Of a stretch of 64,000 nucleotides of DNA, positions 1 to 64,000 are shown one piece after another. This DNA comes from Gemmatimonadaceae bacterium (GTDB lineage Bacteria > Gemmatimonadota > Gemmatimonadetes > Gemmatimonadales > Gemmatimonadaceae). The position numbers were made by a program, and so were the translations under genes. The DNA lies in assembly GCA_040882285.1 (NCBI GenBank), contig JBBEBQ010000005.1, positions 241,681 to 305,680 of the forward strand, written 5' to 3'. Numbering within the stretch: position 1 is the first letter of the stretch; every line of letters begins with the position of its first letter. Below the pieces are notes generated by a model, which was not told the DNA's origin, did not search any database, and saw only the letters and a program-made list of their open reading frames with translations.

Positions 1-599
1 GGGCTAAGGCAGTTAATCGCCTGCTGGCGAAGGTTCTAGCCGGAGATGCCAACTCGCTCGACGGCGTAACAGACGGAACGACCTACAAGAGAATCACCGG
101 CGTCTCAAGTGGGCTGGTCCAGACTGGGAGCATCGCTAATGCGAGCGTCACTAAGGCGAAGACCGAGGCCCGGAACCGCTGCCGACTGACTAATGGCAGC
201 AATTGGGCGATCCCCAACAGCACGATCGTGACACTCAGCTGGAACACTGAGACCTACGACAATGGGGGGCTGCACGACAACGCCACCAGCAACACCCGCA
301 TCACCGTCCCCACGGGCGGCGACGTCGGCGTCTGGATTCTTACAGCACAAATCTCGTGGGACAACAATACGACTGGGTACCGAAACCTCACAATCCGAAA
401 GAACTCAACAACGAACCTTGCTGTTGCCCGTCACGCCCCATTTTCGAGCAGTAGTATCGGACTCGTACATAGCCTAACAGCATACGATGATGCCCCGGCG
501 GTCGGGGATTTCTACGAGATCAACGTGCAGCAAGACTCAGGCGGAGAAAGAACCGTAGCTACCTCCGAGTCGTTCTACGCCGCCGTTCACCTTTGGTAA
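1..599 (+). CDS. Phage tail-fibre-like protein, C-terminal part (5' end missing)
   Basis: The reading frame is open from base 3 to the TAA at 597-599, so this is the last 198 or so residues of a longer protein. The upstream half has the form seen before receptor-binding tips of tail fibres (a repeated small-residue linker with GSIANASVTKAK). The last 120 residues resemble the C1q/TNF-like jelly-roll tip of phage fibres: alternating beta strands such as WILTAQISWDNN and NLTIRKNSTTNLAV, ending FYAAVHLW. I infer host-surface binding. An internal ATG at 228 exists, but the open frame upstream makes it an unlikely start. Phage origin is supported by the following genes. Confidence 0.65.
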   Translation, partial: AKAVNRLLAKVLAGDANSLDGVTDGTTYKRITGVSSGLVQTGSIANASVTKAKTEARNRCRLTNGSNWAIPNSTIVTLSWNTETYDNGGLHDNATSNTRITVPTGGDVGVWILTAQISWDNNTTGYRNLTIRKNSTTNLAVARHAPFSSSSIGLVHSLTAYDDAPAVGDFYEINVQQDSGGERTVATSESFYAAVHLW

Positions 600-614
600 A
601 AGGAGACACGCCCC

Positions 615-794
615 ATGTTCACCATCGAGCTAAACCTAAGAAACCCGCTGACCGGCGAGTCGAAGCGGTTGTTCTACCAGTTCGATCCCGCCACGATGAC
701 GCAGACGAAGTGGAACAATGCGTACCCCGCGGTCAAGACAGAGATCGACGCGCTTTCCGCGCTTGCTGTTCAGAACAATCCCCCAACCTGGTAA
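615..794 (+). CDS. Small phage protein of unknown function (59 aa)
   Basis: A 59-residue protein (MFTIELNLRNPLTGESKRLF...) begins 15 bases after the fibre stop and is preceded by a good Shine-Dalgarno AAAGGAG. It is followed 6 bases later by the next gene. No family is recognised. It has an amphipathic start and a KTEIDALSALAV helix near the end. It is co-oriented with the fibre gene and could be a small structural or chaperone protein, but there is no direct evidence for that. Confidence 0.6.
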   Translation: MFTIELNLRNPLTGESKRLFYQFDPATMTQTKWNNAYPAVKTEIDALSALAVQNNPPTW

Positions 795-800
795 ACGAAG

Positions 801-1244
801 ATGCCACAACAAAACAGAATGCATTGCTCAAGCTGCGGCGAGTCGGTCTACAACGTTATGATCGACGGCGTCCGCGTACCGCTCGTCGCCTATATGGTCG
901 TCGGCCAGCCGGAAGATACCGGCCCGGTCATCGACGCGACCGACCCGAACGTGAAGCTGCCCAGCTTTGTCCGGGCGATAATGAACACGCCAGTCGCACG
1001 CGTCGAGTGGTGCATGAAATGTCTCGCGGATGTGTTCGGTCTGGCGCTGGTCACACCAGCAGAAGACCCGCTCTACTCCGATGAGCAGGTGGGCGAGGAG
1101 CGGAAAATGATCGAGGCGCTACAGGCCGACCTGGACGTGTCGAGCGTGGATAGGGCGAAGCAGGTCTACGCTCGGACGATGACGGCGATCAAGGTGGGAC
1201 GTGGCGTGCAAGTACCGAGGCCGGTCTTGACGGTAAACCCGTAG
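801..1244 (+). CDS. Phage protein with two CxxC motifs, function unknown
   Basis: 147 residues. CSSC near residue 9 and CMKC near residue 72 are spaced to form one zinc site, with a hydrophobic core (VPLVAYMVVG) between them and a charged helical C-terminal half (EERKMIEALQADLD). The start ATG lies 6 bases after the previous stop. I recognise no named family. Its place after the fibre gene suggests a late gene, and zinc binding is inferred from the cysteines only. Confidence 0.6.
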   Translation: MPQQNRMHCSSCGESVYNVMIDGVRVPLVAYMVVGQPEDTGPVIDATDPNVKLPSFVRAIMNTPVARVEWCMKCLADVFGLALVTPAEDPLYSDEQVGEERKMIEALQADLDVSSVDRAKQVYARTMTAIKVGRGVQVPRPVLTVNP

Positions 1245-1256
1245 AGGAGGTAGCAG

Positions 1257-1541
1257 ATGCCGGAAGCTAAGAGCAGGAAAAAGGTGTTCGAGCAGGACGG
1301 GTTCTTCTGCAACGTGAACCGCGTCGAGGACGAGGGCGAGGGCGGTGTCGTGTCACTCGTGATCGATCCTCCACACGCGCCCGACGACAGCTTCTTCGAG
1401 GACAAGAAGATGACGGGCGCGACGCTCACGCTGAACCATCGCAAGGACGAGCCGATGCGCGCGTGGCCGGTGACGCTGGCCGAGAAGCAGGGCAAGCGGT
1501 ACCAGGTGGTCGTGTACGAGTACGACGCTCCGGCGAAATAG
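1257..1541 (+). CDS. Hypothetical phage protein (94 aa)
   Basis: The start is preceded by a strong GAGGAGG ribosome site at 1242-1248. The protein is 94 residues, charged and soluble, rich in Asp/Glu and Lys (KVFEQDGFFCNVNRVEDEGEGG). No membrane segment, signal or recognised motif is visible. It ends the first block of late genes, just before a hairpin-rich gap and a terminator. Confidence 0.6.
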   Translation: MPEAKSRKKVFEQDGFFCNVNRVEDEGEGGVVSLVIDPPHAPDDSFFEDKKMTGATLTLNHRKDEPMRAWPVTLAEKQGKRYQVVVYEYDAPAK

Positions 1542-1591
1542 CCAAAATCTCCTCTGGCGCCTCCGAAGCCACCCGACATAGACTGAAAAAG

Positions 1592-1630
1592 CGGGGGGAC
1601 TCGCCCATCCAAGGGCGGAAGAAACCCCCC
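1592..1630 (+). other. Strong hairpin in the gap before the lysis genes
   Basis: In the 222-bp gap 1542-1763 a run of six G at 1592-1597 can pair with six C at 1625-1630, enclosing a smaller GCCC/GGGC stem. It lies immediately upstream of the terminator at 1657-1704 and may protect the 3' end of the late transcript or form a compound terminator. No gene is seen in the gap. Confidence 0.5.
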
Positions 1631-1656
1631 TAAAACCGAGACGCTGCGCTACAACC

Positions 1657-1704
1657 GCGGCCGTTCGCTCCGGAGCAAGGGAGCGGCGGCCGCTTTTTGT
1701 TTTC
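1657..1704 (+). terminator. Rho-independent terminator after the first late genes
   Basis: A GCGGCCG...GCTCC arm is followed by GGAGC...CGGCCGC, giving a GC-rich stem of about 12 pairs with a small internal bulge, then TTTTTGTTTTC. It separates the fibre-side genes (ending 1541) from the lysis cassette (starting 1764). Confidence 0.8.
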
Positions 1705-1763
1705 AGGGGAGATCCGAATGTGAAGTACTCGATCCGACGACGACGGGCACGACGGATGGACCC

Positions 1764-2144
1764 GTGAACGATAAAGCGCCCCTCACTCCGTCCCCTGCAC
1801 CGCCTGACCCGGCGCAAAGCAACGGGTTCCGGTCGTGGCACGACGTGCCCGGCCCGCTCACGAAGCTCAACTTCTTCATCGCGCAGTACCGGCCATTCGT
1901 CTATCTCGCGTTCGGCGCGCTGCTCTGGATGGGGATACAGGTCACGGGACCGGGCTCTCGGATCGGAGCGGCAGAAGTCAGGATCACCGATGTCGAGCGC
2001 ATGCTGTCGCGACTGGTCAACATCACCGAGGCCAACGCGCGCCTCAACTGCTTCAACCCCCAGTACACGCAGCAGCAGCGCGAGCTCGTCGGTCTCGACT
2101 GCGCGGCCGTGTTGCGCGGTGACTACGTGAGGCAAGTAAGGTGA
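1764..2144 (+). CDS. Single-span membrane protein of the lysis cassette
   Basis: 126 residues starting with GTG. A proline-rich cytoplasmic head is followed by one membrane segment around residues 46-62 (FVYLAFGALLWMGIQV) and a periplasmic-type tail of about 60 residues with two cysteines (LNCF, LDCA). It overlaps the next gene by 4 bases. Place and form suggest a holin-associated or antiholin-type protein, but no family is recognised, so the function is inference from position. Confidence 0.6.
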   Translation: MNDKAPLTPSPAPPDPAQSNGFRSWHDVPGPLTKLNFFIAQYRPFVYLAFGALLWMGIQVTGPGSRIGAAEVRITDVERMLSRLVNITEANARLNCFNPQYTQQQRELVGLDCAAVLRGDYVRQVR

Positions 2145-2395
2145 CGGGGCTCAAGGGCTGGCTTCAGGATTTCCCCGGCAAACACCTCCTGCGGGTGGCC
2201 GCTTTCTTCGACCTTTGCGGCGCCGACGGACGCCTCTCGTTCGCCAAGCTGGTGCTCGTCACGCTCCTCGCCGGCTGGATGGCGGGCCGCCCGCTCGAGG
2301 CAGCGCTCGCCTTCGTCTTCGTAGGCGCGTCGTACGGCTGGAAGTGGGTCCGGCTGCGCACCGCCTCCGGCGACTCCGACGGGGAGCACGAATGA
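2141..2395 (+). CDS. Small membrane protein, holin candidate
   Basis: 84 residues, GTG start overlapping the previous stop (GTGA). Two hydrophobic stretches near residues 36-50 (AKLVLVTLLAGWMAG) and 54-66 (EAALAFVFVGASY) with a short charged C-terminus (GDSDGEHE) fit a class II-type holin. It directly precedes an M15 endopeptidase gene, the usual holin-endolysin order. No sequence family is recognised; the assignment rests on size, topology and neighbours. Confidence 0.55.
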   Translation: MTGLKGWLQDFPGKHLLRVAAFFDLCGADGRLSFAKLVLVTLLAGWMAGRPLEAALAFVFVGASYGWKWVRLRTASGDSDGEHE

Positions 2396-2898
2396 CGGCG
2401 CCGGCAACGAAGACGGTCACCAAGCTGAGCGAGAACTTCTCGCTCGAAGAGTTCGCCGTTTCGGGCTCGCACCCGGAGCTCGTGCAGCCGGTCCCGATCC
2501 GCTACCAGGCCAACGTGCGGCGCCTCGTCGAGACCATCCTCCAGCCGTTGCGCTCGCTATGGGGCAAGCGCTTCAGGATCCTCTCGGGCTACCGAGACGC
2601 CACGCTGAACGGTGCGGTCGGCGGATCATCGACCAGCCAGCACCGCCGAGCCGAGGCATCCGACGTTACTACCGAGAACGTCCGCGGGCTCGTACGCGCG
2701 ATGATCGTCCGGCCGAACAAGTTCCCGACAGGTCAGGTGATTTATTACCCGTCCCAGAACTTCGCGCACATCGCGCTGCCGAGCGCCCGGTACGAGGTGC
2801 CGACGTTCTTCGTCTGCACCGGCCCGAAGCAGTATGAGCTGGTCCGCAACGCGGCCGATTTCGACCGGGTTGTTGCCCGCGTTACGGGGGTCCGCTGA
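2392..2898 (+). CDS. M15-family peptidoglycan endopeptidase (endolysin)
   Basis: 168 residues from the ATG at 2392, which overlaps the previous stop (ATGA). The M15A pattern is visible: SGYR at 65-68, SQH at 82-84 followed by Asp91, and a later His126 (FAHIAL), giving the expected His/Asp/His zinc ligands. Proteins of this family cut peptide cross-links in peptidoglycan (D-Ala-containing or L-Ala-D-Glu bonds). There is no signal peptide, in keeping with holin-dependent release. It is followed at once by a spanin-like gene. The exact bond cut cannot be read from sequence. Confidence 0.8.
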   Translation: MTAPATKTVTKLSENFSLEEFAVSGSHPELVQPVPIRYQANVRRLVETILQPLRSLWGKRFRILSGYRDATLNGAVGGSSTSQHRRAEASDVTTENVRGLVRAMIVRPNKFPTGQVIYYPSQNFAHIALPSARYEVPTFFVCTGPKQYELVRNAADFDRVVARVTGVR

Positions 2899-3482
2899 TG
2901 CTTCTCCCCCGCGTAGACCGCTGGATCGAGCGCGCCCTCATCGTCGCCGGCGTCGTGCTGATCGCCGGCCTCGCGTTCCACGCGTACTCGACCGTGAGCG
3001 CAAATCTCGGCGCCGCCCGGATCGAAGCCCGCCAGGCCAAGGCCGATGCCGACAGCGCCCGGCTCGACGCCGGCGTTGCCAGGCAGGAAGCCGCCGCGGC
3101 GAAGACCGAGCTCGCGCGCGTCCGCGTAGCTGCAACCGCTTCCGATCGGCGCGCGGCCGCGGCCGCGTCGCAGTACCGGGAGCTCAGGGACACCGTCTCG
3201 ATCGAGGACACCGCCGCGGTCCGTGCCGTGCTCGTCGCAGCCGACTCCGCCGTGGACGAGGCGGAGAGGTCGCGCGACCGCTTCCGCTTTGCACTCGCAG
3301 CGGCCGACTCCGTGATCACCGCGCAGGAACGTCAGATCGCCGCGCTCGAGCGTGAGAACGCTGCTCTCCGCCGTCAGGTCGCTGCCACGGAGCGTCAGAT
3401 CCCGTCCCGGTTCGGCCGCACGCTTGGGGCCGCACGCTGGCTTATAACCGGGGCGGCAATCGGTGTTGTGCTCACGCGGTGA
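2898..3482 (+). CDS. Spanin-like coiled-coil membrane protein
   Basis: 194 residues; its ATG overlaps the endolysin stop (TGATG). Residues 13-33 form an N-terminal membrane anchor (ALIVAGVVLIAGLAF). A long Ala/Arg/Glu-rich coiled coil follows (about 35-170), then a second hydrophobic stretch near the C-terminus (LITGAAIGVVL). Inner-membrane spanins (Rz type) have the anchor and coiled coil and help disrupt the outer membrane after endolysin action. The second C-terminal hydrophobic patch is unusual for Rz and leaves room for a unimolecular spanin-like role. No lipoprotein partner (Rz1) is obvious. Confidence 0.55.
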   Translation: MLLPRVDRWIERALIVAGVVLIAGLAFHAYSTVSANLGAARIEARQAKADADSARLDAGVARQEAAAAKTELARVRVAATASDRRAAAAASQYRELRDTVSIEDTAAVRAVLVAADSAVDEAERSRDRFRFALAAADSVITAQERQIAALERENAALRRQVAATERQIPSRFGRTLGAARWLITGAAIGVVLTR

Positions 3483-3744
3483 CGGGCGGGCGCCGGCCTC
3501 GCGCGACCTGGTAAGCCCGGCCGGATCCGGCAGCGGCGGCCGGCACGGGCCGGTTCCGTACTACGGCCCGCCGGCGGGCCGGCCGAGCGAGAGCGGAGAG
3601 TTCGCGTTCTGCTTCGACCCGAGGTACTGGCGTTGCCGGGACTGCGGGACCTGGACGCGCGATCGCATCGAGGTGGTGACGCCGCGGTGCAGCTGCTGCG
3701 GCCGCCGGCGTCCGAAGAACTGGAGCGCGCTGGCGGCGACGTGA
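3463..3744 (+). CDS. Small zinc-ribbon phage protein
   Basis: Up to 93 residues. The C-terminal half contains CRDC and CSCC about 17 residues apart, a likely single zinc ribbon, preceded by FCFDPRYW. The start is uncertain: GTG at 3463 overlaps the spanin gene by 20 bases, and a TTG follows at 3466. The N-terminal 40 residues are low-complexity Gly/Pro/Arg. It overlaps the next gene by 4 bases (GTGA). Function is unknown. Confidence 0.5.
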   Translation: MLCSRGDGRAPASRDLVSPAGSGSGGRHGPVPYYGPPAGRPSESGEFAFCFDPRYWRCRDCGTWTRDRIEVVTPRCSCCGRRRPKNWSALAAT

Positions 3745-4073
3745 ACGCCGTGCCCGCAACGACGACTTGGCGCGTGTCGAAGCGGTGCGGAGCGACCGAC
3801 ATTTCCGAGATCTGCGCCCCGCGCGCGAACGCGATGCGCCGCGGCGACTTCAGGTGGGACTGGAAGCTCGGCGCCTGGACTGATCGCGCCCGGCCGCTTC
3901 GGCAGATGACGAGCCGGACGAAGTACTTCGTCTATTCGGAGCGCCGCGACGTCGCCCACGTGGACCACTCCGGCGAACCGGTCCAGATCTGGGACTGCCC
4001 GTGGTGCGGCCGCGCGCTTCCGTCGCTCGCCGTAGAATCACCGATGTTCGGCCAGGGCGACGGCACCGAGTAA
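3741..4073 (+). CDS. Phage protein with a C-terminal CPWCG motif
   Basis: 110 residues from the GTG at 3741, chosen because it overlaps the previous stop. CPWCG near residue 89 and two upstream cysteines (KRCG, EICAP) may bind zinc. The middle is basic and aromatic (FRWDWKLGAWTDR). A longer frame is open upstream but would lie across the preceding gene. It is the last rightward gene before the leftward cargo block. No family is recognised. Confidence 0.5.
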   Translation: MNAVPATTTWRVSKRCGATDISEICAPRANAMRRGDFRWDWKLGAWTDRARPLRQMTSRTKYFVYSERRDVAHVDHSGEPVQIWDCPWCGRALPSLAVESPMFGQGDGTE

Positions 4074-4075
4074 GC

Positions 4076-4636
4076 CTAGGCTGCCCTTGCCGGAGTAAAG
4101 CGGTGGACCATCTCCTCCCGAACCGTGAAGTCCAGCTGGCGACTCAAGTCGATGACCCCCCTCGCGGACGGCGCCGGCAGGTGCGCGTCTTTTGGCAACC
4201 GCGTCAAAACGACAAGCGACCATATCGCGATCGAACCGACAGGAGAAGTAAACCAGGCGAGAGTCGCGAAACCCGAAAAAATGCGAACGGCTCGTCGCCC
4301 AGCCGGTCCGAGGTCGCTCAGGTGGTCTTGCGGAACGCCAGCGTTCGCAATCTCCAACATCAGCGGGAAAAAATGCGTCCGACCGGTCAGTACATAGCTG
4401 ACGAGGTCAGTGATGATCTGAGAGTGCAGCACCAAGCTGGGCAACGAGACGAGGATCCAGATCACGAGCAGCGCCCACGGCACCACCCCGAACCCAGCGT
4501 TCTCCAGCATCGACCACCCGATAAGGGCGGCAGTCCAAAAGGCCGCGGCGATGATTCCGTGAAGTAGAACGATGCCGCGCAGCCACAGCCTGCGGGGTTG
4601 ATCGGAGATCATGCGGGACATAGGTGAAGCGGTCAT
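4076..4636 (-). CDS. Multi-span membrane protein, prophage cargo
   Basis: 186 residues with three or four hydrophobic segments: about 19-45 (GIVLLHGIIAAAFW), 52-75 (VVPWALLVIWILVSL) and 118-143 (FSGFATLAWFTSPVG). Its ATG overlaps the stop of the upstream gene (ATGA), so the two are probably translated together. No family is recognised. Membrane proteins expressed leftward beside a repressor are often lysogenic-conversion or superinfection-exclusion genes; that is inference from position. Confidence 0.55.
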   Translation of the reverse strand: MTASPMSRMISDQPRRLWLRGIVLLHGIIAAAFWTAALIGWSMLENAGFGVVPWALLVIWILVSLPSLVLHSQIITDLVSYVLTGRTHFFPLMLEIANAGVPQDHLSDLGPAGRRAVRIFSGFATLAWFTSPVGSIAIWSLVVLTRLPKDAHLPAPSARGVIDLSRQLDFTVREEMVHRFTPARAA

Positions 4637-4962
4637 TTCAGGTGCGATGGCGTATCCTCGCTAAATGCTTGGATGAAAGTACGCCCCAGGTAAATGATGC
4701 GCTTGCCGAGGTCGAAGATAGCGAACACGCCGGCGCCCGCAACAAGGAAAAGGTCCGAGAGTAAAGATAAGACGCGTATACCCCAGTCCTGCGTAACAGG
4801 TTCGGGCATGCGGGAGAGCACCGACAGTAACCCCGCCCTTACGACGATCGCCACCAGAAGGACCAATCCGTCCCAGATGATGGTGAAGATGAACTCGAGC
4901 CGAACGTAACCGAGCTCCCAGAATACGCGTCCCGCCTTCCGGAGCTTGCGCGTCCCAGTCAC
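4633..4962 (-). CDS. Two-span membrane protein, prophage cargo
   Basis: 109 residues: a basic N-terminus (TGTRKLRKAGR), then hydrophobic segments near 25-47 (FIFTIIWDGLVLLVAIVV) and 66-86 (VLSLLSDLFLVAGAGVF). It is the first gene of a translation-coupled pair with the 186-residue membrane protein. It is less GC-rich than the early operon, which fits acquired cargo. No family is recognised. Confidence 0.55.
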   Translation of the reverse strand: MTGTRKLRKAGRVFWELGYVRLEFIFTIIWDGLVLLVAIVVRAGLLSVLSRMPEPVTQDWGIRVLSLLSDLFLVAGAGVFAIFDLGKRIIYLGRTFIQAFSEDTPSHLK

Positions 4963-5029
4963 GGCTTGCCGGAGTGATTCCCAACGCTCGCCGAAGCGGA
5001 GCCTAGCCGGCCAGTTGGGCTAGTCGCCA

Positions 5030-5404
5030 TTAACACCCGCTTACTCGGCTGCGCCGGTACCCGCGGGCTAACGCGTCGGACTCCTGACGGAAGTACACGC
5101 GCTCCTGCGGCACGAGCTTCGTGACCATCACGCATGGTGCGCGGTAGTAAATCTGGCCGTCGACGCTCCCCACCCAGTCGAAGAGAGCTGAATCCCGAGC
5201 TGATGCGCTCTGGCCGAGCAAGGCGTCCATCCTGCTCGGTGCCGCGGCCGGTTCACGCGGCGCCGGCGACGTTCCGACCCGACAGACTTTGTTGGCTGCA
5301 ATGCAGGAGTTGCCGCAGGGTATCCCCTTCGTGCATCGGCGCTGCGCGTCCGCGCTCGAGGCAGCTAGAGCTACGGCCAGGAGCGCTACGATCGTTCCGT
5401 TCAT
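5030..5404 (-). CDS. Exported Cys-rich protein with Ada-like metal-binding domain
   Basis: 124 residues from the ATG at 5402-5404, which follows a near-ideal GGAGGG ribosome site; the frame is open further upstream but without such a site. A signal peptide (MNGTIVALLAVALAASSADA) precedes a cluster CTKGIPCGNSCIAANKVC. The C-terminal 45 residues (IYYRAPC ... YFRQESDALARGYRRSRVSGC) resemble the zinc-binding fold of the Ada N-terminus, found as a free module in many exported proteins. The protein is probably periplasmic and metal-binding. Its role in the prophage is unknown. Confidence 0.6.
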   Translation of the reverse strand: MNGTIVALLAVALAASSADAQRRCTKGIPCGNSCIAANKVCRVGTSPAPREPAAAPSRMDALLGQSASARDSALFDWVGSVDGQIYYRAPCVMVTKLVPQERVYFRQESDALARGYRRSRVSGC

Positions 5405-5487
5405 TATCCCTCCGGGAGAGGTTGCCAATGTGCGCCCGGGTGCACGGCGTAGTCCACTACTACTGGTAGTAGTTTTTCGCTGGAATG

Positions 5488-5733
5488 TCATGCCTGGTCG
5501 ATGAGTCGGGAGATATGCTGATACGCCGCGGCCGCGTTCGCCTGCCGAATCCGGCGCTCGTATTCGGCGAGCAACTCGATGAGCTGGATCTCCTGCTCTT
5601 CCGTGAGCCGGTCCTCGCCGGCCATGTAGCGATCGAGCGAACCCGCCTCGAGTCCTAGCGCGGACTCCACGGCGAACCGCGTGGTGAAGCCGGTAGCAAA
5701 CACGGCGTAGAGCTGCGAGGCGGGGGCGATCAT
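5488..5733 (-). CDS. Small helical protein, unknown (81 aa)
   Basis: 81 residues, starting 4 bases after the TonB-C gene stop, so probably in one operon with it. Mostly helical and acidic (LTEEQEIQLIELLAEYERRI); the first 35 residues could form a helix-turn-helix (FAVESALGLEAGSLDRYMAG) but no DNA-binding family is certain. Function is unknown. Confidence 0.5.
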   Translation of the reverse strand: MIAPASQLYAVFATGFTTRFAVESALGLEAGSLDRYMAGEDRLTEEQEIQLIELLAEYERRIRQANAAAAYQHISRLIDQA

Positions 5734-5737
5734 CGCG

Positions 5738-6553
5738 TCAGTGCACGATGTTGAACTGGAAAGGCATTTGGACCAACTGTCTTACCGGCCGTCCCTGTAC
5801 CACTGCTGGGGTGAATCGCATCCGTGGAAGATGCGCCCGAACGGCGGCGGTAAAGAGCTCGTTCGACGACCGAAGGACCTTGAAGCTTGATGCCTCGGGC
5901 AGGCCAAGTGTGTTTACGACGAACTGAGCCACTACTTCACCGCCGACGCGAGATCTCCGGAGCGCCTCGGGATACGGCACCTGCACTGTCTCAGCAAACG
6001 GAACTACTTCCGACTCGACTTGGAATGAGAAATAGGTGACTCCTTCGTCAAGGGAGGGCGTCACGGCCTCGGCGGGAGACATCGAGACCGTCTGCGCAGC
6101 GGCGTCACGCATTGAAGTGACAAAAGCCCGGGCGCGCGCGGCGGACAACTCTACCATCACGGAATTCACTCCATACCGATCGCCCAGGTACACATACTCG
6201 ACCGATGAGGCAGTGGTGACTTCCCTCGACCAATTGAGGCCCTCCAACCAAGGGCCCTCATGCTTTACACGTTCCCGCGGTCCCGCCTTCAGGCCGACGG
6301 CCATCGCTGTCTCTGTTGAGTCGGCCCAACCTCGTACCTCCGCCGGCTTGGAGACCCTGGTTACTCGATCAAACCCATCGACCCCACGCAACTGTACCCT
6401 GCCTTGGTCGGTGGCGGCAATCTCGATCTGCGCCGTTCCGTCTCGAAATGTTGCGACAACGCGCTCGCGCGTTTGCGACTGGCCGGGAGTGACGATCCCC
6501 AACAACAGCAGCGGGCAAGCGCTTATGTGCGCCCACGCTATACAAGAGGTCAT
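5738..6553 (-). CDS. Exported protein with TonB C-terminal domain
   Basis: 271 residues. A signal peptide (ACPLLLLGIVTPGQS) is followed by about 150 residues of unassigned beta-rich sequence, then a TonB C-terminal fold (about 185-270: VPYPEALRRSRVGGEVVAQF ... MRFTPAVVQGRPVRQLVQMPF). There is no cytoplasmic anchor of the classical TonB kind, so it probably works as a periplasmic TonB-C protein rather than an energy transducer. Its start overlaps the stop of the upstream HsdR_N gene by 4 bases, an odd pairing of an exported with a cytoplasmic protein. The DNA is less GC-rich than its neighbours. Confidence 0.7.
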   Translation of the reverse strand: MTSCIAWAHISACPLLLLGIVTPGQSQTRERVVATFRDGTAQIEIAATDQGRVQLRGVDGFDRVTRVSKPAEVRGWADSTETAMAVGLKAGPRERVKHEGPWLEGLNWSREVTTASSVEYVYLGDRYGVNSVMVELSAARARAFVTSMRDAAAQTVSMSPAEAVTPSLDEGVTYFSFQVESEVVPFAETVQVPYPEALRRSRVGGEVVAQFVVNTLGLPEASSFKVLRSSNELFTAAVRAHLPRMRFTPAVVQGRPVRQLVQMPFQFNIVH

Positions 6554-7350
6554 GCTGAAGCCGCCGGTTGGGCTGCCGTGGAGCTTGCATCCTGCTCTTC
6601 AATCTTGGCGCGCGCCCTTTCCCGGCGTCGGGATGCCTTCCGGATCATCTTCTCCGCGCCGGCTGCCTTATCGCCCTCCAAAACGTCGCGCTTGAAAACT
6701 TCCGTGCGGATGAGCTCATCCAATTCTGCCTCGCTGACCTTCAGCCCGGGGAAGAGACGGCGTAACTGGCGCCGCACGGTCCGAACAGAGGCGTCGTCGA
6801 GGAGAAGTTGCGCGACCACATACCGGCTGGTCGCCTCCTTATGCTTCCAAAAGAGGTCGATCTCGGAGCAGTTCTCTGCTTCCTTGCTGACGAGATAAAG
6901 CTTCTCAACGGTGTCCGCTGGCTTCCCTGCCAACATATCGATTTCGAACACCAGGTCATGGTGGATCGGCTGCTCGAATCGGATCCGGTGCGCTTGCCAT
7001 GTAACTCCATTCGTGAGCAGAATCCACTCGATGCCCTCCCGGGAGCCGTACTCGATCGCCTGCCGAAGGTGATTGTCCTTGAGATCGGTGCCGATCGATT
7101 TTACCTCGATCAGATACAGCAGCCGGCCTCGGCTCTTAATTGCGAGATCGCAGAACGTGCTCCGGACCGAGAGCTCGGTCGTGACATCCTCGTACTTGTC
7201 CCAGCCGAGTAGGTCGGTAAGCATGTCGCTGACGATCACGGATGTATCTGACTCGTTGACGTCCCGTTTTCGCGCAGACCCGAGGATCTTCTGGTATCTC
7301 CGCAAGGCCGGTCTGGCGCGGTCGATGAAGCGCTTCGGCACTAGTCCCAT
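6550..7350 (-). CDS. Solitary HsdR_N-type PD-(D/E)xK nuclease domain protein
   Basis: 266 residues. Residues about 30-115 match the N-terminal nuclease domain of type I restriction subunits: NESDTSVIVSDMLTDLLGW, Asp68 (CDLAI), Glu82-Val-Lys84 (IEVKS) and Gln97, the DNA-cleaving core. There is no helicase motor, and no HsdM or HsdS nearby. The C-terminal half is helical and basic. Free-standing proteins of this kind are widespread and mostly uncharacterised; a DNA-targeting, possibly anti-phage, role is inferred. It heads the leftward cargo operon. Confidence 0.75.
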   Translation of the reverse strand: MGLVPKRFIDRARPALRRYQKILGSARKRDVNESDTSVIVSDMLTDLLGWDKYEDVTTELSVRSTFCDLAIKSRGRLLYLIEVKSIGTDLKDNHLRQAIEYGSREGIEWILLTNGVTWQAHRIRFEQPIHHDLVFEIDMLAGKPADTVEKLYLVSKEAENCSEIDLFWKHKEATSRYVVAQLLLDDASVRTVRRQLRRLFPGLKVSEAELDELIRTEVFKRDVLEGDKAAGAEKMIRKASRRRERARAKIEEQDASSTAAQPAASA

Positions 7351-7446
7351 GCTATAGCCTCCAGTCTTAGGTCGAGTCGCACGCCCGCCGTAACGAGAAC
7401 AGCGAAAAAAGAATAAGGCAACCAGAAGCCAGAACGCCTTCCATCG

Positions 7447-7992
7447 CTACCTTGCCTTCACCTTGAAGCCGCGCTCCCTGAGTACGTTGCGAATGGCGAG
7501 CGCCAATACTTTGAGGCGGTCGAGAATCTCATCCTCGGAATAATCTGTGGGCTGACCGCGCCCGACGAAGAACTTGAAGTTCTCCGGCGACGTTAGCGCC
7601 GCCTTCGCCGATTCGATCTGCTCATCGGGGACGTCCGCCTCAGCGAGCTCGAGCTGGAATGCGCGCAGCCACACACGGACCGCCCTCGGTAGGCCGAGCG
7701 CGATCGCTGGCACGCGGTCCTCTGCGGACGCAGCCGTTCGGCTACGCGTGGCATACCCGTCCCCGCTGTAGACCTCACGCAACCGCAGCTGCTGTCCCTC
7801 CGTAATCGGAAAGCCCCGTTCCCATCGGCTGACCGTCGCAGTGTCCTTTCCGAGCAGATCGGCAACCTGTTTTTGCGTCAGGCCTGCCCTTTCCCGCAGC
7901 GCCTTTAACTCCCGCCCAGCCAACGGTTTATCCGGCGCATCGTTACCGTGATTCCTAGGCATGTCCAGTTTTGCCTCTTGACGCCTAGACAT
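7447..7992 (-). CDS. XRE-family phage repressor (CI-like)
   Basis: A helix-turn-helix of the XRE type lies at about residues 28-75 (ELKALRERAGLTQKQVADLLGKDTATVSRWERG). The remaining 100 residues are helical with no visible Ser-Lys protease domain, so it is probably not RecA-cleaved in the lambda CI way. The start is ATG at 7992 or MPRNHG at 7962; the second leaves a repeated CCTAGG site just inside the gene. It is divergent from the cro-type gene at 8050, with operators between them. Expected role: holding the early operon off in the lysogen. Confidence 0.8.
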   Translation of the reverse strand: MSRRQEAKLDMPRNHGNDAPDKPLAGRELKALRERAGLTQKQVADLLGKDTATVSRWERGFPITEGQQLRLREVYSGDGYATRSRTAASAEDRVPAIALGLPRAVRVWLRAFQLELAEADVPDEQIESAKAALTSPENFKFFVGRGQPTDYSEDEILDRLKVLALAIRNVLRERGFKVKAR

Positions 7993-8005
7993 TCCTAGGT
8001 AAGGT
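7951..8005. promoter_or_regulatory. Operator/promoter region of the lysogeny switch
   Basis: The nine-base word ATTCCTAGG occurs at 7951-7959 and again at 7991-7999, exactly 40 bp apart (about four helical turns); a related GCCTAGAC lies at 7983-7990. CCTAGG is a palindrome, suited to a dimer of the XRE repressor. A rightward promoter can be placed over it: TTGACG at 7978-7983, 16 bp, then TAAGGT at 8000-8005, with the second CCTAGG in the spacer. Repressor binding would block that promoter. The -10 is weak and the arrangement is inferred. Confidence 0.65.
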
Positions 8006-8049
8006 TCTGCGTTGGCTGGTGCGTCATCTGACTCAACATCGGGGCGGCA

Positions 8050-8313
8050 ATGGAGAAAGTCAAACGGCTGGTGGAGGCAGGTTCGACGGTGAGCGGCGCA
8101 ATCAAAGAGCTTCTCTCCCAGAGCGGCCTCACCGTCGCCGGCTTTTCTGACAAGTACGATCGGAACCGCAGCAACATGAACCAGGTCGTCATGGGAACCC
8201 GCGCCCCCACGGACGCCGATCTAGACGCATTCGTTTCGGAGTTCGGCGGAACGCCTGCCGACTGGCGCGAGCTGCTCCACGAGGCCGGCCGTCCGACGGC
8301 AAGGGCGAGCTGA
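8050..8313 (+). CDS. Cro-type HTH protein, first early gene
   Basis: 87 residues. The centre (GAIKELLSQSGLTVAGFSDKYDRNRSNMNQVVMG) has the form of a small XRE-like helix-turn-helix. It is the first rightward gene, transcribed divergently from the repressor across the CCTAGG operators, which is the usual place of cro. It is followed 3 bases later by the next gene. The Cro role is inferred from position and fold. Confidence 0.6.
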   Translation: MEKVKRLVEAGSTVSGAIKELLSQSGLTVAGFSDKYDRNRSNMNQVVMGTRAPTDADLDAFVSEFGGTPADWRELLHEAGRPTARAS

Positions 8314-8316
8314 TCC

Positions 8317-8832
8317 ATGCCTGCGACACTGGCCCGGACCGCCCCCGCTTCAAACCACCAGTTGCACCCGCTGGTGGAGATCGAGCGCGTCGAGGAGCTG
8401 CTCGCTTCGAAGATCGTGAAGATCTCGCGCGCGGCAGCGTGGGGGAGGCGCTCCGCAGAGATCCGGCAGCTCGAGAAGGACGTGCTGCACCGGCGAACGC
8501 GCGCCTTTCGCACGACGGCCAGGCTGCTGCTCTCGGCCCAGGACAACGGCGTCGAGCTATCGGAAGCGTTGGAGTTCCCACAGCTCCTGACAGCGGTCCT
8601 CCGGAACCGCCAGGAAGAGGCGCCGCACCTCGCGTTCAACGAGTTCCATTTCCTCGAGACGCAGATCGAGTGCGCGATCAACCCCGTCCAGGTCGCGATG
8701 ATGCAGGGCGACACCTCGCGGCCGCGAAAGCAGCAGCTCCACGGGCTCCTCGTGCGCAACATCGAGATCCTGCAGCAGATGCAGCGGATGCTCGAGCTCG
8801 ACCTGTACGATCTGCAGGAGGCTCCTCGATGA
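8317..8832 (+). CDS. Early phage protein, helical, unknown
   Basis: 171 residues, almost wholly alpha-helical and charged (VEEIERVEELLASKIVKI-like start; C-terminal LLVRNIEILQQMQRMLELDLYDLQEAPR). It contains no membrane segment or recognised motif. It lies third in the early operon and overlaps the next gene by 4 bases. It could be a phage replication or regulatory accessory, with no direct evidence. Confidence 0.55.
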   Translation: MPATLARTAPASNHQLHPLVEIERVEELLASKIVKISRAAAWGRRSAEIRQLEKDVLHRRTRAFRTTARLLLSAQDNGVELSEALEFPQLLTAVLRNRQEEAPHLAFNEFHFLETQIECAINPVQVAMMQGDTSRPRKQQLHGLLVRNIEILQQMQRMLELDLYDLQEAPR

Positions 8833-9116
8833 ACGACGTTACGCCGGCGCTCGCGGGCCAGATCCTCGTCACGGTCATCCTCGGCGCAGTCGTGGGCCTA
8901 CTGATCCTGTTCGGGCTCTACGCGATCTACTGCCAGTACCAGGAGCAGCAGGAGCGTCACGATCGCCGGATGGAGTTGCGCCGGCGCGCCGCCAGGGATG
9001 ATCCCGCCAGGTGGGGCCCCACTCCAGGCGATTCCGACGACGACGACGACGAGCACGAAGATTTCGAGCACATGCGCGTGGTGCGCGAGTACCGCGAACG
9101 GGAGGCGCAGTCATGA
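8829..9116 (+). CDS. Small membrane protein with a charged tail
   Basis: 95 residues from the ATG at 8829 (overlapping the previous stop). A membrane segment at about 11-34 (ILVTVILGAVVGLLILFGLYAIY) is followed by a glutamine/arginine coiled stretch and an acidic run of Asp/Glu (GDSDDDDDEHEDFEH). An upstream extension of the frame runs inside the preceding gene and is not used. Function is unknown; a single-span early membrane protein in a phage could be a superinfection or membrane-anchoring factor. Confidence 0.55.
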   Translation: MNDVTPALAGQILVTVILGAVVGLLILFGLYAIYCQYQEQQERHDRRMELRRRAARDDPARWGPTPGDSDDDDDEHEDFEHMRVVREYREREAQS

Positions 9117-9370
9117 AGCGCAACAGCAGAGAGCCGATCGGGAAGCCGATCACGATCCCGATCGAGGGGATCCGTTACCTCAACCACATGCCGGCTGACT
9201 ACGTGGCCGAAATCTCGGCCGATGGGATCCGGTTCCGGCGGAAGCAGACGCCGACGTGGTTCGCGGTCGTGCCCTGGCCCGTCATCCTGGAGAAGTCGGT
9301 CGCGATCCAGAGCCACGCCAACGCGCTCGCCGCGGTATCGAAGCGCCGGCCTCGTTCCCGGACCGCGTGA
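9113..9370 (+). CDS. Small early phage protein, unknown (85 aa)
   Basis: 85 residues from the ATG at 9113, which overlaps the previous stop (ATGA). Basic N-terminus (MKRNSREPIGKPITIPIEGI), two beta-rich stretches (YVAEISADGIRFRRK, WFAVVPWPVILEKS) and a basic tail. It may bind nucleic acid, but no family is recognised. Confidence 0.5.
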   Translation: MKRNSREPIGKPITIPIEGIRYLNHMPADYVAEISADGIRFRRKQTPTWFAVVPWPVILEKSVAIQSHANALAAVSKRRPRSRTA

Positions 9371-9675
9371 TGTGCAACACCCAGGGCCCGCCGAATCCGG
9401 CAGCTGCTGCCGCGGCCTTCGCGCCGGTCGCACCTGCGCCCGAGTACTCCGACATCCGGACCGCCGCGTTCTTCGTCATCCAGAAGTTCGACCGCCTGCA
9501 GAATGCGCGCGCCGCCGCGAATGAGCCATTCACCTGCCAACAAGAGTGCGACCGGGCGAAGGCCGCGGTGGACGAGGCGTACACCGACCTCGGGCTCGCA
9601 GTCGGGCTTCTCCGCGTCGAGTCCGGCCATCCAACATCGCCACTGAATTTTGAGAAGGGAGCATCCCCACAATGA
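9370..9675 (+). CDS. Small early phage protein, unknown (101 aa)
   Basis: 101 residues from the ATG at 9370, overlapping the previous stop (TGATG). An Ala/Pro-rich start is followed by two amphipathic helices (AAFFVIQKFDRLQNARAAA and CQQECDRAKAAVDEAY). No recognised domain. It ends overlapping the RecT start (ATGA), so it is likely co-translated with recT. Confidence 0.5.
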   Translation: MCNTQGPPNPAAAAAAFAPVAPAPEYSDIRTAAFFVIQKFDRLQNARAAANEPFTCQQECDRAKAAVDEAYTDLGLAVGLLRVESGHPTSPLNFEKGASPQ

Positions 9676-10856
9676 CTACAGCAGCAGCTCGTCCAGTGAA
9701 TTCCGGCGGGGCGCAGGCCTCGACCGCAGTCCAGCGGCACCAGGCCGCGCCGGCCGGCACCGCCCTCACCGTCGTCGAGCAGAAGCGCGAGGCCATCCTC
9801 GCCGCGATCGACGTCTACGCCGGCGAGATGGCCGCGCTCGCGCCGCACGGCGTGACGCCGGCGCAGTACGTGGCCGAGCTCAAGCTCTACCTCATGCAGA
9901 ACCCCAAGGTGCTGGACTGCACGCCGTTGTCGATCGCTACGGGCATGCTCCGTCTCGCGACCACCGGGCTCGTGCTGGGCGAGAGCTGCGACCTTCTGCC
10001 GTTCGGAAGCACGTGCCAGTTCAGCCCGCGCTACAACGGGCTCGTCGATCTCGCGCTCGCCGCCGGCTGCCGGGCCGTGAACGCAGACGTCGTGCGCGAG
10101 GGCGACTACTTCGAGTGGGAGAAGGGGACGAACACGTACCTCAAGCACAAGCGCCAGTCCAACGAGAAGGCGGAAATCCTGTACGCGTACGCCGTCGCCG
10201 AGATCAAGGCGGGGAGCTTCGTCATCGAGGTCATCCCGCGCGAGCACATCGAAGCAACGCGCGCGCGTTACTCGAAGCAGTGGAAGGAGGGCGCGCTCGA
10301 GACGATCCCCTGGTACGGGAAGAAGACGGCGATCCGCCGGCTCTCTCCGCTCCTTCCCAAGAACAGGCGATTCGCGGCCGCGCTCCAGTTCGCCGAGGAG
10401 GTCGAGGCCGTAGAGGTTTCAGCGGCAGCGGCGGGCGAGCTGCCGGACCCGGTGCCGGCGCCGGGCGACGTCACGCCGGCGCTCGGTGATGGCAGCGGCC
10501 GCCAGTTCGCGCCCACGCGGACGCCCGAGGAAATGGCGAGCCGCACGTCCGAGATCTACGAGGAGCCGGTGGCGGTGCGAGGCAGGATGACGCAGCGCCC
10601 TCCCGACACCACGTCCTCCAGCAACTCGCGCGCGGAGCTCGCCACGGAAGAGCAGACGGAACGCCTGCTCGACCTGGTCACGCACGTCTGCATCCCGGAG
10701 CACGTGCGGGAGAAAGTGAAGGCCCGCCTCTCCAGGGGTTTGCCGCGGCGGGTCGCGCCGACGTGGATCGAGACGCTCGAGCAGGAGATCCGGAAGCACA
10801 CGCCGGCGCCGGACGTCGCGGCCGACGGCGACGACGATCTCGGCCTCGGCCGGTAG
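9672..10856 (+). CDS. recT: RecT-family single-strand annealing protein
   Basis: 394 residues. The RecT core lies at about 35-235, with the characteristic run LLPFGSTCQFSPRYNGLVDLALAAG and later KKTAIRRLSPLLP. RecT binds single-stranded DNA and anneals complementary strands in phage recombination. After residue 240 there is a low-complexity acidic/proline linker and a C-terminal helical part ending DVAADGDDDLGLGR, longer than the usual 270-330 residues. A paired 5'-3' exonuclease (RecE or YqaJ type) is not visible beside it; the next gene is ParB-like. Confidence 0.85.
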   Translation: MTTAAARPVNSGGAQASTAVQRHQAAPAGTALTVVEQKREAILAAIDVYAGEMAALAPHGVTPAQYVAELKLYLMQNPKVLDCTPLSIATGMLRLATTGLVLGESCDLLPFGSTCQFSPRYNGLVDLALAAGCRAVNADVVREGDYFEWEKGTNTYLKHKRQSNEKAEILYAYAVAEIKAGSFVIEVIPREHIEATRARYSKQWKEGALETIPWYGKKTAIRRLSPLLPKNRRFAAALQFAEEVEAVEVSAAAAGELPDPVPAPGDVTPALGDGSGRQFAPTRTPEEMASRTSEIYEEPVAVRGRMTQRPPDTTSSSNSRAELATEEQTERLLDLVTHVCIPEHVREKVKARLSRGLPRRVAPTWIETLEQEIRKHTPAPDVAADGDDDLGLGR

Positions 10857-10875
10857 GCGAATCAGTGGAGACCAC

Positions 10876-12480
10876 ATGACCAAGGCAGCGGTGACGACCG
10901 CCGACTACGCGTCGGACGAGATCGTGTATATCCCGCTCAAGCAGATCTATCCAGATCCGGAACAACCGCGAGCGCACGCGGACGACGAGCTGCGCGCGTC
11001 GATCGAGTCGCAGGGGATCATCCAGGCGATTACTGTCAGGCCGCACCCGGTGCTTGGCGAGTCGTGGATGATCGTGGACGGCGAGAGGCGCTGGAGATCT
11101 GCTCCGGCCGGGACGGATATGCCCTGCCGGATCCGGCTCGACCTGGAGGACGCGGACGATCGCCTGATCACGCAGGTGACGGCTAACACCGGCAAGCCGC
11201 TCTCGCCGATCGAACAGGCCCGCGCGTTCAAGAAGATTCTGGACGTTAGCGAGGACCTGACGCAGGTCGATCTCGCGAAGCGCCTCGGCGTCCCGCGCTC
11301 GACCATCGGCGATCGTATCCGTCTCCTCGAGATATACCCCGCCTGGGTGCAGCTGATCGAGGAGGGTAAGCTCCAGATCTCGCACGCGCCGGCGATGCAC
11401 CGGATGCGAGAGGTGCCCGAGAAGTACCAGCTGGAAGCCGTCCAGCGGTTGCTGAGCAAGGGATCAGGTTACGGCCTTGGGCTCGACATCGCGAAGGGAG
11501 AGCCGATCCGGATCGACCTCTTCGAGTCTCGGCTCCGCGACTGTTTCCGACCGTTCATGCGTGCGGTCTCTGACGTGCCGGGCTACAAAGGTCCGACCGT
11601 CGAGTTCAGGGACTGGGACTCGCGGCGGAAGTATGCCGTGGATCCGGACCAGTGGAAGCCGATCCGGAACGCGCAGATGAAGCGCGCGCGGGAGAAGCGC
11701 GCGAAGCAGAGCGGAGGCGATAGTTCGCGCGACCAGCACCGCGAGCTGAAGACGACCCAGCAGGTGGACATCGAGCGGCTCGCGAAGGCGGGCGTGCCCG
11801 TTAAGGAAACCAAGAAGTATCGGGCCGAGCCGGAGAAGGGCGAGGTCGAGATTTTCTCGCGCAGCGGATGGGCACGTGCCATCGATCCTGCAGCTTTGCT
11901 CGAAGCAATCGACCCGTCGAGTCTCGCCATCCGGAAGTCGACTGACAAGTACTCGAGCAGCGGCATCATCGTTGTGACGACCGACAACGCGGCCGTCGAA
12001 AAAGCGAGGGAAGCATACCTCGCCGCGCTCAAGGAGTCGGCTCAGGCTGCGTGCGCGAAGGTGCTGGCACGGCTGACGCCCGACGTTCTCGAGCAATACT
12101 CCGTCGCTGGTCCGGGCGTCGTACACCTGACGCGCAACCTCTTGCTTCGAGGCGAAGCCTCCAGCATGGGCACGCTGGCGCTGGCGCTGGCGCTCAGGCT
12201 CGGGCCGGCCATGGAGGTGGACGACTACGACGTGCAATTCTCCGTCGTCACGCGCGATGACGCGGAAATCCTGCTGTCGGCCACGGCGGCCGTCGCCTCG
12301 CTCAAACTCGGCCTGCCAGACACGTACTCGATTACCAACTCGGTCTCCGCCAAGCGGAATAAGATTCGGTTTCTCCTGCCCGAGAAGACGAGCAAGAATC
12401 AGCAGAAGCGCGAGGCGCGCGCGCGTGGCGAACGGGTCGGAGATCCTTCGCGCGCGCCGGCGGCGGTGGCCACAGCGTGA
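10876..12480 (+). CDS. ParB/Spo0J-like DNA-binding protein of the early operon
   Basis: 534 residues. The ParB N-terminal nucleotide/nuclease-type domain is at about 17-105, with GERRWRS at 69-75. A helix-turn-helix follows at about 135-158 (VDLAKRLGVPRSTIGDRIRLLEI). The C-terminal 300 residues are unassigned and contain a basic linker (MKRAREKRAKQSGGD). No ParA is visible. Phage ParB-like proteins may act in DNA processing or gene control rather than partition. It overlaps the next small zinc gene by 4 bases. Confidence 0.75.
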   Translation: MTKAAVTTADYASDEIVYIPLKQIYPDPEQPRAHADDELRASIESQGIIQAITVRPHPVLGESWMIVDGERRWRSAPAGTDMPCRIRLDLEDADDRLITQVTANTGKPLSPIEQARAFKKILDVSEDLTQVDLAKRLGVPRSTIGDRIRLLEIYPAWVQLIEEGKLQISHAPAMHRMREVPEKYQLEAVQRLLSKGSGYGLGLDIAKGEPIRIDLFESRLRDCFRPFMRAVSDVPGYKGPTVEFRDWDSRRKYAVDPDQWKPIRNAQMKRAREKRAKQSGGDSSRDQHRELKTTQQVDIERLAKAGVPVKETKKYRAEPEKGEVEIFSRSGWARAIDPAALLEAIDPSSLAIRKSTDKYSSSGIIVVTTDNAAVEKAREAYLAALKESAQAACAKVLARLTPDVLEQYSVAGPGVVHLTRNLLLRGEASSMGTLALALALRLGPAMEVDDYDVQFSVVTRDDAEILLSATAAVASLKLGLPDTYSITNSVSAKRNKIRFLLPEKTSKNQQKREARARGERVGDPSRAPAAVATA

Positions 12481-12653
12481 GCGCGGGGTCGAGGAAGAAA
12501 CGTCGCCGGCTCGAGGAGCCGAAGTGCATCCGCTGCGGATGCACTGAGCGCATGGCGTGCCCGGGCGGGTGCGCGTGGGTCAGCAAGAAACCACCGATCT
12601 GCTCGTCCTGCGCGACCGCGGCCGAGCTCAACCGGGCGCTGCGCCGTGGCTGA
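12477..12653 (+). CDS. Tiny zinc-finger phage protein (58 aa)
   Basis: GTG at 12477 overlaps the ParB-like stop (GTGA). The 58-residue product has seven cysteines: CIRCGCTERMACPGGC, then WVSKKPPICSSC. This pattern, with a Trp before the last pair, is typical of small phage zinc-binding proteins often encoded near recombination genes. The N-terminus is basic (SRKKRRRLEEPK), fitting nucleic-acid binding. The reading frame is too short for most ORF cut-offs, but the overlaps on both sides (next gene starts at 12646) support it. Confidence 0.7.
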   Translation: MSAGSRKKRRRLEEPKCIRCGCTERMACPGGCAWVSKKPPICSSCATAAELNRALRRG

Positions 12654-13095
12654 GGCGTCCGTGGCGCCGATCGATCGCGATCAGCGCATTGCGCTGTCGA
12701 GACTGCGCCTGGCTGTCGGCGGGAAGCTGTCCCGCGCGATGCGGCTCATACCGCTCATCGATCCGAGCAAGGGAGAGCGCGACGCCGCAGGGGACGAGCT
12801 GGAGAACATCCTGCTGAGTATTACGTGCGAGGACTTGGCCTACCTGACGCCGCCCGCTTCTGACGAGCAGGTAAGGACTCTCGCCGACCAGCGCGCCGAG
12901 GCGCTCAGGGCCGCGAGGCTCGATGTCGTCGTCGAGCGCATCGCCGTGCGCGCGCAGAGGCTCGGTCACATGATCGCGATCGGTGCCTCGCGTTCGTTCA
13001 TCGATATGGCTGGTTATGAGACTTCCCTCCGCGTGGTCGTTGACGAGCTGTGCGCGCGAGCCCCCTTCGATGGCACCGAGGAGGCAACGTCGTGA
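12646..13095 (+). CDS. Early phage protein, helical, unknown (149 aa)
   Basis: Starts with GTG inside the end of the zinc-finger gene and is mostly helical (RIALSRLRLAVGGKLSRAMRL ... EALRAARLDVVVERIAVRAQRLGHMI). No motif is recognised. It overlaps the following gene by 4 bases (GTGA), continuing the coupled early operon. Confidence 0.55.
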   Translation: MAEASVAPIDRDQRIALSRLRLAVGGKLSRAMRLIPLIDPSKGERDAAGDELENILLSITCEDLAYLTPPASDEQVRTLADQRAEALRAARLDVVVERIAVRAQRLGHMIAIGASRSFIDMAGYETSLRVVVDELCARAPFDGTEEATS

Positions 13096-13406
13096 TCGAG
13101 AAAGAGACGGGGATGTATTTGATCGCCCCGGGCACGCAGCCGTCCGAGTGCAGCTCGTGCCGGCAGCGCATCTACTTCGTCGAGCACACGCCGAAGCCCA
13201 AGCGGAAGGGCGACGTCCCGCGCAGCAAGCCGCTCCCGATCTCGGTCAAGCACGTGTTCGCGATCGAGCCGACGCGGACGACCTACGGCCGCGGGATCAG
13301 TCACTTCGCGGACTGTCCGAACGCGCCGCGCCATCTGAAAACCGCGCCGATCGCGCGGCAGCCTGCGGACAGCCCCGTGCACGCCAGGCTAGAGCTCACC
13401 CAATGA
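13092..13406 (+). CDS. Small Cys/His phage protein (104 aa)
   Basis: 104 residues from the GTG at 13092 (overlapping the previous stop). CSSC near residue 20 and HFADC near residue 70 could hold one zinc ion. A basic middle (KPKRKGDVPRSKP) and a beta-rich ISVKHVFAIEP follow. The family is unknown to me. It overlaps the next gene by 4 bases. Confidence 0.55.
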   Translation: MIEKETGMYLIAPGTQPSECSSCRQRIYFVEHTPKPKRKGDVPRSKPLPISVKHVFAIEPTRTTYGRGISHFADCPNAPRHLKTAPIARQPADSPVHARLELTQ

Positions 13407-13858
13407 CGATGACAGCGTGGAACGAAACGGTCTTGACGACCATCAATGCCGTCACGTGCTGCAGTTGCGGAGTCCTGTTCGGGCTCGAGAACGGGCACCA
13501 AGCGCGCCTACGAAAATCTCACGAAGGGTTCTACTGCCCGAACGGCCATATCCAGTACTACCTCGCTCAGACGGAGATCGAGCGGAAGGCCTGGCAGCTC
13601 GCGCGCGATCTCGAGAACACCGAGCGCTGCCTGAAGTACGCCAGGGAGGGTGCCGCTAAGGTCCGGCTGCAGCGCGATGCGGCTAATCGCTCAGTAACGG
13701 CGCGGAAAGGCGTGATCACCAAGATGAAGCGCAGGGCCAAGGCTGGGCGCTGCCCCTGTTGCTCGGAGGTATTCAAGAACCTCCGTGCCCACATGAAAAC
13801 CAACCACCCGAAGTACGAGCCGGAGAAGCATGTCGCGGCCCTGGAGAGACAGCGGTAA
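13403..13858 (+). CDS. Phage protein with zinc ribbon and C2H2-like finger
   Basis: 151 residues from the ATG at 13403 (ATGA overlap). CCSCG at about 17-21 with CPNGH at about 46-50 form a first zinc site. A long coiled helix follows, and the C-terminal CPCCSEVFKNLRAHMKTNHP is a C2H2-type finger (Cys-Cys, then His...His). Small early phage proteins of this type are presumed DNA- or protein-binding regulators. No named family is certain. Confidence 0.65.
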   Translation: MTMTAWNETVLTTINAVTCCSCGVLFGLENGHQARLRKSHEGFYCPNGHIQYYLAQTEIERKAWQLARDLENTERCLKYAREGAAKVRLQRDAANRSVTARKGVITKMKRRAKAGRCPCCSEVFKNLRAHMKTNHPKYEPEKHVAALERQR

Positions 13859-14208
13859 TGGATCTCGCCCAGGTGATCGCCGACGCGCGGGAAGAGGTGT
13901 CGGTGCTCCGGCGCACCGGCCACGGCCAGCAAGCCGAATACGTCGAGAAGCTGCTCGATAGCGTGTACGCCGCGGCTGAGGACTACATCACGTGGCTGCC
14001 CGAGCCAGCGGCAGTGCTCAAGTCCGGGCTTTCGGTGAAGACGCTGCACCGCCGGTGGCGAGAGCTGCTCGAGACGGATAATGCTCGCTTCAACTCGAAG
14101 GGCGAGCGCGAGTACCGGAGCTCTGCGATCCCGAACCGCCCCGACGTCGCCGCGGCGCGTGCAGCTGGCCGCGCGATCGCCGCCGGCGAGTTGAAGAGGG
14201 CGTCGTGA
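13858..14208 (+). CDS. HTH protein, excisionase or regulator candidate
   Basis: 116 residues from the ATG at 13858 (TAATG overlap with the previous stop). The C-terminal half (PAAVLKSGLSVKTLHRRWRELLE ... GEREYRSSAIPNRP) has the order of a winged helix-turn-helix of the excisionase/MerR type, where a recognition helix is followed by a short wing and a YRxS-like element. It lies two genes before the integrase, where xis genes usually sit. The role is inferred. Confidence 0.5.
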   Translation: MDLAQVIADAREEVSVLRRTGHGQQAEYVEKLLDSVYAAAEDYITWLPEPAAVLKSGLSVKTLHRRWRELLETDNARFNSKGEREYRSSAIPNRPDVAAARAAGRAIAAGELKRAS

Positions 14209-14390
14209 CAGTCGCGCGTATGTGGAATTGGATTCGCTGTCACTTGTTCGAGGACCACCACTGGACGAGCAAGGCGGCACAGGGTGTGAAGCCGAGCGAG
14301 GATGAGCTGCGTGATGGTTTGGCGGGCTTCGAGCGCTACGCGCGGATTTTCTGCGCAAGGTGCGGCAGCCAATGGGGGGGGCCGCGGTGA
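14205..14390 (+). CDS. Small Cys/His phage protein (61 aa)
   Basis: GTG at 14205 overlaps the previous stop. 61 residues, with an N-terminal WNWIRCHLFEDHHW and a C-terminal CARCGSQWGG that can bind zinc together with the upstream Cys/His. It overlaps the integrase start by 4 bases. Function is unknown. Confidence 0.55.
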   Translation: MTVARMWNWIRCHLFEDHHWTSKAAQGVKPSEDELRDGLAGFERYARIFCARCGSQWGGPR

Positions 14391-15655
14391 CGCCGAAGAA
14401 GCTCTTCCAGTTCGGCCAGCCGCGGCGCGCCGGCTACGTCCGTGCGGTTCGCGAGCGGGTTCGCGGCCGCGACATGATCCGCGTGCTCTGGAAGGACGCG
14501 GCCGGCCGGCACGCGCAGTCGTTCGACGACACGCGGAAGGGGTTGGCGGAGGCGAAGGCTTTCGCGCAGGGCGTGCACGAGCAGGTGACAACGCCGGCGA
14601 GGACTGAGATCTCGCCGATCTCGCTGCGCGAGCTCTTCGACAAGTACCTCGTCGCCAACATGGATGCGTGGCGGCCGCGGACGCTCGAGCTGCAGAGGCA
14701 GCGCTGGGCCAAGTTCGAGCTCTTCGCCGGGAGAGCGACGCCCGCACATCTGATCACCCGGGAGAAGATCGACGAGTTCAAGCGCGCCATGGTGGCCAAC
14801 GACCACTCGGTCAACCAGGTGAAGATCTCGATCAGCTACGTCACGGCCGTGTTCCGGTGGGGCGTCGATCGCGATCTGATCCCGCCGACCAAGGTAATGT
14901 CGTACCGGGCGAAGTTTGGCCGGGACGCAGCGCGCAAGGTCGAGAAGATGGCGGAGTACTCAGCCGACGAGCGCGCCCGCCTCATCGCTCAGTTCTCGCC
15001 CCGGGACGCGAACCGGTGGCGCGCGTACGCGCTGACGACGCTGATCGGGCTCTGCGGTCCGCGGCAGCAGGCGGCGCGGAGCCTTGAGTGGCGCGACATC
15101 GAGCTCGACGAGCCGGTGTTCGTCGAGGATCCGGAGACGAAGGAGCGCCGGCTTCAGTTCGGCGGCAGGATCCACTGGCGCCCCGAGCTGGACAAGATCG
15201 GGAGCGAGCGCTGGCAGCCCATGCCCGAGCCGGTCGCCGAGGCATTCTGGGTCGCATACGGCTGGGCGGTCCGCTGGAAGTACATGGGGCGCTGGATCTT
15301 CTTCGCGGTGCAGCAGCGCGTTCGCGATCGCGACGAGCCCTGGACCTACCAGGCGGCGGTGAAGATGCTGCACGACGCCGAGGCCCGGTGCACGCCTCCG
15401 ATCCCGCACATCAGGTTCCGCGCGTACCACGGCTTCAGGCGCGGGATCTCGGGCGACATCTACGATGCGACCGGGAGCGAGAAGGCCGCCGCGGATTGGA
15501 TCGGCGACAAGTCGATGCGCGTGGTTCGGGACAGCTATCTGCTGCAGCGCGAAGAGGCGCAGCAAAAGACTGCAGCTATGGTGGGTGCCGGCTTTCCGAA
15601 GGCCGCTCCGGCGGCGGCCGAGGGAGGAAAAGGGGACGACGATGGCACGGAATAG
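14387..15655 (+). CDS. int: Tyrosine recombinase, phage integrase
   Basis: 422 residues from the GTG at 14387, which overlaps the previous stop; an in-frame ATG 27 bases earlier is possible. An N-terminal arm/core-binding region (about 75-175) precedes the catalytic domain: Arg226 (GPRQQAARSLEW), His348-x-x-Arg351 (HGFRR) and the nucleophile Tyr384 (DSYL). The usual His of the GH motif is Asp374 here (IGDKS). It would join the element to the tRNA locus; its stop is 2 bp from the tRNA-Thr gene. Confidence 0.88.
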   Translation: MTPKKLFQFGQPRRAGYVRAVRERVRGRDMIRVLWKDAAGRHAQSFDDTRKGLAEAKAFAQGVHEQVTTPARTEISPISLRELFDKYLVANMDAWRPRTLELQRQRWAKFELFAGRATPAHLITREKIDEFKRAMVANDHSVNQVKISISYVTAVFRWGVDRDLIPPTKVMSYRAKFGRDAARKVEKMAEYSADERARLIAQFSPRDANRWRAYALTTLIGLCGPRQQAARSLEWRDIELDEPVFVEDPETKERRLQFGGRIHWRPELDKIGSERWQPMPEPVAEAFWVAYGWAVRWKYMGRWIFFAVQQRVRDRDEPWTYQAAVKMLHDAEARCTPPIPHIRFRAYHGFRRGISGDIYDATGSEKAAADWIGDKSMRVVRDSYLLQREEAQQKTAAMVGAGFPKAAPAAAEGGKGDDDGTE

Positions 15656-15657
15656 TA

Positions 15658-15729
15658 AGCCGGCTCCGAGGGTCGAACTCGGGACCGCTCGATTACGAAT
15701 CGAGTGCTCTACCACTGAGCTAAGCCGGC
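15658..15729 (-). tRNA. tRNA-Thr (CGT), intact
   Basis: The leftward-read sequence folds normally: acceptor GCCGGCT/AGCCGGC, D arm GCTC...GAGC, anticodon stem CTCGA/TCGAG with loop TTCGTAA (anticodon CGT, codon ACG), T arm CCGAG-TTCGACC-CTCGG. CCA is not encoded. The 3' end faces the integrase, 2 bp away. It may be the tRNA supplied by the phage; see the findings. Confidence 0.95.
15683..15722. repeat. 40-bp direct repeat, copy 1 (attachment-core candidate)
   Basis: Forty bases covering the D arm and the anticodon arm of the intact tRNA-Thr are repeated without mismatch at 15876-15915. The centre (anticodon stem-loop) is a near-perfect dyad, the favoured crossover place of many tyrosine integrases. 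Confidence 0.6.
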
Positions 15730-15828
15730 GGGCCATACAGCTACCGAAGACGAAAAACGAAACACCCTCAGATACAATCAATCCCGCAGACACCCTGAAA
15801 ACGGTACGTCGGGAAGGAGGTTACGAGC

Positions 15829-15851
15829 GTGTATAGCGACACAACCAGTGA
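15829..15851. other. End of the spacer between the two tRNA-Thr copies
   Basis: The 122 bp from 15730 to 15851 hold no convincing gene. An AAGGAGG at 15814-15820 followed by GTG at 15829 begins a frame of about 47 codons that runs through the damaged tRNA and into a heptamer array; I treat it as chance. Confidence 0.4.
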
Positions 15852-15922
15852 GCGGAGTCCTCGGATTGAACCGACGACCGCTCGATTACGAATCGAGTGC
15901 TCTACCACTGAGCTACTGTGGC
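15852..15922 (-). pseudogene. Damaged tRNA-Thr (CGT), probable attR
   Basis: The 5' half reads as a tRNA (GCCACAG acceptor strand, D arm, anticodon arm identical to the intact tRNA-Thr). The T loop is one base short (TTCAAT) and the 3' acceptor strand ACTCCGC does not pair with GCCACAG, which would need CTGTGGC. So the 3' end has been replaced. This is what a tRNA cut by integration inside the anticodon arm would look like, with host sequence on its right and phage sequence on its left. Confidence 0.7.
15876..15915. repeat. 40-bp direct repeat, copy 2 (attachment-core candidate)
   Basis: Identical to 15683-15722. Flanks differ on both sides, so identity ends sharply at the D arm and just after the anticodon arm. 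Confidence 0.6.
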
Positions 15923-15936
15923 GGGGAACTGAGCGG

Positions 15937-15971
15937 TTGGCTGTTGGCTGTTGGCTGTTGGCTCTTGGCTA
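15937..15971. repeat. Heptamer array, TTGGCTG type, 5 units
   Basis: Three exact TTGGCTG units followed by TTGGCTC and TTGGCTA, between the damaged tRNA-Thr and tRNA-Leu. It is the first array on the host side of the prophage boundary. Confidence 0.85.
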
Positions 15972-16015
15972 ACTGCCCCACAACCGCCGTTACCGTTCCT
16001 GTCCTTCCGCTTGGC

Positions 16016-16043
16016 CAATAGCCAACAGCTAACAGCCAATAGC
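16016..16043. repeat. Heptamer array, CAATAGC/CAACAGC type, 4 units
   Basis: CAATAGC, CAACAGC, TAACAGC, CAATAGC in register. It is roughly the reverse complement of the TTGGCTG array 45 bp to its left, so the two could pair. Confidence 0.8.
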
Positions 16044-16053
16044 GCCCTTCACA

Positions 16054-16135
16054 TGCCCTGACGCGGACTCGAACCGCGACGCCTTTCGGCACCACCCCCT
16101 CAAGATGGCGTGTCTACCAATTTCACCACCAGGGC
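16054..16135 (-). tRNA. tRNA-Leu (GAG)
   Basis: 82 nt with the long variable arm of a class II tRNA. Anticodon stem CCATC/GGTGG with loop TTGAGGG gives anticodon GAG (codon CUC). Acceptor GCCCTGG pairs with the 3' strand; discriminator A. Confidence 0.93.
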
Positions 16136-16146
16136 ATGAACTGCGG

Positions 16147-16181
16147 TTACTAGTGACTAGTGACTAGTGACTAGTAACTGC
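16147..16181. repeat. Heptamer array, TGACTAG type, 5 units
   Basis: TTACTAG, three TGACTAG, then TAACTGC, between tRNA-Leu and tRNA-Asp. Confidence 0.85.
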
Positions 16182-16186
16182 TACTA

Positions 16187-16260
16187 CGGGGCTGACGGGG
16201 ATCGAACCCGCGACCTCCGGTGTGACAGACCGGCACTCTAACCAGCTGAGCTACAGCCCC
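16187..16260 (-). tRNA. tRNA-Asp (GTC)
   Basis: Cloverleaf with acceptor GGGGCTG/CAGCCCC, anticodon stem CCGGT/ACCGG and loop CTGTCAC (anticodon GTC), T arm CGGG-TTCGATC-CCCG. Discriminator G. Confidence 0.95.
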
Positions 16261-16269
16261 CAAAAAAAA

Positions 16270-16308
16270 CAGCTAGCAGCTAGCAGCTAGCAGCTAGCAG
16301 CTTACAGC
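16270..16308. repeat. Heptamer array, AGCTAGC type
   Basis: Four AGCTAGC-type units followed by AGCTTAC, between tRNA-Asp and tRNA-Glu. The unit is nearly palindromic. Confidence 0.85.
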
Positions 16309-16333
16309 AACGACCGTCGTACACCCATCCAGT

Positions 16334-16403
16334 AGCCCCAAGGGGAATCGAACCCCTCTCTGCACCGTGAAAGGGTGCCGTCCTAACCGATAGACGATGG
16401 GGC
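16334..16403 (-). tRNA. tRNA-Glu (TTC)
   Basis: Acceptor GCCCCAT with a 3' TTGGGGC strand (one mismatch at its base), anticodon stem GCACC/GGTGC, loop CTTTCAC (anticodon TTC). Confidence 0.93.
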
Positions 16404-16441
16404 CGTACGGTTTTCCCCTCGACAGCATCCTGCAACAACAT

Positions 16442-16513
16442 AGCGGTAACGGGATTCGAACCCGTGTTTGAGCCTTGAGAGGGCTCCGTCCTAGTCCCCT
16501 AGACGATACCGCC
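16442..16513 (-). tRNA. tRNA-Glu (CTC)
   Basis: Anticodon stem GAGCC/GGCTC with loop CTCTCAA (anticodon CTC); acceptor GGCGGTA/TACCGCT-type pairing. It is the second glutamate isoacceptor in the cluster. Confidence 0.93.
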
Positions 16514-16520
16514 AGGACTG

Positions 16521-16581
16521 CGGCTATTGGCTATTGGCTATTGGCTTTTTGCTAACAGCCAAGAGCCAACAGCTAACAGCT
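16521..16581. repeat. Double heptamer array, CTATTGG and GCCAACA types, facing each other
   Basis: Three CTATTGG units are followed, after TTTTTG, by four units close to GCCAACA/GCTAACA. The two halves are imperfectly complementary and could form a hairpin between tRNA-Glu and tRNA-Trp. Confidence 0.8.
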
Positions 16582-16592
16582 GGTTTTCAGTA

Positions 16593-16665
16593 CAGGCCCG
16601 GCAGGACTTGAACCTGCAACCCCCGGTTTTGGAGACCGGTGCTCTACCAATTGAGCTACGGACCT
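16593..16665 (-). tRNA. tRNA-Trp (CCA)
   Basis: Acceptor AGGTCCG/CGGGCCT, anticodon stem CCGGT/ACCGG, loop CTCCAAA (anticodon CCA), discriminator G. Confidence 0.95.
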
Positions 16666-16699
16666 AACACGGCCTCCAACTTCGACCGCTTCTTTCGAG

Positions 16700-16773
16700 G
16701 GTGGCTGACGGGAATTGAACCCGCAACCCCCGGTGCCACAGACCGGTGCTCTAACCAATTGAGCTACAGCCAC
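16700..16773 (-). tRNA. tRNA-His (GTG)
   Basis: Acceptor GTGGCTG/CAGCCAC, anticodon stem CCGGT/ACCGG, loop CTGTGGC (anticodon GTG), discriminator C and a G available at position -1, as expected for tRNA-His. Confidence 0.95.
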
Positions 16774-16778
16774 CATGG

Positions 16779-16808
16779 ACTAGTCACTAGTCACTAGTCA
16801 CCTGTCAT
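16779..16808. repeat. Heptamer array, CTAGTCA type, 3-4 units
   Basis: Three CTAGTCA units and a degenerate one, between tRNA-His and the end of efp. It is the reverse complement of the TGACTAG type. Confidence 0.8.
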
Positions 16809-16841
16809 TCTAAGCCCGCCCGACGGGCGAATCAACCGACG

Positions 16842-17405
16842 CTACTTCGCCCGATCGAGGTACTCTCCCGTATTCGGGTTCACGCGAATCTTCTCGCCCG
16901 TGCCCACGAACTCGGGCACGTTCACCACGACTCCGTTCTCCAGCTTCGCCGGCTTGGCCGACGCCGTCTTCGTCGCGGTCTTCATGACCGGTGAAGTGTC
17001 TACGATCTCGAACACCATCGCGTTGGGCAGCTGAATGCCGATCGGCCGGCCGTTGTAGTACTCGGCCTGGATCCGCATCCCCGGCTGCATCCACTGCGCG
17101 TTGTCGCCCAGCGCCTCCTCGTCCAGCTCGATCTGGTCGTAGTTCTCGGTGTTCATGAAGTGGTACGTGTCGCCACCCTGGTACATGAACTCGAGATCGT
17201 GCGTCTCCATGGACGCCTTCTCCACCGAATCCGACGCGCGGAAGCGGTGCTCGAAGCTCGAGCCGGAACGCAGGTTCTTGAGCTTCGTCTGAATCATCGC
17301 GCGCAGATTCCCCGGCGTGTGATGCCGGAACTCGACCACGCGGCACGGCTCGCCGTTGTGGACGAGGACCATACCCCGGCGGATCTGGGTTGCGGGCATT
17401 GCCAT
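16842..17405 (-). CDS. efp: Translation elongation factor P
   Basis: 187 residues from the ATG at 17405; the GAAGGAAG ribosome site upstream supports it over a longer frame (an ATG two codons later is also possible). Three OB-type domains with family motifs: MVLVHNGEPCRVVEF, the KLKNLRSG strand, and C-terminal FVGTGEKIRVNPNTGEYLDRAK. EF-P rescues ribosomes stalled at proline runs. The tip loop reads HTPGNLRA, so the residue aligned with the modified Lys34 of E. coli is Asn33. It lies downstream of no obvious modification gene. Confidence 0.95.
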   Translation of the reverse strand: MAMPATQIRRGMVLVHNGEPCRVVEFRHHTPGNLRAMIQTKLKNLRSGSSFEHRFRASDSVEKASMETHDLEFMYQGGDTYHFMNTENYDQIELDEEALGDNAQWMQPGMRIQAEYYNGRPIGIQLPNAMVFEIVDTSPVMKTATKTASAKPAKLENGVVVNVPEFVGTGEKIRVNPNTGEYLDRAK

Positions 17406-17532
17406 AGCTGATCTTCCTTCAAAAACGTTAGCTGCACCGCCCGGAGGCGCGTGCAGCGGCCATAAACCAAGACAGCCTTTGAATTTAGCGGATTTTGGGG
17501 CGTCCTGCAACCGGGCAGGAGCCCGGTTCTCG

Positions 17533-18024
17533 CTAGGGCTGGGCCGCCGCCGCGGGAGGCGTCGTACTGACGTGCTTCGACAGCTTCCAGGAACCGTCCG
17601 GCTGCCGCCGAAGCGTCACGACGTAGTGGCCGCGAACAGTCTGCGCCGCGCCGTTCGGCGGAGTGACTGTCTGTCTGAATTCGCCGTAATCGTAAGCGAC
17701 GTCGCCCGACACGACGACTTCCCTCGAATCGACGGTGTCGATCGTGCTGATCGGGAACGACTCGGCCAGCGCCTGCTGAATCGCCGCCCGGCCGCGGGCG
17801 GCCGGCGCTTCGGTCGCCACGAAGATGGCGTCGTCGGTGTACATCGCCGCCACCGCCGCGGCATCATCCCTGGCCGCCGCGGCAAGCCATGCATCACGAA
17901 CAGCCGCGATGTCGGCGCTCGTGGCCGCTGGAGATCCAGTGGTGTCTGACGTGGCGGGAGCCGGCTGCTCGGCACAAGCGAGAAGGGCGAACAGCGGGAT
18001 GGCGAGTACGGCGCGCTGTGACAT
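17533..18024 (-). CDS. Lipoprotein with SnoaL/NTF2-like fold
   Basis: 163 residues. Lipobox LLAC at about 13-16 (ALLACAEQ) gives a lipid-anchored start, then an Ala/Thr/Ser linker. Residues about 38-155 match the SnoaL/DUF4440-type cone fold: VRDAWLAAAARDDAAAVAAMYTDDAIF, GRAAIQQAL, DYGEFRQT, HYVVTLRRQPDGSWKLSKH. Such proteins bind small ligands or act as unspecific isomerase-like modules; no substrate can be read. It is downstream of efp on the opposite side of a short gap. Confidence 0.75.
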   Translation of the reverse strand: MSQRAVLAIPLFALLACAEQPAPATSDTTGSPAATSADIAAVRDAWLAAAARDDAAAVAAMYTDDAIFVATEAPAARGRAAIQQALAESFPISTIDTVDSREVVVSGDVAYDYGEFRQTVTPPNGAAQTVRGHYVVTLRRQPDGSWKLSKHVSTTPPAAAAQP

Positions 18025-18178
18025 TGGTGTCCTCCGCGTGTTGGCGTTTATGCGATGAGCCCCGTGAGTTGTCGCCAGGGCGCTCCAATATGCATTCGCC
18101 GGTTACGGCTCGCCAGCCGGCGCGAGCACCGGGTCGCCGGGCCGTCCGCCGAGACAAATGTCACCGCCAGGAAGGACC

Positions 18179-19015
18179 CTAGCGATTCGTGTCCAGGACG
18201 GACCCGGGGCTGTAGCGGGTGGTGATGAAAACCGCGGCGCACGCGTCACCGACGGCTTCGATCGGGAGCTGCGAGGCGCCGCGGTACACCTCGATCGTCT
18301 CAATCTCGCTGGTCTTCAACTCCCCGAGCACATCCAACCCGAGGCGCTGCCCGTCGACAAACACGGCAAACCATGTGTAGGCTGGACCGGAGGTTCGAAT
18401 TGCGGTCCCGGTGCATCTAGCCACCCTGAGGTATGGCTCCATTCCCCTGGGACTGAGGCGATATCCCAGAGTGATCCCGGCCACCGATGACACCAGCTCG
18501 GAGACCTGGCTGCGACCGGATCGCTCGATGTCTTCTCGCGTGAAATACGACCCCGGCTTCTTCGCCCGCCGTTCGTAGAAGTCGTCGAACTTGCCGGTAT
18601 GTCGGTACCGCGCCGGCTTGCCGTAGGCCATCGTGGCCTGCACGGTCACCGTGTCCAGCTGCGGCACGACTTGCCGGAGCCGCAGCTGGACGGTGCGTGT
18701 CGTTCCGCTTTGCAGAAGCAGCAGCGTGTCCAGCGGCGCGTGCCCAAGCGCGCGCACCCGCAGCCGCACCTGGCCCCAGGGAGCGGCCGTGAAGCTGAAC
18801 CGGCCGTCCGTGTCGGTTCGCGTGCTCAAGTCGCCCGACGCGATGGAGACCGCGACGTCACCCAGCGGATCGCCCGCTTCGCTCAGCACCACGCCGTGCA
18901 GCTCCGAGGTCGTCGCCTGGGAGCTGCCCTCGGCAGCACCGACGATCAGGGCCGCGCAGAAAACGGCCGCCGACCAGCGACTAATACCACGCGCGGGAGC
19001 GACAGGACCGGGCAT
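18179..19015 (-). CDS. Carboxypeptidase-regulatory plus TonB-plug protein
   Basis: 278 residues from the ATG at 19015, chosen for its GGAGGT ribosome site; a longer frame is open. A signal segment (AAVFCAALIVGAAEG) is followed by a carboxypeptidase regulatory-like beta sandwich (about 38-115: LHGVVLSEAGDPLGDVAVSI ... LRVRALGHAPL). A short TonB-dependent-receptor plug-like region (about 165-275: YFTREDIERSGRSQVSELVSSVAGITL ... IETIEVYRGASQLP) comes last. There is no beta barrel. Plug-only proteins of this kind are frequent in Gemmatimonadota. The role is unknown. Confidence 0.75.
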   Translation of the reverse strand: MPGPVAPARGISRWSAAVFCAALIVGAAEGSSQATTSELHGVVLSEAGDPLGDVAVSIASGDLSTRTDTDGRFSFTAAPWGQVRLRVRALGHAPLDTLLLLQSGTTRTVQLRLRQVVPQLDTVTVQATMAYGKPARYRHTGKFDDFYERRAKKPGSYFTREDIERSGRSQVSELVSSVAGITLGYRLSPRGMEPYLRVARCTGTAIRTSGPAYTWFAVFVDGQRLGLDVLGELKTSEIETIEVYRGASQLPIEAVGDACAAVFITTRYSPGSVLDTNR

Positions 19016-19062
19016 ATGACCTCCGCTCAGACGATGTGACCACGCCAAACGACCCGCAAGTG

Positions 19063-19791
19063 CTAATCCCCGCCGGCGCTCTCCGCTCTCTCCACCACCG
19101 GCCTGAGCGCCTTCCAGACGTTCGCGGCTACCAGCTCGGCGCCGCGCCGGTTGGGATGAATTCCGTCGGCCTGGTTCAGCTCGGGCAATCCCGCGACGCC
19201 GTCCAGGAGAAACGGCGCGAGCGCCACTTCCTCATCCCGCGCGACGGCGGCGTACATCGCGCGAAAGCGGCGCACGTAACCGATGCCGTAGTTGGGCGGC
19301 GCCTCCATCTGCACCAGCACGATCTCCGCGCGCGGCTGCGCCGCCCTGATCCGGGCGATGATCCGCTCGAGGTTCGCGCGCGTCGAGTCGGGATCGAGCC
19401 CGCGCAGCGCGTCGTTCGCGCCCGTCTCTATCACGATGACGTCCGCGGGAGCGCGGAGGATCCAGTCCATCCGCCGGAGCGCGCCGGCGGACGTCTCGCC
19501 GCTCAGCCCCGCGTTCGTCGCTTCGATCGGCACTCCGTCCGACTCGGCCAATCGCGCGACGACCGACGGATACGCCAGCTCCGGCGTCAGCCCGTACCCA
19601 GCGGTGAGACTGGTCCCGACGAATAACACCTTCGTCCCACCCGCGCGCGCGACGCCCGCGGCCGAAGCGGTGTCGCGGCTTTCGCGCGCGCTCACCTGCC
19701 CCGCATCCGCGCGCGCGGTATTCTTGTCATCTGGCGCGCACGCCGCGCATGCCGCGACCACCGCAACCATCACGATCCCAAGGGTTCTCAT
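19063..19791 (-). CDS. tesA: GDSL-type esterase/lysophospholipase (TesA-like), lipoprotein
   Basis: 242 residues from the ATG at 19789-19791. Lipobox-like VAACAACAP gives export and lipidation. SGNH hydrolase blocks are present: GTSLTAGYGL (Ser), the conserved Gly in NAGLSGET, GANDALRG (Asn) and DGIHPNRRG (Asp-x-x-His). TesA acts as a periplasmic arylesterase, thioesterase and lysophospholipase. Divergent from ybbA with overlapping start codons (CATG), as part of the conserved tesA-ybbA-ybbP group. Confidence 0.88.
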   Translation of the reverse strand: MRTLGIVMVAVVAACAACAPDDKNTARADAGQVSARESRDTASAAGVARAGGTKVLFVGTSLTAGYGLTPELAYPSVVARLAESDGVPIEATNAGLSGETSAGALRRMDWILRAPADVIVIETGANDALRGLDPDSTRANLERIIARIRAAQPRAEIVLVQMEAPPNYGIGYVRRFRAMYAAVARDEEVALAPFLLDGVAGLPELNQADGIHPNRRGAELVAANVWKALRPVVERAESAGGD

Positions 19792-20461
19792 GCTCGTCGC
19801 TACCAACCTCACGAAGGAATACCAGAGCGGATCATCAAGCTTAACAGCGCTGCGGGACGTCAGCTTCAGCGTCCCGCAGGGCGACCTCGTCGCGATTTCC
19901 GGACCGTCCGGCAGCGGCAAGACCACGCTGCTCGGCCTGCTCGCCGGATTGGATACACCGACGCGGGGCACTGTGGTCCTCGACGGCGACGACATCACGG
20001 CGATGTCCGAGGACGGACGCGCCAGGCTGCGCGGCGCCAAGGTCGGGTTCGTCTTTCAGAGCTTTCAGCTTATCCCCGCACTGACGGCGCTGGAGAACGT
20101 GCAGGTCCCGCTCGAGCTGCGCGGCGAGCGCGACGCCGCCCTTCGCGCGCGGGAGCTGCTCGCCCGCGTGGGGCTGGGCAAGCGCGGCAGCCACTTCCCC
20201 GCCCAGCTTTCCGGCGGCGAGCAGCAGCGCGTAGCGATCGCGCGCGCCTTCGCCAATTCCCCGCGCATCCTCTTCGCCGACGAGCCGACGGGCAACCTCG
20301 ACGGCGTTACCGGCGAGATGATCATGGACACGGTCGTCGAGCTGAATCGCGAATCCGGCACCACGGTGATCGTGGTGACCCACGAGCAGACTGTCGCGTC
20401 GCGCGCGTGCCGCCTCATCCGCCTGAGCGACGGCGCGCTGGTCGAAGACCGGTCCATCTGA
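19790..20461 (+). CDS. ybbA: ABC transporter ATPase (YbbA/LolD type)
   Basis: 223 residues, start MLVATNLTKEY at 19790, typical for the family. Walker A GPSGSGKT at about 37-44, Q loop FVFQSFQL, signature LSGGEQQRVAIARA, Walker B ILFADEP, and the switch His in VVTHEQT are all present. It pairs with the FtsX-type permease that follows (TGATG overlap) and belongs to the MacB/LolD-like class that moves lipid-linked or hydrophobic molecules from the inner membrane. The start overlaps the tesA start on the other strand. Confidence 0.9.
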   Translation: MLVATNLTKEYQSGSSSLTALRDVSFSVPQGDLVAISGPSGSGKTTLLGLLAGLDTPTRGTVVLDGDDITAMSEDGRARLRGAKVGFVFQSFQLIPALTALENVQVPLELRGERDAALRARELLARVGLGKRGSHFPAQLSGGEQQRVAIARAFANSPRILFADEPTGNLDGVTGEMIMDTVVELNRESGTTVIVVTHEQTVASRACRLIRLSDGALVEDRSI

Positions 20462-23013
20462 TGCGGCTGTGGCGCTCCATCGCGCGGCTCGCGTGGCGCG
20501 AGAGCCGGACCGCGCGCAGGCGGCTGCTGCTGTCGATGTCGTCCATCTCGCTCGGCGTCGGCGCGCTGGTCGCGATCGACTCCTTCGCGGCCAATCTCAC
20601 TCGCTCGCTACGCGAGCAGTCGCGCGTGCTGCTCGGCGGCGACATCGCATTCAGCTCTCGTCAGCCCTTCCGCCCGGCCGTGGATTCGTTGTTCGATTCG
20701 CTCGCGCGAAACGGCGTCGAGATCGCGCGAATCACCAAGTTCCCCTCGATGGCCGTAGCGCGGCGGAGCGGCGATTCGCGCCTCGCGCCCATCCAGGCGG
20801 TCACTGGCAACTATCCACTGTACGGCGACATCACGACGGAACCGGCGGGCCGGTGGAGCGCGCTGCGGACCGGGCCGCACGCGCTGATCGACCCCTCGCT
20901 GCTGACTGCGCTCGATGTCCGGATCGGCGACACGATCTCGATCGGCTACGCCCGCTTTGCCATCGCCGGGACGGTGACCGACATCCCCGGCACGCCGGAG
21001 ATCTCGGAGATGATCGGCCCGCGCGTATTCATACCTGCGCGATACCTTGCCGAAACGCAGCTGCTGCAATTCGGCAGCACCGCGAGCTACGAGGTGCTAG
21101 GAAAAACGCGGACCCCGGAGATCGCCGAGCGGATCTCGCGCGACGTGCGCCCGCGGCGGCGCGCGCTCGACGTCAGGGTGCAGACCGCCGAGCAGACCGA
21201 GGAGGACGTCAGCGACGCGATCGCGCAGCTCGCGCAGTTCATCGGCGTAGTCGGACTGGTGGCGCTGCTGCTGGGAGGGCTCGGCGTCGCGAGCGGAGTG
21301 CACGCGTTCGTCGCGCGCAAGATCGACACGGTGGCGATTCTTCGCTGCCTCGGCGCGACGAGCCGGCAGGTGCTGGCTGTGTACGTGCTCCAGGCGGCCG
21401 TGATGGGGCTGATCGGAGCCGCGTTCGGTGTCGTGCTCGGACTCGGCATGCAGTTTCTCGTGCCGATCGCGCTCAGCGACGTTCTGCCCGTGGACGTGAG
21501 CGTCCGGCCCGAGCCGTCGGCGATGGTCGCCGGGCTGCTCGTGGGCGCGTGGGTCGCGCTGGCGTTCGCGCTGCGTCCGCTGCTCGCGCTGCGGAAGATC
21601 TCGCCGCTGCAGACGCTGCGGCGCGACGCGGACTCGAACGTGCTGCGGATGCATTGGCGCGACGCGCCGCGGCTGCTGGTGAACGCCGCGATCGCCGCCA
21701 GCATCGTGACCATCGCCGTCATGCGCACCGGCTCGCTCACCGAAGGCGTCGCGATGAGCATCGGTGCAGGGGTCGCCTTGCTGGTGCTCGGCGTGAGTGC
21801 CGCACTCCTGTCGTGGCTCGCGCGCAAGGCCGTGCGGCCGCGCTGGCCGTACGTCCTGCGGCAGGGGATCTCCAACCTGCACCGCCCGGCCAACCAGACG
21901 CGGCCGGTGATTCTCGCGCTCGGATTCGGGGTGTTTCTCGTGACTACGCTGTACGTGGTGCAATCGAGCCTACTCGACCGCTTCTCGCTGGGAGTGGGCA
22001 GCTCCAGCGCGAACGTCGTGTTCTTCGACGTGCAGCAGGACCAGCAGCCGGGCGTGGACTCACTGGTGCGCGCGGGCGCGGAGCGGATGGTTCAGAAAGC
22101 CCCGGTCGTGGTCATGCGGGTCGGCTCCATCAACGGAGTACCCGTCACCGACGACCGGATCGAGCGCACACCCGAGGGAAGACGCGCGCGCTGGGCGCTG
22201 CGCCGCGAGTACCGCTCGACCTTCCGCGACACGCTGGTGGCGTCGGAGCGGCTCGTCGCCGGCAAATGGGACGCGGAGACGAGCGCGCAGTCCGACACGT
22301 CCGCGATCTCCGTCGAGCAGGACCTTGCCCGTGATCTCAGGCTCGAGCTCGCCGACGTGGTCGTCTGGGACGTGCAGGGAGTGCAGGTGCCGACGCGGAT
22401 CACCAGCCTGCGCGCCGTGGACTGGAACAGGTTCGAGCCGAACTTCTTCATCGTGTTTCGGCCGGAGGCGCTCGCGCGCGCGCCGACGCAGTACATCGTG
22501 ACGGCGAAGACCCTCGACGCGGCCCAGACCGCGCGGCTGCAGCGCTCGATCGTGTCCCGCTTCCCGAACGTGTCGAGCATCGACCTCTCGCTCATCCAGA
22601 ACACGATCGGCAAGATCCTGGATCGCGTGACGGTCGCCGTGCGCTTCCTCGCGCTGTTCAGTCTCGCGATGGCCGTGCCGATCCTGATCTCGGCGGTCGC
22701 GGGCGCCCGGCGCGAGCGCGTGCGCGAAGGCGTGCTGCTCAAGACGCTCGGCGCTACGCGCGCGCAGGTCGCGCGGGTGATGCTGGCCGAATACACCGCG
22801 CTCGGCGTGCTTGGCAGCGCTACGGGGCTGCTGCTGGCCTACGCCGCCGGGTGGGCGATCACGCGCTTCGTGTTCGACACCGCTTTCACACCGGCGATAA
22901 AGGCGAGTCTCGGCATTGCGGGGTTGATGATCGGACTAACGGTCACGATCGGGTTGCTAGCGGGGCGGGAAGTGTTCCGGGAAACGCCGATGGCAGCCTT
23001 GAGGGGCGACTAG
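20461..23013 (+). CDS. ybbP: FtsX-family permease (YbbP type)
   Basis: 850 residues from the ATG at 20461. An N-terminal membrane segment (LLLSMSSISLGVGALVAIDSF) is followed by a large periplasmic domain, three central spans (about 260-385: FIGVVGLVALLLGGLGVASG), two more around 405-450, a second periplasmic domain and a C-terminal FtsX triplet. This is the ten-span two-FtsX layout of YbbP. It works with the ybbA ATPase. Its TAG stop is part of a TGACTAG heptamer array. Confidence 0.88.
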   Translation: MRLWRSIARLAWRESRTARRRLLLSMSSISLGVGALVAIDSFAANLTRSLREQSRVLLGGDIAFSSRQPFRPAVDSLFDSLARNGVEIARITKFPSMAVARRSGDSRLAPIQAVTGNYPLYGDITTEPAGRWSALRTGPHALIDPSLLTALDVRIGDTISIGYARFAIAGTVTDIPGTPEISEMIGPRVFIPARYLAETQLLQFGSTASYEVLGKTRTPEIAERISRDVRPRRRALDVRVQTAEQTEEDVSDAIAQLAQFIGVVGLVALLLGGLGVASGVHAFVARKIDTVAILRCLGATSRQVLAVYVLQAAVMGLIGAAFGVVLGLGMQFLVPIALSDVLPVDVSVRPEPSAMVAGLLVGAWVALAFALRPLLALRKISPLQTLRRDADSNVLRMHWRDAPRLLVNAAIAASIVTIAVMRTGSLTEGVAMSIGAGVALLVLGVSAALLSWLARKAVRPRWPYVLRQGISNLHRPANQTRPVILALGFGVFLVTTLYVVQSSLLDRFSLGVGSSSANVVFFDVQQDQQPGVDSLVRAGAERMVQKAPVVVMRVGSINGVPVTDDRIERTPEGRRARWALRREYRSTFRDTLVASERLVAGKWDAETSAQSDTSAISVEQDLARDLRLELADVVVWDVQGVQVPTRITSLRAVDWNRFEPNFFIVFRPEALARAPTQYIVTAKTLDAAQTARLQRSIVSRFPNVSSIDLSLIQNTIGKILDRVTVAVRFLALFSLAMAVPILISAVAGARRERVREGVLLKTLGATRAQVARVMLAEYTALGVLGSATGLLLAYAAGWAITRFVFDTAFTPAIKASLGIAGLMIGLTVTIGLLAGREVFRETPMAALRGD

Positions 23014-23035
23014 TGACTAGTGACTAGTAACTGCG
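23009..23035. repeat. Heptamer array, TGACTAG type, at the ybbP stop
   Basis: The last codons of ybbP (GAC TAG) form the first unit; two more TGACTAG and TAACTGC follow. Confidence 0.85.
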
Positions 23036-23043
23036 AACTACCC

Positions 23044-23071
23044 TGCGTGCTGCGTGCTGCGACCTGCGCCC
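23044..23071. repeat. Heptamer array, GCTGCGT type, 4 units
   Basis: TGCGTGC, TGCGTGC, TGCGACC, TGCGCCC in register, directly after the TGACTAG array. Confidence 0.75.
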
Positions 23072-23100
23072 CAACAGCCGAGGTTTTCCGCCTTGCTCGC

Positions 23101-23135
23101 AGCTGGCAGCTTCAAGCTGGCAGCGCGCAGCGCAG
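23101..23135. repeat. Heptamer array, AGCTGGC type, 5 degenerate units
   Basis: AGCTGGC, AGCTTCA, AGCTGGC, AGCGCGC, AGCGCAG in 7-bp register, just downstream of infA on its 3' side. Confidence 0.65.
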
Positions 23136-23143
23136 TGACCCCG

Positions 23144-23365
23144 TTAGGTCTTATGGCGGAAGGTAATTCGGCCGCGAGTGAGATCGTACGGCGACACTTC
23201 GACAGTTACGCGATCGCCCTGAAGCACCCGAATGCGGAACCGCCGCATGTTGCCGGCCAGGGTGGACAGCACCTCGTGCCCGCTGTTCACGGATACGCGA
23301 AACGTCGCGTTGGGGAGGACATCGACGACCGTGCCCTCGAGCTGGATGGAATCTTGTTTTGCCAC
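23144..23365 (-). CDS. infA: Translation initiation factor IF-1
   Basis: 73 residues, full family length, with [36 protein letters not shown] and [15 protein letters not shown], the OB-fold signature. The start is GTG (codon at 23363-23365). No Shine-Dalgarno is seen; a -10-like ATTATA at 23372-23377 ends 6 bases before the start, suggesting a leaderless message. It stands alone, not in a ribosomal-protein operon within view. Confidence 0.95.
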
Positions 23366-23402
23366 AGAGTGTATAATGCCCTAACGCATGAGCTTGCGTC
23401 AA
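23366..23402 (-). promoter_or_regulatory. Candidate promoter of infA, close to the start codon
   Basis: On the leftward strand TTGACG (23402-23397) is followed after 19 bases by ATTATA (23377-23372), or after 18 by CATTAT. Transcription would begin about at the GTG start codon, leaving no leader. Spacing is longer than the usual 17. Confidence 0.45.
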
Positions 23403-23417
23403 CAACGCGGCCGTAGT

Positions 23418-23452
23418 TACTAGTCACTAGTCACTAATCACTAGTCACCTAT
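23418..23452. repeat. Heptamer array, TCACTAG type, 5 units
   Basis: TTACTAG, TCACTAG, TCACTAA, TCACTAG, TCACCTA between the infA promoter and phhA. Confidence 0.85.
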
Positions 23453-23483
23453 ATTTCCCCGAGCCATCAGTTGAGGATGTAGA

Positions 23484-24413
23484 ATGGCTATCCCAGTGAC
23501 GGAAGTCAGTCGAGCGGGTCTCACGACCACCAAGGCGCCCTTCATCGAAGAGGCGGTGAGTCGCGGCGAGCTGTACATCCACCAGCCGTACGAGCTGTAC
23601 AGCGAGCCCAACCACGAGGCGTGGCGCAAGCTGTACGCCCGGATGCACGACCGCTGGCTGAAGTACGCCAATCACCGGTTTCTGCAGGGGCTCGAGACGC
23701 TGTGCCTGACGCCCGACCGGATCCCGCGCCTCGAGGACGTCAACAAGTTCATGGCGCCGCGCACCGGCTTTCAGGCGAAAGCGGTGAGCGGCTACGTGCC
23801 GCCGTTCCTGTTCTTCGACTGTCTCCGCCGGCGCGAGTTCCCCACCACGATCACCATCCGGGACGGCACAACGCTCGATTACCTGCCCGAGCCGGACATC
23901 TTCCACGACATCGCCGGCCACGTGCCGATGCACACGGACCAGGCGTTCGCCGACACGCTGGTGCGGTTCGGCGAGGCGGCGCACACCGCCGTGCGGCTGG
24001 TGCAGGACGTCCGCGACAAGGACGAGCAGGCGCGCCGCGCCACCAGCATCATCAAGGCGATGGCCCGGTTCTTCTGGTTCACGATCGAGTTCGGGCTGAT
24101 GAAGTCCGAGGACGGCAAGGGGCTCAAGGCGTACGGCAGCGGCTTGCTCTCGTCCTACGGGGAGCTGGCGCACAGCGTCGACTCACCGACCGTGCAGCGG
24201 TACCCGATCCAGCTCGAGTGGGTGGTGAACCAGTACTTCGAGATCGACCACTATCAGCCGCTGCTCTTCATCGTCGACGACTTCGAGCACCTGTTCGATC
24301 TGGTCGGGACGCTCGAGACCTGGATGAAGGAAGGCAAGCTCGACAACGTCTCGCCCGGTGAGCCGGCGCTGAGCGATGCCGACATTCGCAGCTTCATCGA
24401 GGCCACGGTCTAG
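23484..24413 (+). CDS. phhA: Phenylalanine-4-hydroxylase
   Basis: 309 residues. The biopterin-dependent aromatic amino acid hydroxylase fold is clear: iron ligands His141 and His146 (HDIAGHVP) and Glu202 (FTIEFGL), with GLLSSYGEL and YFEIDHYQP downstream. It converts phenylalanine to tyrosine with tetrahydropterin and oxygen. The length is like other bacterial enzymes with a short N-terminal extension. It ends 3 bases before the convergent msrB. Confidence 0.93.
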   Translation: MAIPVTEVSRAGLTTTKAPFIEEAVSRGELYIHQPYELYSEPNHEAWRKLYARMHDRWLKYANHRFLQGLETLCLTPDRIPRLEDVNKFMAPRTGFQAKAVSGYVPPFLFFDCLRRREFPTTITIRDGTTLDYLPEPDIFHDIAGHVPMHTDQAFADTLVRFGEAAHTAVRLVQDVRDKDEQARRATSIIKAMARFFWFTIEFGLMKSEDGKGLKAYGSGLLSSYGELAHSVDSPTVQRYPIQLEWVVNQYFEIDHYQPLLFIVDDFEHLFDLVGTLETWMKEGKLDNVSPGEPALSDADIRSFIEATV

Positions 24414-24416
24414 CGG

Positions 24417-24812
24417 CTACTCCGGCTCGAGCTTCAGCACCGCCGAGTTGATGCAGTAGCGGATGCCTTCGGGCCCCGGCCCGTCGGGGAAGACGTGGCC
24501 CAGGTGCGCGTCGCACGCGGCGCACGTCACCTCGATGCGCCGCATTCCGTGGCTCGTGTCTTCCGCGGTCTTCACGTTCTCGTTCGCGACCGGCTGCGTG
24601 AAGCTCGGCCAGCCGCTGCCGGAATCGAACTTCGCGTCCGAGCGGAACAGCTCCGTGCCGCACGCCACGCAGCGGTACACGCCCGGCTGCTTCGTGTCGT
24701 GGTACGCGCCGGTGAACGCGCGCTCCGTCCCCTTTTCGCGCGCGATCCGGTATTGCTCGGGCGTGAGCTGCTGCCGCCATTCGTCGTCGGTCTTCCGTCT
24801 GGATTCAGGCAT
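24417..24812 (-). CDS. msrB: Peptide-methionine (R)-S-oxide reductase
   Basis: 131 residues from the ATG at 24812 ([12 protein letters not shown]), with a GGAGG upstream; the longer frame is not needed. Zinc pairs CVAC and CAAC, the GSGWPSF block and the catalytic Cys in [11 protein letters not shown] are all in place. It reduces Met-R-sulfoxide in proteins. Cytoplasmic. A LmbE-NagB fusion lies upstream on the same strand. Confidence 0.93.
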
Positions 24813-24902
24813 TCGCCTCGCTCCTCCACCTGACGTTCCGCTCGCATGGTGCGAGGGATCGACTTTTACGCTGCGACTGCCGAAGGACGGTCCGGCCACC
24901 GG

Positions 24903-26807
24903 TCAGCCCGCCGGCTGAAGGCTCCCCACCCTGAGGGTGCTCGTCGGCACCGGCTCGACCTCGAGCGGCGCTCCGTTCCTCCGCACTACGTAGGCCTCCA
25001 TCGCGAAATACTCCGGCAGCCCGAGCTGATCCACGAGGTGCGCGGTGTTGCGGTTGCGGCCTTCCACGCGCTGCCAGAACTCGCGCTCGTCCGGTCCGGG
25101 GAACGGCGCGCGGTCCTTCTGCGACTGGTGCTGGAAGATCGCCGTGATCTTGGCGCGCAGCTCGTCCTCGGACAGCGGCACCAGCACGTCGGCGTCGCTG
25201 ACGCTCCACTCCTGCCACGCGCCGCGGTAGTACCACATCTCCGGCGTCTCGCCGTCGTAGGACTCCAGCGCGAGCTCGACCGCCTCGAGGCACATCCGGT
25301 GCGTCCCGTGCGGGTCGGAGAGATCGCCCGCCACGAACATCAGCTCGGGGCGGTGCTCCTCCAGGAGAGCCAGCACGATGCGCACGTCCTCGTCGCCGAT
25401 CGGATCCTTGCGCACCTTCCCGGTCTGATAAAACGGCATGTTGAGGAAGCGCGCCTGCTCGCGGCCCATGCCGAACGTGCGGATGCCCGCCACCGCCTCC
25501 GCTTCGCGGATGGTCCGCTTGAGGATGAGGACCTCCTCGCTGTCGACTTCACCCGGAGACTTGCCGTCGAGGAACTTCTCGATCGCCGCGAGCCGCGTGG
25601 GCGACGCGGGATCGGTGACGCCCAGCTCCAGCCCCGCGCGGCGGATGAAGTCCACGTAGCGGCGAACCTCGTGATCGAACACCGCGATGTTCCCCGAAGT
25701 CATATAGGCGACCAGAATGTTGTTCCCGTTCTGGTGGAGCTTGTGCAGGATGCCGCCCATCGAGATGACGTCGTCGTCCGGGTGCGGCGAGAACACGATG
25801 ATGCGCTTCCCCGTCGGGAGTTTGCTGCGGCCGCGGATCTTCGCGACCAGCGCGTTGAACACCTCGCCGTTGAGCGGGCCCGCCGAGCCGTGGCGCGCGA
25901 GTAGCGCACTGAGATGGTGCTCGCGGTAATCGAGCGAGTCGAGCTTGAGGACGGACTTGCCCGTCACCTCGCTGAGCCAGATGACCGCCTCGATTTCGCG
26001 CGCGCGCGTCCACAGCACCTCGCCCACGACCCACGGCGTCTTCACCCGCGTCAGCTCGGCCGCGGCGGCGGGGTCGAGGTAGAACACGGCGTTCGAGTGC
26101 TCCTGCAGATAGGTCGCGGCCACGTCGGGATCGGGCTCGCCCTCGACGGCGCGCCGCACGATCTCCGACTTGTGCTCGCCGGTGGCGACGAGCGCGATCT
26201 CGCGCGCCTCCATGATGCTGGCGACGCCCATCGTGATCGCTTCGGTCGGGACGTTGTCCTCGCCGAAGAAATCGGCGGCCGCGTCGCGGCGCGTGACGGT
26301 GTCGAGCGCGATGCGCCGCGTGCGCGACTCGATCCCCGAGCCCGGCTCGTTGAAGCCGATGTGTCCCGTCTTGCCGATGCCGAGCAGCTGGAGATCGATG
26401 CCGCCCGCCTGGCGGATGGCCTCCTCGTACGCGACGCACTCATCGTCCACCTGCTCGCGCGATACGTCGCCCCGCGGGATGTGCACGTTCTCCGGCCGGA
26501 TGTTGATGTGCGAGAAGAGATTCTCCCACATGTACCGGTGATAGCTGTGGATGCTGTCCGGCTTCATCGGGTAGTACTCGTCCAGATTGAACGTTACCAC
26601 GTCGGAGAAGTCGAGCCCCTCCTCGCGGTGCATGCGGATCAACTCGCGGTAGATCCCGATCGGCGTGCTGCCGGTGGCGAGCCCGAGCACGGCGTGGGAG
26701 CCCTCCGCGCGGCGCTGCTGGATGATTTCGCCGATGCGCCGCGCGAGCCTTTCGGCGATGGCGTCGTATTCGACGATGACGAGTGGGACACGTTCTCTGT
26801 TAGACAT
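24903..26807 (-). CDS. NagB-like deaminase fused to an LmbE/PIG-L deacetylase
   Basis: 634 residues. Residues about 10-270 are glucosamine-6-phosphate deaminase-like: ATGSTP at 45-50, NLDEYY with Asp76, GHIGFNEPGS at 148-157 with His149 and Glu154. Residues about 332-520 are an LmbE/PIG-L deacetylase, with the zinc motif PHPDDD at 341-346 and a later DPHGTHR. The loop GKTGHI differs from the GNDGHI of E. coli NagB, so the Asp usually paired with the His is Thr147. The fusion suggests linked N-deacetylation and deamination of an amino-sugar phosphate; the substrate is not known. Confidence 0.88.
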   Translation of the reverse strand: MSNRERVPLVIVEYDAIAERLARRIGEIIQQRRAEGSHAVLGLATGSTPIGIYRELIRMHREEGLDFSDVVTFNLDEYYPMKPDSIHSYHRYMWENLFSHINIRPENVHIPRGDVSREQVDDECVAYEEAIRQAGGIDLQLLGIGKTGHIGFNEPGSGIESRTRRIALDTVTRRDAAADFFGEDNVPTEAITMGVASIMEAREIALVATGEHKSEIVRRAVEGEPDPDVAATYLQEHSNAVFYLDPAAAAELTRVKTPWVVGEVLWTRAREIEAVIWLSEVTGKSVLKLDSLDYREHHLSALLARHGSAGPLNGEVFNALVAKIRGRSKLPTGKRIIVFSPHPDDDVISMGGILHKLHQNGNNILVAYMTSGNIAVFDHEVRRYVDFIRRAGLELGVTDPASPTRLAAIEKFLDGKSPGEVDSEEVLILKRTIREAEAVAGIRTFGMGREQARFLNMPFYQTGKVRKDPIGDEDVRIVLALLEEHRPELMFVAGDLSDPHGTHRMCLEAVELALESYDGETPEMWYYRGAWQEWSVSDADVLVPLSEDELRAKITAIFQHQSQKDRAPFPGPDEREFWQRVEGRNRNTAHLVDQLGLPEYFAMEAYVVRRNGAPLEVEPVPTSTLRVGSLQPAG

Positions 26808-26827
26808 ACTGGTGACTATTTAGCCTG

Positions 26828-26861
26828 TGACTAGTGACTAGTGACTAGTGACTAGTAACAA
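26828..26861. repeat. Heptamer array, TGACTAG type, 4-5 units
   Basis: Four TGACTAG units and TAACAAA, between the NagB-LmbE gene and the four-helix-bundle gene. It ends CTAGTAAC, matching in inverted form the sequence after that gene. Confidence 0.85.
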
Positions 26862-26960
26862 ACTACTAATGCGGGAAAATGATTGCGCGTTAGCGGAAAC
26901 GCGGTGGGACCCCGGACGAATTGCCGCATCTTGCCCTTCCTCTCTCGCCGGAGTGCTACC

Positions 26961-27350
26961 GTGCAGGACTTCAAAAAGCTGAAAGTTTGGATGAAAGCGC
27001 ACTCTTTCGTACTGGATGTTTATTCCACGACCAAATCATTCCCTACCGACGAGCGTTATGGACTGACCGCACAACTTCGCAAATCCGTCGTGTCGGTTCC
27101 TACCAACCTAGCCGAAGGTTGCGGCCGGGACTCCACGGGAGCGTTCGCCTCCTTCGTCCAGATCGCGACGGGCTCGGCGTGCGAGGCGGAGTATCAACTG
27201 CTTCTAGCCCGAGACCTCGGCTATCTCAAGAACGACGAACACGCGCGGCTGTCCCAGCAAGTCTCCCATCTGGAACGAATGCTGACCTCACTTGATCGAA
27301 CTCTGGTGATGAAGACGGCGGTAAGGGGGGAGAGGTTAGGTAGTTACTAG
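26961..27350 (+). CDS. Four-helix-bundle protein (S23/IVP family)
   Basis: 129 residues from the GTG at 26961 (VQDFKKLKVWMKAHSF, the family start). Conserved elements: LKVWMKAH, FPTDERYGLTAQLRKSVVSVPTNLAEGCGR and the third/fourth helix around ARDLGYL. This family includes proteins encoded in 23S rRNA intervening sequences and accessory proteins of retroelements; the biochemical role is unknown. It is bounded by heptamer arrays on both sides, and its stop TAG is inside one. A second member lies at 53300. Confidence 0.85.
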   Translation: MQDFKKLKVWMKAHSFVLDVYSTTKSFPTDERYGLTAQLRKSVVSVPTNLAEGCGRDSTGAFASFVQIATGSACEAEYQLLLARDLGYLKNDEHARLSQQVSHLERMLTSLDRTLVMKTAVRGERLGSY

Positions 27351-27356
27351 CTGCCC
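27339..27356. repeat. Short heptamer remnant at the four-helix-bundle stop
   Basis: TAGTTACTAGCTG contains the stop codon of the four-helix-bundle gene and is the inverted form of the CTAGTAAC end of the array at 26828-26861. Confidence 0.6.
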
Positions 27357-28600
27357 CCACCGGGCTCCGGCATCACGCGCGTGACCTCCCACTCCACCAG
27401 CGGCGCATCCATCACCGCCCACTGCGCCGCATCCGCCACGTCCCGCCGCAGCCGAAAAACCCGAGTGCTCTGCCGCGTCGGGTTCACGCGGTTGGTGAGC
27501 AGCACCACGTACATGTCCTTCACCGGGTCGATCCAGATCGACGTTCCGGTGAAGCCGGTGTGCCCGAAACCGCGCGGCGAGAAATAGCGGCCGGCGCTCG
27601 ACCTGCCCGACGGCGTGTCCCACCCCAGCGCGCGGCTGGTGTCGGCCTCCTGCCTCGAGGTCCAGCGCGCGATCGTCGTGGGACGGAGGATGCGCACGGT
27701 CCCGTAATGCCCGCCGTTCAGCATCATCTGCGCGAAGATCGCGAGATCGCGCGCCGAGGAGAAGAAGCCGGCGTGTCCCGCGACTCCGCCGAACGCGCGC
27801 GCGTTCTCGTCGTGCACGACTCCGTGAATGAGCCGGCCAGTGGACGCCAGCAGCTCGGTCGGCGCTATGCGCACGAGAAGCGACGAGTCCGGATTGAAGA
27901 AGCTGTCGGTCATTCCGAGCGGCTCGGTTATCCGCCAGCGCGCGAACACGTCGAGCGGCTCGCCGGTGATGCGCTCGATCACGAGCTGCAGGAGGATCAT
28001 GTCCCAGTCGCTGTACACGCTGCGCTCTCCCGGGGGATACCGCAGCGGCCGCGCGTTGATCGCTTCCAGGTATGCCTCGCGGCCGCGCAGCGTGGTGAAC
28101 AGCTGCGCGTACGCCTCCAGCCCGCCGCGGTGCGTGAGCAGCATCTCGATGGTTATCGCGGCCTTGCTCGAGTCGTTGAACTCCTGTAGGTACGACGCGA
28201 CCGTGCGGTCGAGATCGAGACGGCCTTCCTCCTCGAGAATCATCGCCGCAGTCGTGGTCACGACGACCTTCGTGAGCGAGGCAAGGTCGTAGATCGTGCG
28301 GTCGTCCACCGCGGGCGCGCCCGCCGCCCAGTCGGTGCGCCCGTAGCCGCGCGCGAGCACGTGCTGGCCGTACCGTCCGATGGCGATCGACCCGCCGGGG
28401 GCCGCCCGCTCGGTTATGCCCACCGCCATGATGGAATCGAGCATCGCGGGCAGGCGGTCGTCGATGCCGGCGGCCATGGCGCGCCGGACGTGAACGGCTG
28501 GCGTCGGCGGCTCGGGCGGCCGCGCCGGCGCGCACGCGGACATCAACGCCGCGCCGCCCGCGAAGAGCAGGCGGGCGCGGAGTGACGTGGTGCGGCTCAC
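27347..28600 (-). CDS. Serine hydrolase, beta-lactamase class C-like lipoprotein
   Basis: 417 residues from the GTG at 28600, two bases after htpX; an ATG at 28630 would overlap htpX. Lipobox-like GGAALMSAC gives export. Catalytic Ser-x-x-Lys in LASLTK, a Tyr in the YSDWD element, and HTGFTG in place of the KTG box mark the class C/EstB-type fold. Possible roles are a DD-peptidase-like enzyme, an esterase or a peptidase. It overlaps the four-helix-bundle gene end by 4 bases (convergent). Confidence 0.83.
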   Translation of the reverse strand: MSRTTSLRARLLFAGGAALMSACAPARPPEPPTPAVHVRRAMAAGIDDRLPAMLDSIMAVGITERAAPGGSIAIGRYGQHVLARGYGRTDWAAGAPAVDDRTIYDLASLTKVVVTTTAAMILEEEGRLDLDRTVASYLQEFNDSSKAAITIEMLLTHRGGLEAYAQLFTTLRGREAYLEAINARPLRYPPGERSVYSDWDMILLQLVIERITGEPLDVFARWRITEPLGMTDSFFNPDSSLLVRIAPTELLASTGRLIHGVVHDENARAFGGVAGHAGFFSSARDLAIFAQMMLNGGHYGTVRILRPTTIARWTSRQEADTSRALGWDTPSGRSSAGRYFSPRGFGHTGFTGTSIWIDPVKDMYVVLLTNRVNPTRQSTRVFRLRRDVADAAQWAVMDAPLVEWEVTRVMPEPGGGS

Positions 28601-28601
28601 G

Positions 28602-29459
28602 TTACGCGGCGACTTGCGTCCCCGCCGCAATGGCCTCGAGCTGCTGGACGCGCTCCGCCGTCGGCGGATGCGTGGAGAACCACTTCAACATCGCGCCGCC
28701 GTGCGCGGCCGACAGCGGATTCACGATCGCCAGCGGCGCCGCCGCGGGCGACACGTTCATCGGAATCCGGTGCGCTCCCGCTTCCAGCTTGCGGAGCGCT
28801 CTCGCGAGATCCAGCGGCCGGCCGCAGATCTCCGCGCCGGCGGCGTCCGCCTTGAACTCGCGCTGCCGGCTGATCGCGGCCTGGATGATCATCGCCGCCA
28901 GCGGGCCGAGAATCATCAGCGCGATCGCGATCGCCGGATGCACGTTGCGGTCGCGGCTCCCGCCGCCCCACAGCGCCAGCCGCGGCAGAAACGAGATCGC
29001 GCCCGCCATGGTCGCGGTCACGGTCTGCAGCAGCATGTCGCGGTTGCGGATGTGTCCCAGCTCGTGGGCTATCACGCCCTCGAGCTCTTCCTTGCTGATC
29101 AGACGCACGATCCCTTCGGTGACGCACACCACGGCGTGATGCGGGTCGCGCCCGGTGGCGAAAGCGTTGGGCTGCTCGTGCGGCGCGATCGCGACGACCG
29201 GCATTGGCAGGTTCGCGCGCTGCCGCAGGCGGTCCACCATCTCGTACAGCTCGGGCGCTTCCGCGGCCGTGACGATGCGCGCGCGGTACATCTTCAGCAC
29301 GATCTTGTGCGACCAGAAGTACATCGCGACGTTCATCACTCCGGCGAACAGCAGCGCGGTCGTCAGCCCGCCGTCGCCGCCCAGATACAATCCGATGGCG
29401 CCGAGCAGCGCCGTCATGCCGGCCATCAGCGCGAAAACCTTCATGTTGTTGTACATCAA
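28602..29459 (-). CDS. htpX: HtpX-type membrane zinc metalloprotease
   Basis: 285 residues. Two N-terminal spans (about 8-27 and 32-50), the zinc site HELGH at 132-136 with a third ligand Glu in EFKADAAG, and two further spans around 150-190. HtpX degrades damaged membrane proteins with the active site facing the cytoplasm. The start reads MMYNNMKVFALMAG, and the second Met is equally possible. The serine hydrolase gene follows two bases after its stop. Confidence 0.92.
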   Translation of the reverse strand: MMYNNMKVFALMAGMTALLGAIGLYLGGDGGLTTALLFAGVMNVAMYFWSHKIVLKMYRARIVTAAEAPELYEMVDRLRQRANLPMPVVAIAPHEQPNAFATGRDPHHAVVCVTEGIVRLISKEELEGVIAHELGHIRNRDMLLQTVTATMAGAISFLPRLALWGGGSRDRNVHPAIAIALMILGPLAAMIIQAAISRQREFKADAAGAEICGRPLDLARALRKLEAGAHRIPMNVSPAAAPLAIVNPLSAAHGGAMLKWFSTHPPTAERVQQLEAIAAGTQVAA

Positions 29460-29478
29460 GAATCTCCGATTGACTCTG

Positions 29479-30222
29479 CTACCGTAAAGATGGCTGATCC
29501 GGCGCGGCCGGGGTCGCCGGTGTCGTATTTGTCGTGGGTCGTGGCGGCGGCTGGGTAGGCTGGGGCGTTGGTGTCGGCGCCGGCGTCGGAGTCGGTACCC
29601 GAGTAGGAACAGGCACCCGCGGCGGGACAGTGTCCACGATTACTTCCACGGATTCCGGCGCCGCGGCCATTGCAGCGCGCGCGGCCGCTATGCTATCGGC
29701 GATCTCCTGGAACTCCCGCGCCTCTTCGGCCGATTCGATCTCCGCCCGGTTCTGCCGCGCGAACTCCACGTTGCGGGCCGGCACGCCGCGGAAGGTCTCT
29801 CCGGTGATCGGGTCGATACCTCTCGTGGCCTGGAACAGCGCGACCGTCGCCACCACGTAGTGGCGCGGGCTCATCCCCGCCTGCTCGATGGCGCGCCTCG
29901 CGCGGGCGTTCTCCTCGACGCGGGCGACCGACCGCTCGATCGCTTCCCGCGTCGGCCGCGCTCCGATGATCGAAGCCTTGAGCGAGCGCGACCGGCTCCG
30001 CCCTAGCTCGCGATCGAGCGCCAGCTGCGCGCGCTTCCATTTCTTGAAGACCTCGGAGGTGATCTCGTAATTGAGCGAGAGGAGTCCCTGGGCCCCTCCC
30101 TCCTCGCTGTCCGCCGTCAAAAGCGCCTCTTCGGCGCGGTGCTCGTCCGAATCCGCGCAAGCGAGCGCGGCGGCGAGCCACGCGAGCGCGGCGAAGTTGC
30201 GAAGAAGCTTGCTGTGATTCAT
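29479..30222 (-). CDS. Lipoprotein with proline/threonine-rich tail, unknown
   Basis: 247 residues. Lipobox AALAC near residue 22. A helical middle (about 60-185: KKWKRAQLALDRELGR ... FQEIADSIAAARAAM) is followed by a long Pro/Thr repeat tail (PTRVPTPTPAPTPTPQPT), probably a flexible wall-spanning or glycosylated stalk. No family is recognised. It is 20 bases upstream of htpX on the same strand and may be co-transcribed with it. Confidence 0.65.
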   Translation of the reverse strand: MNHSKLLRNFAALAWLAAALACADSDEHRAEEALLTADSEEGGAQGLLSLNYEITSEVFKKWKRAQLALDRELGRSRSRSLKASIIGARPTREAIERSVARVEENARARRAIEQAGMSPRHYVVATVALFQATRGIDPITGETFRGVPARNVEFARQNRAEIESAEEAREFQEIADSIAAARAAMAAAPESVEVIVDTVPPRVPVPTRVPTPTPAPTPTPQPTQPPPRPTTNTTPATPAAPDQPSLR

Positions 30223-30283
30223 TGCGATCCCTGTGAATTATCGCGCGCGCTGTCCCCGCGCAACGGGATCGCAAGAATCGGTG

Positions 30284-30682
30284 CTACGGCTTCTTCGTCG
30301 CCTCGGCGCGAGCTTCCAGCGCGGCCTGCGCGGACGCCATCTGCCGCGACGCTTCGGCGAGCATCCGCTCCAGCGTGTCGGCGTTCTGGATCAGCGTCTG
30401 CTGCGCGACGGCCAGCGCTCCCGCGGCGAGCTTGAGCGCCGTGATTCGGAGCTGCGGATCGTTGGCGGTCTGGCGAACGGTCTGCTCCACGGCTTTGGCG
30501 AGCTCGGTAGCGGCGCGCTCGATCTCGCGCAGCGCCGAGTCGGCGGCCGCGGACAGCTTGACGCAGTCCGCCGGAACGGAGTCGCACGCGACCCGCTCGG
30601 CCGGAGTGGATTGGGCGTCCGCGGAGCGGGCGCCGGCGGCCGACAGGATGACGGCAGTAGAGAGCAGCAGGATCGTTTTCAT
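30284..30682 (-). CDS. Exported coiled-coil protein, unknown (132 aa)
   Basis: Signal peptide MKTILLLSTAVILSAAGARSADA followed by a wholly helical Ala-rich mature part with two cysteines near the start (ACDSVPADC). No family is recognised. It is likely periplasmic. It precedes the Pro-rich lipoprotein on the same strand. Confidence 0.6.
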   Translation of the reverse strand: MKTILLLSTAVILSAAGARSADAQSTPAERVACDSVPADCVKLSAAADSALREIERAATELAKAVEQTVRQTANDPQLRITALKLAAGALAVAQQTLIQNADTLERMLAEASRQMASAQAALEARAEATKKP

Positions 30683-30698
30683 GGCTGGGCCTGTGTGA

Positions 30699-30737
30699 GA
30701 AGAGCCCGGCCCGGGACATCCGGACCGGACTCTTTGT
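30699..30737 (-). terminator. GC-rich hairpin downstream of doxX
   Basis: AGAGCCCGGCCCGG at 30701-30714 pairs with CCGGACCGGACTCT at 30720-30733 (12 of 14 pairs), followed leftward by TTCTC and rightward by TTTGT. It lies between the doxX stop and the next gene; the T run is short, so termination is only probable. Confidence 0.5.
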
Positions 30738-30769
30738 AAGTACCCTCGGCACCGCCAAAGGGTTGCGCT

Positions 30770-31246
30770 TTACGCGGCGCGGCGAACCCTGGCCTGAAGC
30801 TCGGCGCTTGGAGCCGCCGCCGGCTGCCGGCCGGCGATCAGCGCGTCGAGCGAATACTTGCCGGCGCCGGTGACCACGAGCGTCGCGGCTGCCGCGAGCA
30901 GCGCCAGCGGGAACTCGACTCCGTTGGGCGCGAAGAATCCCGCGGGAAGGTGCACGAGCAGGATCGCGCCGATCATGGTGGATCCGATGCCGAGCGCCGC
31001 CAGCCTGGTGAGCAGGCCGAGCGCCAGCGCGATACCGCCGAAGAACTCGATCAGCGCGATCGCGGGACCGACGAGCCCGGGCGCGGGCACTCCCATCTGG
31101 CCGAACGCGCCGGCGATGCCGTCGAAGCCGAAGACGAACAGCTTCTGGCCGCCGTGGGCGATGAAGATCACGCCGAGGACGACGCGGAGGATCGTCAGGC
31201 CGACGTCGACCTGGCGCTGCGAGGGAGAGTGGAAGAGAGAGAACAT
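30770..31246 (-). CDS. DoxX-family membrane protein
   Basis: 158 residues from the ATG at 31246, preceded by AAGGAG; the open frame upstream is not used. Four spans, with the family pattern TILRVVLGVIFIAHGGQKLF, ALIEFFGGIALALGLLTRLAALG, and a last span ending GAGKYSLDALI. DoxX proteins are inner-membrane proteins linked to redox and detoxification. The marR gene lies upstream on the same strand and shares an operator-like word with its upstream region. Confidence 0.85.
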   Translation of the reverse strand: MFSLFHSPSQRQVDVGLTILRVVLGVIFIAHGGQKLFVFGFDGIAGAFGQMGVPAPGLVGPAIALIEFFGGIALALGLLTRLAALGIGSTMIGAILLVHLPAGFFAPNGVEFPLALLAAAATLVVTGAGKYSLDALIAGRQPAAAPSAELQARVRRAA

Positions 31247-31298
31247 CGTTGCTCCTTGAATGAGGGTGAACGGGTTACTACGTGTGATACCGTTTGAT

Positions 31299-31314
31299 GT
31301 GATAACACCTTTAT
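31299..31314. promoter_or_regulatory. MarR operator candidate upstream of doxX
   Basis: GTGATAACACCTTTAT, 53 bases upstream of doxX. The reverse complement of 31803-31817 upstream of marR reads GTCATAACACCTATA, matching at 13 of 15 positions. Confidence 0.6.
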
Positions 31315-31326
31315 GTCCAAAAGAAA

Positions 31327-31794
31327 TCATGGGCGGCTCCGCGCCAGGGTCAGCAGCGTCTTGAGCGTGGCGAGCTGCTTGTCGGAGAGGTGGCCCAACC
31401 TGGCCTTGTGCTGCCGGGCGACGACGGGGTCGAGCTCGTCCACCAGCTCCCTTCCTTTCTTCGTGAGCCTGGTCGCAACGAGGCGCCGGTCCTCCTGCTC
31501 GCGCGAGCGGGAGATGAGCCCGGCCTTCTCCATGCGGTCGAGCAGGCGGGTCGCGTCCGGCATCTTGGTCAGGAGCCGGTCGCGGACGTCGTTGCGGCAA
31601 AGTCCCTTCTCGTCCGCTCCGCGGAGGATCCGCAGGACGTTGTACTGGGTCGCGGTGAGGCCGTAGGGCTTGAACACCTGCCCGAAGTCGGCGCTGAGCA
31701 GGGCGCTGGTGCGCACGATGTTGAGCGCGGCTTCTTCGTAGATGCTCTTGAAGGGCTTCCGCTGCTTGATCTCGTCCCGCAGGGCTGGTGTCAT
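31327..31794 (-). CDS. MarR-family transcriptional regulator
   Basis: 155 residues. The winged helix-turn-helix is clear: GLTATQYNVLRILRG, LLTKMPDATRLLDRMEKAGLI and the wing SREQEDRRLVATRLTKKG. MarR proteins repress genes until a ligand or oxidant releases them. The shared operator word before marR and doxX suggests it controls itself and doxX. Confidence 0.9.
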   Translation of the reverse strand: MTPALRDEIKQRKPFKSIYEEAALNIVRTSALLSADFGQVFKPYGLTATQYNVLRILRGADEKGLCRNDVRDRLLTKMPDATRLLDRMEKAGLISRSREQEDRRLVATRLTKKGRELVDELDPVVARQHKARLGHLSDKQLATLKTLLTLARSRP

Positions 31795-31802
31795 GCCCTG
31801 AT

Positions 31803-31827
31803 TATAGGTGTTATGACACTGAGTGTC
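31803..31827. promoter_or_regulatory. MarR operator candidate upstream of marR
   Basis: TATAGGTGTTATGAC (31803-31817) is the reverse complement of the doxX-side motif apart from two bases. It runs into GACACTGAGTGTC (31815-31827), a perfect 6-bp inverted repeat with one central base. It is 8 to 33 bases upstream of the marR start. Confidence 0.6.
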
Positions 31828-31830
31828 AAG

Positions 31831-32303
31831 GCGTGGAGGGTCGGCGCCTCCGCTGAGTCGCGCTGCGAGGCGGGGGCAGGAGCGGCGGCTTCGGTCATTG
31901 GCAAGGTGGGTGCGTTGGCACGCCCTCCCTACGGGCCGGCACGCGGCCGGGAGCGGCGGAAGTCACGGGACCTCCTAGGTTCGGGTACTGGTCACATATT
32001 ACCGGAAAATCTGGCGGAAGCCAGGAACTGATTTGATCAACCCGAACATGGTACGTCTTTGGGGTTAATGCCGCCTCACGCCGATCGGGAAATTCGACCT
32101 CATCAGGTAACCGCCGTGGCCCGCGCGACTTAGCGTAAATCGTTGTGAAATCTACATTTAGGACACAGGATGTGTTATATTTCAGTGTACGATTCGAGCT
32201 TAGATTGAGCGCCAGAGTTGATGCTCTCGGCGTAGGGCTCCTGCGGTGAATCCTCGCACGCAGGGGTCGGCAAATTCTGACGGGGTACTGGAGATATTCT
32301 AAA
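31831..32303. other. Gap without a gene
   Basis: About 470 bases. Frames here have no coding character. The right third (from about 32100) is AT-richer, with a TGTTATATTTC run and an ACACA-GGA-TGTGT inverted repeat at 32160-32172, and probably carries the promoter of the gene at 32304. Confidence 0.5.
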
Positions 32304-32624
32304 ATGCAGAAGATCAACGACAACAAGGGCCAGATCGCGCGTAGCGTTCGATTCGACATCGCGACTGACAAGAATGAGGAGTTTCATACCCTCTTTAGAA
32401 ACGAAGTACTTCCAATGCTGAAGAAGCAGGACGGCTTCAAGAACGAGCTGTTGCTGGTGCAGGATCAACACGTCCTCGCCATCAGTGTCTGGAACGACAT
32501 GGATTCAGCGCGTAAGTACGAATCCGCGACTTATCCGAAACTGGACAAGGCGCTTCGTCCGGTGATAACCGGCAGGCCGACGATCGAGACGTTCAAGTTC
32601 GACTCTCTGTCTACGATTGCCTGA
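32304..32624 (+). CDS. Small ABM/dimeric alpha-beta-barrel-like protein
   Basis: 106 residues. Alternating strands and helices (QIARSVRFDIATDKNEEFHTLF, LPMLKKQDGFKNELLLV, HVLAISVWNDMDSARKYE) fit the ferredoxin-like monooxygenase/antibiotic-biosynthesis fold. The catalytic function is unknown. It is followed by a strong terminator and stands alone. Confidence 0.65.
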   Translation: MQKINDNKGQIARSVRFDIATDKNEEFHTLFRNEVLPMLKKQDGFKNELLLVQDQHVLAISVWNDMDSARKYESATYPKLDKALRPVITGRPTIETFKFDSLSTIA

Positions 32625-32644
32625 CCATCGCTCTAGGTCATGAA

Positions 32645-32682
32645 TAGGAGGGGTCCCTGACGGGACCCCTCCTATTTTTTTG
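32645..32682 (+). terminator. Strong rho-independent terminator
   Basis: AGGAGGGGTCCC and GGGACCCCTCCT form a perfect 12-bp stem with a TGAC loop, followed by ATTTTTTTG. It ends the 106-residue gene. Confidence 0.93.
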
Positions 32683-32835
32683 CGTGACGATCGACCCGCC
32701 GCGCGAACTTCTTGTCAAATAAACACTTGCGCGAATTTCGCAATCGTATTCAATGGCGGATGTAGGCCCTAACCGGGCGGTTTGCGCGCGGAGAGGAGAG
32801 CGTAAATGTTTACGAATCTGGGCGGAGCTAACTCT

Positions 32836-33035
32836 CAGCCTCCGAGGTGGAGACTTCCGCCCTCACCGCCCCTGCCATGAAAAAGACGGAGCTCGACGCC
32901 CGCTTCGCGAAATAGATCTGCCAGCGATTCCTGCGCGCGGTAGAGGGCCCATGACGCGGCGATCATTCCCGCATCCTTTCCCGAATCGGAGTAGCCGATC
33001 ATCACTTCCTGCCGCCCGCCGCGCCAAGAAGTGAC
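32836..33035 (-). pseudogene. Fragment of phosphoenolpyruvate carboxylase
   Basis: The leftward frame reads [20 protein letters not shown], then [20 protein letters not shown] and [10 protein letters not shown]. This is the highly conserved catalytic stretch of PEP carboxylase, including the K-D-A-G and FHGRGG elements. It has an in-frame stop about 20 codons upstream and, after FHGRGG, reads into unrelated sequence (EGGSLHLGG, stop). Only about 50 of some 900 residues remain, so it is a remnant of a lost or transferred ppc gene. The neighbouring open frames on both strands are chance. Confidence 0.85.
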
Positions 33036-33081
33036 GGCGCTTTGTCACTGTCCTAGGCACTGCACTCACGCCAACAGTGAC

Positions 33082-33123
33082 AGAAGAAAGCCCCGCCGAC
33101 CGTGTAACTGGTGGCGGAGCTTT
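33082..33123 (-). terminator. Terminator after tRNA-Ile
   Basis: Read leftward, AAAGCTCCGCC and GGCGGGGCTTT form an 11-bp stem (one mismatch) with TTTCTTCTG after it, 13 bases past the tRNA 3' end. Confidence 0.7.
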
Positions 33124-33135
33124 CGCTTATCTCAG

Positions 33136-33209
<74 letters not shown>

Positions 33210-33333
33210 TTACCCGACTGACGGACAATCGGGAAGAGCCTTTAAGTTTATCGCAGAATGGCGGGGGAGTCTACCCTGCCCGCGACCATTTTGCACGCGT
33301 AGCTTGGCCTGATCCCACTCCGCAACCATCTCC

Positions 33334-35247
33334 ATGCGCCGCACAACTTCGATCCTCGCCCTTGTGGCGATCGCCTCCCTGCCTTCCATCGGGACAACCC
33401 AGACTCCGGCATCGCGCGACTCCGCCTTCCACACCGTCGGCGGCGAGCGCCACGGCATCAGCTTCTTCCCCCGCGCCCGCCACCCGCAGGTCGAGTACGT
33501 CGCGGGCGGCCGCCTGACCTTCGACCGCTACCACACGGTCGACGTCATGTACACGTGGCTCCGGCGCTGGGCCGAGCGGTACCCGGCGATCGTGGAGCTG
33601 TACGAAGTGGGCAAGAGCTTCGAGGGGCGGCCCGTGCTCCAGGTCACCCTCACCAACAAGAGCACGGGCAAGGCGACCGACAAGCCGGCCGCGTTCTTCG
33701 AGGGCGCGCGCCACAGCGGCGAGATCACCGCGAGCGAGTCGGTGCTCTGGCTAATCCAGCATCTCGTCGAGGGCTACGGCAAGGATCAGCGGATCACGCG
33801 CCTGCTCGACACGAAGGCGATCACGCTGCGGCCGCAGAACAACCCGGACGGATCGAACCTGTACCTGTACACGGCGCAGGCGAACCGCAGCACGGTGCGG
33901 CCGCACGACAGCGATCGCGACGGATTGCTCGACGAGGATCCGCCGGAAGATCTCGACGGAGACGGGATCATCTACTCGCTCCGCTGGCGAGTCACCCCGG
34001 CGGCGAGAGACAGCGGGCGCGGCACGTCGATGCTCGACCCGCGCGATCCGACGGGCCGGCTGATGCAGCCGGCGCTCGACGGGGAGGGCGAGTGGCGCGT
34101 GATCTCCGAGGGGATCGACAACGACGGTGACGGGCAGTTCAACGAGGACGGCATCGGCGGGCTCGACCTGCACCGCAACTACCCGGAGAACTGGCGCCCC
34201 GAGCCGGGCGGCGACCGGACCGGCCGCGGTTACACGCAGTTCGGCGCGGGCGCCTATCCGCTGAGCGAGATCGAGACGCGAAGCGTCGTGCTATGGCTGC
34301 TCGCGAACCCCAACGTGTCGGTGGTGAACTCGATGGACACCGCGGTGCCGATGCACCTGCGCCCGCCGTCCACCTCGTACAGCACGGACCGCATGTATCC
34401 CGAGGACCTGCGCTACTACGAGTACTTCGATTCCGTGGGGACGCGCATCACCGGCTATCCCTGGGCGGGCGACGTGTACAACGTGTACAACACGCGCAAC
34501 CCGATCAATCGGATCACCGGCGATTCGGCGCGCCCGTCGCCGCTGTTCGGCCACGGCCCCGACTTCGGCTACTTCTACTACGGCACGATCTGGTACGGCG
34601 ACGAGCTGTGGAACGGCGGCCGGATGCAGGACTTCAACGCGGACGGCTACCTCGACGACTTCGACGCGCTGACCTGGGACGACCGCTTCAACGGCGGCAA
34701 CGGCTTCCGCGAATGGACTCCGTTCAACCACCCCCAGCTCGGCGCGGTGGAGATCGGCGGCTTTCACCCGAAGTTCTTCTCGCAGAACGGACCGCCATCG
34801 GAGCTCGAGCGGTTCGCGCGCAACCAGGCGCTGTTCAACCTGGAGATGGCGATGCACCTGCCGCAGCTGGAGATGGGCGCCGTCACCGTCACGCGCGCGG
34901 GCACTGCCGGCGACACGACGAGCTACGACGTGACCGTGACGTTCCGGAACACGGGCCGCCTGCCGACGGCGCTCAAGCAGGCGCAGCTCGTCAAGATCGT
35001 GCAGGAGGACCGCGTGGTGCTCGACTTCGACTCGACGCTCACGAAGCGGCCGAATCCAAAGGTGACGATCGTGAACCCGGCCAGGCGCGACAAGACGATC
35101 CGCGCGGGGTGGACCGAGCCGGGCGAGACCAAGACGGTGACTTTCCGGGTGAACACGATCGGCCTGCGCGGCGCAAAGGGCACGGTGCGCGTGCTATCCA
35201 CGCGCGGCGGCCTGCTGAAGTCGGACTTCGTCCTGGGATCACCCTAG
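33334..35247 (+). CDS. Exported zinc carboxypeptidase (M14 family)
   Basis: 637 residues. Signal peptide (ILALVAIASLPSIGTTQ). Zinc motif His127-x-x-Glu130 (GARHSGE) with NNPDGSN downstream, as in M14 peptidases; a later His (about 335, VPMHLRP) can be the third ligand and VEIGGFHPKF supplies the catalytic Glu. Two calcium-loop-like insertions (SDRDGLLDED, DGDGI and NDGDGQFNEDG) lie in the middle. The C-terminal 110 residues are a beta-sandwich (VTVTRAGTAGDTTSYDVTVTFRN). It probably cleaves extracellular peptides. Confidence 0.88.
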   Translation: MRRTTSILALVAIASLPSIGTTQTPASRDSAFHTVGGERHGISFFPRARHPQVEYVAGGRLTFDRYHTVDVMYTWLRRWAERYPAIVELYEVGKSFEGRPVLQVTLTNKSTGKATDKPAAFFEGARHSGEITASESVLWLIQHLVEGYGKDQRITRLLDTKAITLRPQNNPDGSNLYLYTAQANRSTVRPHDSDRDGLLDEDPPEDLDGDGIIYSLRWRVTPAARDSGRGTSMLDPRDPTGRLMQPALDGEGEWRVISEGIDNDGDGQFNEDGIGGLDLHRNYPENWRPEPGGDRTGRGYTQFGAGAYPLSEIETRSVVLWLLANPNVSVVNSMDTAVPMHLRPPSTSYSTDRMYPEDLRYYEYFDSVGTRITGYPWAGDVYNVYNTRNPINRITGDSARPSPLFGHGPDFGYFYYGTIWYGDELWNGGRMQDFNADGYLDDFDALTWDDRFNGGNGFREWTPFNHPQLGAVEIGGFHPKFFSQNGPPSELERFARNQALFNLEMAMHLPQLEMGAVTVTRAGTAGDTTSYDVTVTFRNTGRLPTALKQAQLVKIVQEDRVVLDFDSTLTKRPNPKVTIVNPARRDKTIRAGWTEPGETKTVTFRVNTIGLRGAKGTVRVLSTRGGLLKSDFVLGSP

Positions 35248-35368
35248 ATGCAGGCTGGCCACGGATGCGGGTCCATGCAGGGCGCGTCTTAGGCCGACGC
35301 TGTTTGTCGGCCGTAGCGCCCGAAATGGACTCGCATTCGCGGCCAGCCGGGCGCACGGGACGCCAGAG

Positions 35369-35812
<444 letters not shown>

Positions 35813-35874
35813 ACCCGCGCTCTCCCCGTTGTGCAAAAGTGTGATTGCAGCCGATTCGATTGACCCGCAGCGCC

Positions 35875-37725
<1,851 letters not shown>

Positions 37726-37853
37726 AGCTAGAGAAATCTAGTTCGCTCCTGGGTGGAATCGGTGGTCCCGATTACATCAGGCGCGGGCATTGCATTCCGG
37801 GAAAAGCGCTGCGTGCTGCGTGCTGCGTCCTAGCTGCGACCGGAGAGTGGCGT
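37726..37853. other. Intergenic space between typA and the DUF2071 gene
   Basis: Divergent promoter space. It holds the GCTGCGT heptamer array; no conserved promoter is recognised. Confidence 0.4.
37808..37835. repeat. Heptamer array, GCTGCGT type, 3-4 units
   Basis: Three GCTGCGT units followed by CCTAGCT and GCGACC. Confidence 0.8.
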
Positions 37854-38579
37854 ATGGATCGTCTTTCACCTCGAAATCGACCGGAAGGCTCTTCGATCAT
37901 GCATCAGAACTGGGGGAAGCTGCTCTTTCTCCATTTTTCGGTGCCCGTGTCGGTGCTGCGGCCGATGATTCCGAGGGCGTTGGAGATTGACACGTACGAC
38001 GGCGGCGGGTGGGTCAGCATCACGCCGTTCACCATGTGGGGGATCCGGCCGGTCATGCTGCCGACGGTGCCGGGACTCAGCGACACCCACGAGCTGAACG
38101 TGCGCACCTACGTGCACGCGGAAGGCGTCCCGGGCGTCTGGTTCTTCTCGCTCGACGCCTCGAACGCGATCGCCGTTCTAGCCGCGCGGCTCGGCTTCCA
38201 TCTGCCGTACTACCGGGCCGAGATGCACCTGGAGGAGGCCGCCGAGACGTTCAGCTTCGTGTCGCGCCGCTCCGATGGCGAGGGAGCGCGCGCGGACTTC
38301 CACGCGCGGTGGACTCGCGGCCGGGCGTTGCCGGCACCCGATCCCGACTCGCTCGAGTTCTTCCTGGTCGAGCGGTACTGTCTATACGCGGCGCGCGCGG
38401 AGAAGCTGTACCGCGCGCGGATCCACCACGCGCCGTGGTCATTGCGCGCCGCGACGCTCGAGGAGCTGACGTCCACGATGGGCGAGGCGAACGGGATCAA
38501 GCTGCCGGACAAGCCCGCGCTGGTGCACGCGCAGGGCGATCCGCTCGCTGTCGAGGTGTGGCCGCCGCGCAGAATCTGA
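37854..38579 (+). CDS. DUF2071 (YqjF-like) protein
   Basis: 241 residues. The family pattern is visible: QNWGKLLFLHFSVPVSVLRPMIP, YDGGGWVSITPFTMWG, the NVRTYVHAEGVPGVWFFSLDASN block and FLVERYCLYAARAEKLYRARIHHAPW. The fold resembles acetoacetate decarboxylase, but the active role is unknown. Confidence 0.85.
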   Translation: MDRLSPRNRPEGSSIMHQNWGKLLFLHFSVPVSVLRPMIPRALEIDTYDGGGWVSITPFTMWGIRPVMLPTVPGLSDTHELNVRTYVHAEGVPGVWFFSLDASNAIAVLAARLGFHLPYYRAEMHLEEAAETFSFVSRRSDGEGARADFHARWTRGRALPAPDPDSLEFFLVERYCLYAARAEKLYRARIHHAPWSLRAATLEELTSTMGEANGIKLPDKPALVHAQGDPLAVEVWPPRRI

Positions 38580-38664
38580 CTGCTACGTCTCTAGTTTGCA
38601 GGCCGGTGATACGCGCAGGGGCAGGACCGGCGTCCTGCCCCTCGTTTCGTCTCGCCGGGATTCG

Positions 38665-39378
38665 TTACGGAGCGGCCGTTGCCGACTTTACCTCGACCGC
38701 TATGACCCGGTGCAGACCGGCAAGGACCTCCCAGGAATGCGCTCCGGGATCGAGCCACATGGCCTGGCCGGGATGAAGATCCACGATCATGCTGTTCCCG
38801 TCCGCGAGAGTTATTCGAAGTCGCGGCCTGCCGAGACTGACGATCGCGATGCCATACGGGTGCGTGTGCATGGGGCTGCGATATCCTGCGCCGGCGAGCG
38901 CCTCAAGGACGCGAACATACTCGTTCTCGAGGATCACTTGATGCACATCGGGGTCCACCTTCACGGCATCTGTAGCCGGGAGCGTGATGGCGGCTCGGGG
39001 GATTCCGCGCGCCGCCGCCTTGATCTCCACGGCGACGACGTGGAGCTGGCCGGATTGCATCTCCCATGAGTGTTCCGCGTTCTCCATCCACAGCACCTGC
39101 TCCGGAAGAACGTCGAAGACCACGTTCGACGCGTCGGGCGTCGCCAGGCGCAGACGCCCTGTGTCGAGGCCGATGAACACGAACGGCGGGTGAGTGTGCG
39201 TTGGGCTGCGCTCACCGGGCGACGCGAGCGCGCGGAACACCCTGACGTGGTCGTTCTCGAAGAGCACGTTGTGATGGGACGGGTCGAGCGCGACTGCGTC
39301 GCGCGATCCCTGTGCGGCCGCGCCCGACGACAGCAGGAGCAGGAGCAACGGAACGGCGACGCCCAGACGGTTCTTCAT
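38665..39378 (-). CDS. Exported bicupin
   Basis: 237 residues. Signal peptide (MKNRLGVAVPLLLLLLSSGAAA) followed by two similar cupin halves: NVLFENDHVRVFRALASPGERSPTHTHPPF ... WEMQSGQLHVVAVEIK and QVILENEYVRVLEALAGAGYRSPMHTHPYG ... WEVLAGLHRVIAVEVK. Each has a HTH metal pair in its first motif. It looks like an internal duplication. Substrate and metal are unknown. Confidence 0.78.
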   Translation of the reverse strand: MKNRLGVAVPLLLLLLSSGAAAQGSRDAVALDPSHHNVLFENDHVRVFRALASPGERSPTHTHPPFVFIGLDTGRLRLATPDASNVVFDVLPEQVLWMENAEHSWEMQSGQLHVVAVEIKAAARGIPRAAITLPATDAVKVDPDVHQVILENEYVRVLEALAGAGYRSPMHTHPYGIAIVSLGRPRLRITLADGNSMIVDLHPGQAMWLDPGAHSWEVLAGLHRVIAVEVKSATAAP

Positions 39379-39488
39379 CGACTGCCTCCGGTAGTGGTCT
39401 TTTGCGTGAAAAGCCGTGCTAATCGGTCTTCACTAGCAGTCCAATTCTGGCGGTAGGAGGGGGGGTGCTGCAAGGCCCGGCGCCGCAG

Positions 39489-40148
39489 CTAGAGCTCACG
39501 CGGGCTCGGTATTGAGGCGACCTTCCCTTCGCTCATCAGTCTGGTCACGAATCGCTGTCCTTCGGACACGCGCTCGACTTCGATCGCGATGGCCTCGACG
39601 GCCTGCTCTATTCGCTCCAAGCGCCCCGCCTCCGCCGGGTTGATCCGCGCTGCCGGTGCGCGCTTCCATATGCGCCGCGCGTGCGCGAACACGAGGGGGA
39701 AGGGCACGAACATTATAAGCAGGGCCGGGATCATGACCCAGGTGTCGTTGTCCCCGCCGCGGACATACGTTGGCGGCTCGGCTGAGGCGAGGAAGCCGCT
39801 GGGCGCGCTCGTCAGGATTTGCTCCGTCTGCGCGAGGTCAGACTCCAGCTGCAGTATTCGCTGGTCCAACTGGGCAAGCTGCTGCGCGAGACCGCCCTGA
39901 ATTGCGCTGCTCGTTTCGCCCCATTCGTCGGTAATGGCCTCGCGGCGATCCTTCGCATCGCTCAACTGTTCTGCCAGCTCCGACCTCCGCGCCCGGAGCC
40001 AGCGCACGTCGCCGAGGCTGAGCGGGATCGAGATCGTCTGCGCCGGTACACCCGGCACCCCTTGGATGACGATCGCCCCTCCCACCGGAAGCCCCGGAGC
40101 CGTGGGCGCCGTTGCCTGCGCCGGCGGAGCTTCGACCTGGGTCTGCAT
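39489..40148 (-). CDS. Membrane coiled-coil protein, paralogue A
   Basis: 219 residues: Pro/Ala-rich N-terminus, coiled coil (about 47-115: WLRARRSELAEQLSDAKDRR), one membrane span (about 133-155: WVMIPALLIMFVPFPLVFAH), then a cytoplasmic helix. The last 50 residues contain a 36-residue block identical to the upstream paralogue B. No family is recognised. Tandem with paralogue B, 9 bases apart. Confidence 0.65.
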   Translation of the reverse strand: MQTQVEAPPAQATAPTAPGLPVGGAIVIQGVPGVPAQTISIPLSLGDVRWLRARRSELAEQLSDAKDRREAITDEWGETSSAIQGGLAQQLAQLDQRILQLESDLAQTEQILTSAPSGFLASAEPPTYVRGGDNDTWVMIPALLIMFVPFPLVFAHARRIWKRAPAARINPAEAGRLERIEQAVEAIAIEVERVSEGQRFVTRLMSEGKVASIPSPREL

Positions 40149-40157
40149 GCCGATCTT

Positions 40158-40826
40158 CTACTGCGGCTCGGAGAGCATGCGCGCCTGGTCTCGAACCGGG
40201 ACGGTCTTGCCCTCGCTCATCAGTCTGGTCACGAATCGCTGTCCTTCGGACACGCGCTCAACTTCGATCGCAATCGCCTCGACGGCCTGCTCGATCCGCT
40301 CCAGCCGTCCCGCCGTCTCCGGAGGAATCACGCTCCGCACTGGACCCGCGGCCGCGCGCTTCCACATCATGCGCGACGCGCCGACCGCCAGCGGCGCGAG
40401 CACGAAGATCGTGAAGACGATTCCGCCCGCGAGGACTTCGCCGGACGAAAAGCCACCGAACGCCCCCTCGGCCCGCGTCGAGGTGAGAAATCCCGCAGGG
40501 GCTCCGGTCAGCTGCCGGCCCGTTTCGGCAATGTCGGACTCGAGCTGGACGATACGCTCGTCGAGAACCGCGATCCGCTGCTCCAGACCAGCTTTGGTCG
40601 CACCATCCGCGCTTCGCACCTGCTCCGCCAGGTCCCTGCGCCTGCGACTCGCGGAGTTGAGCTGGGTGGACAGCTCCGACCGCCGCGCGCGGATCGCCGC
40701 GACTTCAGCGCGGGTCATCGGCATCGCGAGCGTCTGAGCAGCATTGCCCGGCCCGGCCTCGACACGGACGACAGCTTGAGGCGCCGGAGCGGGCTGCTCC
40801 ACCGTTGGGTCTTGCATGAGCACCAT
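40158..40826 (-). CDS. Membrane coiled-coil protein, paralogue B
   Basis: 222 residues with the same plan as paralogue A: coiled coil (AIRARRSELSTQLNSASRRRR), membrane span (GEVLAGGIVFTIFVLAPLAVG) and C-terminal helix AGRLERIEQAVEAIAIEVER, shared exactly with A. The start is the ATG at 40826 or the one at 40817. Function is unknown. Confidence 0.65.
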   Translation of the reverse strand: MVLMQDPTVEQPAPAPQAVVRVEAGPGNAAQTLAMPMTRAEVAAIRARRSELSTQLNSASRRRRDLAEQVRSADGATKAGLEQRIAVLDERIVQLESDIAETGRQLTGAPAGFLTSTRAEGAFGGFSSGEVLAGGIVFTIFVLAPLAVGASRMMWKRAAAGPVRSVIPPETAGRLERIEQAVEAIAIEVERVSEGQRFVTRLMSEGKTVPVRDQARMLSEPQ

Positions 40827-40950
40827 TACGTAGGGATGGCGGGTTGGGTTACAGCGAAGTTAGCCCTGCTCCGTTTGAAGACTGTCAGATCCGTGCGTTC
40901 GCCCATTCGTTGTACGCGTACAGCGACGCCACGTCCGGAACGCGCATCGC

Positions 40951-41163
40951 TCAGCGCCGCCGTGCTCCGGCCACCATGAGCCCGCCACCTCCAACGATCA
41001 GCAGGACCCCGACCCACGGCGGGATCTCCGCCTTCCGCTTCGTCACTACCTCCACGGGCCCGACTGTCACTGTCTCGCTGTCCTTCGTGTAGCTGATCCG
41101 CATCGCGAGCAGCACGACGCCGACGACGATCAACAGCACGCCCAGCCACGAGATGGGTTTCAC
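40951..41163 (-). CDS. Small two-span membrane protein (70 aa)
   Basis: Residues 5-24 (SWLGVLLIVVGVVLLAMRI) and 48-67 (PPWVGVLLIVGGGGLMVAG) are two similar hydrophobic hairpins around a charged loop (KDSETVTVGPVEVVTKRK). Unknown family. It lies between the TPR kinase and the coiled-coil paralogues on the same strand. Confidence 0.6.
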   Translation of the reverse strand: MKPISWLGVLLIVVGVVLLAMRISYTKDSETVTVGPVEVVTKRKAEIPPWVGVLLIVGGGGLMVAGARRR

Positions 41164-41194
41164 GTTGCCTCCGATGAATGGATTTCCTTCAGTC

Positions 41195-43834
41195 TCAGCC
41201 CCCGACGAGCTGCCGAAAGCGCGGATTCGTTCTGAGCTGAGCGAACACGGGGTGCAGTCGCGCCAGATTCCGACTCAGCGTGGACGGGACCGAAAGGAGC
41301 TGCTCGAGAATGGCGAGAGCCTCATCGTGCCGGCTCAACTCGGCCAGCGTTAACGCCCGGTAAAACAGGATGTCTCCCCCGAGCAGCGCATCCTTGCTCA
41401 AGGGCTTCAGGGCGACGGCCCGGTCGGAATCGGCCATGGCATTCCGCGCGTTTCCAAGTAGCAGGCTTGCGAGCCCGCGCTGGGAATAGAACTCGGCCTC
41501 GTCCGGGCGCTCCCGAATGCGAGCCGTAAGGAGCCGCTCGGCCGTGTCCGCGTAGGCGCGCGCCCGGCTCGCGTCGCCTCGTTCCCGAAAGAACCACGCT
41601 TTGTCCAGCATCACCTTCCCCCGCTCGCCAAAATCAGGCACCCATTCCAGCGCTGGGACCGCTTCCGCCATCACCGGATGGGATGTGAAGGGCCAACCCC
41701 ACGCCAGCGCTGCGGCCGTGCGGTACGCCTTGTCCGGCGAGCGCTCCCAGGCCTCGAAGTAGATCCCGGTTGCAGCCGCGATGTCTCCGGTCCGGGCGAA
41801 ATGCACATTCGCCTTTACGAGCAAAGCGTCCTGGATATCCGGGTTGACAATGAGGGCTCTGTCGGCCAGGCGGTCGGCCGCATCGTAGTCGCGTAGATAC
41901 AGGTAAGTAGTGCCTGCATCCGCGATGTACGCGGCGGCACGCGGGTCCAACTCGACGGCGCGCGCCATCGTGGCAACCGATTCGCGCCATTTGCCGCTGC
42001 GCCGCTGAATGAAGGCCTTGAAGAAAAGGACGTCGGCGCTGTTCGGACGGCCTTTCTCCGCCGCGGCCAGCTCGCGCAGCGCGCTCTCGTAATCGAGGAA
42101 GCCGTGATAGTAATAGACTCCGAGAGCCTCATGGCCTTCCGACAGGTCCGGCTTCAAGGCGAGCGCTCTGTCCGCCGCCGCCTTCGCCAATCGCAGACGC
42201 TGAGCGCTGCGGTCTCCGTAAAACCAGTACAGCTCGGTGTGCGCAATCGAAAGCCGGGCGTAGGCGTGGGCAAACTCCGGGTCCAGAGCCACCGCGCGGT
42301 CGAGGAGCGATGACGCTTCACGAAGGGGCGGGACCTGAACCGTTCGCAAGAGCTCCGACGCGCGCAGGTACAACGCATACGCGTCCACGTTTTGCGTGAG
42401 CTTCGCAGCCAGCGCCTCGCGCTCCGGCTCGAGCAATGCCACGTTGAGCGCGTTCGCGACCTCGGTGGCTACCCTGGTCTGAACCTCGAACATTCCGGAC
42501 AGCACCGTCTGATACGCCTCTCCCCAGACCTGCGTGGCATCGGACGCGCGGATGAGCGCGGGACTGACGCGCACGACCTCCTTCCCCGCAGCGTCCTTGT
42601 CCCAGCGCACCGTTCCGGTCAGCAGATATTGCACGCCCAGCTCCTGCGCGATCTGCTGCAGCGGCTTGTCACTTGCCGCATAGCTGCGCGCGCTCTGACG
42701 GCCGACGACGCGCAGGCCGCGCACCGACGAAAGGCGGTTCGTGATCTCCTCCGTCATGCCGTCCGTGAATTCCTGGCCGCTCTCACTGCCGCGGTTCTCG
42801 AACGGGAGCACCGCGAGCGCCGGCGTCGGGATCGCCTCGGCTGAGACCGACGAGGGACGAGTCACTTTCCAGGCGGCGAAAGCGAGTAGCGCCAGCGCGA
42901 GCGCGCCGGCCGCGATCGCGTACGAGCGGCGGGGAAATCGAACGTCCGCTTTCACGGAGCGGCGCGCGGTGGTCGGCGCCATGCCTCCGCTCGGAGTGGA
43001 CAACGCGTCCAGCTCGTGCATGACTTCCGCGGCCGACTGCGGCCGGTCGGCTGGCCGCTTCTCGAGACACCACATCACAAGATTCGCCAGCATCGGCGGA
43101 ATGGACGGCCGGCGCCGCGTGACGTGATCCGGAGTCTCGGTCACCTGCGCCGCCAGCATCGCCTGTGGCGACCGGCCCGGGAACGGCGTGCTGCCGCTCA
43201 ACATCTCGTACGCCAGCACGCCGAGCGCGTAGATGTCCGCGCGATGATCCGTGTTCGGGTCCGCGGTCGCCTGCTCCGGCGCCATGTACGCGGGCGTGCC
43301 AAGCGCGACTCCGAGCGAGGTCAGGCTCACACCCCCGCTCGACGCGCTCACGGCCTTAGCCACACCGAAGTCGGTGACCATGGCCGATCCGCCGGAGATC
43401 AGCACATTCTCCGGTTTGATGTCGCGATGCACCACGCCGTTCTCGTGCGCGTACGACAGCGCGGACGCCACCTCGCGCAGCACGCGCACCGATTCCGACA
43501 CGGGGAGCTCGCCGCCGCGCGCGAGCTTCGCGCGCAGTGATTCGCCTTTCACGAACGGCATGGTGAAGTACGGCAGTCCTTGCGTCTCGCCGGCGGACAG
43601 CAGCGGCACGATGTGCGGGTGCTGCAGCTGCGCCGCCAGCTGGATCTCGCGGCGGAACCGGTCGATGTTGACGGCCGCGGCCATGTCGGGCGGGAGAACC
43701 TTGACCACGACCTTGCGGCCCAGCGCCGCCTCGTGCGCCACGAACACGCGCGACATGCCGCCACCGCCGAGCTCCTGCTCGAGGGTGAGGCCGTCGCCCA
43801 GCGTCTTCTGGAGCTGCTCGCGGAGCTCGGTCAT
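41195..43834 (-). CDS. Membrane Ser/Thr protein kinase with TPR sensor part
   Basis: 879 residues. Kinase domain 18-280: glycine loop GGGGMSRV, Lys45, HRDIKPEN with Asp138, DFG at 155-157, GTPAYMAPE. A single span at about 304-323 separates it from a periplasmic part that begins with a FlgO-like domain (ALAVLPFENRGSESGQEFTDGM). This is followed by many TPR-type helical repeats to the end. This is the common Gemmatimonadota/Acidobacteria kinase plan. It probably senses an exported ligand or protein; no signal is known. Confidence 0.9.
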   Translation of the reverse strand: MTELREQLQKTLGDGLTLEQELGGGGMSRVFVAHEAALGRKVVVKVLPPDMAAAVNIDRFRREIQLAAQLQHPHIVPLLSAGETQGLPYFTMPFVKGESLRAKLARGGELPVSESVRVLREVASALSYAHENGVVHRDIKPENVLISGGSAMVTDFGVAKAVSASSGGVSLTSLGVALGTPAYMAPEQATADPNTDHRADIYALGVLAYEMLSGSTPFPGRSPQAMLAAQVTETPDHVTRRRPSIPPMLANLVMWCLEKRPADRPQSAAEVMHELDALSTPSGGMAPTTARRSVKADVRFPRRSYAIAAGALALALLAFAAWKVTRPSSVSAEAIPTPALAVLPFENRGSESGQEFTDGMTEEITNRLSSVRGLRVVGRQSARSYAASDKPLQQIAQELGVQYLLTGTVRWDKDAAGKEVVRVSPALIRASDATQVWGEAYQTVLSGMFEVQTRVATEVANALNVALLEPEREALAAKLTQNVDAYALYLRASELLRTVQVPPLREASSLLDRAVALDPEFAHAYARLSIAHTELYWFYGDRSAQRLRLAKAAADRALALKPDLSEGHEALGVYYYHGFLDYESALRELAAAEKGRPNSADVLFFKAFIQRRSGKWRESVATMARAVELDPRAAAYIADAGTTYLYLRDYDAADRLADRALIVNPDIQDALLVKANVHFARTGDIAAATGIYFEAWERSPDKAYRTAAALAWGWPFTSHPVMAEAVPALEWVPDFGERGKVMLDKAWFFRERGDASRARAYADTAERLLTARIRERPDEAEFYSQRGLASLLLGNARNAMADSDRAVALKPLSKDALLGGDILFYRALTLAELSRHDEALAILEQLLSVPSTLSRNLARLHPVFAQLRTNPRFRQLVGG

Positions 43835-43909
43835 TCGGGCCCTGACTTCGGGATGAGCGGGTTCAGCACGGCCCCACTATACAGTCCGGGACTGTCTCGC
43901 GGAATGTGG

Positions 43910-44797
43910 CTAATGCAGATGCTTCTCCCGCGCGCCCATGTCCTCCCGCTCGAGCTGCACGGTCACGTGCTCGATCCCGAACAGCCGCATCGCGGCATGG
44001 ATGTGCTCCAGCACGTGCTGCTGCCGCTCGGGCTCGCGGACCACCGCGTGCGCGCTCATCGCGACCATTCCCGAACTCACCGACCAGATGTGCAGGTCGT
44101 GCACTGACTCGATTCCGGGGATCGCTTCCAGCTGCGCGCGCACCGCGCCCGGCGGGGTGTGCGCCGGCGCGGATTCCAGCAGCACGTCCACCGACTCGCG
44201 CACCAGATTCCACGCGCCGCGGATGATCAGCGCCGTCGTGAGCAACGACGCGAGCGGATCGGCCGGAAGCCAGCCCGTCGCCCAGATGATGACCGCCGCG
44301 GCCACCGTGCCGACCGACGCGAGCATGTCGCTGAGCACGTGCAGGTACGCGCCGCGGACGTTGAGGCTGGACTCCGACGCGGGGTGCAGCACCCGCGCCG
44401 CCGCGATGTTGGCGAGCAAACCGAGCACCGCGATGGTCAGCATCACGCCGCCGGCGATCGGTTCCGGCGTGGCGAAGCGGGCGAACGACTCCCAGATGAT
44501 CCACGCCGAGAGCAGGAACAGCGTGACGCCGTTGATCAGCGCCGCCAGGATCTCCCACCGCAGGTAGCCGTACGTCCTGTGGGACGTGCGCGGCAAATGG
44601 GCGAACCACGCGACGAACAGCGAGAGGCTCAGCGCGGCGACGTCGGTGAGCATGTGCCCGGCGTCGGCGAGCAGCGCGATCGAGTTGCTCAGAATGCCGC
44701 CGATCACTTCGGCGATCAGCAGCGTGGCCGTGATCGCCAGCGCCACCTTCAGCCGCGAGGAGTCCTCGTGAGCGTGCGAATGCCCGGCGTGGCCCAT
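43910..44797 (-). CDS. Cation diffusion facilitator (CzcD/ZitB type)
   Basis: 295 residues. A His-rich start (GHAGHSHAHED), six spans, and metal sites DAGHMLTD in span 2 and HVLSD in span 5 (the H-x-x-x-D pattern of zinc/cobalt exporters). The C-terminal cytoplasmic fold includes DLHIWSVSSGMVAMSAH. It exports zinc or related metals in exchange for protons. Confidence 0.9.
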   Translation of the reverse strand: MGHAGHSHAHEDSSRLKVALAITATLLIAEVIGGILSNSIALLADAGHMLTDVAALSLSLFVAWFAHLPRTSHRTYGYLRWEILAALINGVTLFLLSAWIIWESFARFATPEPIAGGVMLTIAVLGLLANIAAARVLHPASESSLNVRGAYLHVLSDMLASVGTVAAAVIIWATGWLPADPLASLLTTALIIRGAWNLVRESVDVLLESAPAHTPPGAVRAQLEAIPGIESVHDLHIWSVSSGMVAMSAHAVVREPERQQHVLEHIHAAMRLFGIEHVTVQLEREDMGAREKHLH

Positions 44798-44856
44798 GCG
44801 TCAGATGCCTCCTACGCCGCCTTCATTAGGGGCGCGACAGACAGTAAGTTCCATCC

Positions 44857-46200
44857 GTGCTCGGAAGGCTATCCGCCATTGTGGTTCTCGTGCTCCTGAA
44901 CGGTTTCTTCGTCGGCGCCGAGTTCGCTCTCGTACGCTCGCGACGCAACCGGCTGGAGGCGATGGTTCGCACCGGTGACCGCCTCGCCCGAGTGGCGTTG
45001 CGGGCATCCTCAAATATCTCCGGGCTGCTGCCCGCGAGCCAGCTTGGAGTGACGCTGTCGAGCCTGGCGCTCGGCTGGGTCGCGCAATCGATGATGACCG
45101 ACGTGCTGGCGTCGCTCCCCGCCGGCGCGGAGATCCCAGCCCGCGTGACGATCGCCGCGCTGATCGCGTTCGCCGCCGCGAGCTACGTGCACGTCGTGTT
45201 CGGCGAGCTGGTGCCGAAAGCCGCGGCGCTCAATCACCCGGAGCGGCTCGCGAAATGGCTCGTGCCGCCGCTGGTGCTGTTCGCGTCGCTCGCGCGCCCC
45301 TTCCTGTGGATCATCAACCGCACGTCCAACTACACGCTGCGGCTGTTCGGGCTGCACACGCTCCCCGGCGAGGACAGCGTCCACTCGCCCGACGAGCTGC
45401 GCATCCTCGTCGAGCAGGCGCAGGAAGGGGGCGCGATCGAGGCGCAGGACGCCGACATGATCGACGCCGTGCTCGAGTTCTCCGAGAAGAACGCCAGCGA
45501 CGTCATGACGCCGCGCACCGAGGTCGCCGCGTTCGCGCTGGACGCATCGCTCGACGACGTGCTCGCGACCGTCGAGGACAAGGGATACTCCAGGTACCCT
45601 GTGTACGAGGACAGCATCGACAACATCGTCGGGCTCATCCTCACCAAGGACATCCTCATCGAGGCCGTGCGGCGGCGGAACAGCTTCTCGCTCCAGGCGG
45701 TCATGCGGCCGGTGCACATGGTCCCCGGATCGCGCGAGGTGGAGGACGTGCTGGCCGACTTCAAGCGGCTCAAGGAGCACATGGCGGTCGTGCTCGACGA
45801 GTTCGGCGGGACCGCCGGCGTCGTCACGATGGAAGACCTGCTGGAGGAGATCGTCGGCGAGATCCTCGACGAGTACGACGATCCCGCGGAGAAGCCGGTC
45901 GAGACGCGCGGGGGAGAGACGCTGGTGCCCGGCAGCACGCACATCACCGACTTGAACGAGCGCTTCGCCCTGGAAGTCCCCGACGAGGACTACACCACCA
46001 TCGGTGGCTACGTCTTCGGCACGCTCGGCAGGCTTCCCGCGAACGGCGACCGCGTCACCGCCGGCGGTGCGATCTTCACCGTGCGGGAGATGGACGGCCG
46101 CCGGATCGAGACGCTGGCCGTGGATCTCCATACGGTGGGCGATCGGCGCGCGGCCGAGCGCGAGCAGTCAGCTCCGCGCACAACAGCAGCGCCTGGATGA
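44857..46200 (+). CDS. CNNM/CorC-type membrane protein with CBS domains
   Basis: 447 residues, GTG start. An N-terminal DUF21/CNNM part with spans about 5-25, 95-120 and 130-155 (VVFGELVPKAAAL) precedes a CBS pair (about 205-325: VMTPRTEVAAFAL, YSRYPVYEDSIDNIVGL). The C-terminal CorC/HlyC domain ends near residue 425. Members move or regulate magnesium, cobalt or sodium. The last 20 residues overlap pdxA on the other strand. Confidence 0.88.
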   Translation: MLGRLSAIVVLVLLNGFFVGAEFALVRSRRNRLEAMVRTGDRLARVALRASSNISGLLPASQLGVTLSSLALGWVAQSMMTDVLASLPAGAEIPARVTIAALIAFAAASYVHVVFGELVPKAAALNHPERLAKWLVPPLVLFASLARPFLWIINRTSNYTLRLFGLHTLPGEDSVHSPDELRILVEQAQEGGAIEAQDADMIDAVLEFSEKNASDVMTPRTEVAAFALDASLDDVLATVEDKGYSRYPVYEDSIDNIVGLILTKDILIEAVRRRNSFSLQAVMRPVHMVPGSREVEDVLADFKRLKEHMAVVLDEFGGTAGVVTMEDLLEEIVGEILDEYDDPAEKPVETRGGETLVPGSTHITDLNERFALEVPDEDYTTIGGYVFGTLGRLPANGDRVTAGGAIFTVREMDGRRIETLAVDLHTVGDRRAAEREQSAPRTTAAPG

Positions 46201-47056
46201 AGCTGGCCGGGTCCGCGATCCCGCGGCCCGCGATGTCCAGCGCCGTGCCGTGGTCGGGTGAAGTTCGCGGGAACGGCAGCCCGAGCGTCACGTTCACCGC
46301 CGAGCCGAACGACGCGACCTTGATGGCCGTCATGCCGACGTCGTGGTACGGCGCGACGACGGCGTCGAATTCTCCTCGCATCGCGCGCACGAACACGGTG
46401 TCCGCCGGGTAGGGCCCGGCTATTCCGGACGCGCGCGCGGCCGGCGCGAGCACGTCCTCGTCCTCTTCCCCGAACCGCCGCCCGTCGCCGCCGTGCGGGT
46501 TCAGCGCGCACAGGGCGATCCGCGGCTCCGCGATCGAGAACCATTCGATCAGACCCTCGCGCGTGATTCTCGCGGCCCGGCTGATTGCATCCGCGGTGAC
46601 CGCCGCGGGGACGTCGCGCAGCGCGAGGTGCGTCGTCGCGAGCACCACCCGCAACGGATGGGTGCCGGCGCCCGCGGCGCCGGTCGAGGTCAGCATCATC
46701 GCGACCTCGCTCCCCGTGAGGGCGCCCAGCATCTCGGTGTGGCCCGGGTAGTCGAACCCGCCGGCGAGCAGCGCCGCCTTGTCGATCGGCGCGGTGACGA
46801 TCCCCTGCACTTCGCCCGCGAGCGCGAGCGCCACGGCGCGCTCGATGGCCGCGCCGCTCAGCGCGCCCGCCAGATCTGACCCATCACCGGTGTGCCATTC
46901 ACCGGCGACCTCACCCAACTCGAGACCGATACCCGTCGGCCCAATCACCATAACGTCACAGCGCTCGACGACACGCGGGTCGTCGAGCGCTCTGCGTATT
47001 ATCTCGGGGCCGATCCCGCGCGGATCACCCGCGGTGACAGCCAGCCGCGGTCGCAC
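46076..47056 (-). CDS. pdxA: 4-hydroxythreonine-4-phosphate dehydrogenase
   Basis: 326 residues, GTG start placed immediately after the surA stop. Family blocks: TAGDPRGIGPEI, TAPIDKAALLAGG, GHTEMLGALTGSEVAMML, ALNPHGGDG, YHDVGMTAIKV and TSPDHGTALDIAGRG. It oxidises 4-phosphohydroxy-threonine in pyridoxal phosphate synthesis. The last 28 residues run past the usual end, into 125 bp overlapping the CorC-like gene. The GTG directly at the stop implies translation coupling. Confidence 0.93.
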   Translation of the reverse strand: MRPRLAVTAGDPRGIGPEIIRRALDDPRVVERCDVMVIGPTGIGLELGEVAGEWHTGDGSDLAGALSGAAIERAVALALAGEVQGIVTAPIDKAALLAGGFDYPGHTEMLGALTGSEVAMMLTSTGAAGAGTHPLRVVLATTHLALRDVPAAVTADAISRAARITREGLIEWFSIAEPRIALCALNPHGGDGRRFGEEDEDVLAPAARASGIAGPYPADTVFVRAMRGEFDAVVAPYHDVGMTAIKVASFGSAVNVTLGLPFPRTSPDHGTALDIAGRGIADPASFIQALLLCAELTARARPRADRPPYGDPRPASRSGGRPSPAR

Positions 47057-48436
47057 CTACAATCGCAGCGACACGAAGGTCTCCCGCCGCAGGGAGTCCA
47101 GCAGCGCGCGGGTCGCGCGCTCGGCGATGAGCTGCTGCCGGATCTGGTCGCGCACGTCCTGCACGCTGTACTCGCCGCCTTCCGTCATGCTCACGAGCTC
47201 GAGCACGGCGAACTTCACCGCCAGGCCCGCGCCGAGCTGGAAGGGATCGGTTATCGCGCCCGCCGTCTTGCCGGCGACGGCCGCCTGGTACGACGCCGGG
47301 AGCGAGTCGCGCGGGTACGGCTGGAGGATGCCGCGCTCCTCCGTCGCGTCGTGGTGCCGCTGCACGAGCTGCTCGAAGTCCGCGCCCCGCCGCCACTGCG
47401 CGGCGACGCTGTCCGCTTCCACGCGCGCCCGTTCCACGTCCCCCGAGTCAATCTCGGGACGGATGAGGATGTGCCGCGCCTTGACCTCCGCGGGCTGGAT
47501 CCGATCCACGCGAATGATGTGGTAGCCGAAGGCGGTCTCGACAATCGGACTCACCCGTCCCGGAGGCAGCGCGAAAATCGCGCGCTCGAATTCCGCGACG
47601 AGCCCGGAACCGCGCCTGTTCCAGCCGATGTCGCCGCCCAGCTCCTTGCTCGCGGGATCCATGGACTCGCGGCGGGCGATCTGCTCGAAGTCGCCGCCCG
47701 CGCGGATCTCGGCGAGCAGCGAATCGGCCTTCGCGCGCGCCCTGGCCTTGGCGGCGTCGGACGGCTTCGGCGCGACGACGATCTGCCGGAACGTCACCGA
47801 CGCCGGCCGCCGGCTCAGCCGCTCGCGGCTGGCCTGGAATGCCGCGTCCACCTCGGCCTCCGTCACCGTCGCCGGACGCAGCCGCTTGCGCAGCTCCTCG
47901 AACGTCCGCTGCTGCAGCATCTGGCGCCGGACCTGATCCACCAGGGTTCTGCGATACTCCTCCGGCGTTCCGAACCCGGCCTCGCGCAGCTCGCGCCTGA
48001 ACTCCACGTCGCTGGGAAACTGCTCCTTGATGCGGCGGATCTGATCGTCCACCATCGGCGCGGTCTCTTCGTCCGTGACTTCGATCTTGAGCAGAGCCGC
48101 CTTCTGCACGAGGATCTCGGCGTCGACCAGCTCGTCGAGCGTCTCGCGCGCGATGGCCATCTGTCCGGCCGAGTCGCCGGGAAAGACCAGTCCCTGCGCG
48201 CGCTTCTGATTCACGGCGACCAGAACGTCGCTCCAGAGGACGGGCTGGTTGCCGACTACCGCCACGATCCGGTCGACCGGCAGCGACGTGCCCGGACGCT
48301 GGAGCGCCGGCACCGTGTCCTGCGCCGAAGCAGCCGCCGGGATCGCCAGCGTCACAGCTACCGCCAACGCCGCGGCGGAGGGGATATTGAATGTCATCTT
48401 GCGCAATACCCCTTCGGGCGATGCCGGTTCGATCAC
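47057..48436 (-). CDS. surA: SurA-type periplasmic chaperone/prolyl isomerase
   Basis: Starts at GTG 48436, overlapping the upstream stop (GTGA), or at ATG 48397. Signal peptide (ALAVAVTLAIPAAASA). An N-terminal SurA chaperone region (VDRIVAVVGNQPVLWSDVL) is followed by two PpiC rotamase-like domains (about 190-300 and 325-430: VTFRQIVVAPKP ... ARHILIRP, with the YHIIRVDRI ends). It helps fold outer-membrane proteins. Third gene of the mfd operon. Confidence 0.9.
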   Translation of the reverse strand: MIEPASPEGVLRKMTFNIPSAAALAVAVTLAIPAAASAQDTVPALQRPGTSLPVDRIVAVVGNQPVLWSDVLVAVNQKRAQGLVFPGDSAGQMAIARETLDELVDAEILVQKAALLKIEVTDEETAPMVDDQIRRIKEQFPSDVEFRRELREAGFGTPEEYRRTLVDQVRRQMLQQRTFEELRKRLRPATVTEAEVDAAFQASRERLSRRPASVTFRQIVVAPKPSDAAKARARAKADSLLAEIRAGGDFEQIARRESMDPASKELGGDIGWNRRGSGLVAEFERAIFALPPGRVSPIVETAFGYHIIRVDRIQPAEVKARHILIRPEIDSGDVERARVEADSVAAQWRRGADFEQLVQRHHDATEERGILQPYPRDSLPASYQAAVAGKTAGAITDPFQLGAGLAVKFAVLELVSMTEGGEYSVQDVRDQIRQQLIAERATRALLDSLRRETFVSLRL

Positions 48437-49899
48437 TGGCCGGGCGGGGGCGCCGGCGCGGGGCGGGCCTCGAGCTGCGCGCCATCCGGTGCGCCGGGCA
48501 TCGGAACGGCCGAGGGCGGCTGCTGAGCCGTGCGAGTCGAATCCACCGACGCGCGAATGCGCACTGCCTGCTGGAGCGTGCGGTCCAGCCCCGCGCTATT
48601 GACCGCGTGCGAGTACCTGGCCCGGAGCACCGCTTCCACCGGCGGAGGCACGTTCACGAACGGGGCTTCGTCCGCGAGCACGCGCGCGAAGTACCGGTCC
48701 GCGCGCGCCGTCGCGAGACGAACGCGCTCCTCCTTGGTCGACGCGCTGTCGGCGAGCATCTCCGGAGAGACGCCGAGCTGGGTCCACTCGTTCACGACTT
48801 CGGCGACGAACGCCTGGCGCGTGTTGACGAGCTCCGTGGAATCGACGGTGATGCCCGCGCTGTCCGCGGAGCGCAGCACCAGCTCGTTGCGGACGAAGTT
48901 CTTGATGAACTGTGTGACGACCGAATCCGGCGCCGCGATCAGCCGCGACTGCACCTGCTGCTGCGGCGGGAACGTCGCCATCCAGCGCACCAGCTTGGCC
49001 GCCGTGAACGACCCCAGCACCGAAGTGGCGAGCACCGCCCGGTCTTTCACGTGCCCGTCGGGGTCGGCCGCCACGGCGCGCGCCGTGGCGGGCGCGCTCT
49101 TCTTCACACTGATCTTCGAAGCCGAATCCATCCGCGCCATGTACGTGCTCTCCGCCGCCTGCATGCTCTGCGCGCGGCTGGCCTGCAGGAACTCCTCCCG
49201 CACCTCCTCGAACGTCGGGCGGCGGATGATGTGGTAGCCGATCGCCGTCTCGACGATGGGCGAGATCTCGCCCGGCTGCAGCGCGATCAGCGCGTTCTGG
49301 AACTCTGGGACCATCGCTGCGCGGGGAAAGACGCCGAGGCTGCCGCCCTGCGCGCCCGACTGCGTGTCCTCGCTGTTGTTCGCCGCCAAAGAGGCGAAGT
49401 TCGACGCGGTGAGCCGCGAGCGTACCTGCCGCGCCCGGGCGAGCGCGTTCCGCTTGGCGCTGTCCGGCTTGTTCTGCGTGAGGAACAGGATGTGGCTGGC
49501 GGCGAGCAGGTCCCCGGCCGCGTACCTGCGCGGCGCGGCGGCGGTGTCCACGCGGCCCCAGTCTCGGGAGATCTGCGTGAACCACTTCTGCGCGCGCTGA
49601 TTCGCGAACAGCGACCACATCGCGCTGTCGATAGTAGCGGGCTGGTTGAGCGAGTCCCCGTCCGCGGCGGCGAGCGCCAGCAGCTGATAGTTGACCCACA
49701 CGTCGGCCACCGTGCGGATCACGTCCTTGCGGACCGGAGCCTGCGAGGAGCCGATGAGCTGCGCCAGGCGCGCGGCGCTGAGCTGGTTGGACTCCGCCCG
49801 GGCGGCGGTGTCGGTGTGGGCGGTGAGTGCGTCGCGCATCCCCTCACAACCGGAGAGCAGCGTCAGCGCGAGGACGGCGAGTGCGATAGGGCGAATCAT
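48433..49899 (-). CDS. PpiC/PrsA-type prolyl isomerase lipoprotein
   Basis: 488 residues. Lipobox LLSGC near residue 18. Middle part resembling PpiC (about 130-225: ASHILFLTQNKPDSAK ... GYHIIRRPTFEEVREEF). The remaining 250 residues are helical and end in a Pro/Ala tail (PAPAPPPGQ). It is anchored to a membrane and overlaps surA by 4 bases, so the two isomerases probably act together on exported proteins. Confidence 0.82.
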   Translation of the reverse strand: MIRPIALAVLALTLLSGCEGMRDALTAHTDTAARAESNQLSAARLAQLIGSSQAPVRKDVIRTVADVWVNYQLLALAAADGDSLNQPATIDSAMWSLFANQRAQKWFTQISRDWGRVDTAAAPRRYAAGDLLAASHILFLTQNKPDSAKRNALARARQVRSRLTASNFASLAANNSEDTQSGAQGGSLGVFPRAAMVPEFQNALIALQPGEISPIVETAIGYHIIRRPTFEEVREEFLQASRAQSMQAAESTYMARMDSASKISVKKSAPATARAVAADPDGHVKDRAVLATSVLGSFTAAKLVRWMATFPPQQQVQSRLIAAPDSVVTQFIKNFVRNELVLRSADSAGITVDSTELVNTRQAFVAEVVNEWTQLGVSPEMLADSASTKEERVRLATARADRYFARVLADEAPFVNVPPPVEAVLRARYSHAVNSAGLDRTLQQAVRIRASVDSTRTAQQPPSAVPMPGAPDGAQLEARPAPAPPPGQ

Positions 49900-49926
49900 G
49901 TTGTCGAGCGGCTCCAGAAAGTTTGG

Positions 49927-52900
49927 CTACGGGCGAAGCTTCGTGAGGGCGCGAACGAGTCCATCGAGGAGCGTGGAGCCGCCAAGCCGGGTCAGCTTCA
50001 GAGACAGCGGGTGCGTCCGTCGCACTTCCGCCGAGAACTGCACGTCCTGAAACGCCGCCGCGAGACCCTTCACGCGCGGAACGGCATAATCTCTAAAGGT
50101 AATACGGGCCTCCGCGCCCCGCACGAAGATGGACTCGATCTCGAGCGCGCCCCCTAGGACGCGCAGCAGGCTGGTGGCAAAGAACCCCTCCGCCGCCGGC
50201 GGCAGCGGACCGAACCGGTCGCGCACTTCCTGCCGCACCTGTTCGACATCCGCGGCTTCGGTAAGGTTCGTCAGCCTGCGATATATGTCGAGCTTGGCGT
50301 CCTGCGAGGGTATGTAGTCGTCGGGCAGGAAGGCCGGCGCGTCGAGCGACACCTCCGCGGGCTGGAGCTTGGGGCCGGTGTCGCCGCGCAGCATGCGGCG
50401 CACCGTCTCGTCGAGCAGCCGCAGATACATGTCGAACCCGACGGCCTGCACGAACCCCGACTGCTCCGGCCCAAGCAGGTTGCCCGCGCCGCGCAGCTCC
50501 ATGTCCTTGAGCGCGATGCGGTAGCCGGAGCCGAGCTCGGTGTGGTGCTCCAGGATCTTCAGCCGCCGGTTCGCCTCTTCGTCCACGGTCTCCGGCACGA
50601 GGAGGTAGCAGTACGCCCGGCGGTGCGAGCGGCCGACGCGGCCGCGGAGCTGGTACAGCTGCGCGAGGCCCAGCGTGTCGGCCCGGTTCACGAACATCGT
50701 GTTGGCGTTGGGCACGTCCAGCCCCGACTCGACGATCATCGTCGAGACCAGGATGTCCAGCTCCTCGTTGACGAACCTGCGCATGACGGATTCGAGGTCG
50801 CGCTCGCGCATCTGCCCGTGCGCCACGCCGATGCGCGCGCGCGGGGCGAGCCGCTGCACGTGGTCGGCGACCGCTTGAATGGTCTCGATCCGGTTGTGCA
50901 CGAAGAACACCTGGCCGCCGCGGTCCAGCTCGCGCGCGATCCCCTCTTCCAGCAGGCCGTCGTCCCACGGCTCGACGAACGTGAGCACCGGCGAGCGGTC
51001 GCGCGGCGCGGTCTGCATCAGCGTCATGTCACGCAGCCCGGCGAGCGAGAGATGCAGCGTCCGCGGGATCGGTGTCGCCGTGAGGGTGAGCGCGTCCGTC
51101 TGCAGCCGCAGCTGCTTCAGCCGCTCCTTGTGCTTCACCCCGAAGCGGTGCTCCTCGTCCACCACGATCAGCCCCAGCTCGCCGAAGTTGACGTCGGCGC
51201 TCAGCAGCCGGTGAGTTCCTATGACGATGTCCGCCTTCTTTTCCGCGATCTCCGCGAGCACTTCCGCCTGCTCCTTCGCGGTCTGGAACCGGCTCAGCGT
51301 GCGCACTGTCACGGGAAAATCGGCCAGCCGGTCGCCAAAGGTTCGCGCGTGCTGCTCGGCCAGGATCGTGGTGGGGACGAGCACCGCGACCTGGCGCCCC
51401 GACTGCACCGCCTTGAACGCGGCGCGCACGGCGACCTCCGTCTTGCCGTAGCCGACGTCGCCGACGAGCAGACGATCCATCGGCCGCGTCCCCTCCATGT
51501 CCGCCTTGACGTCCTCGGTCGCGCGCCGCTGGTCGGGCGTGTCCTCGAACAGGAACGACGATTCCAGCTGCCGCTGCCAGGCCGTATCCGGGACGTGCTG
51601 CGCGCGGGTGGCGATCTTGCGCCGCGCGTACAGGTCGAGCAGCTCCGCGGTCATCTCCTGAATCGCGGCCCGCGTTCGGTCGCGCTGCCGCGTCCACCGC
51701 TTTCCGCCCAGCTTGTGCAGGTGCGGCGGCGCCGCGTCGCCGTCGATGTCGTCCGAGGCGCGGAACCGCTCGAGCTGGTCAATCTTGTACAGCGGCACGT
51801 TGAGCCGGTCGCCGCCGGCGTACTCGATCACCGCGACCTCGACGGTGCTTTCCCGCACGAACAGCTTCTCCATGCCGCGGTAGATCCCGACGCCGTGCTC
51901 GAGATGCACCACGTAATCGCCCGGCTTGAGCGCGGCCCCCGAGTCGAACGCGCTGCCGCCGGAATACTTTCGCGCGCGCCGGATCCGCCGCTCGCGGCTG
52001 AATATCTCGTGGTCGGTGAGCACGCGAAGACCCGGATCGCTTCCGCGGGGCGGGACCACGAATCCCCGGTGCAGCACGCCGATCGCGAGCGCGGCGGGCG
52101 ACGGCGGCCCCGGCCCGTCGTCGAGCAGCTCCTCCAGCCGCTCGGCCTGCCCCGCGTTGTCGCACAGGATTACCGTGGGCGTGCCGTCGCGGACCGTGCG
52201 GCGGAGCTGCTTGATGTCGCGCGCGATCGCCTCGGGAGCGCGGATCGGGAAGACGATGTCCTCGCCGTCGCTCGCCGCGGAGTGCAGCGCGACGGATCCG
52301 AACGACGCGAGCCGCCGCGTCACGTCCTCCGGCCGGTCGTACAGCTCTTCCCTGTCGGGCGCGTCCTCGCCGCGGCGGCGGGCGAGATCGATGTGGTGCT
52401 GCGCCTCGTCCCACGTGCGCGCCAGCTCGGCGTCGAGCTTCGTGCCTTCGGGGTACACGACGACCGTGTCCGGCGGCCACAGGTCCGCGATGGAGATCCG
52501 CTCGAATTCCTCGGTCGTGGTGGTGACTTGCCCGTCCACCGGCAGCACGAGCGCCAGCTCCGCCTCGCGCGTCGAGCGCTGCGAGCCCACGTCGAAATGC
52601 CGCAGCTCGGCGATCTCGTCGCCGAAGAATTCCAGCCGCACCGGCTCGGCCATGCCGAAGCCGTAGATGTCGAGGATCCCGCCGCGCACGCTGAACTGCG
52701 CGACGTCGTCCACCATGTCCACGCGCTCGAAGCCGATAGACTCCAGGTGCTCGATCAGCTGCGTCGGACGATGAACGTCGCCTTTCCGGAGCTCGAGCCT
52801 GGCGGCGGACAGCGCGCGCGCGAGCCGGGTGCGCTCCATGACCGCGCGCGCCGTGGTGAGCAGCACGCGAATCCCGCCGCGCGCCATGCGCTCCAGCGTC

Positions 52901-53217
52901 TCGACCCGCTCACCCGCGACTTCGGCGTGCGGCTCCGCTTCGCCGAACGCCTCGCGCGGGGGATAGAACGCGACCGATTCACCGTCGGCGACCGCGCCCA
53001 TGTCGGCGAGCCACCGCTCCGCCTCCGGCACGGCTTCGCAGACAACGACAAATAATCGCCGCTCCAGCCGGCGCGACAGCGCGCTGACCAGGACGGCGTC
53101 GCTCGAGCCATGCAGGCCGGCGACACGGGCGGAAAGGCCCGGGGGTGGGACGCGGTCGAGGAGTTCCGTGAAGGACGGAAGCCCTTCGACCGCCGACAAC
53201 AACAGCGGCAATGGCAT
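49927..53217 (-). CDS. mfd: Transcription-repair coupling factor
   Basis: 1096 residues, near full family length. UvrB-like front, RNA-polymerase interaction domain around [20 protein letters not shown], helicase motifs [12 protein letters not shown] (Walker A), [16 protein letters not shown] and [18 protein letters not shown], and the TRCF C-terminal domain. It removes stalled polymerase and recruits UvrA. It heads a leftward group with the PpiC lipoprotein, surA and pdxA. Confidence 0.95.
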
Positions 53218-53258
53218 TGGGGCACCGCAAGGTAACTATGCTCCTGGGTGTTCGACTG

Positions 53259-53795
53259 CCGGAATCCAAGTTGGGAGTGGGGCAGTTTGGAGGGGAAAGT
53301 CAGGCAGTCGTAGCGGACTTCCGCAGAACCGTCGCTCGCAGCCCGCAGAGCATCCGGCGAATCTCAACCGTTTCCCGGGCCAGGCGCTCCCACTCCCGCA
53401 GCTTCATTACTCCGTAGTCCTTGGCGAGATCGAGCTGACCTTCGAGCTCTTTGGACGACTTGATACTGCTGTCCAGGAACTTGGCGAAGTCCTTTGGCGT
53501 ACGCGTCCCGCAACCTTCGATGATGTTGAAGAGGATCGACTCTGCCGCGCGCGTCGTTTGCGAGTGCAGAGGTGCATAACCTCTTCGCGGAAAAGCCCCG
53601 GTCGCGCGCCGAACCGCGATGCAGTGCGCATGTGCCCTCGCCCACACGTCCAGCTTCCGGTGATCCTGCATCTCGCAAGTAGCCGCGAATCAGCAGAACA
53701 AACACCATCCAGCTACGACTCGTCCAATCGAATCTCTGCAGTGTTTCTCCTCACTGCCCCACTCCAAACTGCCACACTCCAAACTTGGATTCCGG
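53259..53795. mobile_element. Small element with 37-bp inverted repeats around a four-helix-bundle gene
   Basis: CCGGAATCCAAGTT begins both ends. The left arm 53259-53295 and the right arm 53759-53795 are inverted copies agreeing at 34 of 37 positions, every mismatch being G versus T. They enclose 463 bp whose only gene is the S23/IVP-type ORF. This is the size and plan of a small insertion unit or a free-standing intervening sequence. No target duplication is obvious. Confidence 0.7.
53300..53671 (-). CDS. Four-helix-bundle protein (S23/IVP family), second copy
   Basis: 123 residues beginning [20 protein letters not shown], with [19 protein letters not shown] and [17 protein letters not shown] in later helices. 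It is the same family as the protein at 26961, but divergent. It fills the element between two inverted repeats. Proteins of this family are encoded inside 23S rRNA intervening sequences and near some retroelements. Function is unknown. Confidence 0.82.
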
Positions 53796-53857
53796 TGAGC
53801 CCCCGCTCGGACTCTATATTTCAACCCTTCCCCGTCAAAGTCCCGCAAATCAGCCCC

Positions 53858-55663
<1,806 letters not shown>

Positions 55664-56773
55664 ATGACGTCACTGGTCGTGCAGACGAGCTTCATTGGCG
55701 ACATGGTGCTGACCACGCCATTGATCGCGGAGCTGGCTCGCCGGGGACCGGTGGACGTACTCACCACGCCGATCACGGGAACGTTGCTCGCGAACAATCC
55801 CGCCGTCCGCCGCGTGATCCTGTACGACAAGCGCGGCGCGGACCGCGGGCCCGTCGGCCTCTGGCGCGCGGCGCGCTCGACGCGCGAGCTGTTCGACGAG
55901 GGCAGAATGCACCCCGTGAGCTACGACGCGGCGTATCTCGCCCAGGGATCGATCCGGAGCGCGATGGCCGCGCGCCTCGTGGGAGCCGGGGAGTACGTCG
56001 GCTTCAGTACCTCGGCCGGTCGCGCGCTGTACACCAGGGTCATCCCCTACCGCGAGGACCAGCATCACGCCGAGCGGCTCTGGTCGCTCGCCGCCTGGAA
56101 CGAACCGGGCGCAGCCCCGGCGCCGAATATCCGCCCCGCGCTCTACCCCGGAGAAAAGGAACGCGAGGCCGTCGACGTTCTGCTGGGTCGAGCGCCGTCC
56201 AAGCCGGCGCCTCGGGGCAGTCACCAGTCACTAGTCACTAGTCACCAGTCACTCGTAGTCCTGGCTCCCGGCAGCACCTGGGCCACCAAGCGCTGGCCGT
56301 ACTTCGCCGAGCTCGCGCGCATTCTCGCGGCGCGCTTCCGTGTAGCCATTGTCGGGAGCGACGCGGAGCAGGACGCCGCGCGCACGATCCGCAACGAAGC
56401 GGCAGTCGAGATCTGCGACGCGACCGGCCGGCTGTCGCTGCTCGGCTCGGCCGAGCTGATCGGACGCGCCGCGGCGCTCGTCACCAACGATTCCGCGCCG
56501 CTCCATCTGGCCTCGGCCATGAACACGCCCACGGTGGCCGTGTTCGGCCCCACGGTCCCCGCCTTCGGCTTCGGTCCGCTCGCCTCGCGCAATGCGGTCG
56601 CCGGCCTCGATTCCCTGGCGTGCCGCCCCTGCCACCGCCACGGCCCCCGCCGCTGTCCGCTTGGCCATTGGCGGTGCATGCGCGACCTTTCCCCGGAGCA
56701 CGTCGCGCAGCTCGTCGAGACCGTAGCCGACGAGCGGTTAGCCAACAGCCAACAGCCAACAGCCAACAGCTAG
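55664..56773 (+). CDS. Glycosyltransferase family 9 (heptosyltransferase-like)
   Basis: 369 residues. N-terminal half (SLVVQTSFIGDMVLTTPLIAELARRG) and C-terminal nucleotide-sugar part (APGSTWATKRWPYFAELAR, TNDSAPLHLASAMNTPTVAVFGPT) are those of GT9 enzymes of lipopolysaccharide core synthesis. A heptamer array codes for the linker SHQSLVTSHQSLV (about 187-199) between the domains, and another codes for the last residues SQQPTANS with the TAG stop. Neither stretch belongs to the family. The acceptor sugar is unknown. Confidence 0.85.
   Translation: MTSLVVQTSFIGDMVLTTPLIAELARRGPVDVLTTPITGTLLANNPAVRRVILYDKRGADRGPVGLWRAARSTRELFDEGRMHPVSYDAAYLAQGSIRSAMAARLVGAGEYVGFSTSAGRALYTRVIPYREDQHHAERLWSLAAWNEPGAAPAPNIRPALYPGEKEREAVDVLLGRAPSKPAPRGSHQSLVTSHQSLVVLAPGSTWATKRWPYFAELARILAARFRVAIVGSDAEQDAARTIRNEAAVEICDATGRLSLLGSAELIGRAAALVTNDSAPLHLASAMNTPTVAVFGPTVPAFGFGPLASRNAVAGLDSLACRPCHRHGPRRCPLGHWRCMRDLSPEHVAQLVETVADERLANSQQPTANS
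56221..56255. repeat. Heptamer array inside the glycosyltransferase gene, TCACTAG type
   Basis: TCACCAG, TCACTAG, TCACTAG, TCACCAG, TCACTCG in the interdomain linker. The reading frame is kept and the stop TAG triplet is out of frame here. Confidence 0.88.
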
Positions 56774-56775
56774 CA
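56741..56775. repeat. Heptamer array at the glycosyltransferase stop, GCCAACA type
   Basis: Four GCCAACA units and GCTAGCA; the stop codon TAG is part of the fifth unit, and the next gene's ATG follows at once. Confidence 0.88.
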
Positions 56776-57770
56776 TGTCCGTCCGCGAGCGCTACATCGT
56801 CGGCGTCGACCTCGGCGGCACCAACATCGTCGTCGGCGCCATGCCGGAAGACGGGAGCTCGGAGCTGGCCATGCGGTCGCTCCCCACGCGCGGCGAAGAG
56901 GGACCGGCCGCGGTGGTGGACAGAATCGTCGGCATGGTCGAGGACGTCATCGCCGAGGTCATGGCGGATACGGGCGCGACGCGGGAAGACTTTCTCGGAG
57001 TGGGCATCGGCTCGCCCGGACCGCTCGACCGCGAGCGCGGCCTGGTGATAGTCTCGCCCAACCTCGGCTGGAAGGATTTCCCGCTGCGCGACGAGATCGG
57101 CTCCCGCGTGAAAATGCTCGCCACGCTCGACAACGACGCCAACTGCGCCACGCTCGGCGAGTGGTGGTGCGGCGCGGCTAAAGGTCACCGCAACGTCGTC
57201 GGAATGACGATCGGCACGGGCATCGGCGGCGGCCTCATCATCGAGGGCCAGCTGTACCATGGATCGTCGGACGCGGCTGGGGAGATCGGCCACACCACCA
57301 TCGACTCCAACGGCCGCCTGTGCAAGTGCGGCAACTACGGCTGCGTCGAGGCGTACGCGAGCGGCACCGCGATCGCCATCCGCGCGCGCGAAGCGCTGGC
57401 GAACGGAGAGGGCTCGACCCTGCTCGCGCTCGCCGGCGGCGACCCCGCCAACATCACCGCCCAGACCGTGTACGAGGCGGCCAAGCAGAACGACCCGATC
57501 GCGCTCGAGGTCGTGCGCGAGACCGCTCGCATCCTCGGTACGGCCATATCCACGCTGATCAACATCCTCAATCCGGACATCGTGGTCATCGCCGGCGGCG
57601 TCACGCAGGCGGGCGACGCGCTGTTCGAGCCGCTGCGGAGCGAAGTCCGCCGCCGCGCCTTCAAGACGGCGGTGGACGCGTGCGAGATCGTGCCGGGAAT
57701 GCTCCCCCTTTCCGCGGGCGTCGTCGGCGCGGTCGCGACCTTCAAAGCGCAGACGTTCGGGAAGGTGTAA
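56775..57770 (+). CDS. ROK-family sugar kinase (glucokinase-like)
   Basis: 331 residues. DLGGTNIVVG phosphate loop, DNDANCAT, GTGIGGGLI, the ROK zinc block GEIGHTTIDSNGRLCKCGNY with CVEAYASG, and GGVTQAGDALFEPL. This set is typical of bacterial glucokinases. Touches the preceding gene and is followed by a PfkB kinase (TAATG). Confidence 0.9.
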   Translation: MSVRERYIVGVDLGGTNIVVGAMPEDGSSELAMRSLPTRGEEGPAAVVDRIVGMVEDVIAEVMADTGATREDFLGVGIGSPGPLDRERGLVIVSPNLGWKDFPLRDEIGSRVKMLATLDNDANCATLGEWWCGAAKGHRNVVGMTIGTGIGGGLIIEGQLYHGSSDAAGEIGHTTIDSNGRLCKCGNYGCVEAYASGTAIAIRAREALANGEGSTLLALAGGDPANITAQTVYEAAKQNDPIALEVVRETARILGTAISTLINILNPDIVVIAGGVTQAGDALFEPLRSEVRRRAFKTAVDACEIVPGMLPLSAGVVGAVATFKAQTFGKV

Positions 57771-58747
57771 TGGCCCCGCGGCGGGTCGGGGTCATCGGCA
57801 GCTTCGTGTGGGACGAGATTCACGGCCGCGACCCGCGCGACACTCCCGTGCAGGAGTGGGGCGGGATCACCTACGCGCTGAGCGCGCTCGACGCCGCGCT
57901 GCCGCCCGACTGGGAAGTGGTTCCGCTGGTGAAGGTCGGCTACGACATGGCCGCGCACGCCCGCGAGTTCCTCTCGCGCCTCCGGCGAATCGCGCCGGAC
58001 GCGGCGCCGATCGAGGTGCCGCACCCGAACAACCGCGTCGTACTCCGCTACACGAGCGCTGAGCAGAGATGCGAGCAGCTCATGGGCGGAGTCCCGACGT
58101 GGCACTGGCTCGGGCTCAAGCCGCTGCTCAAGGACCTGGACGCGCTGTACGTCAATCTCATCAGCGGCTTCGAGCTGGACCTGGAGACGGCGCAGCTCAT
58201 CCGGCAGAACTTTTCCGGCCCGATCTACTGCGATCTGCACTCGCTGCTGCTGGCGACGAGCCCGGACGGAATGCGCATTCCCCAGCCGCTGCCGAATGCC
58301 ACGGCGTGGTACGGCTGCTTCGACATCCTGCAAGTGAACGAGCAGGAGGCCGCGCTGCTCGCGCCGGATCCGATGACGCTGGCCGCGTCGGCGTTTGCAG
58401 CCGGCGTGCAGTTCCTGGCGCTCACCGCGGGGAGCCGCGGCGTCATTTACTTCGCCGCGCCAGGCTTCGAGCGCATCTCCGATCTCACAAAGCTTCGCGC
58501 CAATATGGTTCCCCACACCGGCGCGATTCGCACCGCGAAAATTTCCGCAACGGCGAGCAGAGAAAAAAATGGCGATCCTACGGGGTGCGGCGATGTGTGG
58601 GGAGCGACATATTTCTCCCGTCTTCTTGCCGGCGACACATTCATCGAAGCAATCGGGAGAGCGATGGTGGCGGCGGCGAGAAATGTCGATCACAAGGGCG
58701 CGACCGGCCTTGCGAATCACTTGAGGGGGGAACTCAGCGTCCGGTGA
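57770..58747 (+). CDS. PfkB-family carbohydrate kinase
   Basis: 325 residues from the ATG at 57770 (overlapping the ROK stop). The motif GDPTGCGDVWGA with the catalytic Asp lies near residue 270, the usual C-terminal place, and the start GVIGSFVWDEIHGRD resembles the family start. The substrate sugar is unknown. Overlaps the next gene by 4 bases. Confidence 0.82.
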   Translation: MAPRRVGVIGSFVWDEIHGRDPRDTPVQEWGGITYALSALDAALPPDWEVVPLVKVGYDMAAHAREFLSRLRRIAPDAAPIEVPHPNNRVVLRYTSAEQRCEQLMGGVPTWHWLGLKPLLKDLDALYVNLISGFELDLETAQLIRQNFSGPIYCDLHSLLLATSPDGMRIPQPLPNATAWYGCFDILQVNEQEAALLAPDPMTLAASAFAAGVQFLALTAGSRGVIYFAAPGFERISDLTKLRANMVPHTGAIRTAKISATASREKNGDPTGCGDVWGATYFSRLLAGDTFIEAIGRAMVAAARNVDHKGATGLANHLRGELSVR

Positions 58748-59634
58748 CAACTCTGATCAATGTCCCACCTACACTGGATGACAAGACTTTTGAGCAGGTT
58801 CTCGATCAACTGGCCCCTCTCCCCGCCGACGACAAGATCATCGTCGACGCCCGCCACACGCGCTGGGCGTCCCCGTACGGGCTCACGGCGTTGCTGACGC
58901 TGGCCCAGTCGCGGCCGGACCGGCCCGGGTTCTACCCGCCCGAATCGGAGACGACCGGCTCGTACTGGGCCCGCACGGACTTCTACAAGCACGCGGAAGA
59001 GCTGTACGAGTTCCACGGCAAGGCGCAACGCTCCCCGCCGCACCGCGAGTCCGACGTTTTGCTCGAGATCACTCCGATCGTCCAGAGTGCGGACGTGCAC
59101 AACGTCGTCGAGAGGATCCAGAAGAAGGCGCAGGAGATTCTCATGGGCAAGCTGAACCTCGATTCCAGCTCGACCATGCGCTTCACCATGGCGCTCTCCG
59201 AGGCGTGCCAGAACATCATCGAGCACGCCGGCTGCGGCGGCTGGGTGGCGGTGCAGACCTACACCTGGCAGCAGCGCCTGAACGGGCGCCGCGTCGTCGT
59301 GATCGCCGTGTGCGACGCCGGAGTCGGCTTCCGCCAATCGCTGGAGAGCTCGCCGGCCCGGCGGCTGCGCGACCGCTGGAACGACGCGATCGCGCTCGAG
59401 GACGCGGTGCTCAACGGAGTGAGCCGCTTCACCGACAAGGGACGCGGCCAGGGCTTCGCCGGGATGCGGAAGTTCGTCAGCCACTGGGATGGCAAGCTCT
59501 CGGTGCGGAGCGGCACCGCGCGGATCGTCGCGAGCGTTCCCGACTGGGACCCGGACGAGATGGCGCGCGAGGAAGGGCTGTCCCCCTTTCCCGGCGCGCA
59601 GCTGCAGATCACGATCCCGCAGAGGGTCGCGTAG
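58744..59634 (+). CDS. STAS-like plus HATPase (anti-sigma kinase-like) protein
   Basis: 296 residues from the GTG at 58744 (GTGA overlap). The first 100 residues resemble a STAS-type switch domain (KIIVDARHTRWASPYGLTALLTL). The remainder has the histidine-kinase-like ATPase fold of anti-sigma kinases: MALSEACQNIIEHAG, AVCDAGVGFRQSL, DKGRGQGFAGMRKF. The acidic and histidine residues of the ATP site are present. It is probably a partner-switching regulator. Confidence 0.75.
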   Translation: MTTLINVPPTLDDKTFEQVLDQLAPLPADDKIIVDARHTRWASPYGLTALLTLAQSRPDRPGFYPPESETTGSYWARTDFYKHAEELYEFHGKAQRSPPHRESDVLLEITPIVQSADVHNVVERIQKKAQEILMGKLNLDSSSTMRFTMALSEACQNIIEHAGCGGWVAVQTYTWQQRLNGRRVVVIAVCDAGVGFRQSLESSPARRLRDRWNDAIALEDAVLNGVSRFTDKGRGQGFAGMRKFVSHWDGKLSVRSGTARIVASVPDWDPDEMAREEGLSPFPGAQLQITIPQRVA

Positions 59635-59635
59635 C

Positions 59636-60190
59636 ATGGTCAACCACATCGACCTCAGCTCGGTTCTGAAGCGCAGCGTCTGCGCGCTGTACTCGAATCT
59701 CGTGACCCGCCCGACAGGCGCCGCCGTCCGCACCGAGATCGAGCTCCAGCTCGGCCAGCTCGGCCCGCAGGCCCTCACCATCATCGACTTCTCCCACGTC
59801 GGCGCGCTCGACTTCTCCTGCGCCGACGAGATAGTCGCGAAGCTGCTCCTCTCGAGCATCGCGAACCCTGAGCGGCAGGACGTGTATTTCGTATTCAGGG
59901 GAATGACCGACTCTCACCTGGACGCCATCGAGACCGTGCTGGAGCGGCACGGGCTGGCGCTGGTCTACGACCGGGGCGCGGACGACGTGCGCCTGTTCGG
60001 CGACATCGATCCCGCCGGCCGCGAGGCGTGGGAAGCCGTGTTCAACTGCGGCGGCGGGCCGGCCGACGAGATCGCCGCCACCGTCGGCATCTCCTGCGAG
60101 GAAGCGAGCGCGCTGCTCGAGGACCTGCGCCGCCGCCGGCTGCTGATGCGCACCGAGGCGGGCTACGTGGCGGTGCGCCCGGTATCTTGA
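59636..60190 (+). CDS. STAS-like protein with a C-terminal winged helix
   Basis: 184 residues from the ATG at 59636. A STAS/DUF4325-like half (VRTEIELQLGQLGPQALTIIDFSHVGALDFSCADEIVAKLLL) is followed by a winged-helix-like end (ADEIAATVGISCEEASALLEDLRRRRLLMRTEAGY). It stands beside the STAS-ATPase gene and could be its target or antagonist. Partner-switching is inferred from neighbours. Confidence 0.65.
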   Translation: MVNHIDLSSVLKRSVCALYSNLVTRPTGAAVRTEIELQLGQLGPQALTIIDFSHVGALDFSCADEIVAKLLLSSIANPERQDVYFVFRGMTDSHLDAIETVLERHGLALVYDRGADDVRLFGDIDPAGREAWEAVFNCGGGPADEIAATVGISCEEASALLEDLRRRRLLMRTEAGYVAVRPVS

Positions 60191-60522
60191 TGCTGGGGAT
60201 GCGGCCGGCGACGATTCGCAACCTGCGCACGAGGGAGGGCGATCTCCGGGTGACGCGCTACGTCGCCACGCGCCGCGGGGACCCGGAGCGCGGGCCCAAG
60301 ATCTGGATGCGCGCGTCCGACGCGCTGATCCGCCTGGTGGAGAACGGCGAGCTCGTCTGGGTGTTCGGCCCCAGACGGCACGAGCTGGCCGAGCTGGAGA
60401 TCGACGACTCCATTCCGGAAGGCGACGTCTTCGCGCGCGACATCGCCGGACTTTCAATCTCGGAGTACATCCGCGTGTCCAAACCCGATCTCGACACACC
60501 TCGCAACCGGAGCAGGGCCTGA
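60190..60522 (+). CDS. Hypothetical protein (110 aa)
   Basis: From the ATG at 60190 (TGATG overlap). Basic, beta-rich (IRNLRTREGDLRVTRYVATRRGDP, KIWMRASDALIRLVENGELVW, RRHELAELEIDD). No family is recognised. Its stop TGA lies in CTGA with a possible start of the next gene. Confidence 0.55.
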   Translation: MLGMRPATIRNLRTREGDLRVTRYVATRRGDPERGPKIWMRASDALIRLVENGELVWVFGPRRHELAELEIDDSIPEGDVFARDIAGLSISEYIRVSKPDLDTPRNRSRA

Positions 60523-61679
60523 CCGGACCGGAGCTGGACCGGCCCCGCGGCCTCGCGACGCTGGCCATCCACGGCGACACCAAGCGGCGTGAGGCGGACT
60601 CGCCCGTGGGCGAGCCGCTCGTGCAGTCCGTCAACTACGTGCAGGACTTCGGCACGGAGTCGCTCAAGTACGCGCGTTACGGCAACACGCCGAACATCCA
60701 GTCGCTGGAGCGCACGCTGGCGCTGCTCGACGGCGCGGAAGCGGCGGTGGTCACGTCCAGCGGGATGGGCGCCACGGCCTGCGCGATGCTGGCGCTGCTC
60801 CGCCCCGGCGATCACCTCCTCGCAAGCGCCTGGATCTACGGCGGGACCCACCATCTCTTCACCACCGAGCTGCGCGGGCTCGGCATCGAGGTCACGCTGG
60901 TGGATCCGTCCGACCCGCGCGTGTGGCGGAAGGAAGCGCGGCCGGAGACGCGCGCCATCTTCCTCGAGACGCCCGTCAATCCGACGTGCCGCGTCATCGA
61001 CCTCGCGCCGATCCGCGGCTACACCAACGCGCAGGGGATTGCGCTGGTGATCGACTCGACGTTCGCGAGCCCGATCAACTTCCGGCCGCTCGAGCACGGC
61101 GCCGACGTGGTCATCCATTCGACCACCAAGTACCTCAACGGCCACCACGACGTGCTCGGCGGGGTCGTGCTCGGCTCCGCGTCGTTCGTCGACGAGGTTC
61201 GCGACAAGGTGAAGTACTGGGGCCAGGCGCCGGACCCGTTCGCGTGCTGGCTGCTCTCGCGCGGCCTCAAGACGCTGGGCGTGCGCGTGCGGCAGCAGAA
61301 CGAGAGCGCGCTGCAAGTCGCGCGCTGGGCCGAAAAGCAGCGCGCGATCTCGGCGGTGCACTATCCCGGGCTCGAGTCGCACCCCGATCACGAGATCGCG
61401 CGCGCGATTCTGTCGGGGTTCGGCGGGATGCTCGCGATCGAGCTGGCCGGCGGCGCGCCCGCGGCGGACGCGTTCCTCCGCAAGCTCAAGCTGTTCACCC
61501 ACGCGGCCAGCCTCGGCGGCGTCGATTCGCTGGTCATCGAGCCGCGCTTCTCGTCGCACGCGCGCATGACGCCCGAGGAGCGCGCCGAGATGGGTATCCC
61601 GGACGGATTCGTCCGGCTGAGCATCGGCGTCGAGGACGTCGAGGACCTGATCACGGATCTCGCTCAGGCGCTTTCCTGA
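60519..61679 (+). CDS. Cys/Met metabolism PLP enzyme (cystathionine synthase/lyase type)
   Basis: About 386 residues. The PLP lysine lies in STTKYLNGH; other family blocks are SSGMGATACAMLALL, YGGTHHLF, ETPVNPTCRVIDL, DSTFASPINFRPLEHGAD. Homology begins at LATLAIHGDTK, which is upstream of the first GTG (60606), so the real start is earlier. The only in-frame codon that fits is CTG at 60519, overlapping the previous stop as CTGA. Substrate (gamma-synthase, gamma- or beta-lyase) is not resolved. Confidence 0.82.
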   Translation: MTGPELDRPRGLATLAIHGDTKRREADSPVGEPLVQSVNYVQDFGTESLKYARYGNTPNIQSLERTLALLDGAEAAVVTSSGMGATACAMLALLRPGDHLLASAWIYGGTHHLFTTELRGLGIEVTLVDPSDPRVWRKEARPETRAIFLETPVNPTCRVIDLAPIRGYTNAQGIALVIDSTFASPINFRPLEHGADVVIHSTTKYLNGHHDVLGGVVLGSASFVDEVRDKVKYWGQAPDPFACWLLSRGLKTLGVRVRQQNESALQVARWAEKQRAISAVHYPGLESHPDHEIARAILSGFGGMLAIELAGGAPAADAFLRKLKLFTHAASLGGVDSLVIEPRFSSHARMTPEERAEMGIPDGFVRLSIGVEDVEDLITDLAQALS

Positions 61680-62378
61680 ATGATCAGGTTTCAGGGCGTC
61701 GGCAAGGAATACCCACGCACCGGCATCGCGCTCAGCCACATCACTTTCCACGTGCGGAAGGGGGAGTTCGCGTTTCTCACGGGGCCGAGCGGCTCGGGCA
61801 AGTCCACGATCCTCAAGCTGGCGTACATGGAGGAGAAGCTCAGCCACGGTGACGTGCGCGTGAGCGGCCTGAGCGCGCGGGGAGCGTCGCGCCGCGAGAT
61901 CGCCAAGCTGCGCCGCAAGCTCGGGATAGTGTTCCAGGACTTCCGCCTGCTGGAGGATCGCAACGCCGAAGCGAACGTCGCGTTCGCGCTGGAGGTCACC
62001 GACACGCCGAAAGCCGCGATCCAGCCGCGCGTGCACCGCGTGCTGGCGCAGGTGGGACTGGCATCGAAGGCCACTTCGTTTCCGCGCGAGCTGTCCGGCG
62101 GCGAGCAGCAGCGCGTCGCGATCGCGCGCGCGCTGGTCAACGATCCGTTCGTGCTGATCGCCGACGAGCCGACGGGAAATCTGGACGACCGCGCGACGCG
62201 CGGAATCTTTCAGTTGCTGCGCGACATCAACTCGACCGGCACCGCCGTCCTCATGGCGACGCACGACCTCGAACTGGTGCGGCGGACCGATTATCGCGTG
62301 ATCGAGCTGAACCACGGACGCATCGTGTACGACTCGGCCGAGCCCCCGCCGACTGAAGCGGCCGGAGGCGCGCCGTGA
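61680..62378 (+). CDS. ftsE: Cell-division ABC ATPase FtsE
   Basis: 232 residues. GPSGSGKST at about 35-43, FQDFRLLEDRN after the Q loop, LSGGEQQRVAIARAL, LIADEPTGNLD, and the switch His in ATHDLEL. The start MIRFQGVGKEYP follows directly after the PLP enzyme stop. It works with FtsX (GTG overlap) to activate cell-wall hydrolases at the septum. Confidence 0.92.
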   Translation: MIRFQGVGKEYPRTGIALSHITFHVRKGEFAFLTGPSGSGKSTILKLAYMEEKLSHGDVRVSGLSARGASRREIAKLRRKLGIVFQDFRLLEDRNAEANVAFALEVTDTPKAAIQPRVHRVLAQVGLASKATSFPRELSGGEQQRVAIARALVNDPFVLIADEPTGNLDDRATRGIFQLLRDINSTGTAVLMATHDLELVRRTDYRVIELNHGRIVYDSAEPPPTEAAGGAP

Positions 62379-63223
62379 GGCTCGCGACGCGCGAGGCGTT
62401 CACCGGCTTCCGGAAATCGCCGCTGCTGAGCGTGCTCGGCATCGTCACGATCGCGTTCTCGCTGTTCGCCTTCGGGCTGTTCGCGCTGGTGGCGCTGAAT
62501 ATCCGCAACGCGCTGCAGGCGGTCGAGGAGCGGGTCGAGATCCGTGCGTTTGTCGCCGACGGGACGTCGCCGGAAGCCATCGCGACCGCGATGGGCGACA
62601 TCGGCTCGTTTCCGGAGGTGCAGCAGGTCACCTACGTGTCGCCGGATGACGCGCTGGTGCGCGCCAAGGAGGAGCTGCGCGAGTTCAGCGACGTGTTCGA
62701 GAGCGGCTTCCTCCCCGGATCGATGGACATCCGCCTGCGCCCCGGGTTCCGGGACCCGGCGACGGTGAAGTCGGTGGCCGACCGGGCCGGCACGTACGAG
62801 TTCGTCGACGACGTCCGCTACGGCCAGGAGTGGGTCGAGAAGCTGTACCGGCTGCGCACGCTGGCGACGTTCGCGGGGCTCGCGCTCGGCGCGGCGTTCG
62901 CGCTCGTGGCCGTGATCATCATCGGCGCGACGATACGCACGGCCGTGCTCGCGCGCAGCCGCGAGATCGCGATCATGCGGCTCGTCGGCGCGACCGACGG
63001 ATTCGTGCGCATGCCCTTCCTCATCGACGGGTTCGTGAAGGGAGTGCTCGGCGGCCTGCTGGCGCTGGGCATGACGTGGTTCGCCGCCCAGACGATCACC
63101 CGCCACATGATTCAGACGGAGTTCTTCGACGCGCGCGTGGCGGCCGTCGGCGTGATCGCCGGCGCGCTCATCGGATTGCTGGGGAGCCTCTTCTCGGTAG
63201 GCCGGCACCTGAACGAGGTATGA
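62375..63223 (+). CDS. ftsX: Cell-division permease FtsX
   Basis: 282 residues, GTG start. Four spans (about 20-45, 170-195, 220-240, 250-270) around a large extracytoplasmic loop of about 125 residues (VEERVEIRAFVADGTS ... VEKLYRLRTLATF). It controls an amidase activator outside the membrane; the next gene encodes such a protein. Confidence 0.9.
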   Translation: MRLATREAFTGFRKSPLLSVLGIVTIAFSLFAFGLFALVALNIRNALQAVEERVEIRAFVADGTSPEAIATAMGDIGSFPEVQQVTYVSPDDALVRAKEELREFSDVFESGFLPGSMDIRLRPGFRDPATVKSVADRAGTYEFVDDVRYGQEWVEKLYRLRTLATFAGLALGAAFALVAVIIIGATIRTAVLARSREIAIMRLVGATDGFVRMPFLIDGFVKGVLGGLLALGMTWFAAQTITRHMIQTEFFDARVAAVGVIAGALIGLLGSLFSVGRHLNEV

Positions 63224-64000
63224 AGCGCTGTTGGCTGTTGGCTGTTGGCTGTTGGCTTTCCGTCGGCGCGGCAACGGCGGTCCACGCCCAACAACAGCCG
63301 CAGACCACCGAGGCGCGGCTCAGGGCGCAGCGGGACGAGCTGGAGCGGGTACGCCGCGAGCGCGAGGAGCTGCAGCGGCGGATTGCCGGGCTCCAGCGCA
63401 CCGCGCACAACCTCACGGACGAAGTCCAGCTCCTCACGCGGCAGCGCGAGGCCACCAGGCGCGTCGTGCAGTCGCTCGACCGGCAGCTCATCGCGATCAC
63501 CGAGGAGGTCCGGACCACCACCACCAACCTCGTGCGGGCCGAGGACGAGGCGGCGATCAAGCACGCCATCCTTCGCAAGCGTGTGGCGGACATTTACAAG
63601 CGCGGCCCGCTGTTCACGGCGGAAGTCCTGCTCTCCGCGCAGTCGTTCGGGGACTTGATCGCGCGCTACAAGTACCTGCACCTCCTCGCGCAGCGCGATC
63701 GCGCGCTGGTGCGCCGCGTGGACGACCTGCAGCGGCGCATCAGGGACAACCGCGCGCAGCTGGTGCGGCTCCAGGGCGACGTGCGCCAGAACATGCTGGA
63801 CAAGGCCGACGAGGAGCAGCGGATCGCCGGGCTGCAGGAGCGCGAGCGGCAGGCGCTGCGGAACGTGCAGGCGGACACGCGCCGCACGAGGCAGCGCCTC
63901 GCCGAGCTCGAGCGGACTGCGCGCCGCCTGACGAGCGTCATCGAGAACTTCGAGGCGGAGCGCCGGCGGGCGGCGGCGCGGACGGGCGCGACACGCGCGC
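63220..64000 (+). CDS. EnvC-like coiled-coil murein hydrolase activator (3' end missing)
   Basis: The frame is open from the ATG at 63220 (ATGA overlap with ftsX) to the window end, 260 codons without a stop. A signal peptide (KRCWLLAVGCWLSVGAATAV, then HA before the predicted cut) is encoded by a TTGGCTG heptamer array. Then comes a long coiled coil with RVADIYKRGPLFTAEVLLSA and FGDLIARYKYLHLLAQRDR, the EnvC-type pattern. The C-terminal M23 domain, if present, lies outside. Together with FtsE and FtsX it would form the septal hydrolase-activating complex. Confidence 0.85.
   Translation, partial: MKRCWLLAVGCWLSVGAATAVHAQQQPQTTEARLRAQRDELERVRREREELQRRIAGLQRTAHNLTDEVQLLTRQREATRRVVQSLDRQLIAITEEVRTTTTNLVRAEDEAAIKHAILRKRVADIYKRGPLFTAEVLLSAQSFGDLIARYKYLHLLAQRDRALVRRVDDLQRRIRDNRAQLVRLQGDVRQNMLDKADEEQRIAGLQERERQALRNVQADTRRTRQRLAELERTARRLTSVIENFEAERRRAAARTGATRA
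63227..63258. repeat. Heptamer array encoding the signal peptide, TTGGCTG type
   Basis: GCTG plus three TTGGCTG and TTGGCTT. In this frame three units code for a 7-residue hydrophobic cycle (WLLAVGC), so the array itself forms the h-region of the signal peptide. Confidence 0.9.

What the first reader, a model, noticed from the sequence alone, without database searches (positions are those of the whole stretch)
15937..63258. Dispersed tandem arrays, all of period 7 but with different unit sequences
At least fifteen short arrays lie between or at the ends of host genes: 15937, 16016, 16147, 16270, 16521, 16779, 23009, 23044, 23101, 23418, 26828, 37808, 56221, 56741, 63227. Every one has a 7-bp repeat, yet the units fall into several families (TGACTAG, TTGGCTG/CCAACAG, CTATTGG, AGCTAGC, GCTGCGT). 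None is seen in the 15.7-kb prophage. A fixed period with variable sequence suggests one generating process (slippage or a dedicated element) rather than one repeat spreading. Heptanucleotide tandem repeats are known in some cyanobacteria; I know of no mechanism for them, and their use here looks distinct.
Basis: partly seen in the sequence, partly recalled or inferred. Interest (0 to 1): 0.75.

Follow-up and report, generated by a model that had tools for sequence, protein, structure and literature searches.

The report
Heptamer-armed hairpins with swappable sequence
Short stretches of 7-letter DNA repeats sit, often in mirror-image pairs, between the genes of this bacterium, and related species tend to keep one at the same spot but often built from a different 7-letter word, so place and shape seem to be inherited more faithfully than sequence.

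Summary
The arrays are real, and period 7 is uniquely enriched: 50 runs in 400 kb, against 0 to 6 for periods 5, 6 and 8-11. Many arrays are arms of one element: about four G-rich heptamers, a spacer, then complementary C-rich heptamers. Polarity is fixed: of 41 same-family neighbours, 39 are (+,-) and none (-,+). The genus shows at least seven unit families. Of 56 intergenic sites comparable in four species, 24 are occupied in two or more, and 16 of these show a family switch. Occupancy is conserved (25 of 28 G000-occupied sites are occupied in G001), yet 7 of those 25 share no family. G029, of another family, has the same architecture with mostly different units, 9 of 9 G-rich-left. Family A arrays cluster at 27-34 bp (46 of 69; 3 shorter), unlike simple slippage; family B is broader. 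No Y1 transposase or RVT_1 reverse transcriptase was found in G000. Closest precedents: Xanthomonas GGGAATC repeats (mostly four units, convergent pairs) and whole-hairpin replacement in the Nostoc trnL intron. I rate it a new variant of a known but unexplained kind; mechanism unresolved.

The parts
15936..16043 (.). Complete family-A element: left arm (GTTGGCT)n 15936-15970, about 43 bp pyrimidine-rich spacer, right arm 16014-16043 (inverted), just 3' of tRNA-Leu (minus strand); similar spacer in G001 and G003
   Evidence: RNA fold -61.1 kcal/mol, z -7.6
16149..16179 (+). Family-B array (ACTAGTG)n between tRNA-Leu and tRNA-Asp; site holds B in G001, E (CAGGTAT) in G003 and G002
16270..16302 (+). 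Family-C array (GCAGCTA)n between tRNA-Asp and tRNA-Glu; C in G001, D in G003 and G002
16522..16581 (.). Family-A element without spacer: left arm 16522-16554, right arm 16551-16581, between tRNA-Glu and tRNA-Trp; B in G001 and G002
   Evidence: RNA fold z -4.6
16779..16801 (-). Family-B array between tRNA-His and the elongation factor P gene (both minus strand); 7 bp shorter in G003, no array in G001 and G002
23008..23032 (+). Family-B array overlapping the stop codon of an FtsX/MacB permease gene (20461-23013)
23042..23068 (+). Family-D array (CTGCGTG)n 3' of infA
23095..23124 (.). Weak heptamer array (69% matches), possibly a degraded arm
23414..23448 (-). Family-B array upstream of infA (23144-23365, minus strand); (CAACCGT)n in its place in G002
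26827..26856 (+). Family-B array upstream of a glucosamine isomerase/PIG-L gene (24903-26807, minus strand)
37808..37828 (+). Family-D array (GCTGCGT)3 upstream of the TypA/BipA gene (35875-37725, minus strand)
56218..56252 (-). Family-B array in frame inside the glycosyltransferase family 9 ORF 55664-56773 (encodes SHQSLVTSHQSLV)
56740..56770 (-). Family-A array forming the C-terminus (ANSQQPTANS) of the same ORF
63227..63257 (+). Family-A array (GCTGTTG)n just after an FtsX gene (62375-63223)

Best explanation
Many of the arrays are arms of a dispersed class of palindromic, mostly intergenic elements, usually 60-111 bp: a short A-rich flank, about four G-rich heptamers, a spacer of 0 to about 50 bp, about four C-rich heptamers and a T-rich flank. 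Shown: period, pairing, polarity, arm length in family A, several unit families, conserved occupancy with changing family. Inferred: the element behaves like a non-autonomous hairpin cassette that arrives or is replaced as a whole at a docking site beside genes, after which slippage adds or removes heptamers in single arms. Replacement may be by insertion at a preferred site or by copying from another hairpin at a stalled fork; I cannot tell which. The enzyme is unknown; a RAYT (Y1) transposase or an RVT_1 reverse transcriptase is unlikely.
For: Polarity (+,-) in 39 of 41 same-family neighbours, (-,+) in none; inverted pairs G-rich-left in 23 of 23 in 464 kb of G000 and 9 of 9 in G029. Family A length 27-34 bp in 46 of 69, under 27 bp in 3; no A run of exactly two units in 464 kb. 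Occupancy, both / only G000 / only other / neither: G001 25, 3, 1, 39; G003 26, 3, 1, 41; G002 14, 15, 1, 37 (Fisher p 3e-14, 5e-15, 9e-6); no shared family at 7 of 25, 5 of 26 and 8 of 14 both-occupied sites. It persists when both spacers are at least 50 bp. Family switch at 16 of 24 sites (15 without the composite site window_23013). Empty site: L032_15106 is -4 bp in G002 against 106 bp in G000, with CTCA on both sides of the element in G000 and G003. Families A and B recur at many loci and in all four species sampled. Outer-flank A 0.38-0.54 at positions -6 to -3, background 0.186.
Against: No near-identical copies: best near-full-length identity between loci 89%, among spacerless A elements. 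Spacers only weakly related (13 of 28 above the 95% null of letter shuffles, 5 above 99%; no between-family link above 99%). No mobilising gene found, and only two gene families looked for. One candidate target duplication only. Arm lengths do not correlate (24 pairs, r -0.08), and 39 of 87 arrays in 464 kb are unpaired. Polarity has exceptions: 34 of 37 in overlapping stretches of G001-G003. Close neighbours of different families also occur (15 in 864 kb: 9 (+,-), 5 (+,+), 1 (-,+)). Family B and G029 lengths are broad; B has 9 one-unit and 6 two-unit runs.
Confidence: 0.42

Rival explanations
1. Selected gene-boundary hairpins: bidirectional terminators or RNA-stabilising hairpins whose architecture is under selection while the heptamer word is free, so a lost hairpin is replaced by another.
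For: Conserved occupancy with changing family; A-rich left and T-rich right flanks, as recalled for bidirectional terminators; stable folds (five elements chosen by hand, z -4.6 to -13.4); 68 of 82 arrays intergenic.
Against: No significant enrichment between convergent genes (10 of 39 against 17%, p 0.20) and no greater stability of the sense strand in tandem sites (12 of 25); flanks equally A/T-rich upstream and downstream (3.1 and 3.0 of 7); in G002 the genes abut where others hold an element (L032_15106 -4 bp, L295_12268 4 bp).
Confidence: 0.25
2. De novo birth by host replication and repair: snap-back synthesis on a small palindrome makes both arms alike, and a 7-nt step adds units; no mobile element.
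For: Architecture with mostly different units in another family; unit-poor palindromes at some orthologous sites, e.g. L033_7055 and L035_13250 in G002; no Y1 or RVT_1 in G000; no near-identical copies.
Against: The same few families recur at many loci and in four species; family A has no two-unit run; the two arms of an A element are not more alike at the two positions tested (21 pairs, r -0.36 and 0.0; B 0.51 and -0.06).
Confidence: 0.2
3. Ordinary replication slippage at heptamers, as proposed for heptanucleotide repeats generally (Mrazek 2007, not held; as cited in the introduction of PMC4679880).
For: Period 7 dominates; one-unit differences between species, e.g. beside tRNA-His; arrays up to 95 bp; adjacent units in an arm more alike than random units in both families (B 0.812 against 0.672, A 0.603 against 0.530; 0 of 1000 permutations each), though in A little more than at matching places of other arms (0.574).
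Against: Does not by itself make inverted pairs of fixed polarity, family switches or the family A length mode with almost nothing shorter.
Confidence: 0.1

Closest known systems
GGGAATC heptamer repeats of Xanthomonas (Rehm et al. 2015, PMC4692102; passages and two sections read)
   Same: Period 7; the majority have four units; 70 (Xcc) and 75 (Xac) close pairs in convergent orientation, which I read as G-rich arm first; 89% and 93% intergenic; 8% and 7% between divergent ORFs; [quoted passage not shown]
   Different: There one unit family with G-tracts able to form G-quadruplexes; here at least seven families in the genus, without GGG, that switch at the same site. Quadruplexes therefore cannot explain the shared architecture.
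Nostoc trnL intron P6b stem-loop, Class I TDNGATT / Class II NNTGAGT (Kaasalainen et al. 2015, PMC4476775; passages read)
   Same: Hairpin whose two arms are heptamer repeats; replacement of the whole hairpin by another class inferred at one place.
   Different: One intron locus with two classes, inside an intron RNA; here many intergenic sites and several families.
TAACTGA direct repeats of Beggiatoaceae (MacGregor 2015, PMC4679880; abstract, introduction, first part of results and passages read)
   Same: Dispersed, mostly intergenic heptamer arrays of 2-6 units, mechanism not known.
   Different: One unit, one inverted repeat among 170 sets, mostly just upstream of start codons.
REP/REPIN elements mobilised by RAYT transposases (PMC3116915, PMC3733652; search listing only)
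   Same: Small dispersed palindromes, mostly intergenic.
   Different: No tandem heptamers, as I recall; no Y1 transposase in G000-G003 or G029.

Membership tests
Slippage-type simple sequence repeats | Array lengths decreasing from two units | tested here: not met
   Family A: 3 of 69 under 27 bp, 46 of 69 at 27-34 bp, no two-unit run. Family B and G029 are broader, so not met for A only
Slippage-type simple sequence repeats | Head-to-tail units with copy-number change between relatives | tested here: met
Xanthomonas-type heptamer repeats | Period 7, about four units, convergent G-rich pairs, mostly intergenic | tested here: met
   comparison with PMC4692102
Xanthomonas-type heptamer repeats | GGGNATC unit with G-tracts | tested here: not met
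   Units GCTRTTG, GTGAYTR, GCTGCTA, GCTGCGT, GGTATCA lack GGG
REP/REPIN with RAYT | Y1 transposase (PF01797) in the genome | tested here: not met
   None in G000-G003 or G029; 14 of 41 genomes have a match, G033 among them; G000 is 96.6% complete
MITE | Inverted ends and presence/absence at orthologous sites | tested here: met
MITE | Target-site duplication | tested here: inconclusive
   One candidate, CTCA at L032_15106
MITE | Autonomous relative with a matching transposase | not tested
   DDE transposases were not searched
Reverse-transcribed (telomerase-like) repeats | Reverse transcriptase (PF00078) in array-bearing genomes | tested here: not met
   None in G000, G001, G002, G029, G033; two in G003
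Intrinsic bidirectional terminators | Stem with a T-rich tract after it on both strands | tested here: met
   enrichment, not a strict tract
Intrinsic bidirectional terminators | Transcripts end there | not testable with these tools
   No transcript data

The most novel reading that the evidence does not exclude
A sequence-agnostic process builds or keeps hairpins of about four G-rich plus four C-rich heptamers at fixed gene-boundary sites: place and geometry are inherited while the heptamer word is periodically rewritten. The same architecture in another family and, from the literature, in Xanthomonas would make this one widespread, unrecognised bacterial process.
Probability: 0.3. Interest if true: 0.9.

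Novelty: new variant of a known kind. Interest (0 to 1): 0.68.

Why it matters
Heptanucleotides are reported as the most abundant class of longer simple repeats in many repeat-rich bacterial genomes, with polymerase slippage as the only proposal (Mrazek 2007 as cited in PMC4679880). Here site and shape persist while the sequence changes within one genus. That argues against plain slippage and against quadruplexes as the general cause, ties three separate literature cases together, and gives a test system with several families and empty sites. It also suggests that heptamer arrays used as strain markers can change by replacement and not only by steps.

Tried and rejected
Reverse-transcriptase or telomerase-like addition, suggested by the head-to-head G-rich polarity: no RVT_1 in G000, G001, G002, G029, G033. 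RAYT mobilisation: no Y1_Tnp in G000-G003 or G029, three in G033. Loss of SbcCD tolerating palindromes: SbcD-like matches in 41 of 41 genomes, two over the curated cut-off, no contrast. Shared core in A and B elements: first read off motifs (TTCCGC in 15 of 49 spacers, orthologues included), then weakened by the shuffle test. RNA-strand selection: no bias. Known RNA family: only tRNAs at the gathering threshold in window 15500-64000. Convergent genes: 22 of 76 arrays and 12 of 39 pairs, untested then; 10 of 39 and not significant once the window's tRNA genes were counted. Assembly artefact: unlikely, since arrays occur at orthologous sites in separate assemblies.

Full report
Observation. Period 7 stands alone. 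In 400 kb of the same genome, runs with at least 12 matched positions number 50 for period 7 against 0, 2, 0, 6, 2 and 0 for periods 5, 6, 8, 9, 10 and 11. A mismatch-tolerant count gives 67 against 1, 14, 0, 11, 3 and 2. The genome (G000) has 2,888,048 bases in 27 contigs. The genus mate G001 corresponds, by two contig lengths, to the MAG Gemmatimonadaceae bacterium isolate P6-2.

Anatomy. Many arrays are arms of pairs. Written on the G-rich strand the families are A GCTRTTG, B GTGAYTR, C GCTGCTA/GCAGCTA, D GCTGCGT, E GGTATCA, F GGTTTNN and G GGTTGAC. In 464 kb of G000 the counts are A 33, B 38, C 6, D 7, E 1, F 1 and one unclassified; E and G are better represented in the relatives. In 864 kb, 41 same-family neighbours lie within 130 bp: 39 are (+,-), none (-,+), one (+,+), one (-,-); 15 further neighbours are of different families. 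An inverted repeat could have either polarity, so the G-rich-first rule is extra information. The 39 pairs span 60-168 bp, 30 of them up to 111 bp; 9 spacers are zero or less and 23 are 24-49 bp. In 464 kb, 24 pairs account for 48 of 87 arrays; 39 are unpaired. Lengths under 27, 27-34, 35-41 and over 41 bp: family A 3, 46, 8 and 12 of 69; family B 6, 21, 16 and 18 of 61. Maximal runs of the degenerate unit in 464 kb: A 3, 0, 14, 16, 1, 1 and 1 runs of 1, 2, 3, 4, 5, 6 and 13 units; B 9, 6, 15, 5, 3, 2 and 2 runs of 1, 2, 3, 4, 5, 6 and 9 units; shuffled sequence gave 2 and 3 one-unit runs. The bases just outside each arm are A-rich on the G-rich strand (0.54 to 0.38 at -6 to -3 over 167 arrays; background 0.186), equally upstream and downstream of tandem genes. 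I tallied variation at unit positions 4 and 7 of A and 5 and 7 of B, chosen by eye: A/G about equal at position 4 of A. Five hand-picked elements fold with z-scores of -4.6 to -13.4 as RNA.

Location. Of 82 arrays in 464 kb, 68 are intergenic, 10 overlap a gene partly and 4 lie in called ORFs. One of the last, 56218-56252, is in frame in a glycosyltransferase family 9 gene, and 56740-56770 forms its C-terminus. Paired elements show no significant preference for convergent (10 of 39, p 0.20) or against divergent genes (4 of 39, p 0.12), and no sense-strand stability bias (12 of 25).

Orthologous sites. I compared 88 intergenic sites of at least 20 bp in seven stretches with G001, G003 and G002. 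Both occupied, only G000, only the other, neither: G001 25, 3, 1, 39; G003 26, 3, 1, 41; G002 14, 15, 1, 37. No family shared at both-occupied sites: 7 of 25, 5 of 26, 8 of 14. With both spacers at least 50 bp the association holds (p 2.6e-9, 1.5e-9, 5.1e-5). Of 56 sites comparable in all four, 25 are occupied in any, 24 in at least two, and 16 of the 24 show a switch (list; the composite site window_23013 is ambiguous). In the order G000, G001, G003, G002: B, C, A, A at L032_5678; A, B, A, empty at L032_15106; B, B, E, E between tRNA-Leu and tRNA-Asp. At four of the 24 sites G000 and G003 hold A while G001 holds C. L033_7055 has two tandem elements in G003 and a short palindrome in G002.

Distribution. 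The two-unit A pattern occurs in 4 of 4 genomes of the genus (355, 123, 32 and 313 matches in G000-G003), once in 1 of 21 other genomes of the family (G016, which also has one match to the reversed control), and 10 times in G029 of the same order; G033 has none but 28 matches to the reversed control, i.e. heptamers of another unit. Among 14 usable samples of up to 20 kb from other genera of the family, 4 had one period-7 array each and 10 none (two further samples were all N). G029 has 26 period-7 arrays in 280 kb against 0, 3, 1 and 0 for periods 5, 6, 8 and 9, mostly units of the GAGACGA, GAGACGT and GAGAGGT kind with 4 of A kind, and all 9 inverted pairs are G-rich-left. G033 has one such pair with TGCGGAA. 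In overlapping stretches of G001-G003, 34 of 37 inverted pairs are G-rich-left. Of 10 inverted pairs in those stretches 9 are G-rich-left, but three rows (L135, L149) are G001 itself and one has almost no skew.

Mechanism. Shown: architecture, polarity, several families, conserved occupancy, family switching, presence/absence. Inferred: whole-element replacement, followed by slippage in single arms. Against recent copying: no near-identical copies in 864 kb (best 89%) and only weakly related spacers. No Y1 transposase in G000-G003 or G029, no RVT_1 in G000, G001, G002, G029, G033, and SbcD-like matches in all 41 genomes. DDE transposases and other recombinases were not tested.

Literature. Rehm 2015 (PMC4692102; passages and sections 10 and 14) reports GGGAATC arrays in Xanthomonas with a four-unit majority, 70 and 75 convergent pairs and 83% shared gene context. 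Kaasalainen 2015 (PMC4476775; passages) infers repeated replacement of whole heptamer-armed P6b hairpins in the Nostoc trnL intron; PMC3488679 (passages) describes the same hairpin. MacGregor 2015 (PMC4679880; abstract, introduction, first part of results, passages) describes TAACTGA arrays and cites Mrazek 2007, which I looked up and is not held. A survey of hairpins in 118,019 genomes (PMC13155455; passages) had no mention of the words heptanucleotide or Gemmatimonad. The listings of seven paper searches showed no account of multi-family heptamer hairpins or of such arrays in Gemmatimonadota; subscription papers are mostly not held.

Noticed in passing
L035:10984-11060 and 11243-11310: GC-rich palindrome of REP type, with many matches of about 45 bp on both strands in G001-G003; a second dispersed palindrome family in genomes without a Y1 transposase match.
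   Followed up: no
L032:12150-12341: About 190-bp element with long inverted ends (GGATCCTAG...CTAGGATCC), MITE-like, several matches in G003.
   Followed up: no
window 35450-35689: Long GTC-rich repeat (36-bp and 3-bp period) within called gene 35369-35776 on the minus strand, perhaps an aspartate-rich stretch.
   Followed up: no
window 15860-15915: Rfam reports a tRNA match (36.6 bits) that ARAGORN did not list, next to the first family-A element.
   Followed up: no
G033 (relative of the same order): The reversed control of the A pattern, meant as a negative control, has 28 matches in G033 and almost none elsewhere: this genome has its own heptamer arrays of the CAACCGA kind (one array at L264:236-265).
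   Followed up: partly
window 23484-24413: Biopterin-dependent aromatic amino acid hydroxylase gene divergent from infA; the family-B array 23414-23448 lies in the region between them.
   Followed up: no

Follow-up and report, generated by a model that had tools for sequence, protein, structure and literature searches.

What is a gene of the S23 family doing between two protein genes of a Gemmatimonadaceae bacterium? Intervening sequences (IVSs) that bear S23 genes form stem-loops that replace helix loops of 23S rRNA (PMC4990558), and free-standing S23 or 'four helix bundle protein' genes are very common. One such gene lies between mfd and lepA in the 64,000-nucleotide stretch analysed here (the window), where it is enclosed by inverted repeats; the first-pass annotation suggested that the whole might be a free, mobile relative of the rRNA IVSs.

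The unit between mfd and lepA

Two inverted arms of 37 nt, at 53259-53295 and 53759-53795, match at 34 of 37 positions (92%) and are spaced by 463 nt. The sole gene-like ORF inside them is an intact S23/IVP gene of 123 aa on the minus strand (53300-53671), and the unit is flanked by mfd (49927-53217, minus strand) and lepA (53858-55663, plus strand). The product, a four-helix-bundle protein, matches over its whole length both PF05635 (23S_rRNA_IVP; E=2e-23, 83 bits against a curated cut-off of 33.8), its only Pfam domain, and TIGR02436 (E=7e-23, 81 bits against a curated cut-off of 24). The layout is thus confirmed as first annotated, in coordinates and in family. Read on the plus strand, the left arm (53259-53304) consists of a GGAATCC cap and a degenerate heptamer array of AGTNNGG and AGTGTGGC units, and the right arm (53747-53795) of a heptamer array and a GGATTCC cap. 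The 7-nt period is weak in the arm of the window unit (0.34 at lag 7 against 0.38 at lag 20, the best), and its reading in heptamers rests on splitting a 15-nt unit as 7+8. Comparison of the flanks of 78 copies shows that arm similarity continues past the 37 nt into a degenerate outer stem, at about 53240-53258 on the left and 53796-53815 on the right, which is common to the gene-less copies of these ends.

Such copies are numerous. A whole-genome search (2.89 Mb), as the first-pass annotation had proposed, finds the ends at 26 further places, 24 of them facing pairs and two single arms, with no gene between the ends at any of the 26. The paired copies are mostly palindromes of ~95-150 bp, built from an outer stem with the consensus GGCTCC.GGGATTNTGACGG, the GGAATCC cap and a core of AGTNNGG and AGTGTGGC units, and they are located mostly between genes. 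The predicted fold of the unit stretch beats 100 of 100 shuffles (z -3.8); as the ends also recur 26 times without a gene, the inverted arms of the window are not due to chance. Across GTDB genomes the same end pattern is found nearly exclusively in Gemmatimonad MAGs, mostly as pairs. When searched against Rfam, the palindromes match microRNA precursors below threshold only, and these were taken as chance hairpin matches.

One heptamer word per S23 lineage

The window unit is one of many. Ten TIGR02436 matches are found in the genome, and eight of these S23 genes lie between inverted repeats, each with a different sequence of short tandem units. The heptamers of the other resident arms include ATTGGCT, GGTTNNN, CTGCGTG and GTGAGCC. 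A second S23 gene of the window (26985-27302, plus strand; G000:C5:268665-268982) belongs to a GTGACTA family, with an intact tandem array on its left (within 26814-26889, plus strand) and a right arm that is largely lost. Elsewhere in the window (~23008-23449), an infA-like gene (translation initiation factor IF-1) stands between inverted GTGACTA arrays; it is possibly a captured host gene, or else the arrays may belong to two adjoining elements.

Each S23 lineage has its own heptamer, and the genome carries gene-less palindromes of its own S23 words. Gene-less palindromic copies exist for most resident S23 arms, each of which matches 2-56 places in the 1.58 Mb (of 2.89 Mb) that was read as stretches for the arm-match counts and for a census of hairpins. 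In the same 1.58 Mb, 53 of the 55 arms taken from outside the genus have no match. The census, made blind, returns 71 strong hairpins, most of them heptamer-array palindromes, and nearly all of their families have a cognate S23 gene in this genome. For the GGACTGA palindromes there is no cognate S23 gene in the 1.58 Mb read, and GGACTGA arms flank an S23-like gene in a relative. Palindromes of another kind, unconnected with S23, have a conserved 28-nt loop, TACGCTCGCAAACTGCGCTCGCTAAGAC, and long arms unique to each locus; the loop occurs 20 times in the stretches read (G000:C10, C18 and C5; L165-L242), for example at C18:90-117 and C10:6601-6628.

The layout is general across phyla. Inverted arrays of short tandem units, usually of 7 nt, surround the S23 gene at 97 of 125 loci from Gemmatimonadota, Cyanobacteria, Alpha- and Gammaproteobacteria, Desulfobacterota and Bacteroidota; the loci surveyed are mostly the top-scoring family members per genome, and many of the genomes are MAGs. 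In the order of the source genome, cyanobacterial and Azospirillum plasmids, Bacteroidales and Desulfobacteraceae, the arms are inverted at 80 of 101 loci and direct at 10; the Gammaproteobacteria, counted separately, have inverted arms at 17 of 24. The threshold for the arm score comes from left flanks compared with the right flanks of other loci, where the 99th percentile is 15. Among control small ORFs of this genome 6 of 218 pass it, four of which are S23 genes, so that 2 of 214 non-S23 genes remain; both are ORFs between GTGACTA arrays. The best period is 7 or 14 in 77 of the 97 positives (60 of 80, and all 17 gammaproteobacterial loci) as against ~10% in shuffles, with a few exceptional arrays of period 6, 8 or 9, and 72 of 80 arm sets are G-rich on the strand that runs into the element. 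The 28 loci without clear arms include divergent or partial family matches.

Where S23 proteins are related, so are their heptamers, even at unrelated loci. Of the non-orthologous pairs with at least 65% protein identity, 10 of 21 (48%) have heptamers in common at an arm score of at least 14, a score reached by 0.1-1.7% of non-orthologous pairs below 55% identity. When arms are permuted, ten shared pairs occur in 0 of 5000 trials, with a maximum of four; kinship is handled in these figures by the exclusion of orthologous loci and by permutation only. One of the sharing pairs joins a cyanobacterial to a gammaproteobacterial locus (L136/L325).

This sharing bears on whose property the arms are. 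The arms of each unit match gene-less palindromes resident in the same genome, and inner hairpins have been swapped within a shared outer stem, as would be expected if the arms belonged to palindromes spread by other means and S23 were a hitchhiker inserting into their tips. A hitchhiker would take any palindrome present, so the words that related S23s share at unrelated loci, even in different phyla, count against this account. They are the chief ground for assigning the heptamers to S23 instead of treating them as mere landing sites. Nor does the genome offer a familiar agent for such spread, since neither a Y1 transposase (PF01797) nor a reverse transcriptase (PF00078) is found in this assembly (96.6% complete). 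We regard the hitchhiker account as unlikely.

Arms, turnover and constraint

If the unit were a free-standing IVS at the RNA level, RNase III would cut the stem of its transcript and S23 would act on RNA. The protein family and the inverted ends are those of rRNA IVSs (PMC4990558), the stem is predicted to be stable, and the first-pass annotation had read all three arm mismatches as G/T, with the stem kept through G-U pairs. That reading is wrong. In all three mismatches G faces A (C faces T on the other strand), and none is paired in the predicted fold. Over 57 oriented units the sense-strand mismatches comprise 76 G.U and 67 A.C, about equal numbers, with no bias toward an RNA stem, and selection on an RNA strand through G-U pairs was dropped as an explanation. 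The variable positions of the gene-less copies are likewise unpaired: the dinucleotide NN2 is paired in 4 of 48 copies (null 3.9) and NN1 in 15 of 48 (null 9.8), so that selection for pairing was rejected as nil at NN2 and weak at NN1. The unit also sits between two protein genes. Taken together, this makes an RNA-level IVS a rather poor prospect. Since NN does not covary between the arms and G.U is not in excess, the arms look like inverted recognition words rather than a hairpin selected for pairing.

Judged by sequence comparison, relatives do not all have the same units and palindromes. Comparison of L097 and L086 with this genome shows orthologous sites with and without a palindrome, and gene-carrying units of relatives (L276, L277, L282) occupy sites that hold only another heptamer element here. 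At G000:C25:94832-94950 and its counterpart L098:5337, two species have the same outer stem with an entirely different inner heptamer hairpin, which reads as an exchange of the hairpin tip within a conserved outer stem. An S23 unit at G000:C25:144168-144415 (L044) is apparently decaying through internal deletion and is longer at the same site in two relatives (L270 and L275). These differences suggest that units and palindromes are mobile. Against this, no target-site duplication is seen at the few usable junctions, and several of the sites compared are filled by another heptamer element instead of being empty, a pattern that hot spots or rearrangement could produce without mobility.

The unit between mfd and lepA is itself of long standing: all four genomes of the genus have it, and it has been inherited vertically within the genus. 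Elsewhere mfd is not adjacent to lepA, for which reason this unit has no clean empty allele. L092, a candidate second locus with the same ends, was rejected when alignment of its flanks proved it to be the mfd-lepA site again. The suggestion of a free, mobile IVS-type element therefore holds in part: the unit lies outside rRNA, its ends have many copies, and presence varies among relatives at other sites, whereas this particular unit is genus-wide and the empty site that had been looked for between mfd and lepA is not seen. Conservation of the arrangement between mfd and lepA in distant species with no other copies of the ends, named beforehand as the pattern that would speak against mobility, is not what the genomes show.

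S23 is under strong purifying selection, with dN/dS of 0.08-0.16 (0.08-0.10 for the window gene against same-genus orthologues). A polar set (Q, R, S, N, E, G, S, E) is conserved in 83-99% of 99 S23 proteins. The only relative in the PDB, XCC0516 (2GSC), is reported as a ring-shaped pentamer of four-helix bundles in literature cited in PMC4990558.

This constraint, together with vertical retention at mfd-lepA and the mostly intergenic position of the palindromes, would suit a domesticated regulatory module, in which S23 would bind the arrays at gene ends, as operators or as processing sites, and the arrays would multiply through slippage and recombination alone; for heptamer repeats, slippage is a mechanism already proposed (PMC4679880). 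Slippage lengthens arrays in situ, however, and would neither give rise to matching palindromes at tens of unrelated loci nor account for gains and losses at orthologous positions. Same-genus genomes, moreover, have up to 14 S23 genes each, mostly with different words, which is unlike a regulator. We consider such a module improbable.

Still further from what is observed is the notion of ordinary MITEs of an insertion sequence with an S23 gene captured by chance. The gene-less copies do resemble MITEs in being short, non-autonomous, bounded by terminal inverted repeats and placed in intergenic regions. Yet each copy of the window ends genome-wide is either gene-less or the S23 unit itself, none with a transposase, no convincing target-site duplication is seen at the few usable junctions compared (clean empty sites being few), and dozens of unrelated end sequences are all found around S23. 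These observations leave this explanation hardly credible.

A proposed two-part element and its known counterparts

We favour, at a probability of roughly 60%, a widespread element in two parts whose layout recalls REPIN-RAYT: S23 would recognise the repeats, and the palindromes would be non-autonomous copies. The likeness to REPIN-RAYT (PMC3116915) lies in dispersed inverted-pair palindromes with one class per cognate protein gene, and in a protein gene that is flanked by the same repeats and retained. The differences are that S23 is a four-helix bundle without a Y1/HUH domain, in a genome where no Y1_Tnp is found, and that the repeat of the S23 element is a heptamer array. Since the arms favour repeated recognition words, we infer that S23 would bind the heptamer arrays, recognising its own words in the arms, and that, alone or with a host enzyme, it would promote their spread. 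This might take place in cis for the gene-carrying unit and in trans for the palindromes, as RAYT is thought to spread REPINs. In the GGAATCC-capped family, the commonest locally, the heptamer hairpin sits in the tip of the outer stem, and the inner hairpin has been exchanged at a conserved site. S23 is not known to have a catalytic fold, and the chemistry of movement may therefore fall to another enzyme; reverse transcriptases and Y1 transposases were rejected as the mover, as neither family is found in the genome. Avd of the diversity-generating retroelements is a four-helix-bundle relative, and here the resemblance to those systems stops at the reverse transcriptase that this genome appears to lack.

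Along with REPIN-RAYT, the 23S rRNA IVSs (PMC4990558) are the closest known systems. Like them, the unit has inverted ends that make a long stem around an ORF of the S23 family, and a stem-loop that takes the place of a short loop. It differs in lying outside rRNA, in having arms that are heptamer arrays with dispersed gene-less copies in the same genome, and in an S23 gene under purifying selection, where the S23p of Coxiella is reported to be decaying (PMC4990558). Because IVSs likewise replace the loops of 23S rRNA helices, they may have arisen as S23 elements that entered rRNA.

The arrays themselves have been described and left unexplained. Known heptamer repeats are the STRR of cyanobacteria, GGGAATC of Xanthomonas and GGGGA(C/T)T of Nostoc (PMC4692102), and TAACTGA of Beggiatoaceae (PMC4679880). 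Like the arms studied here they are degenerate 7-nt tandem arrays, mostly intergenic, and in Xanthomonas often close inverted pairs; unlike here, neither report links a protein to them, and a repeat-binding protein as a possible mobile element is raised as speculation only (PMC4679880). No paper in the openly accessible literature that was searched connects S23 with heptamer arrays, and an earlier report elsewhere is possible. The gene-less copies of the ends and the same layout around S23 genes of several other major bacterial groups together point to a small, spreading DNA element of a kind not yet described. More tentatively, and with the odds somewhat against it, S23/IVP proteins could be the founders of a new DNA-mobilising or repeat-maintaining class without a known recombinase, nuclease or polymerase fold, whose lineage-specific words generate arrays and palindromes, those of STRR type included, and IVSs where they land in rRNA.

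S23 genes beside cas genes have been listed as associated with CRISPR adaptation (PMC10910872). On plasmids of Pseudanabaena (L133) and Anabaena sp. 90 (L134), an S23 gene lies between cas6 and cas4 and is flanked by inverted heptamer arrays. In view of these two cases, the reported CRISPR association of S23/IVP genes may reflect insertion.

Three loose ends may have one answer: what free-standing S23 genes do, why cyanobacteria, xanthomonads and Beggiatoaceae carry heptamer repeats, and where the intervening sequences of rRNA came from. The rule of one word per S23 lineage also predicts a recognition code from protein to word, which would be useful as a tool.
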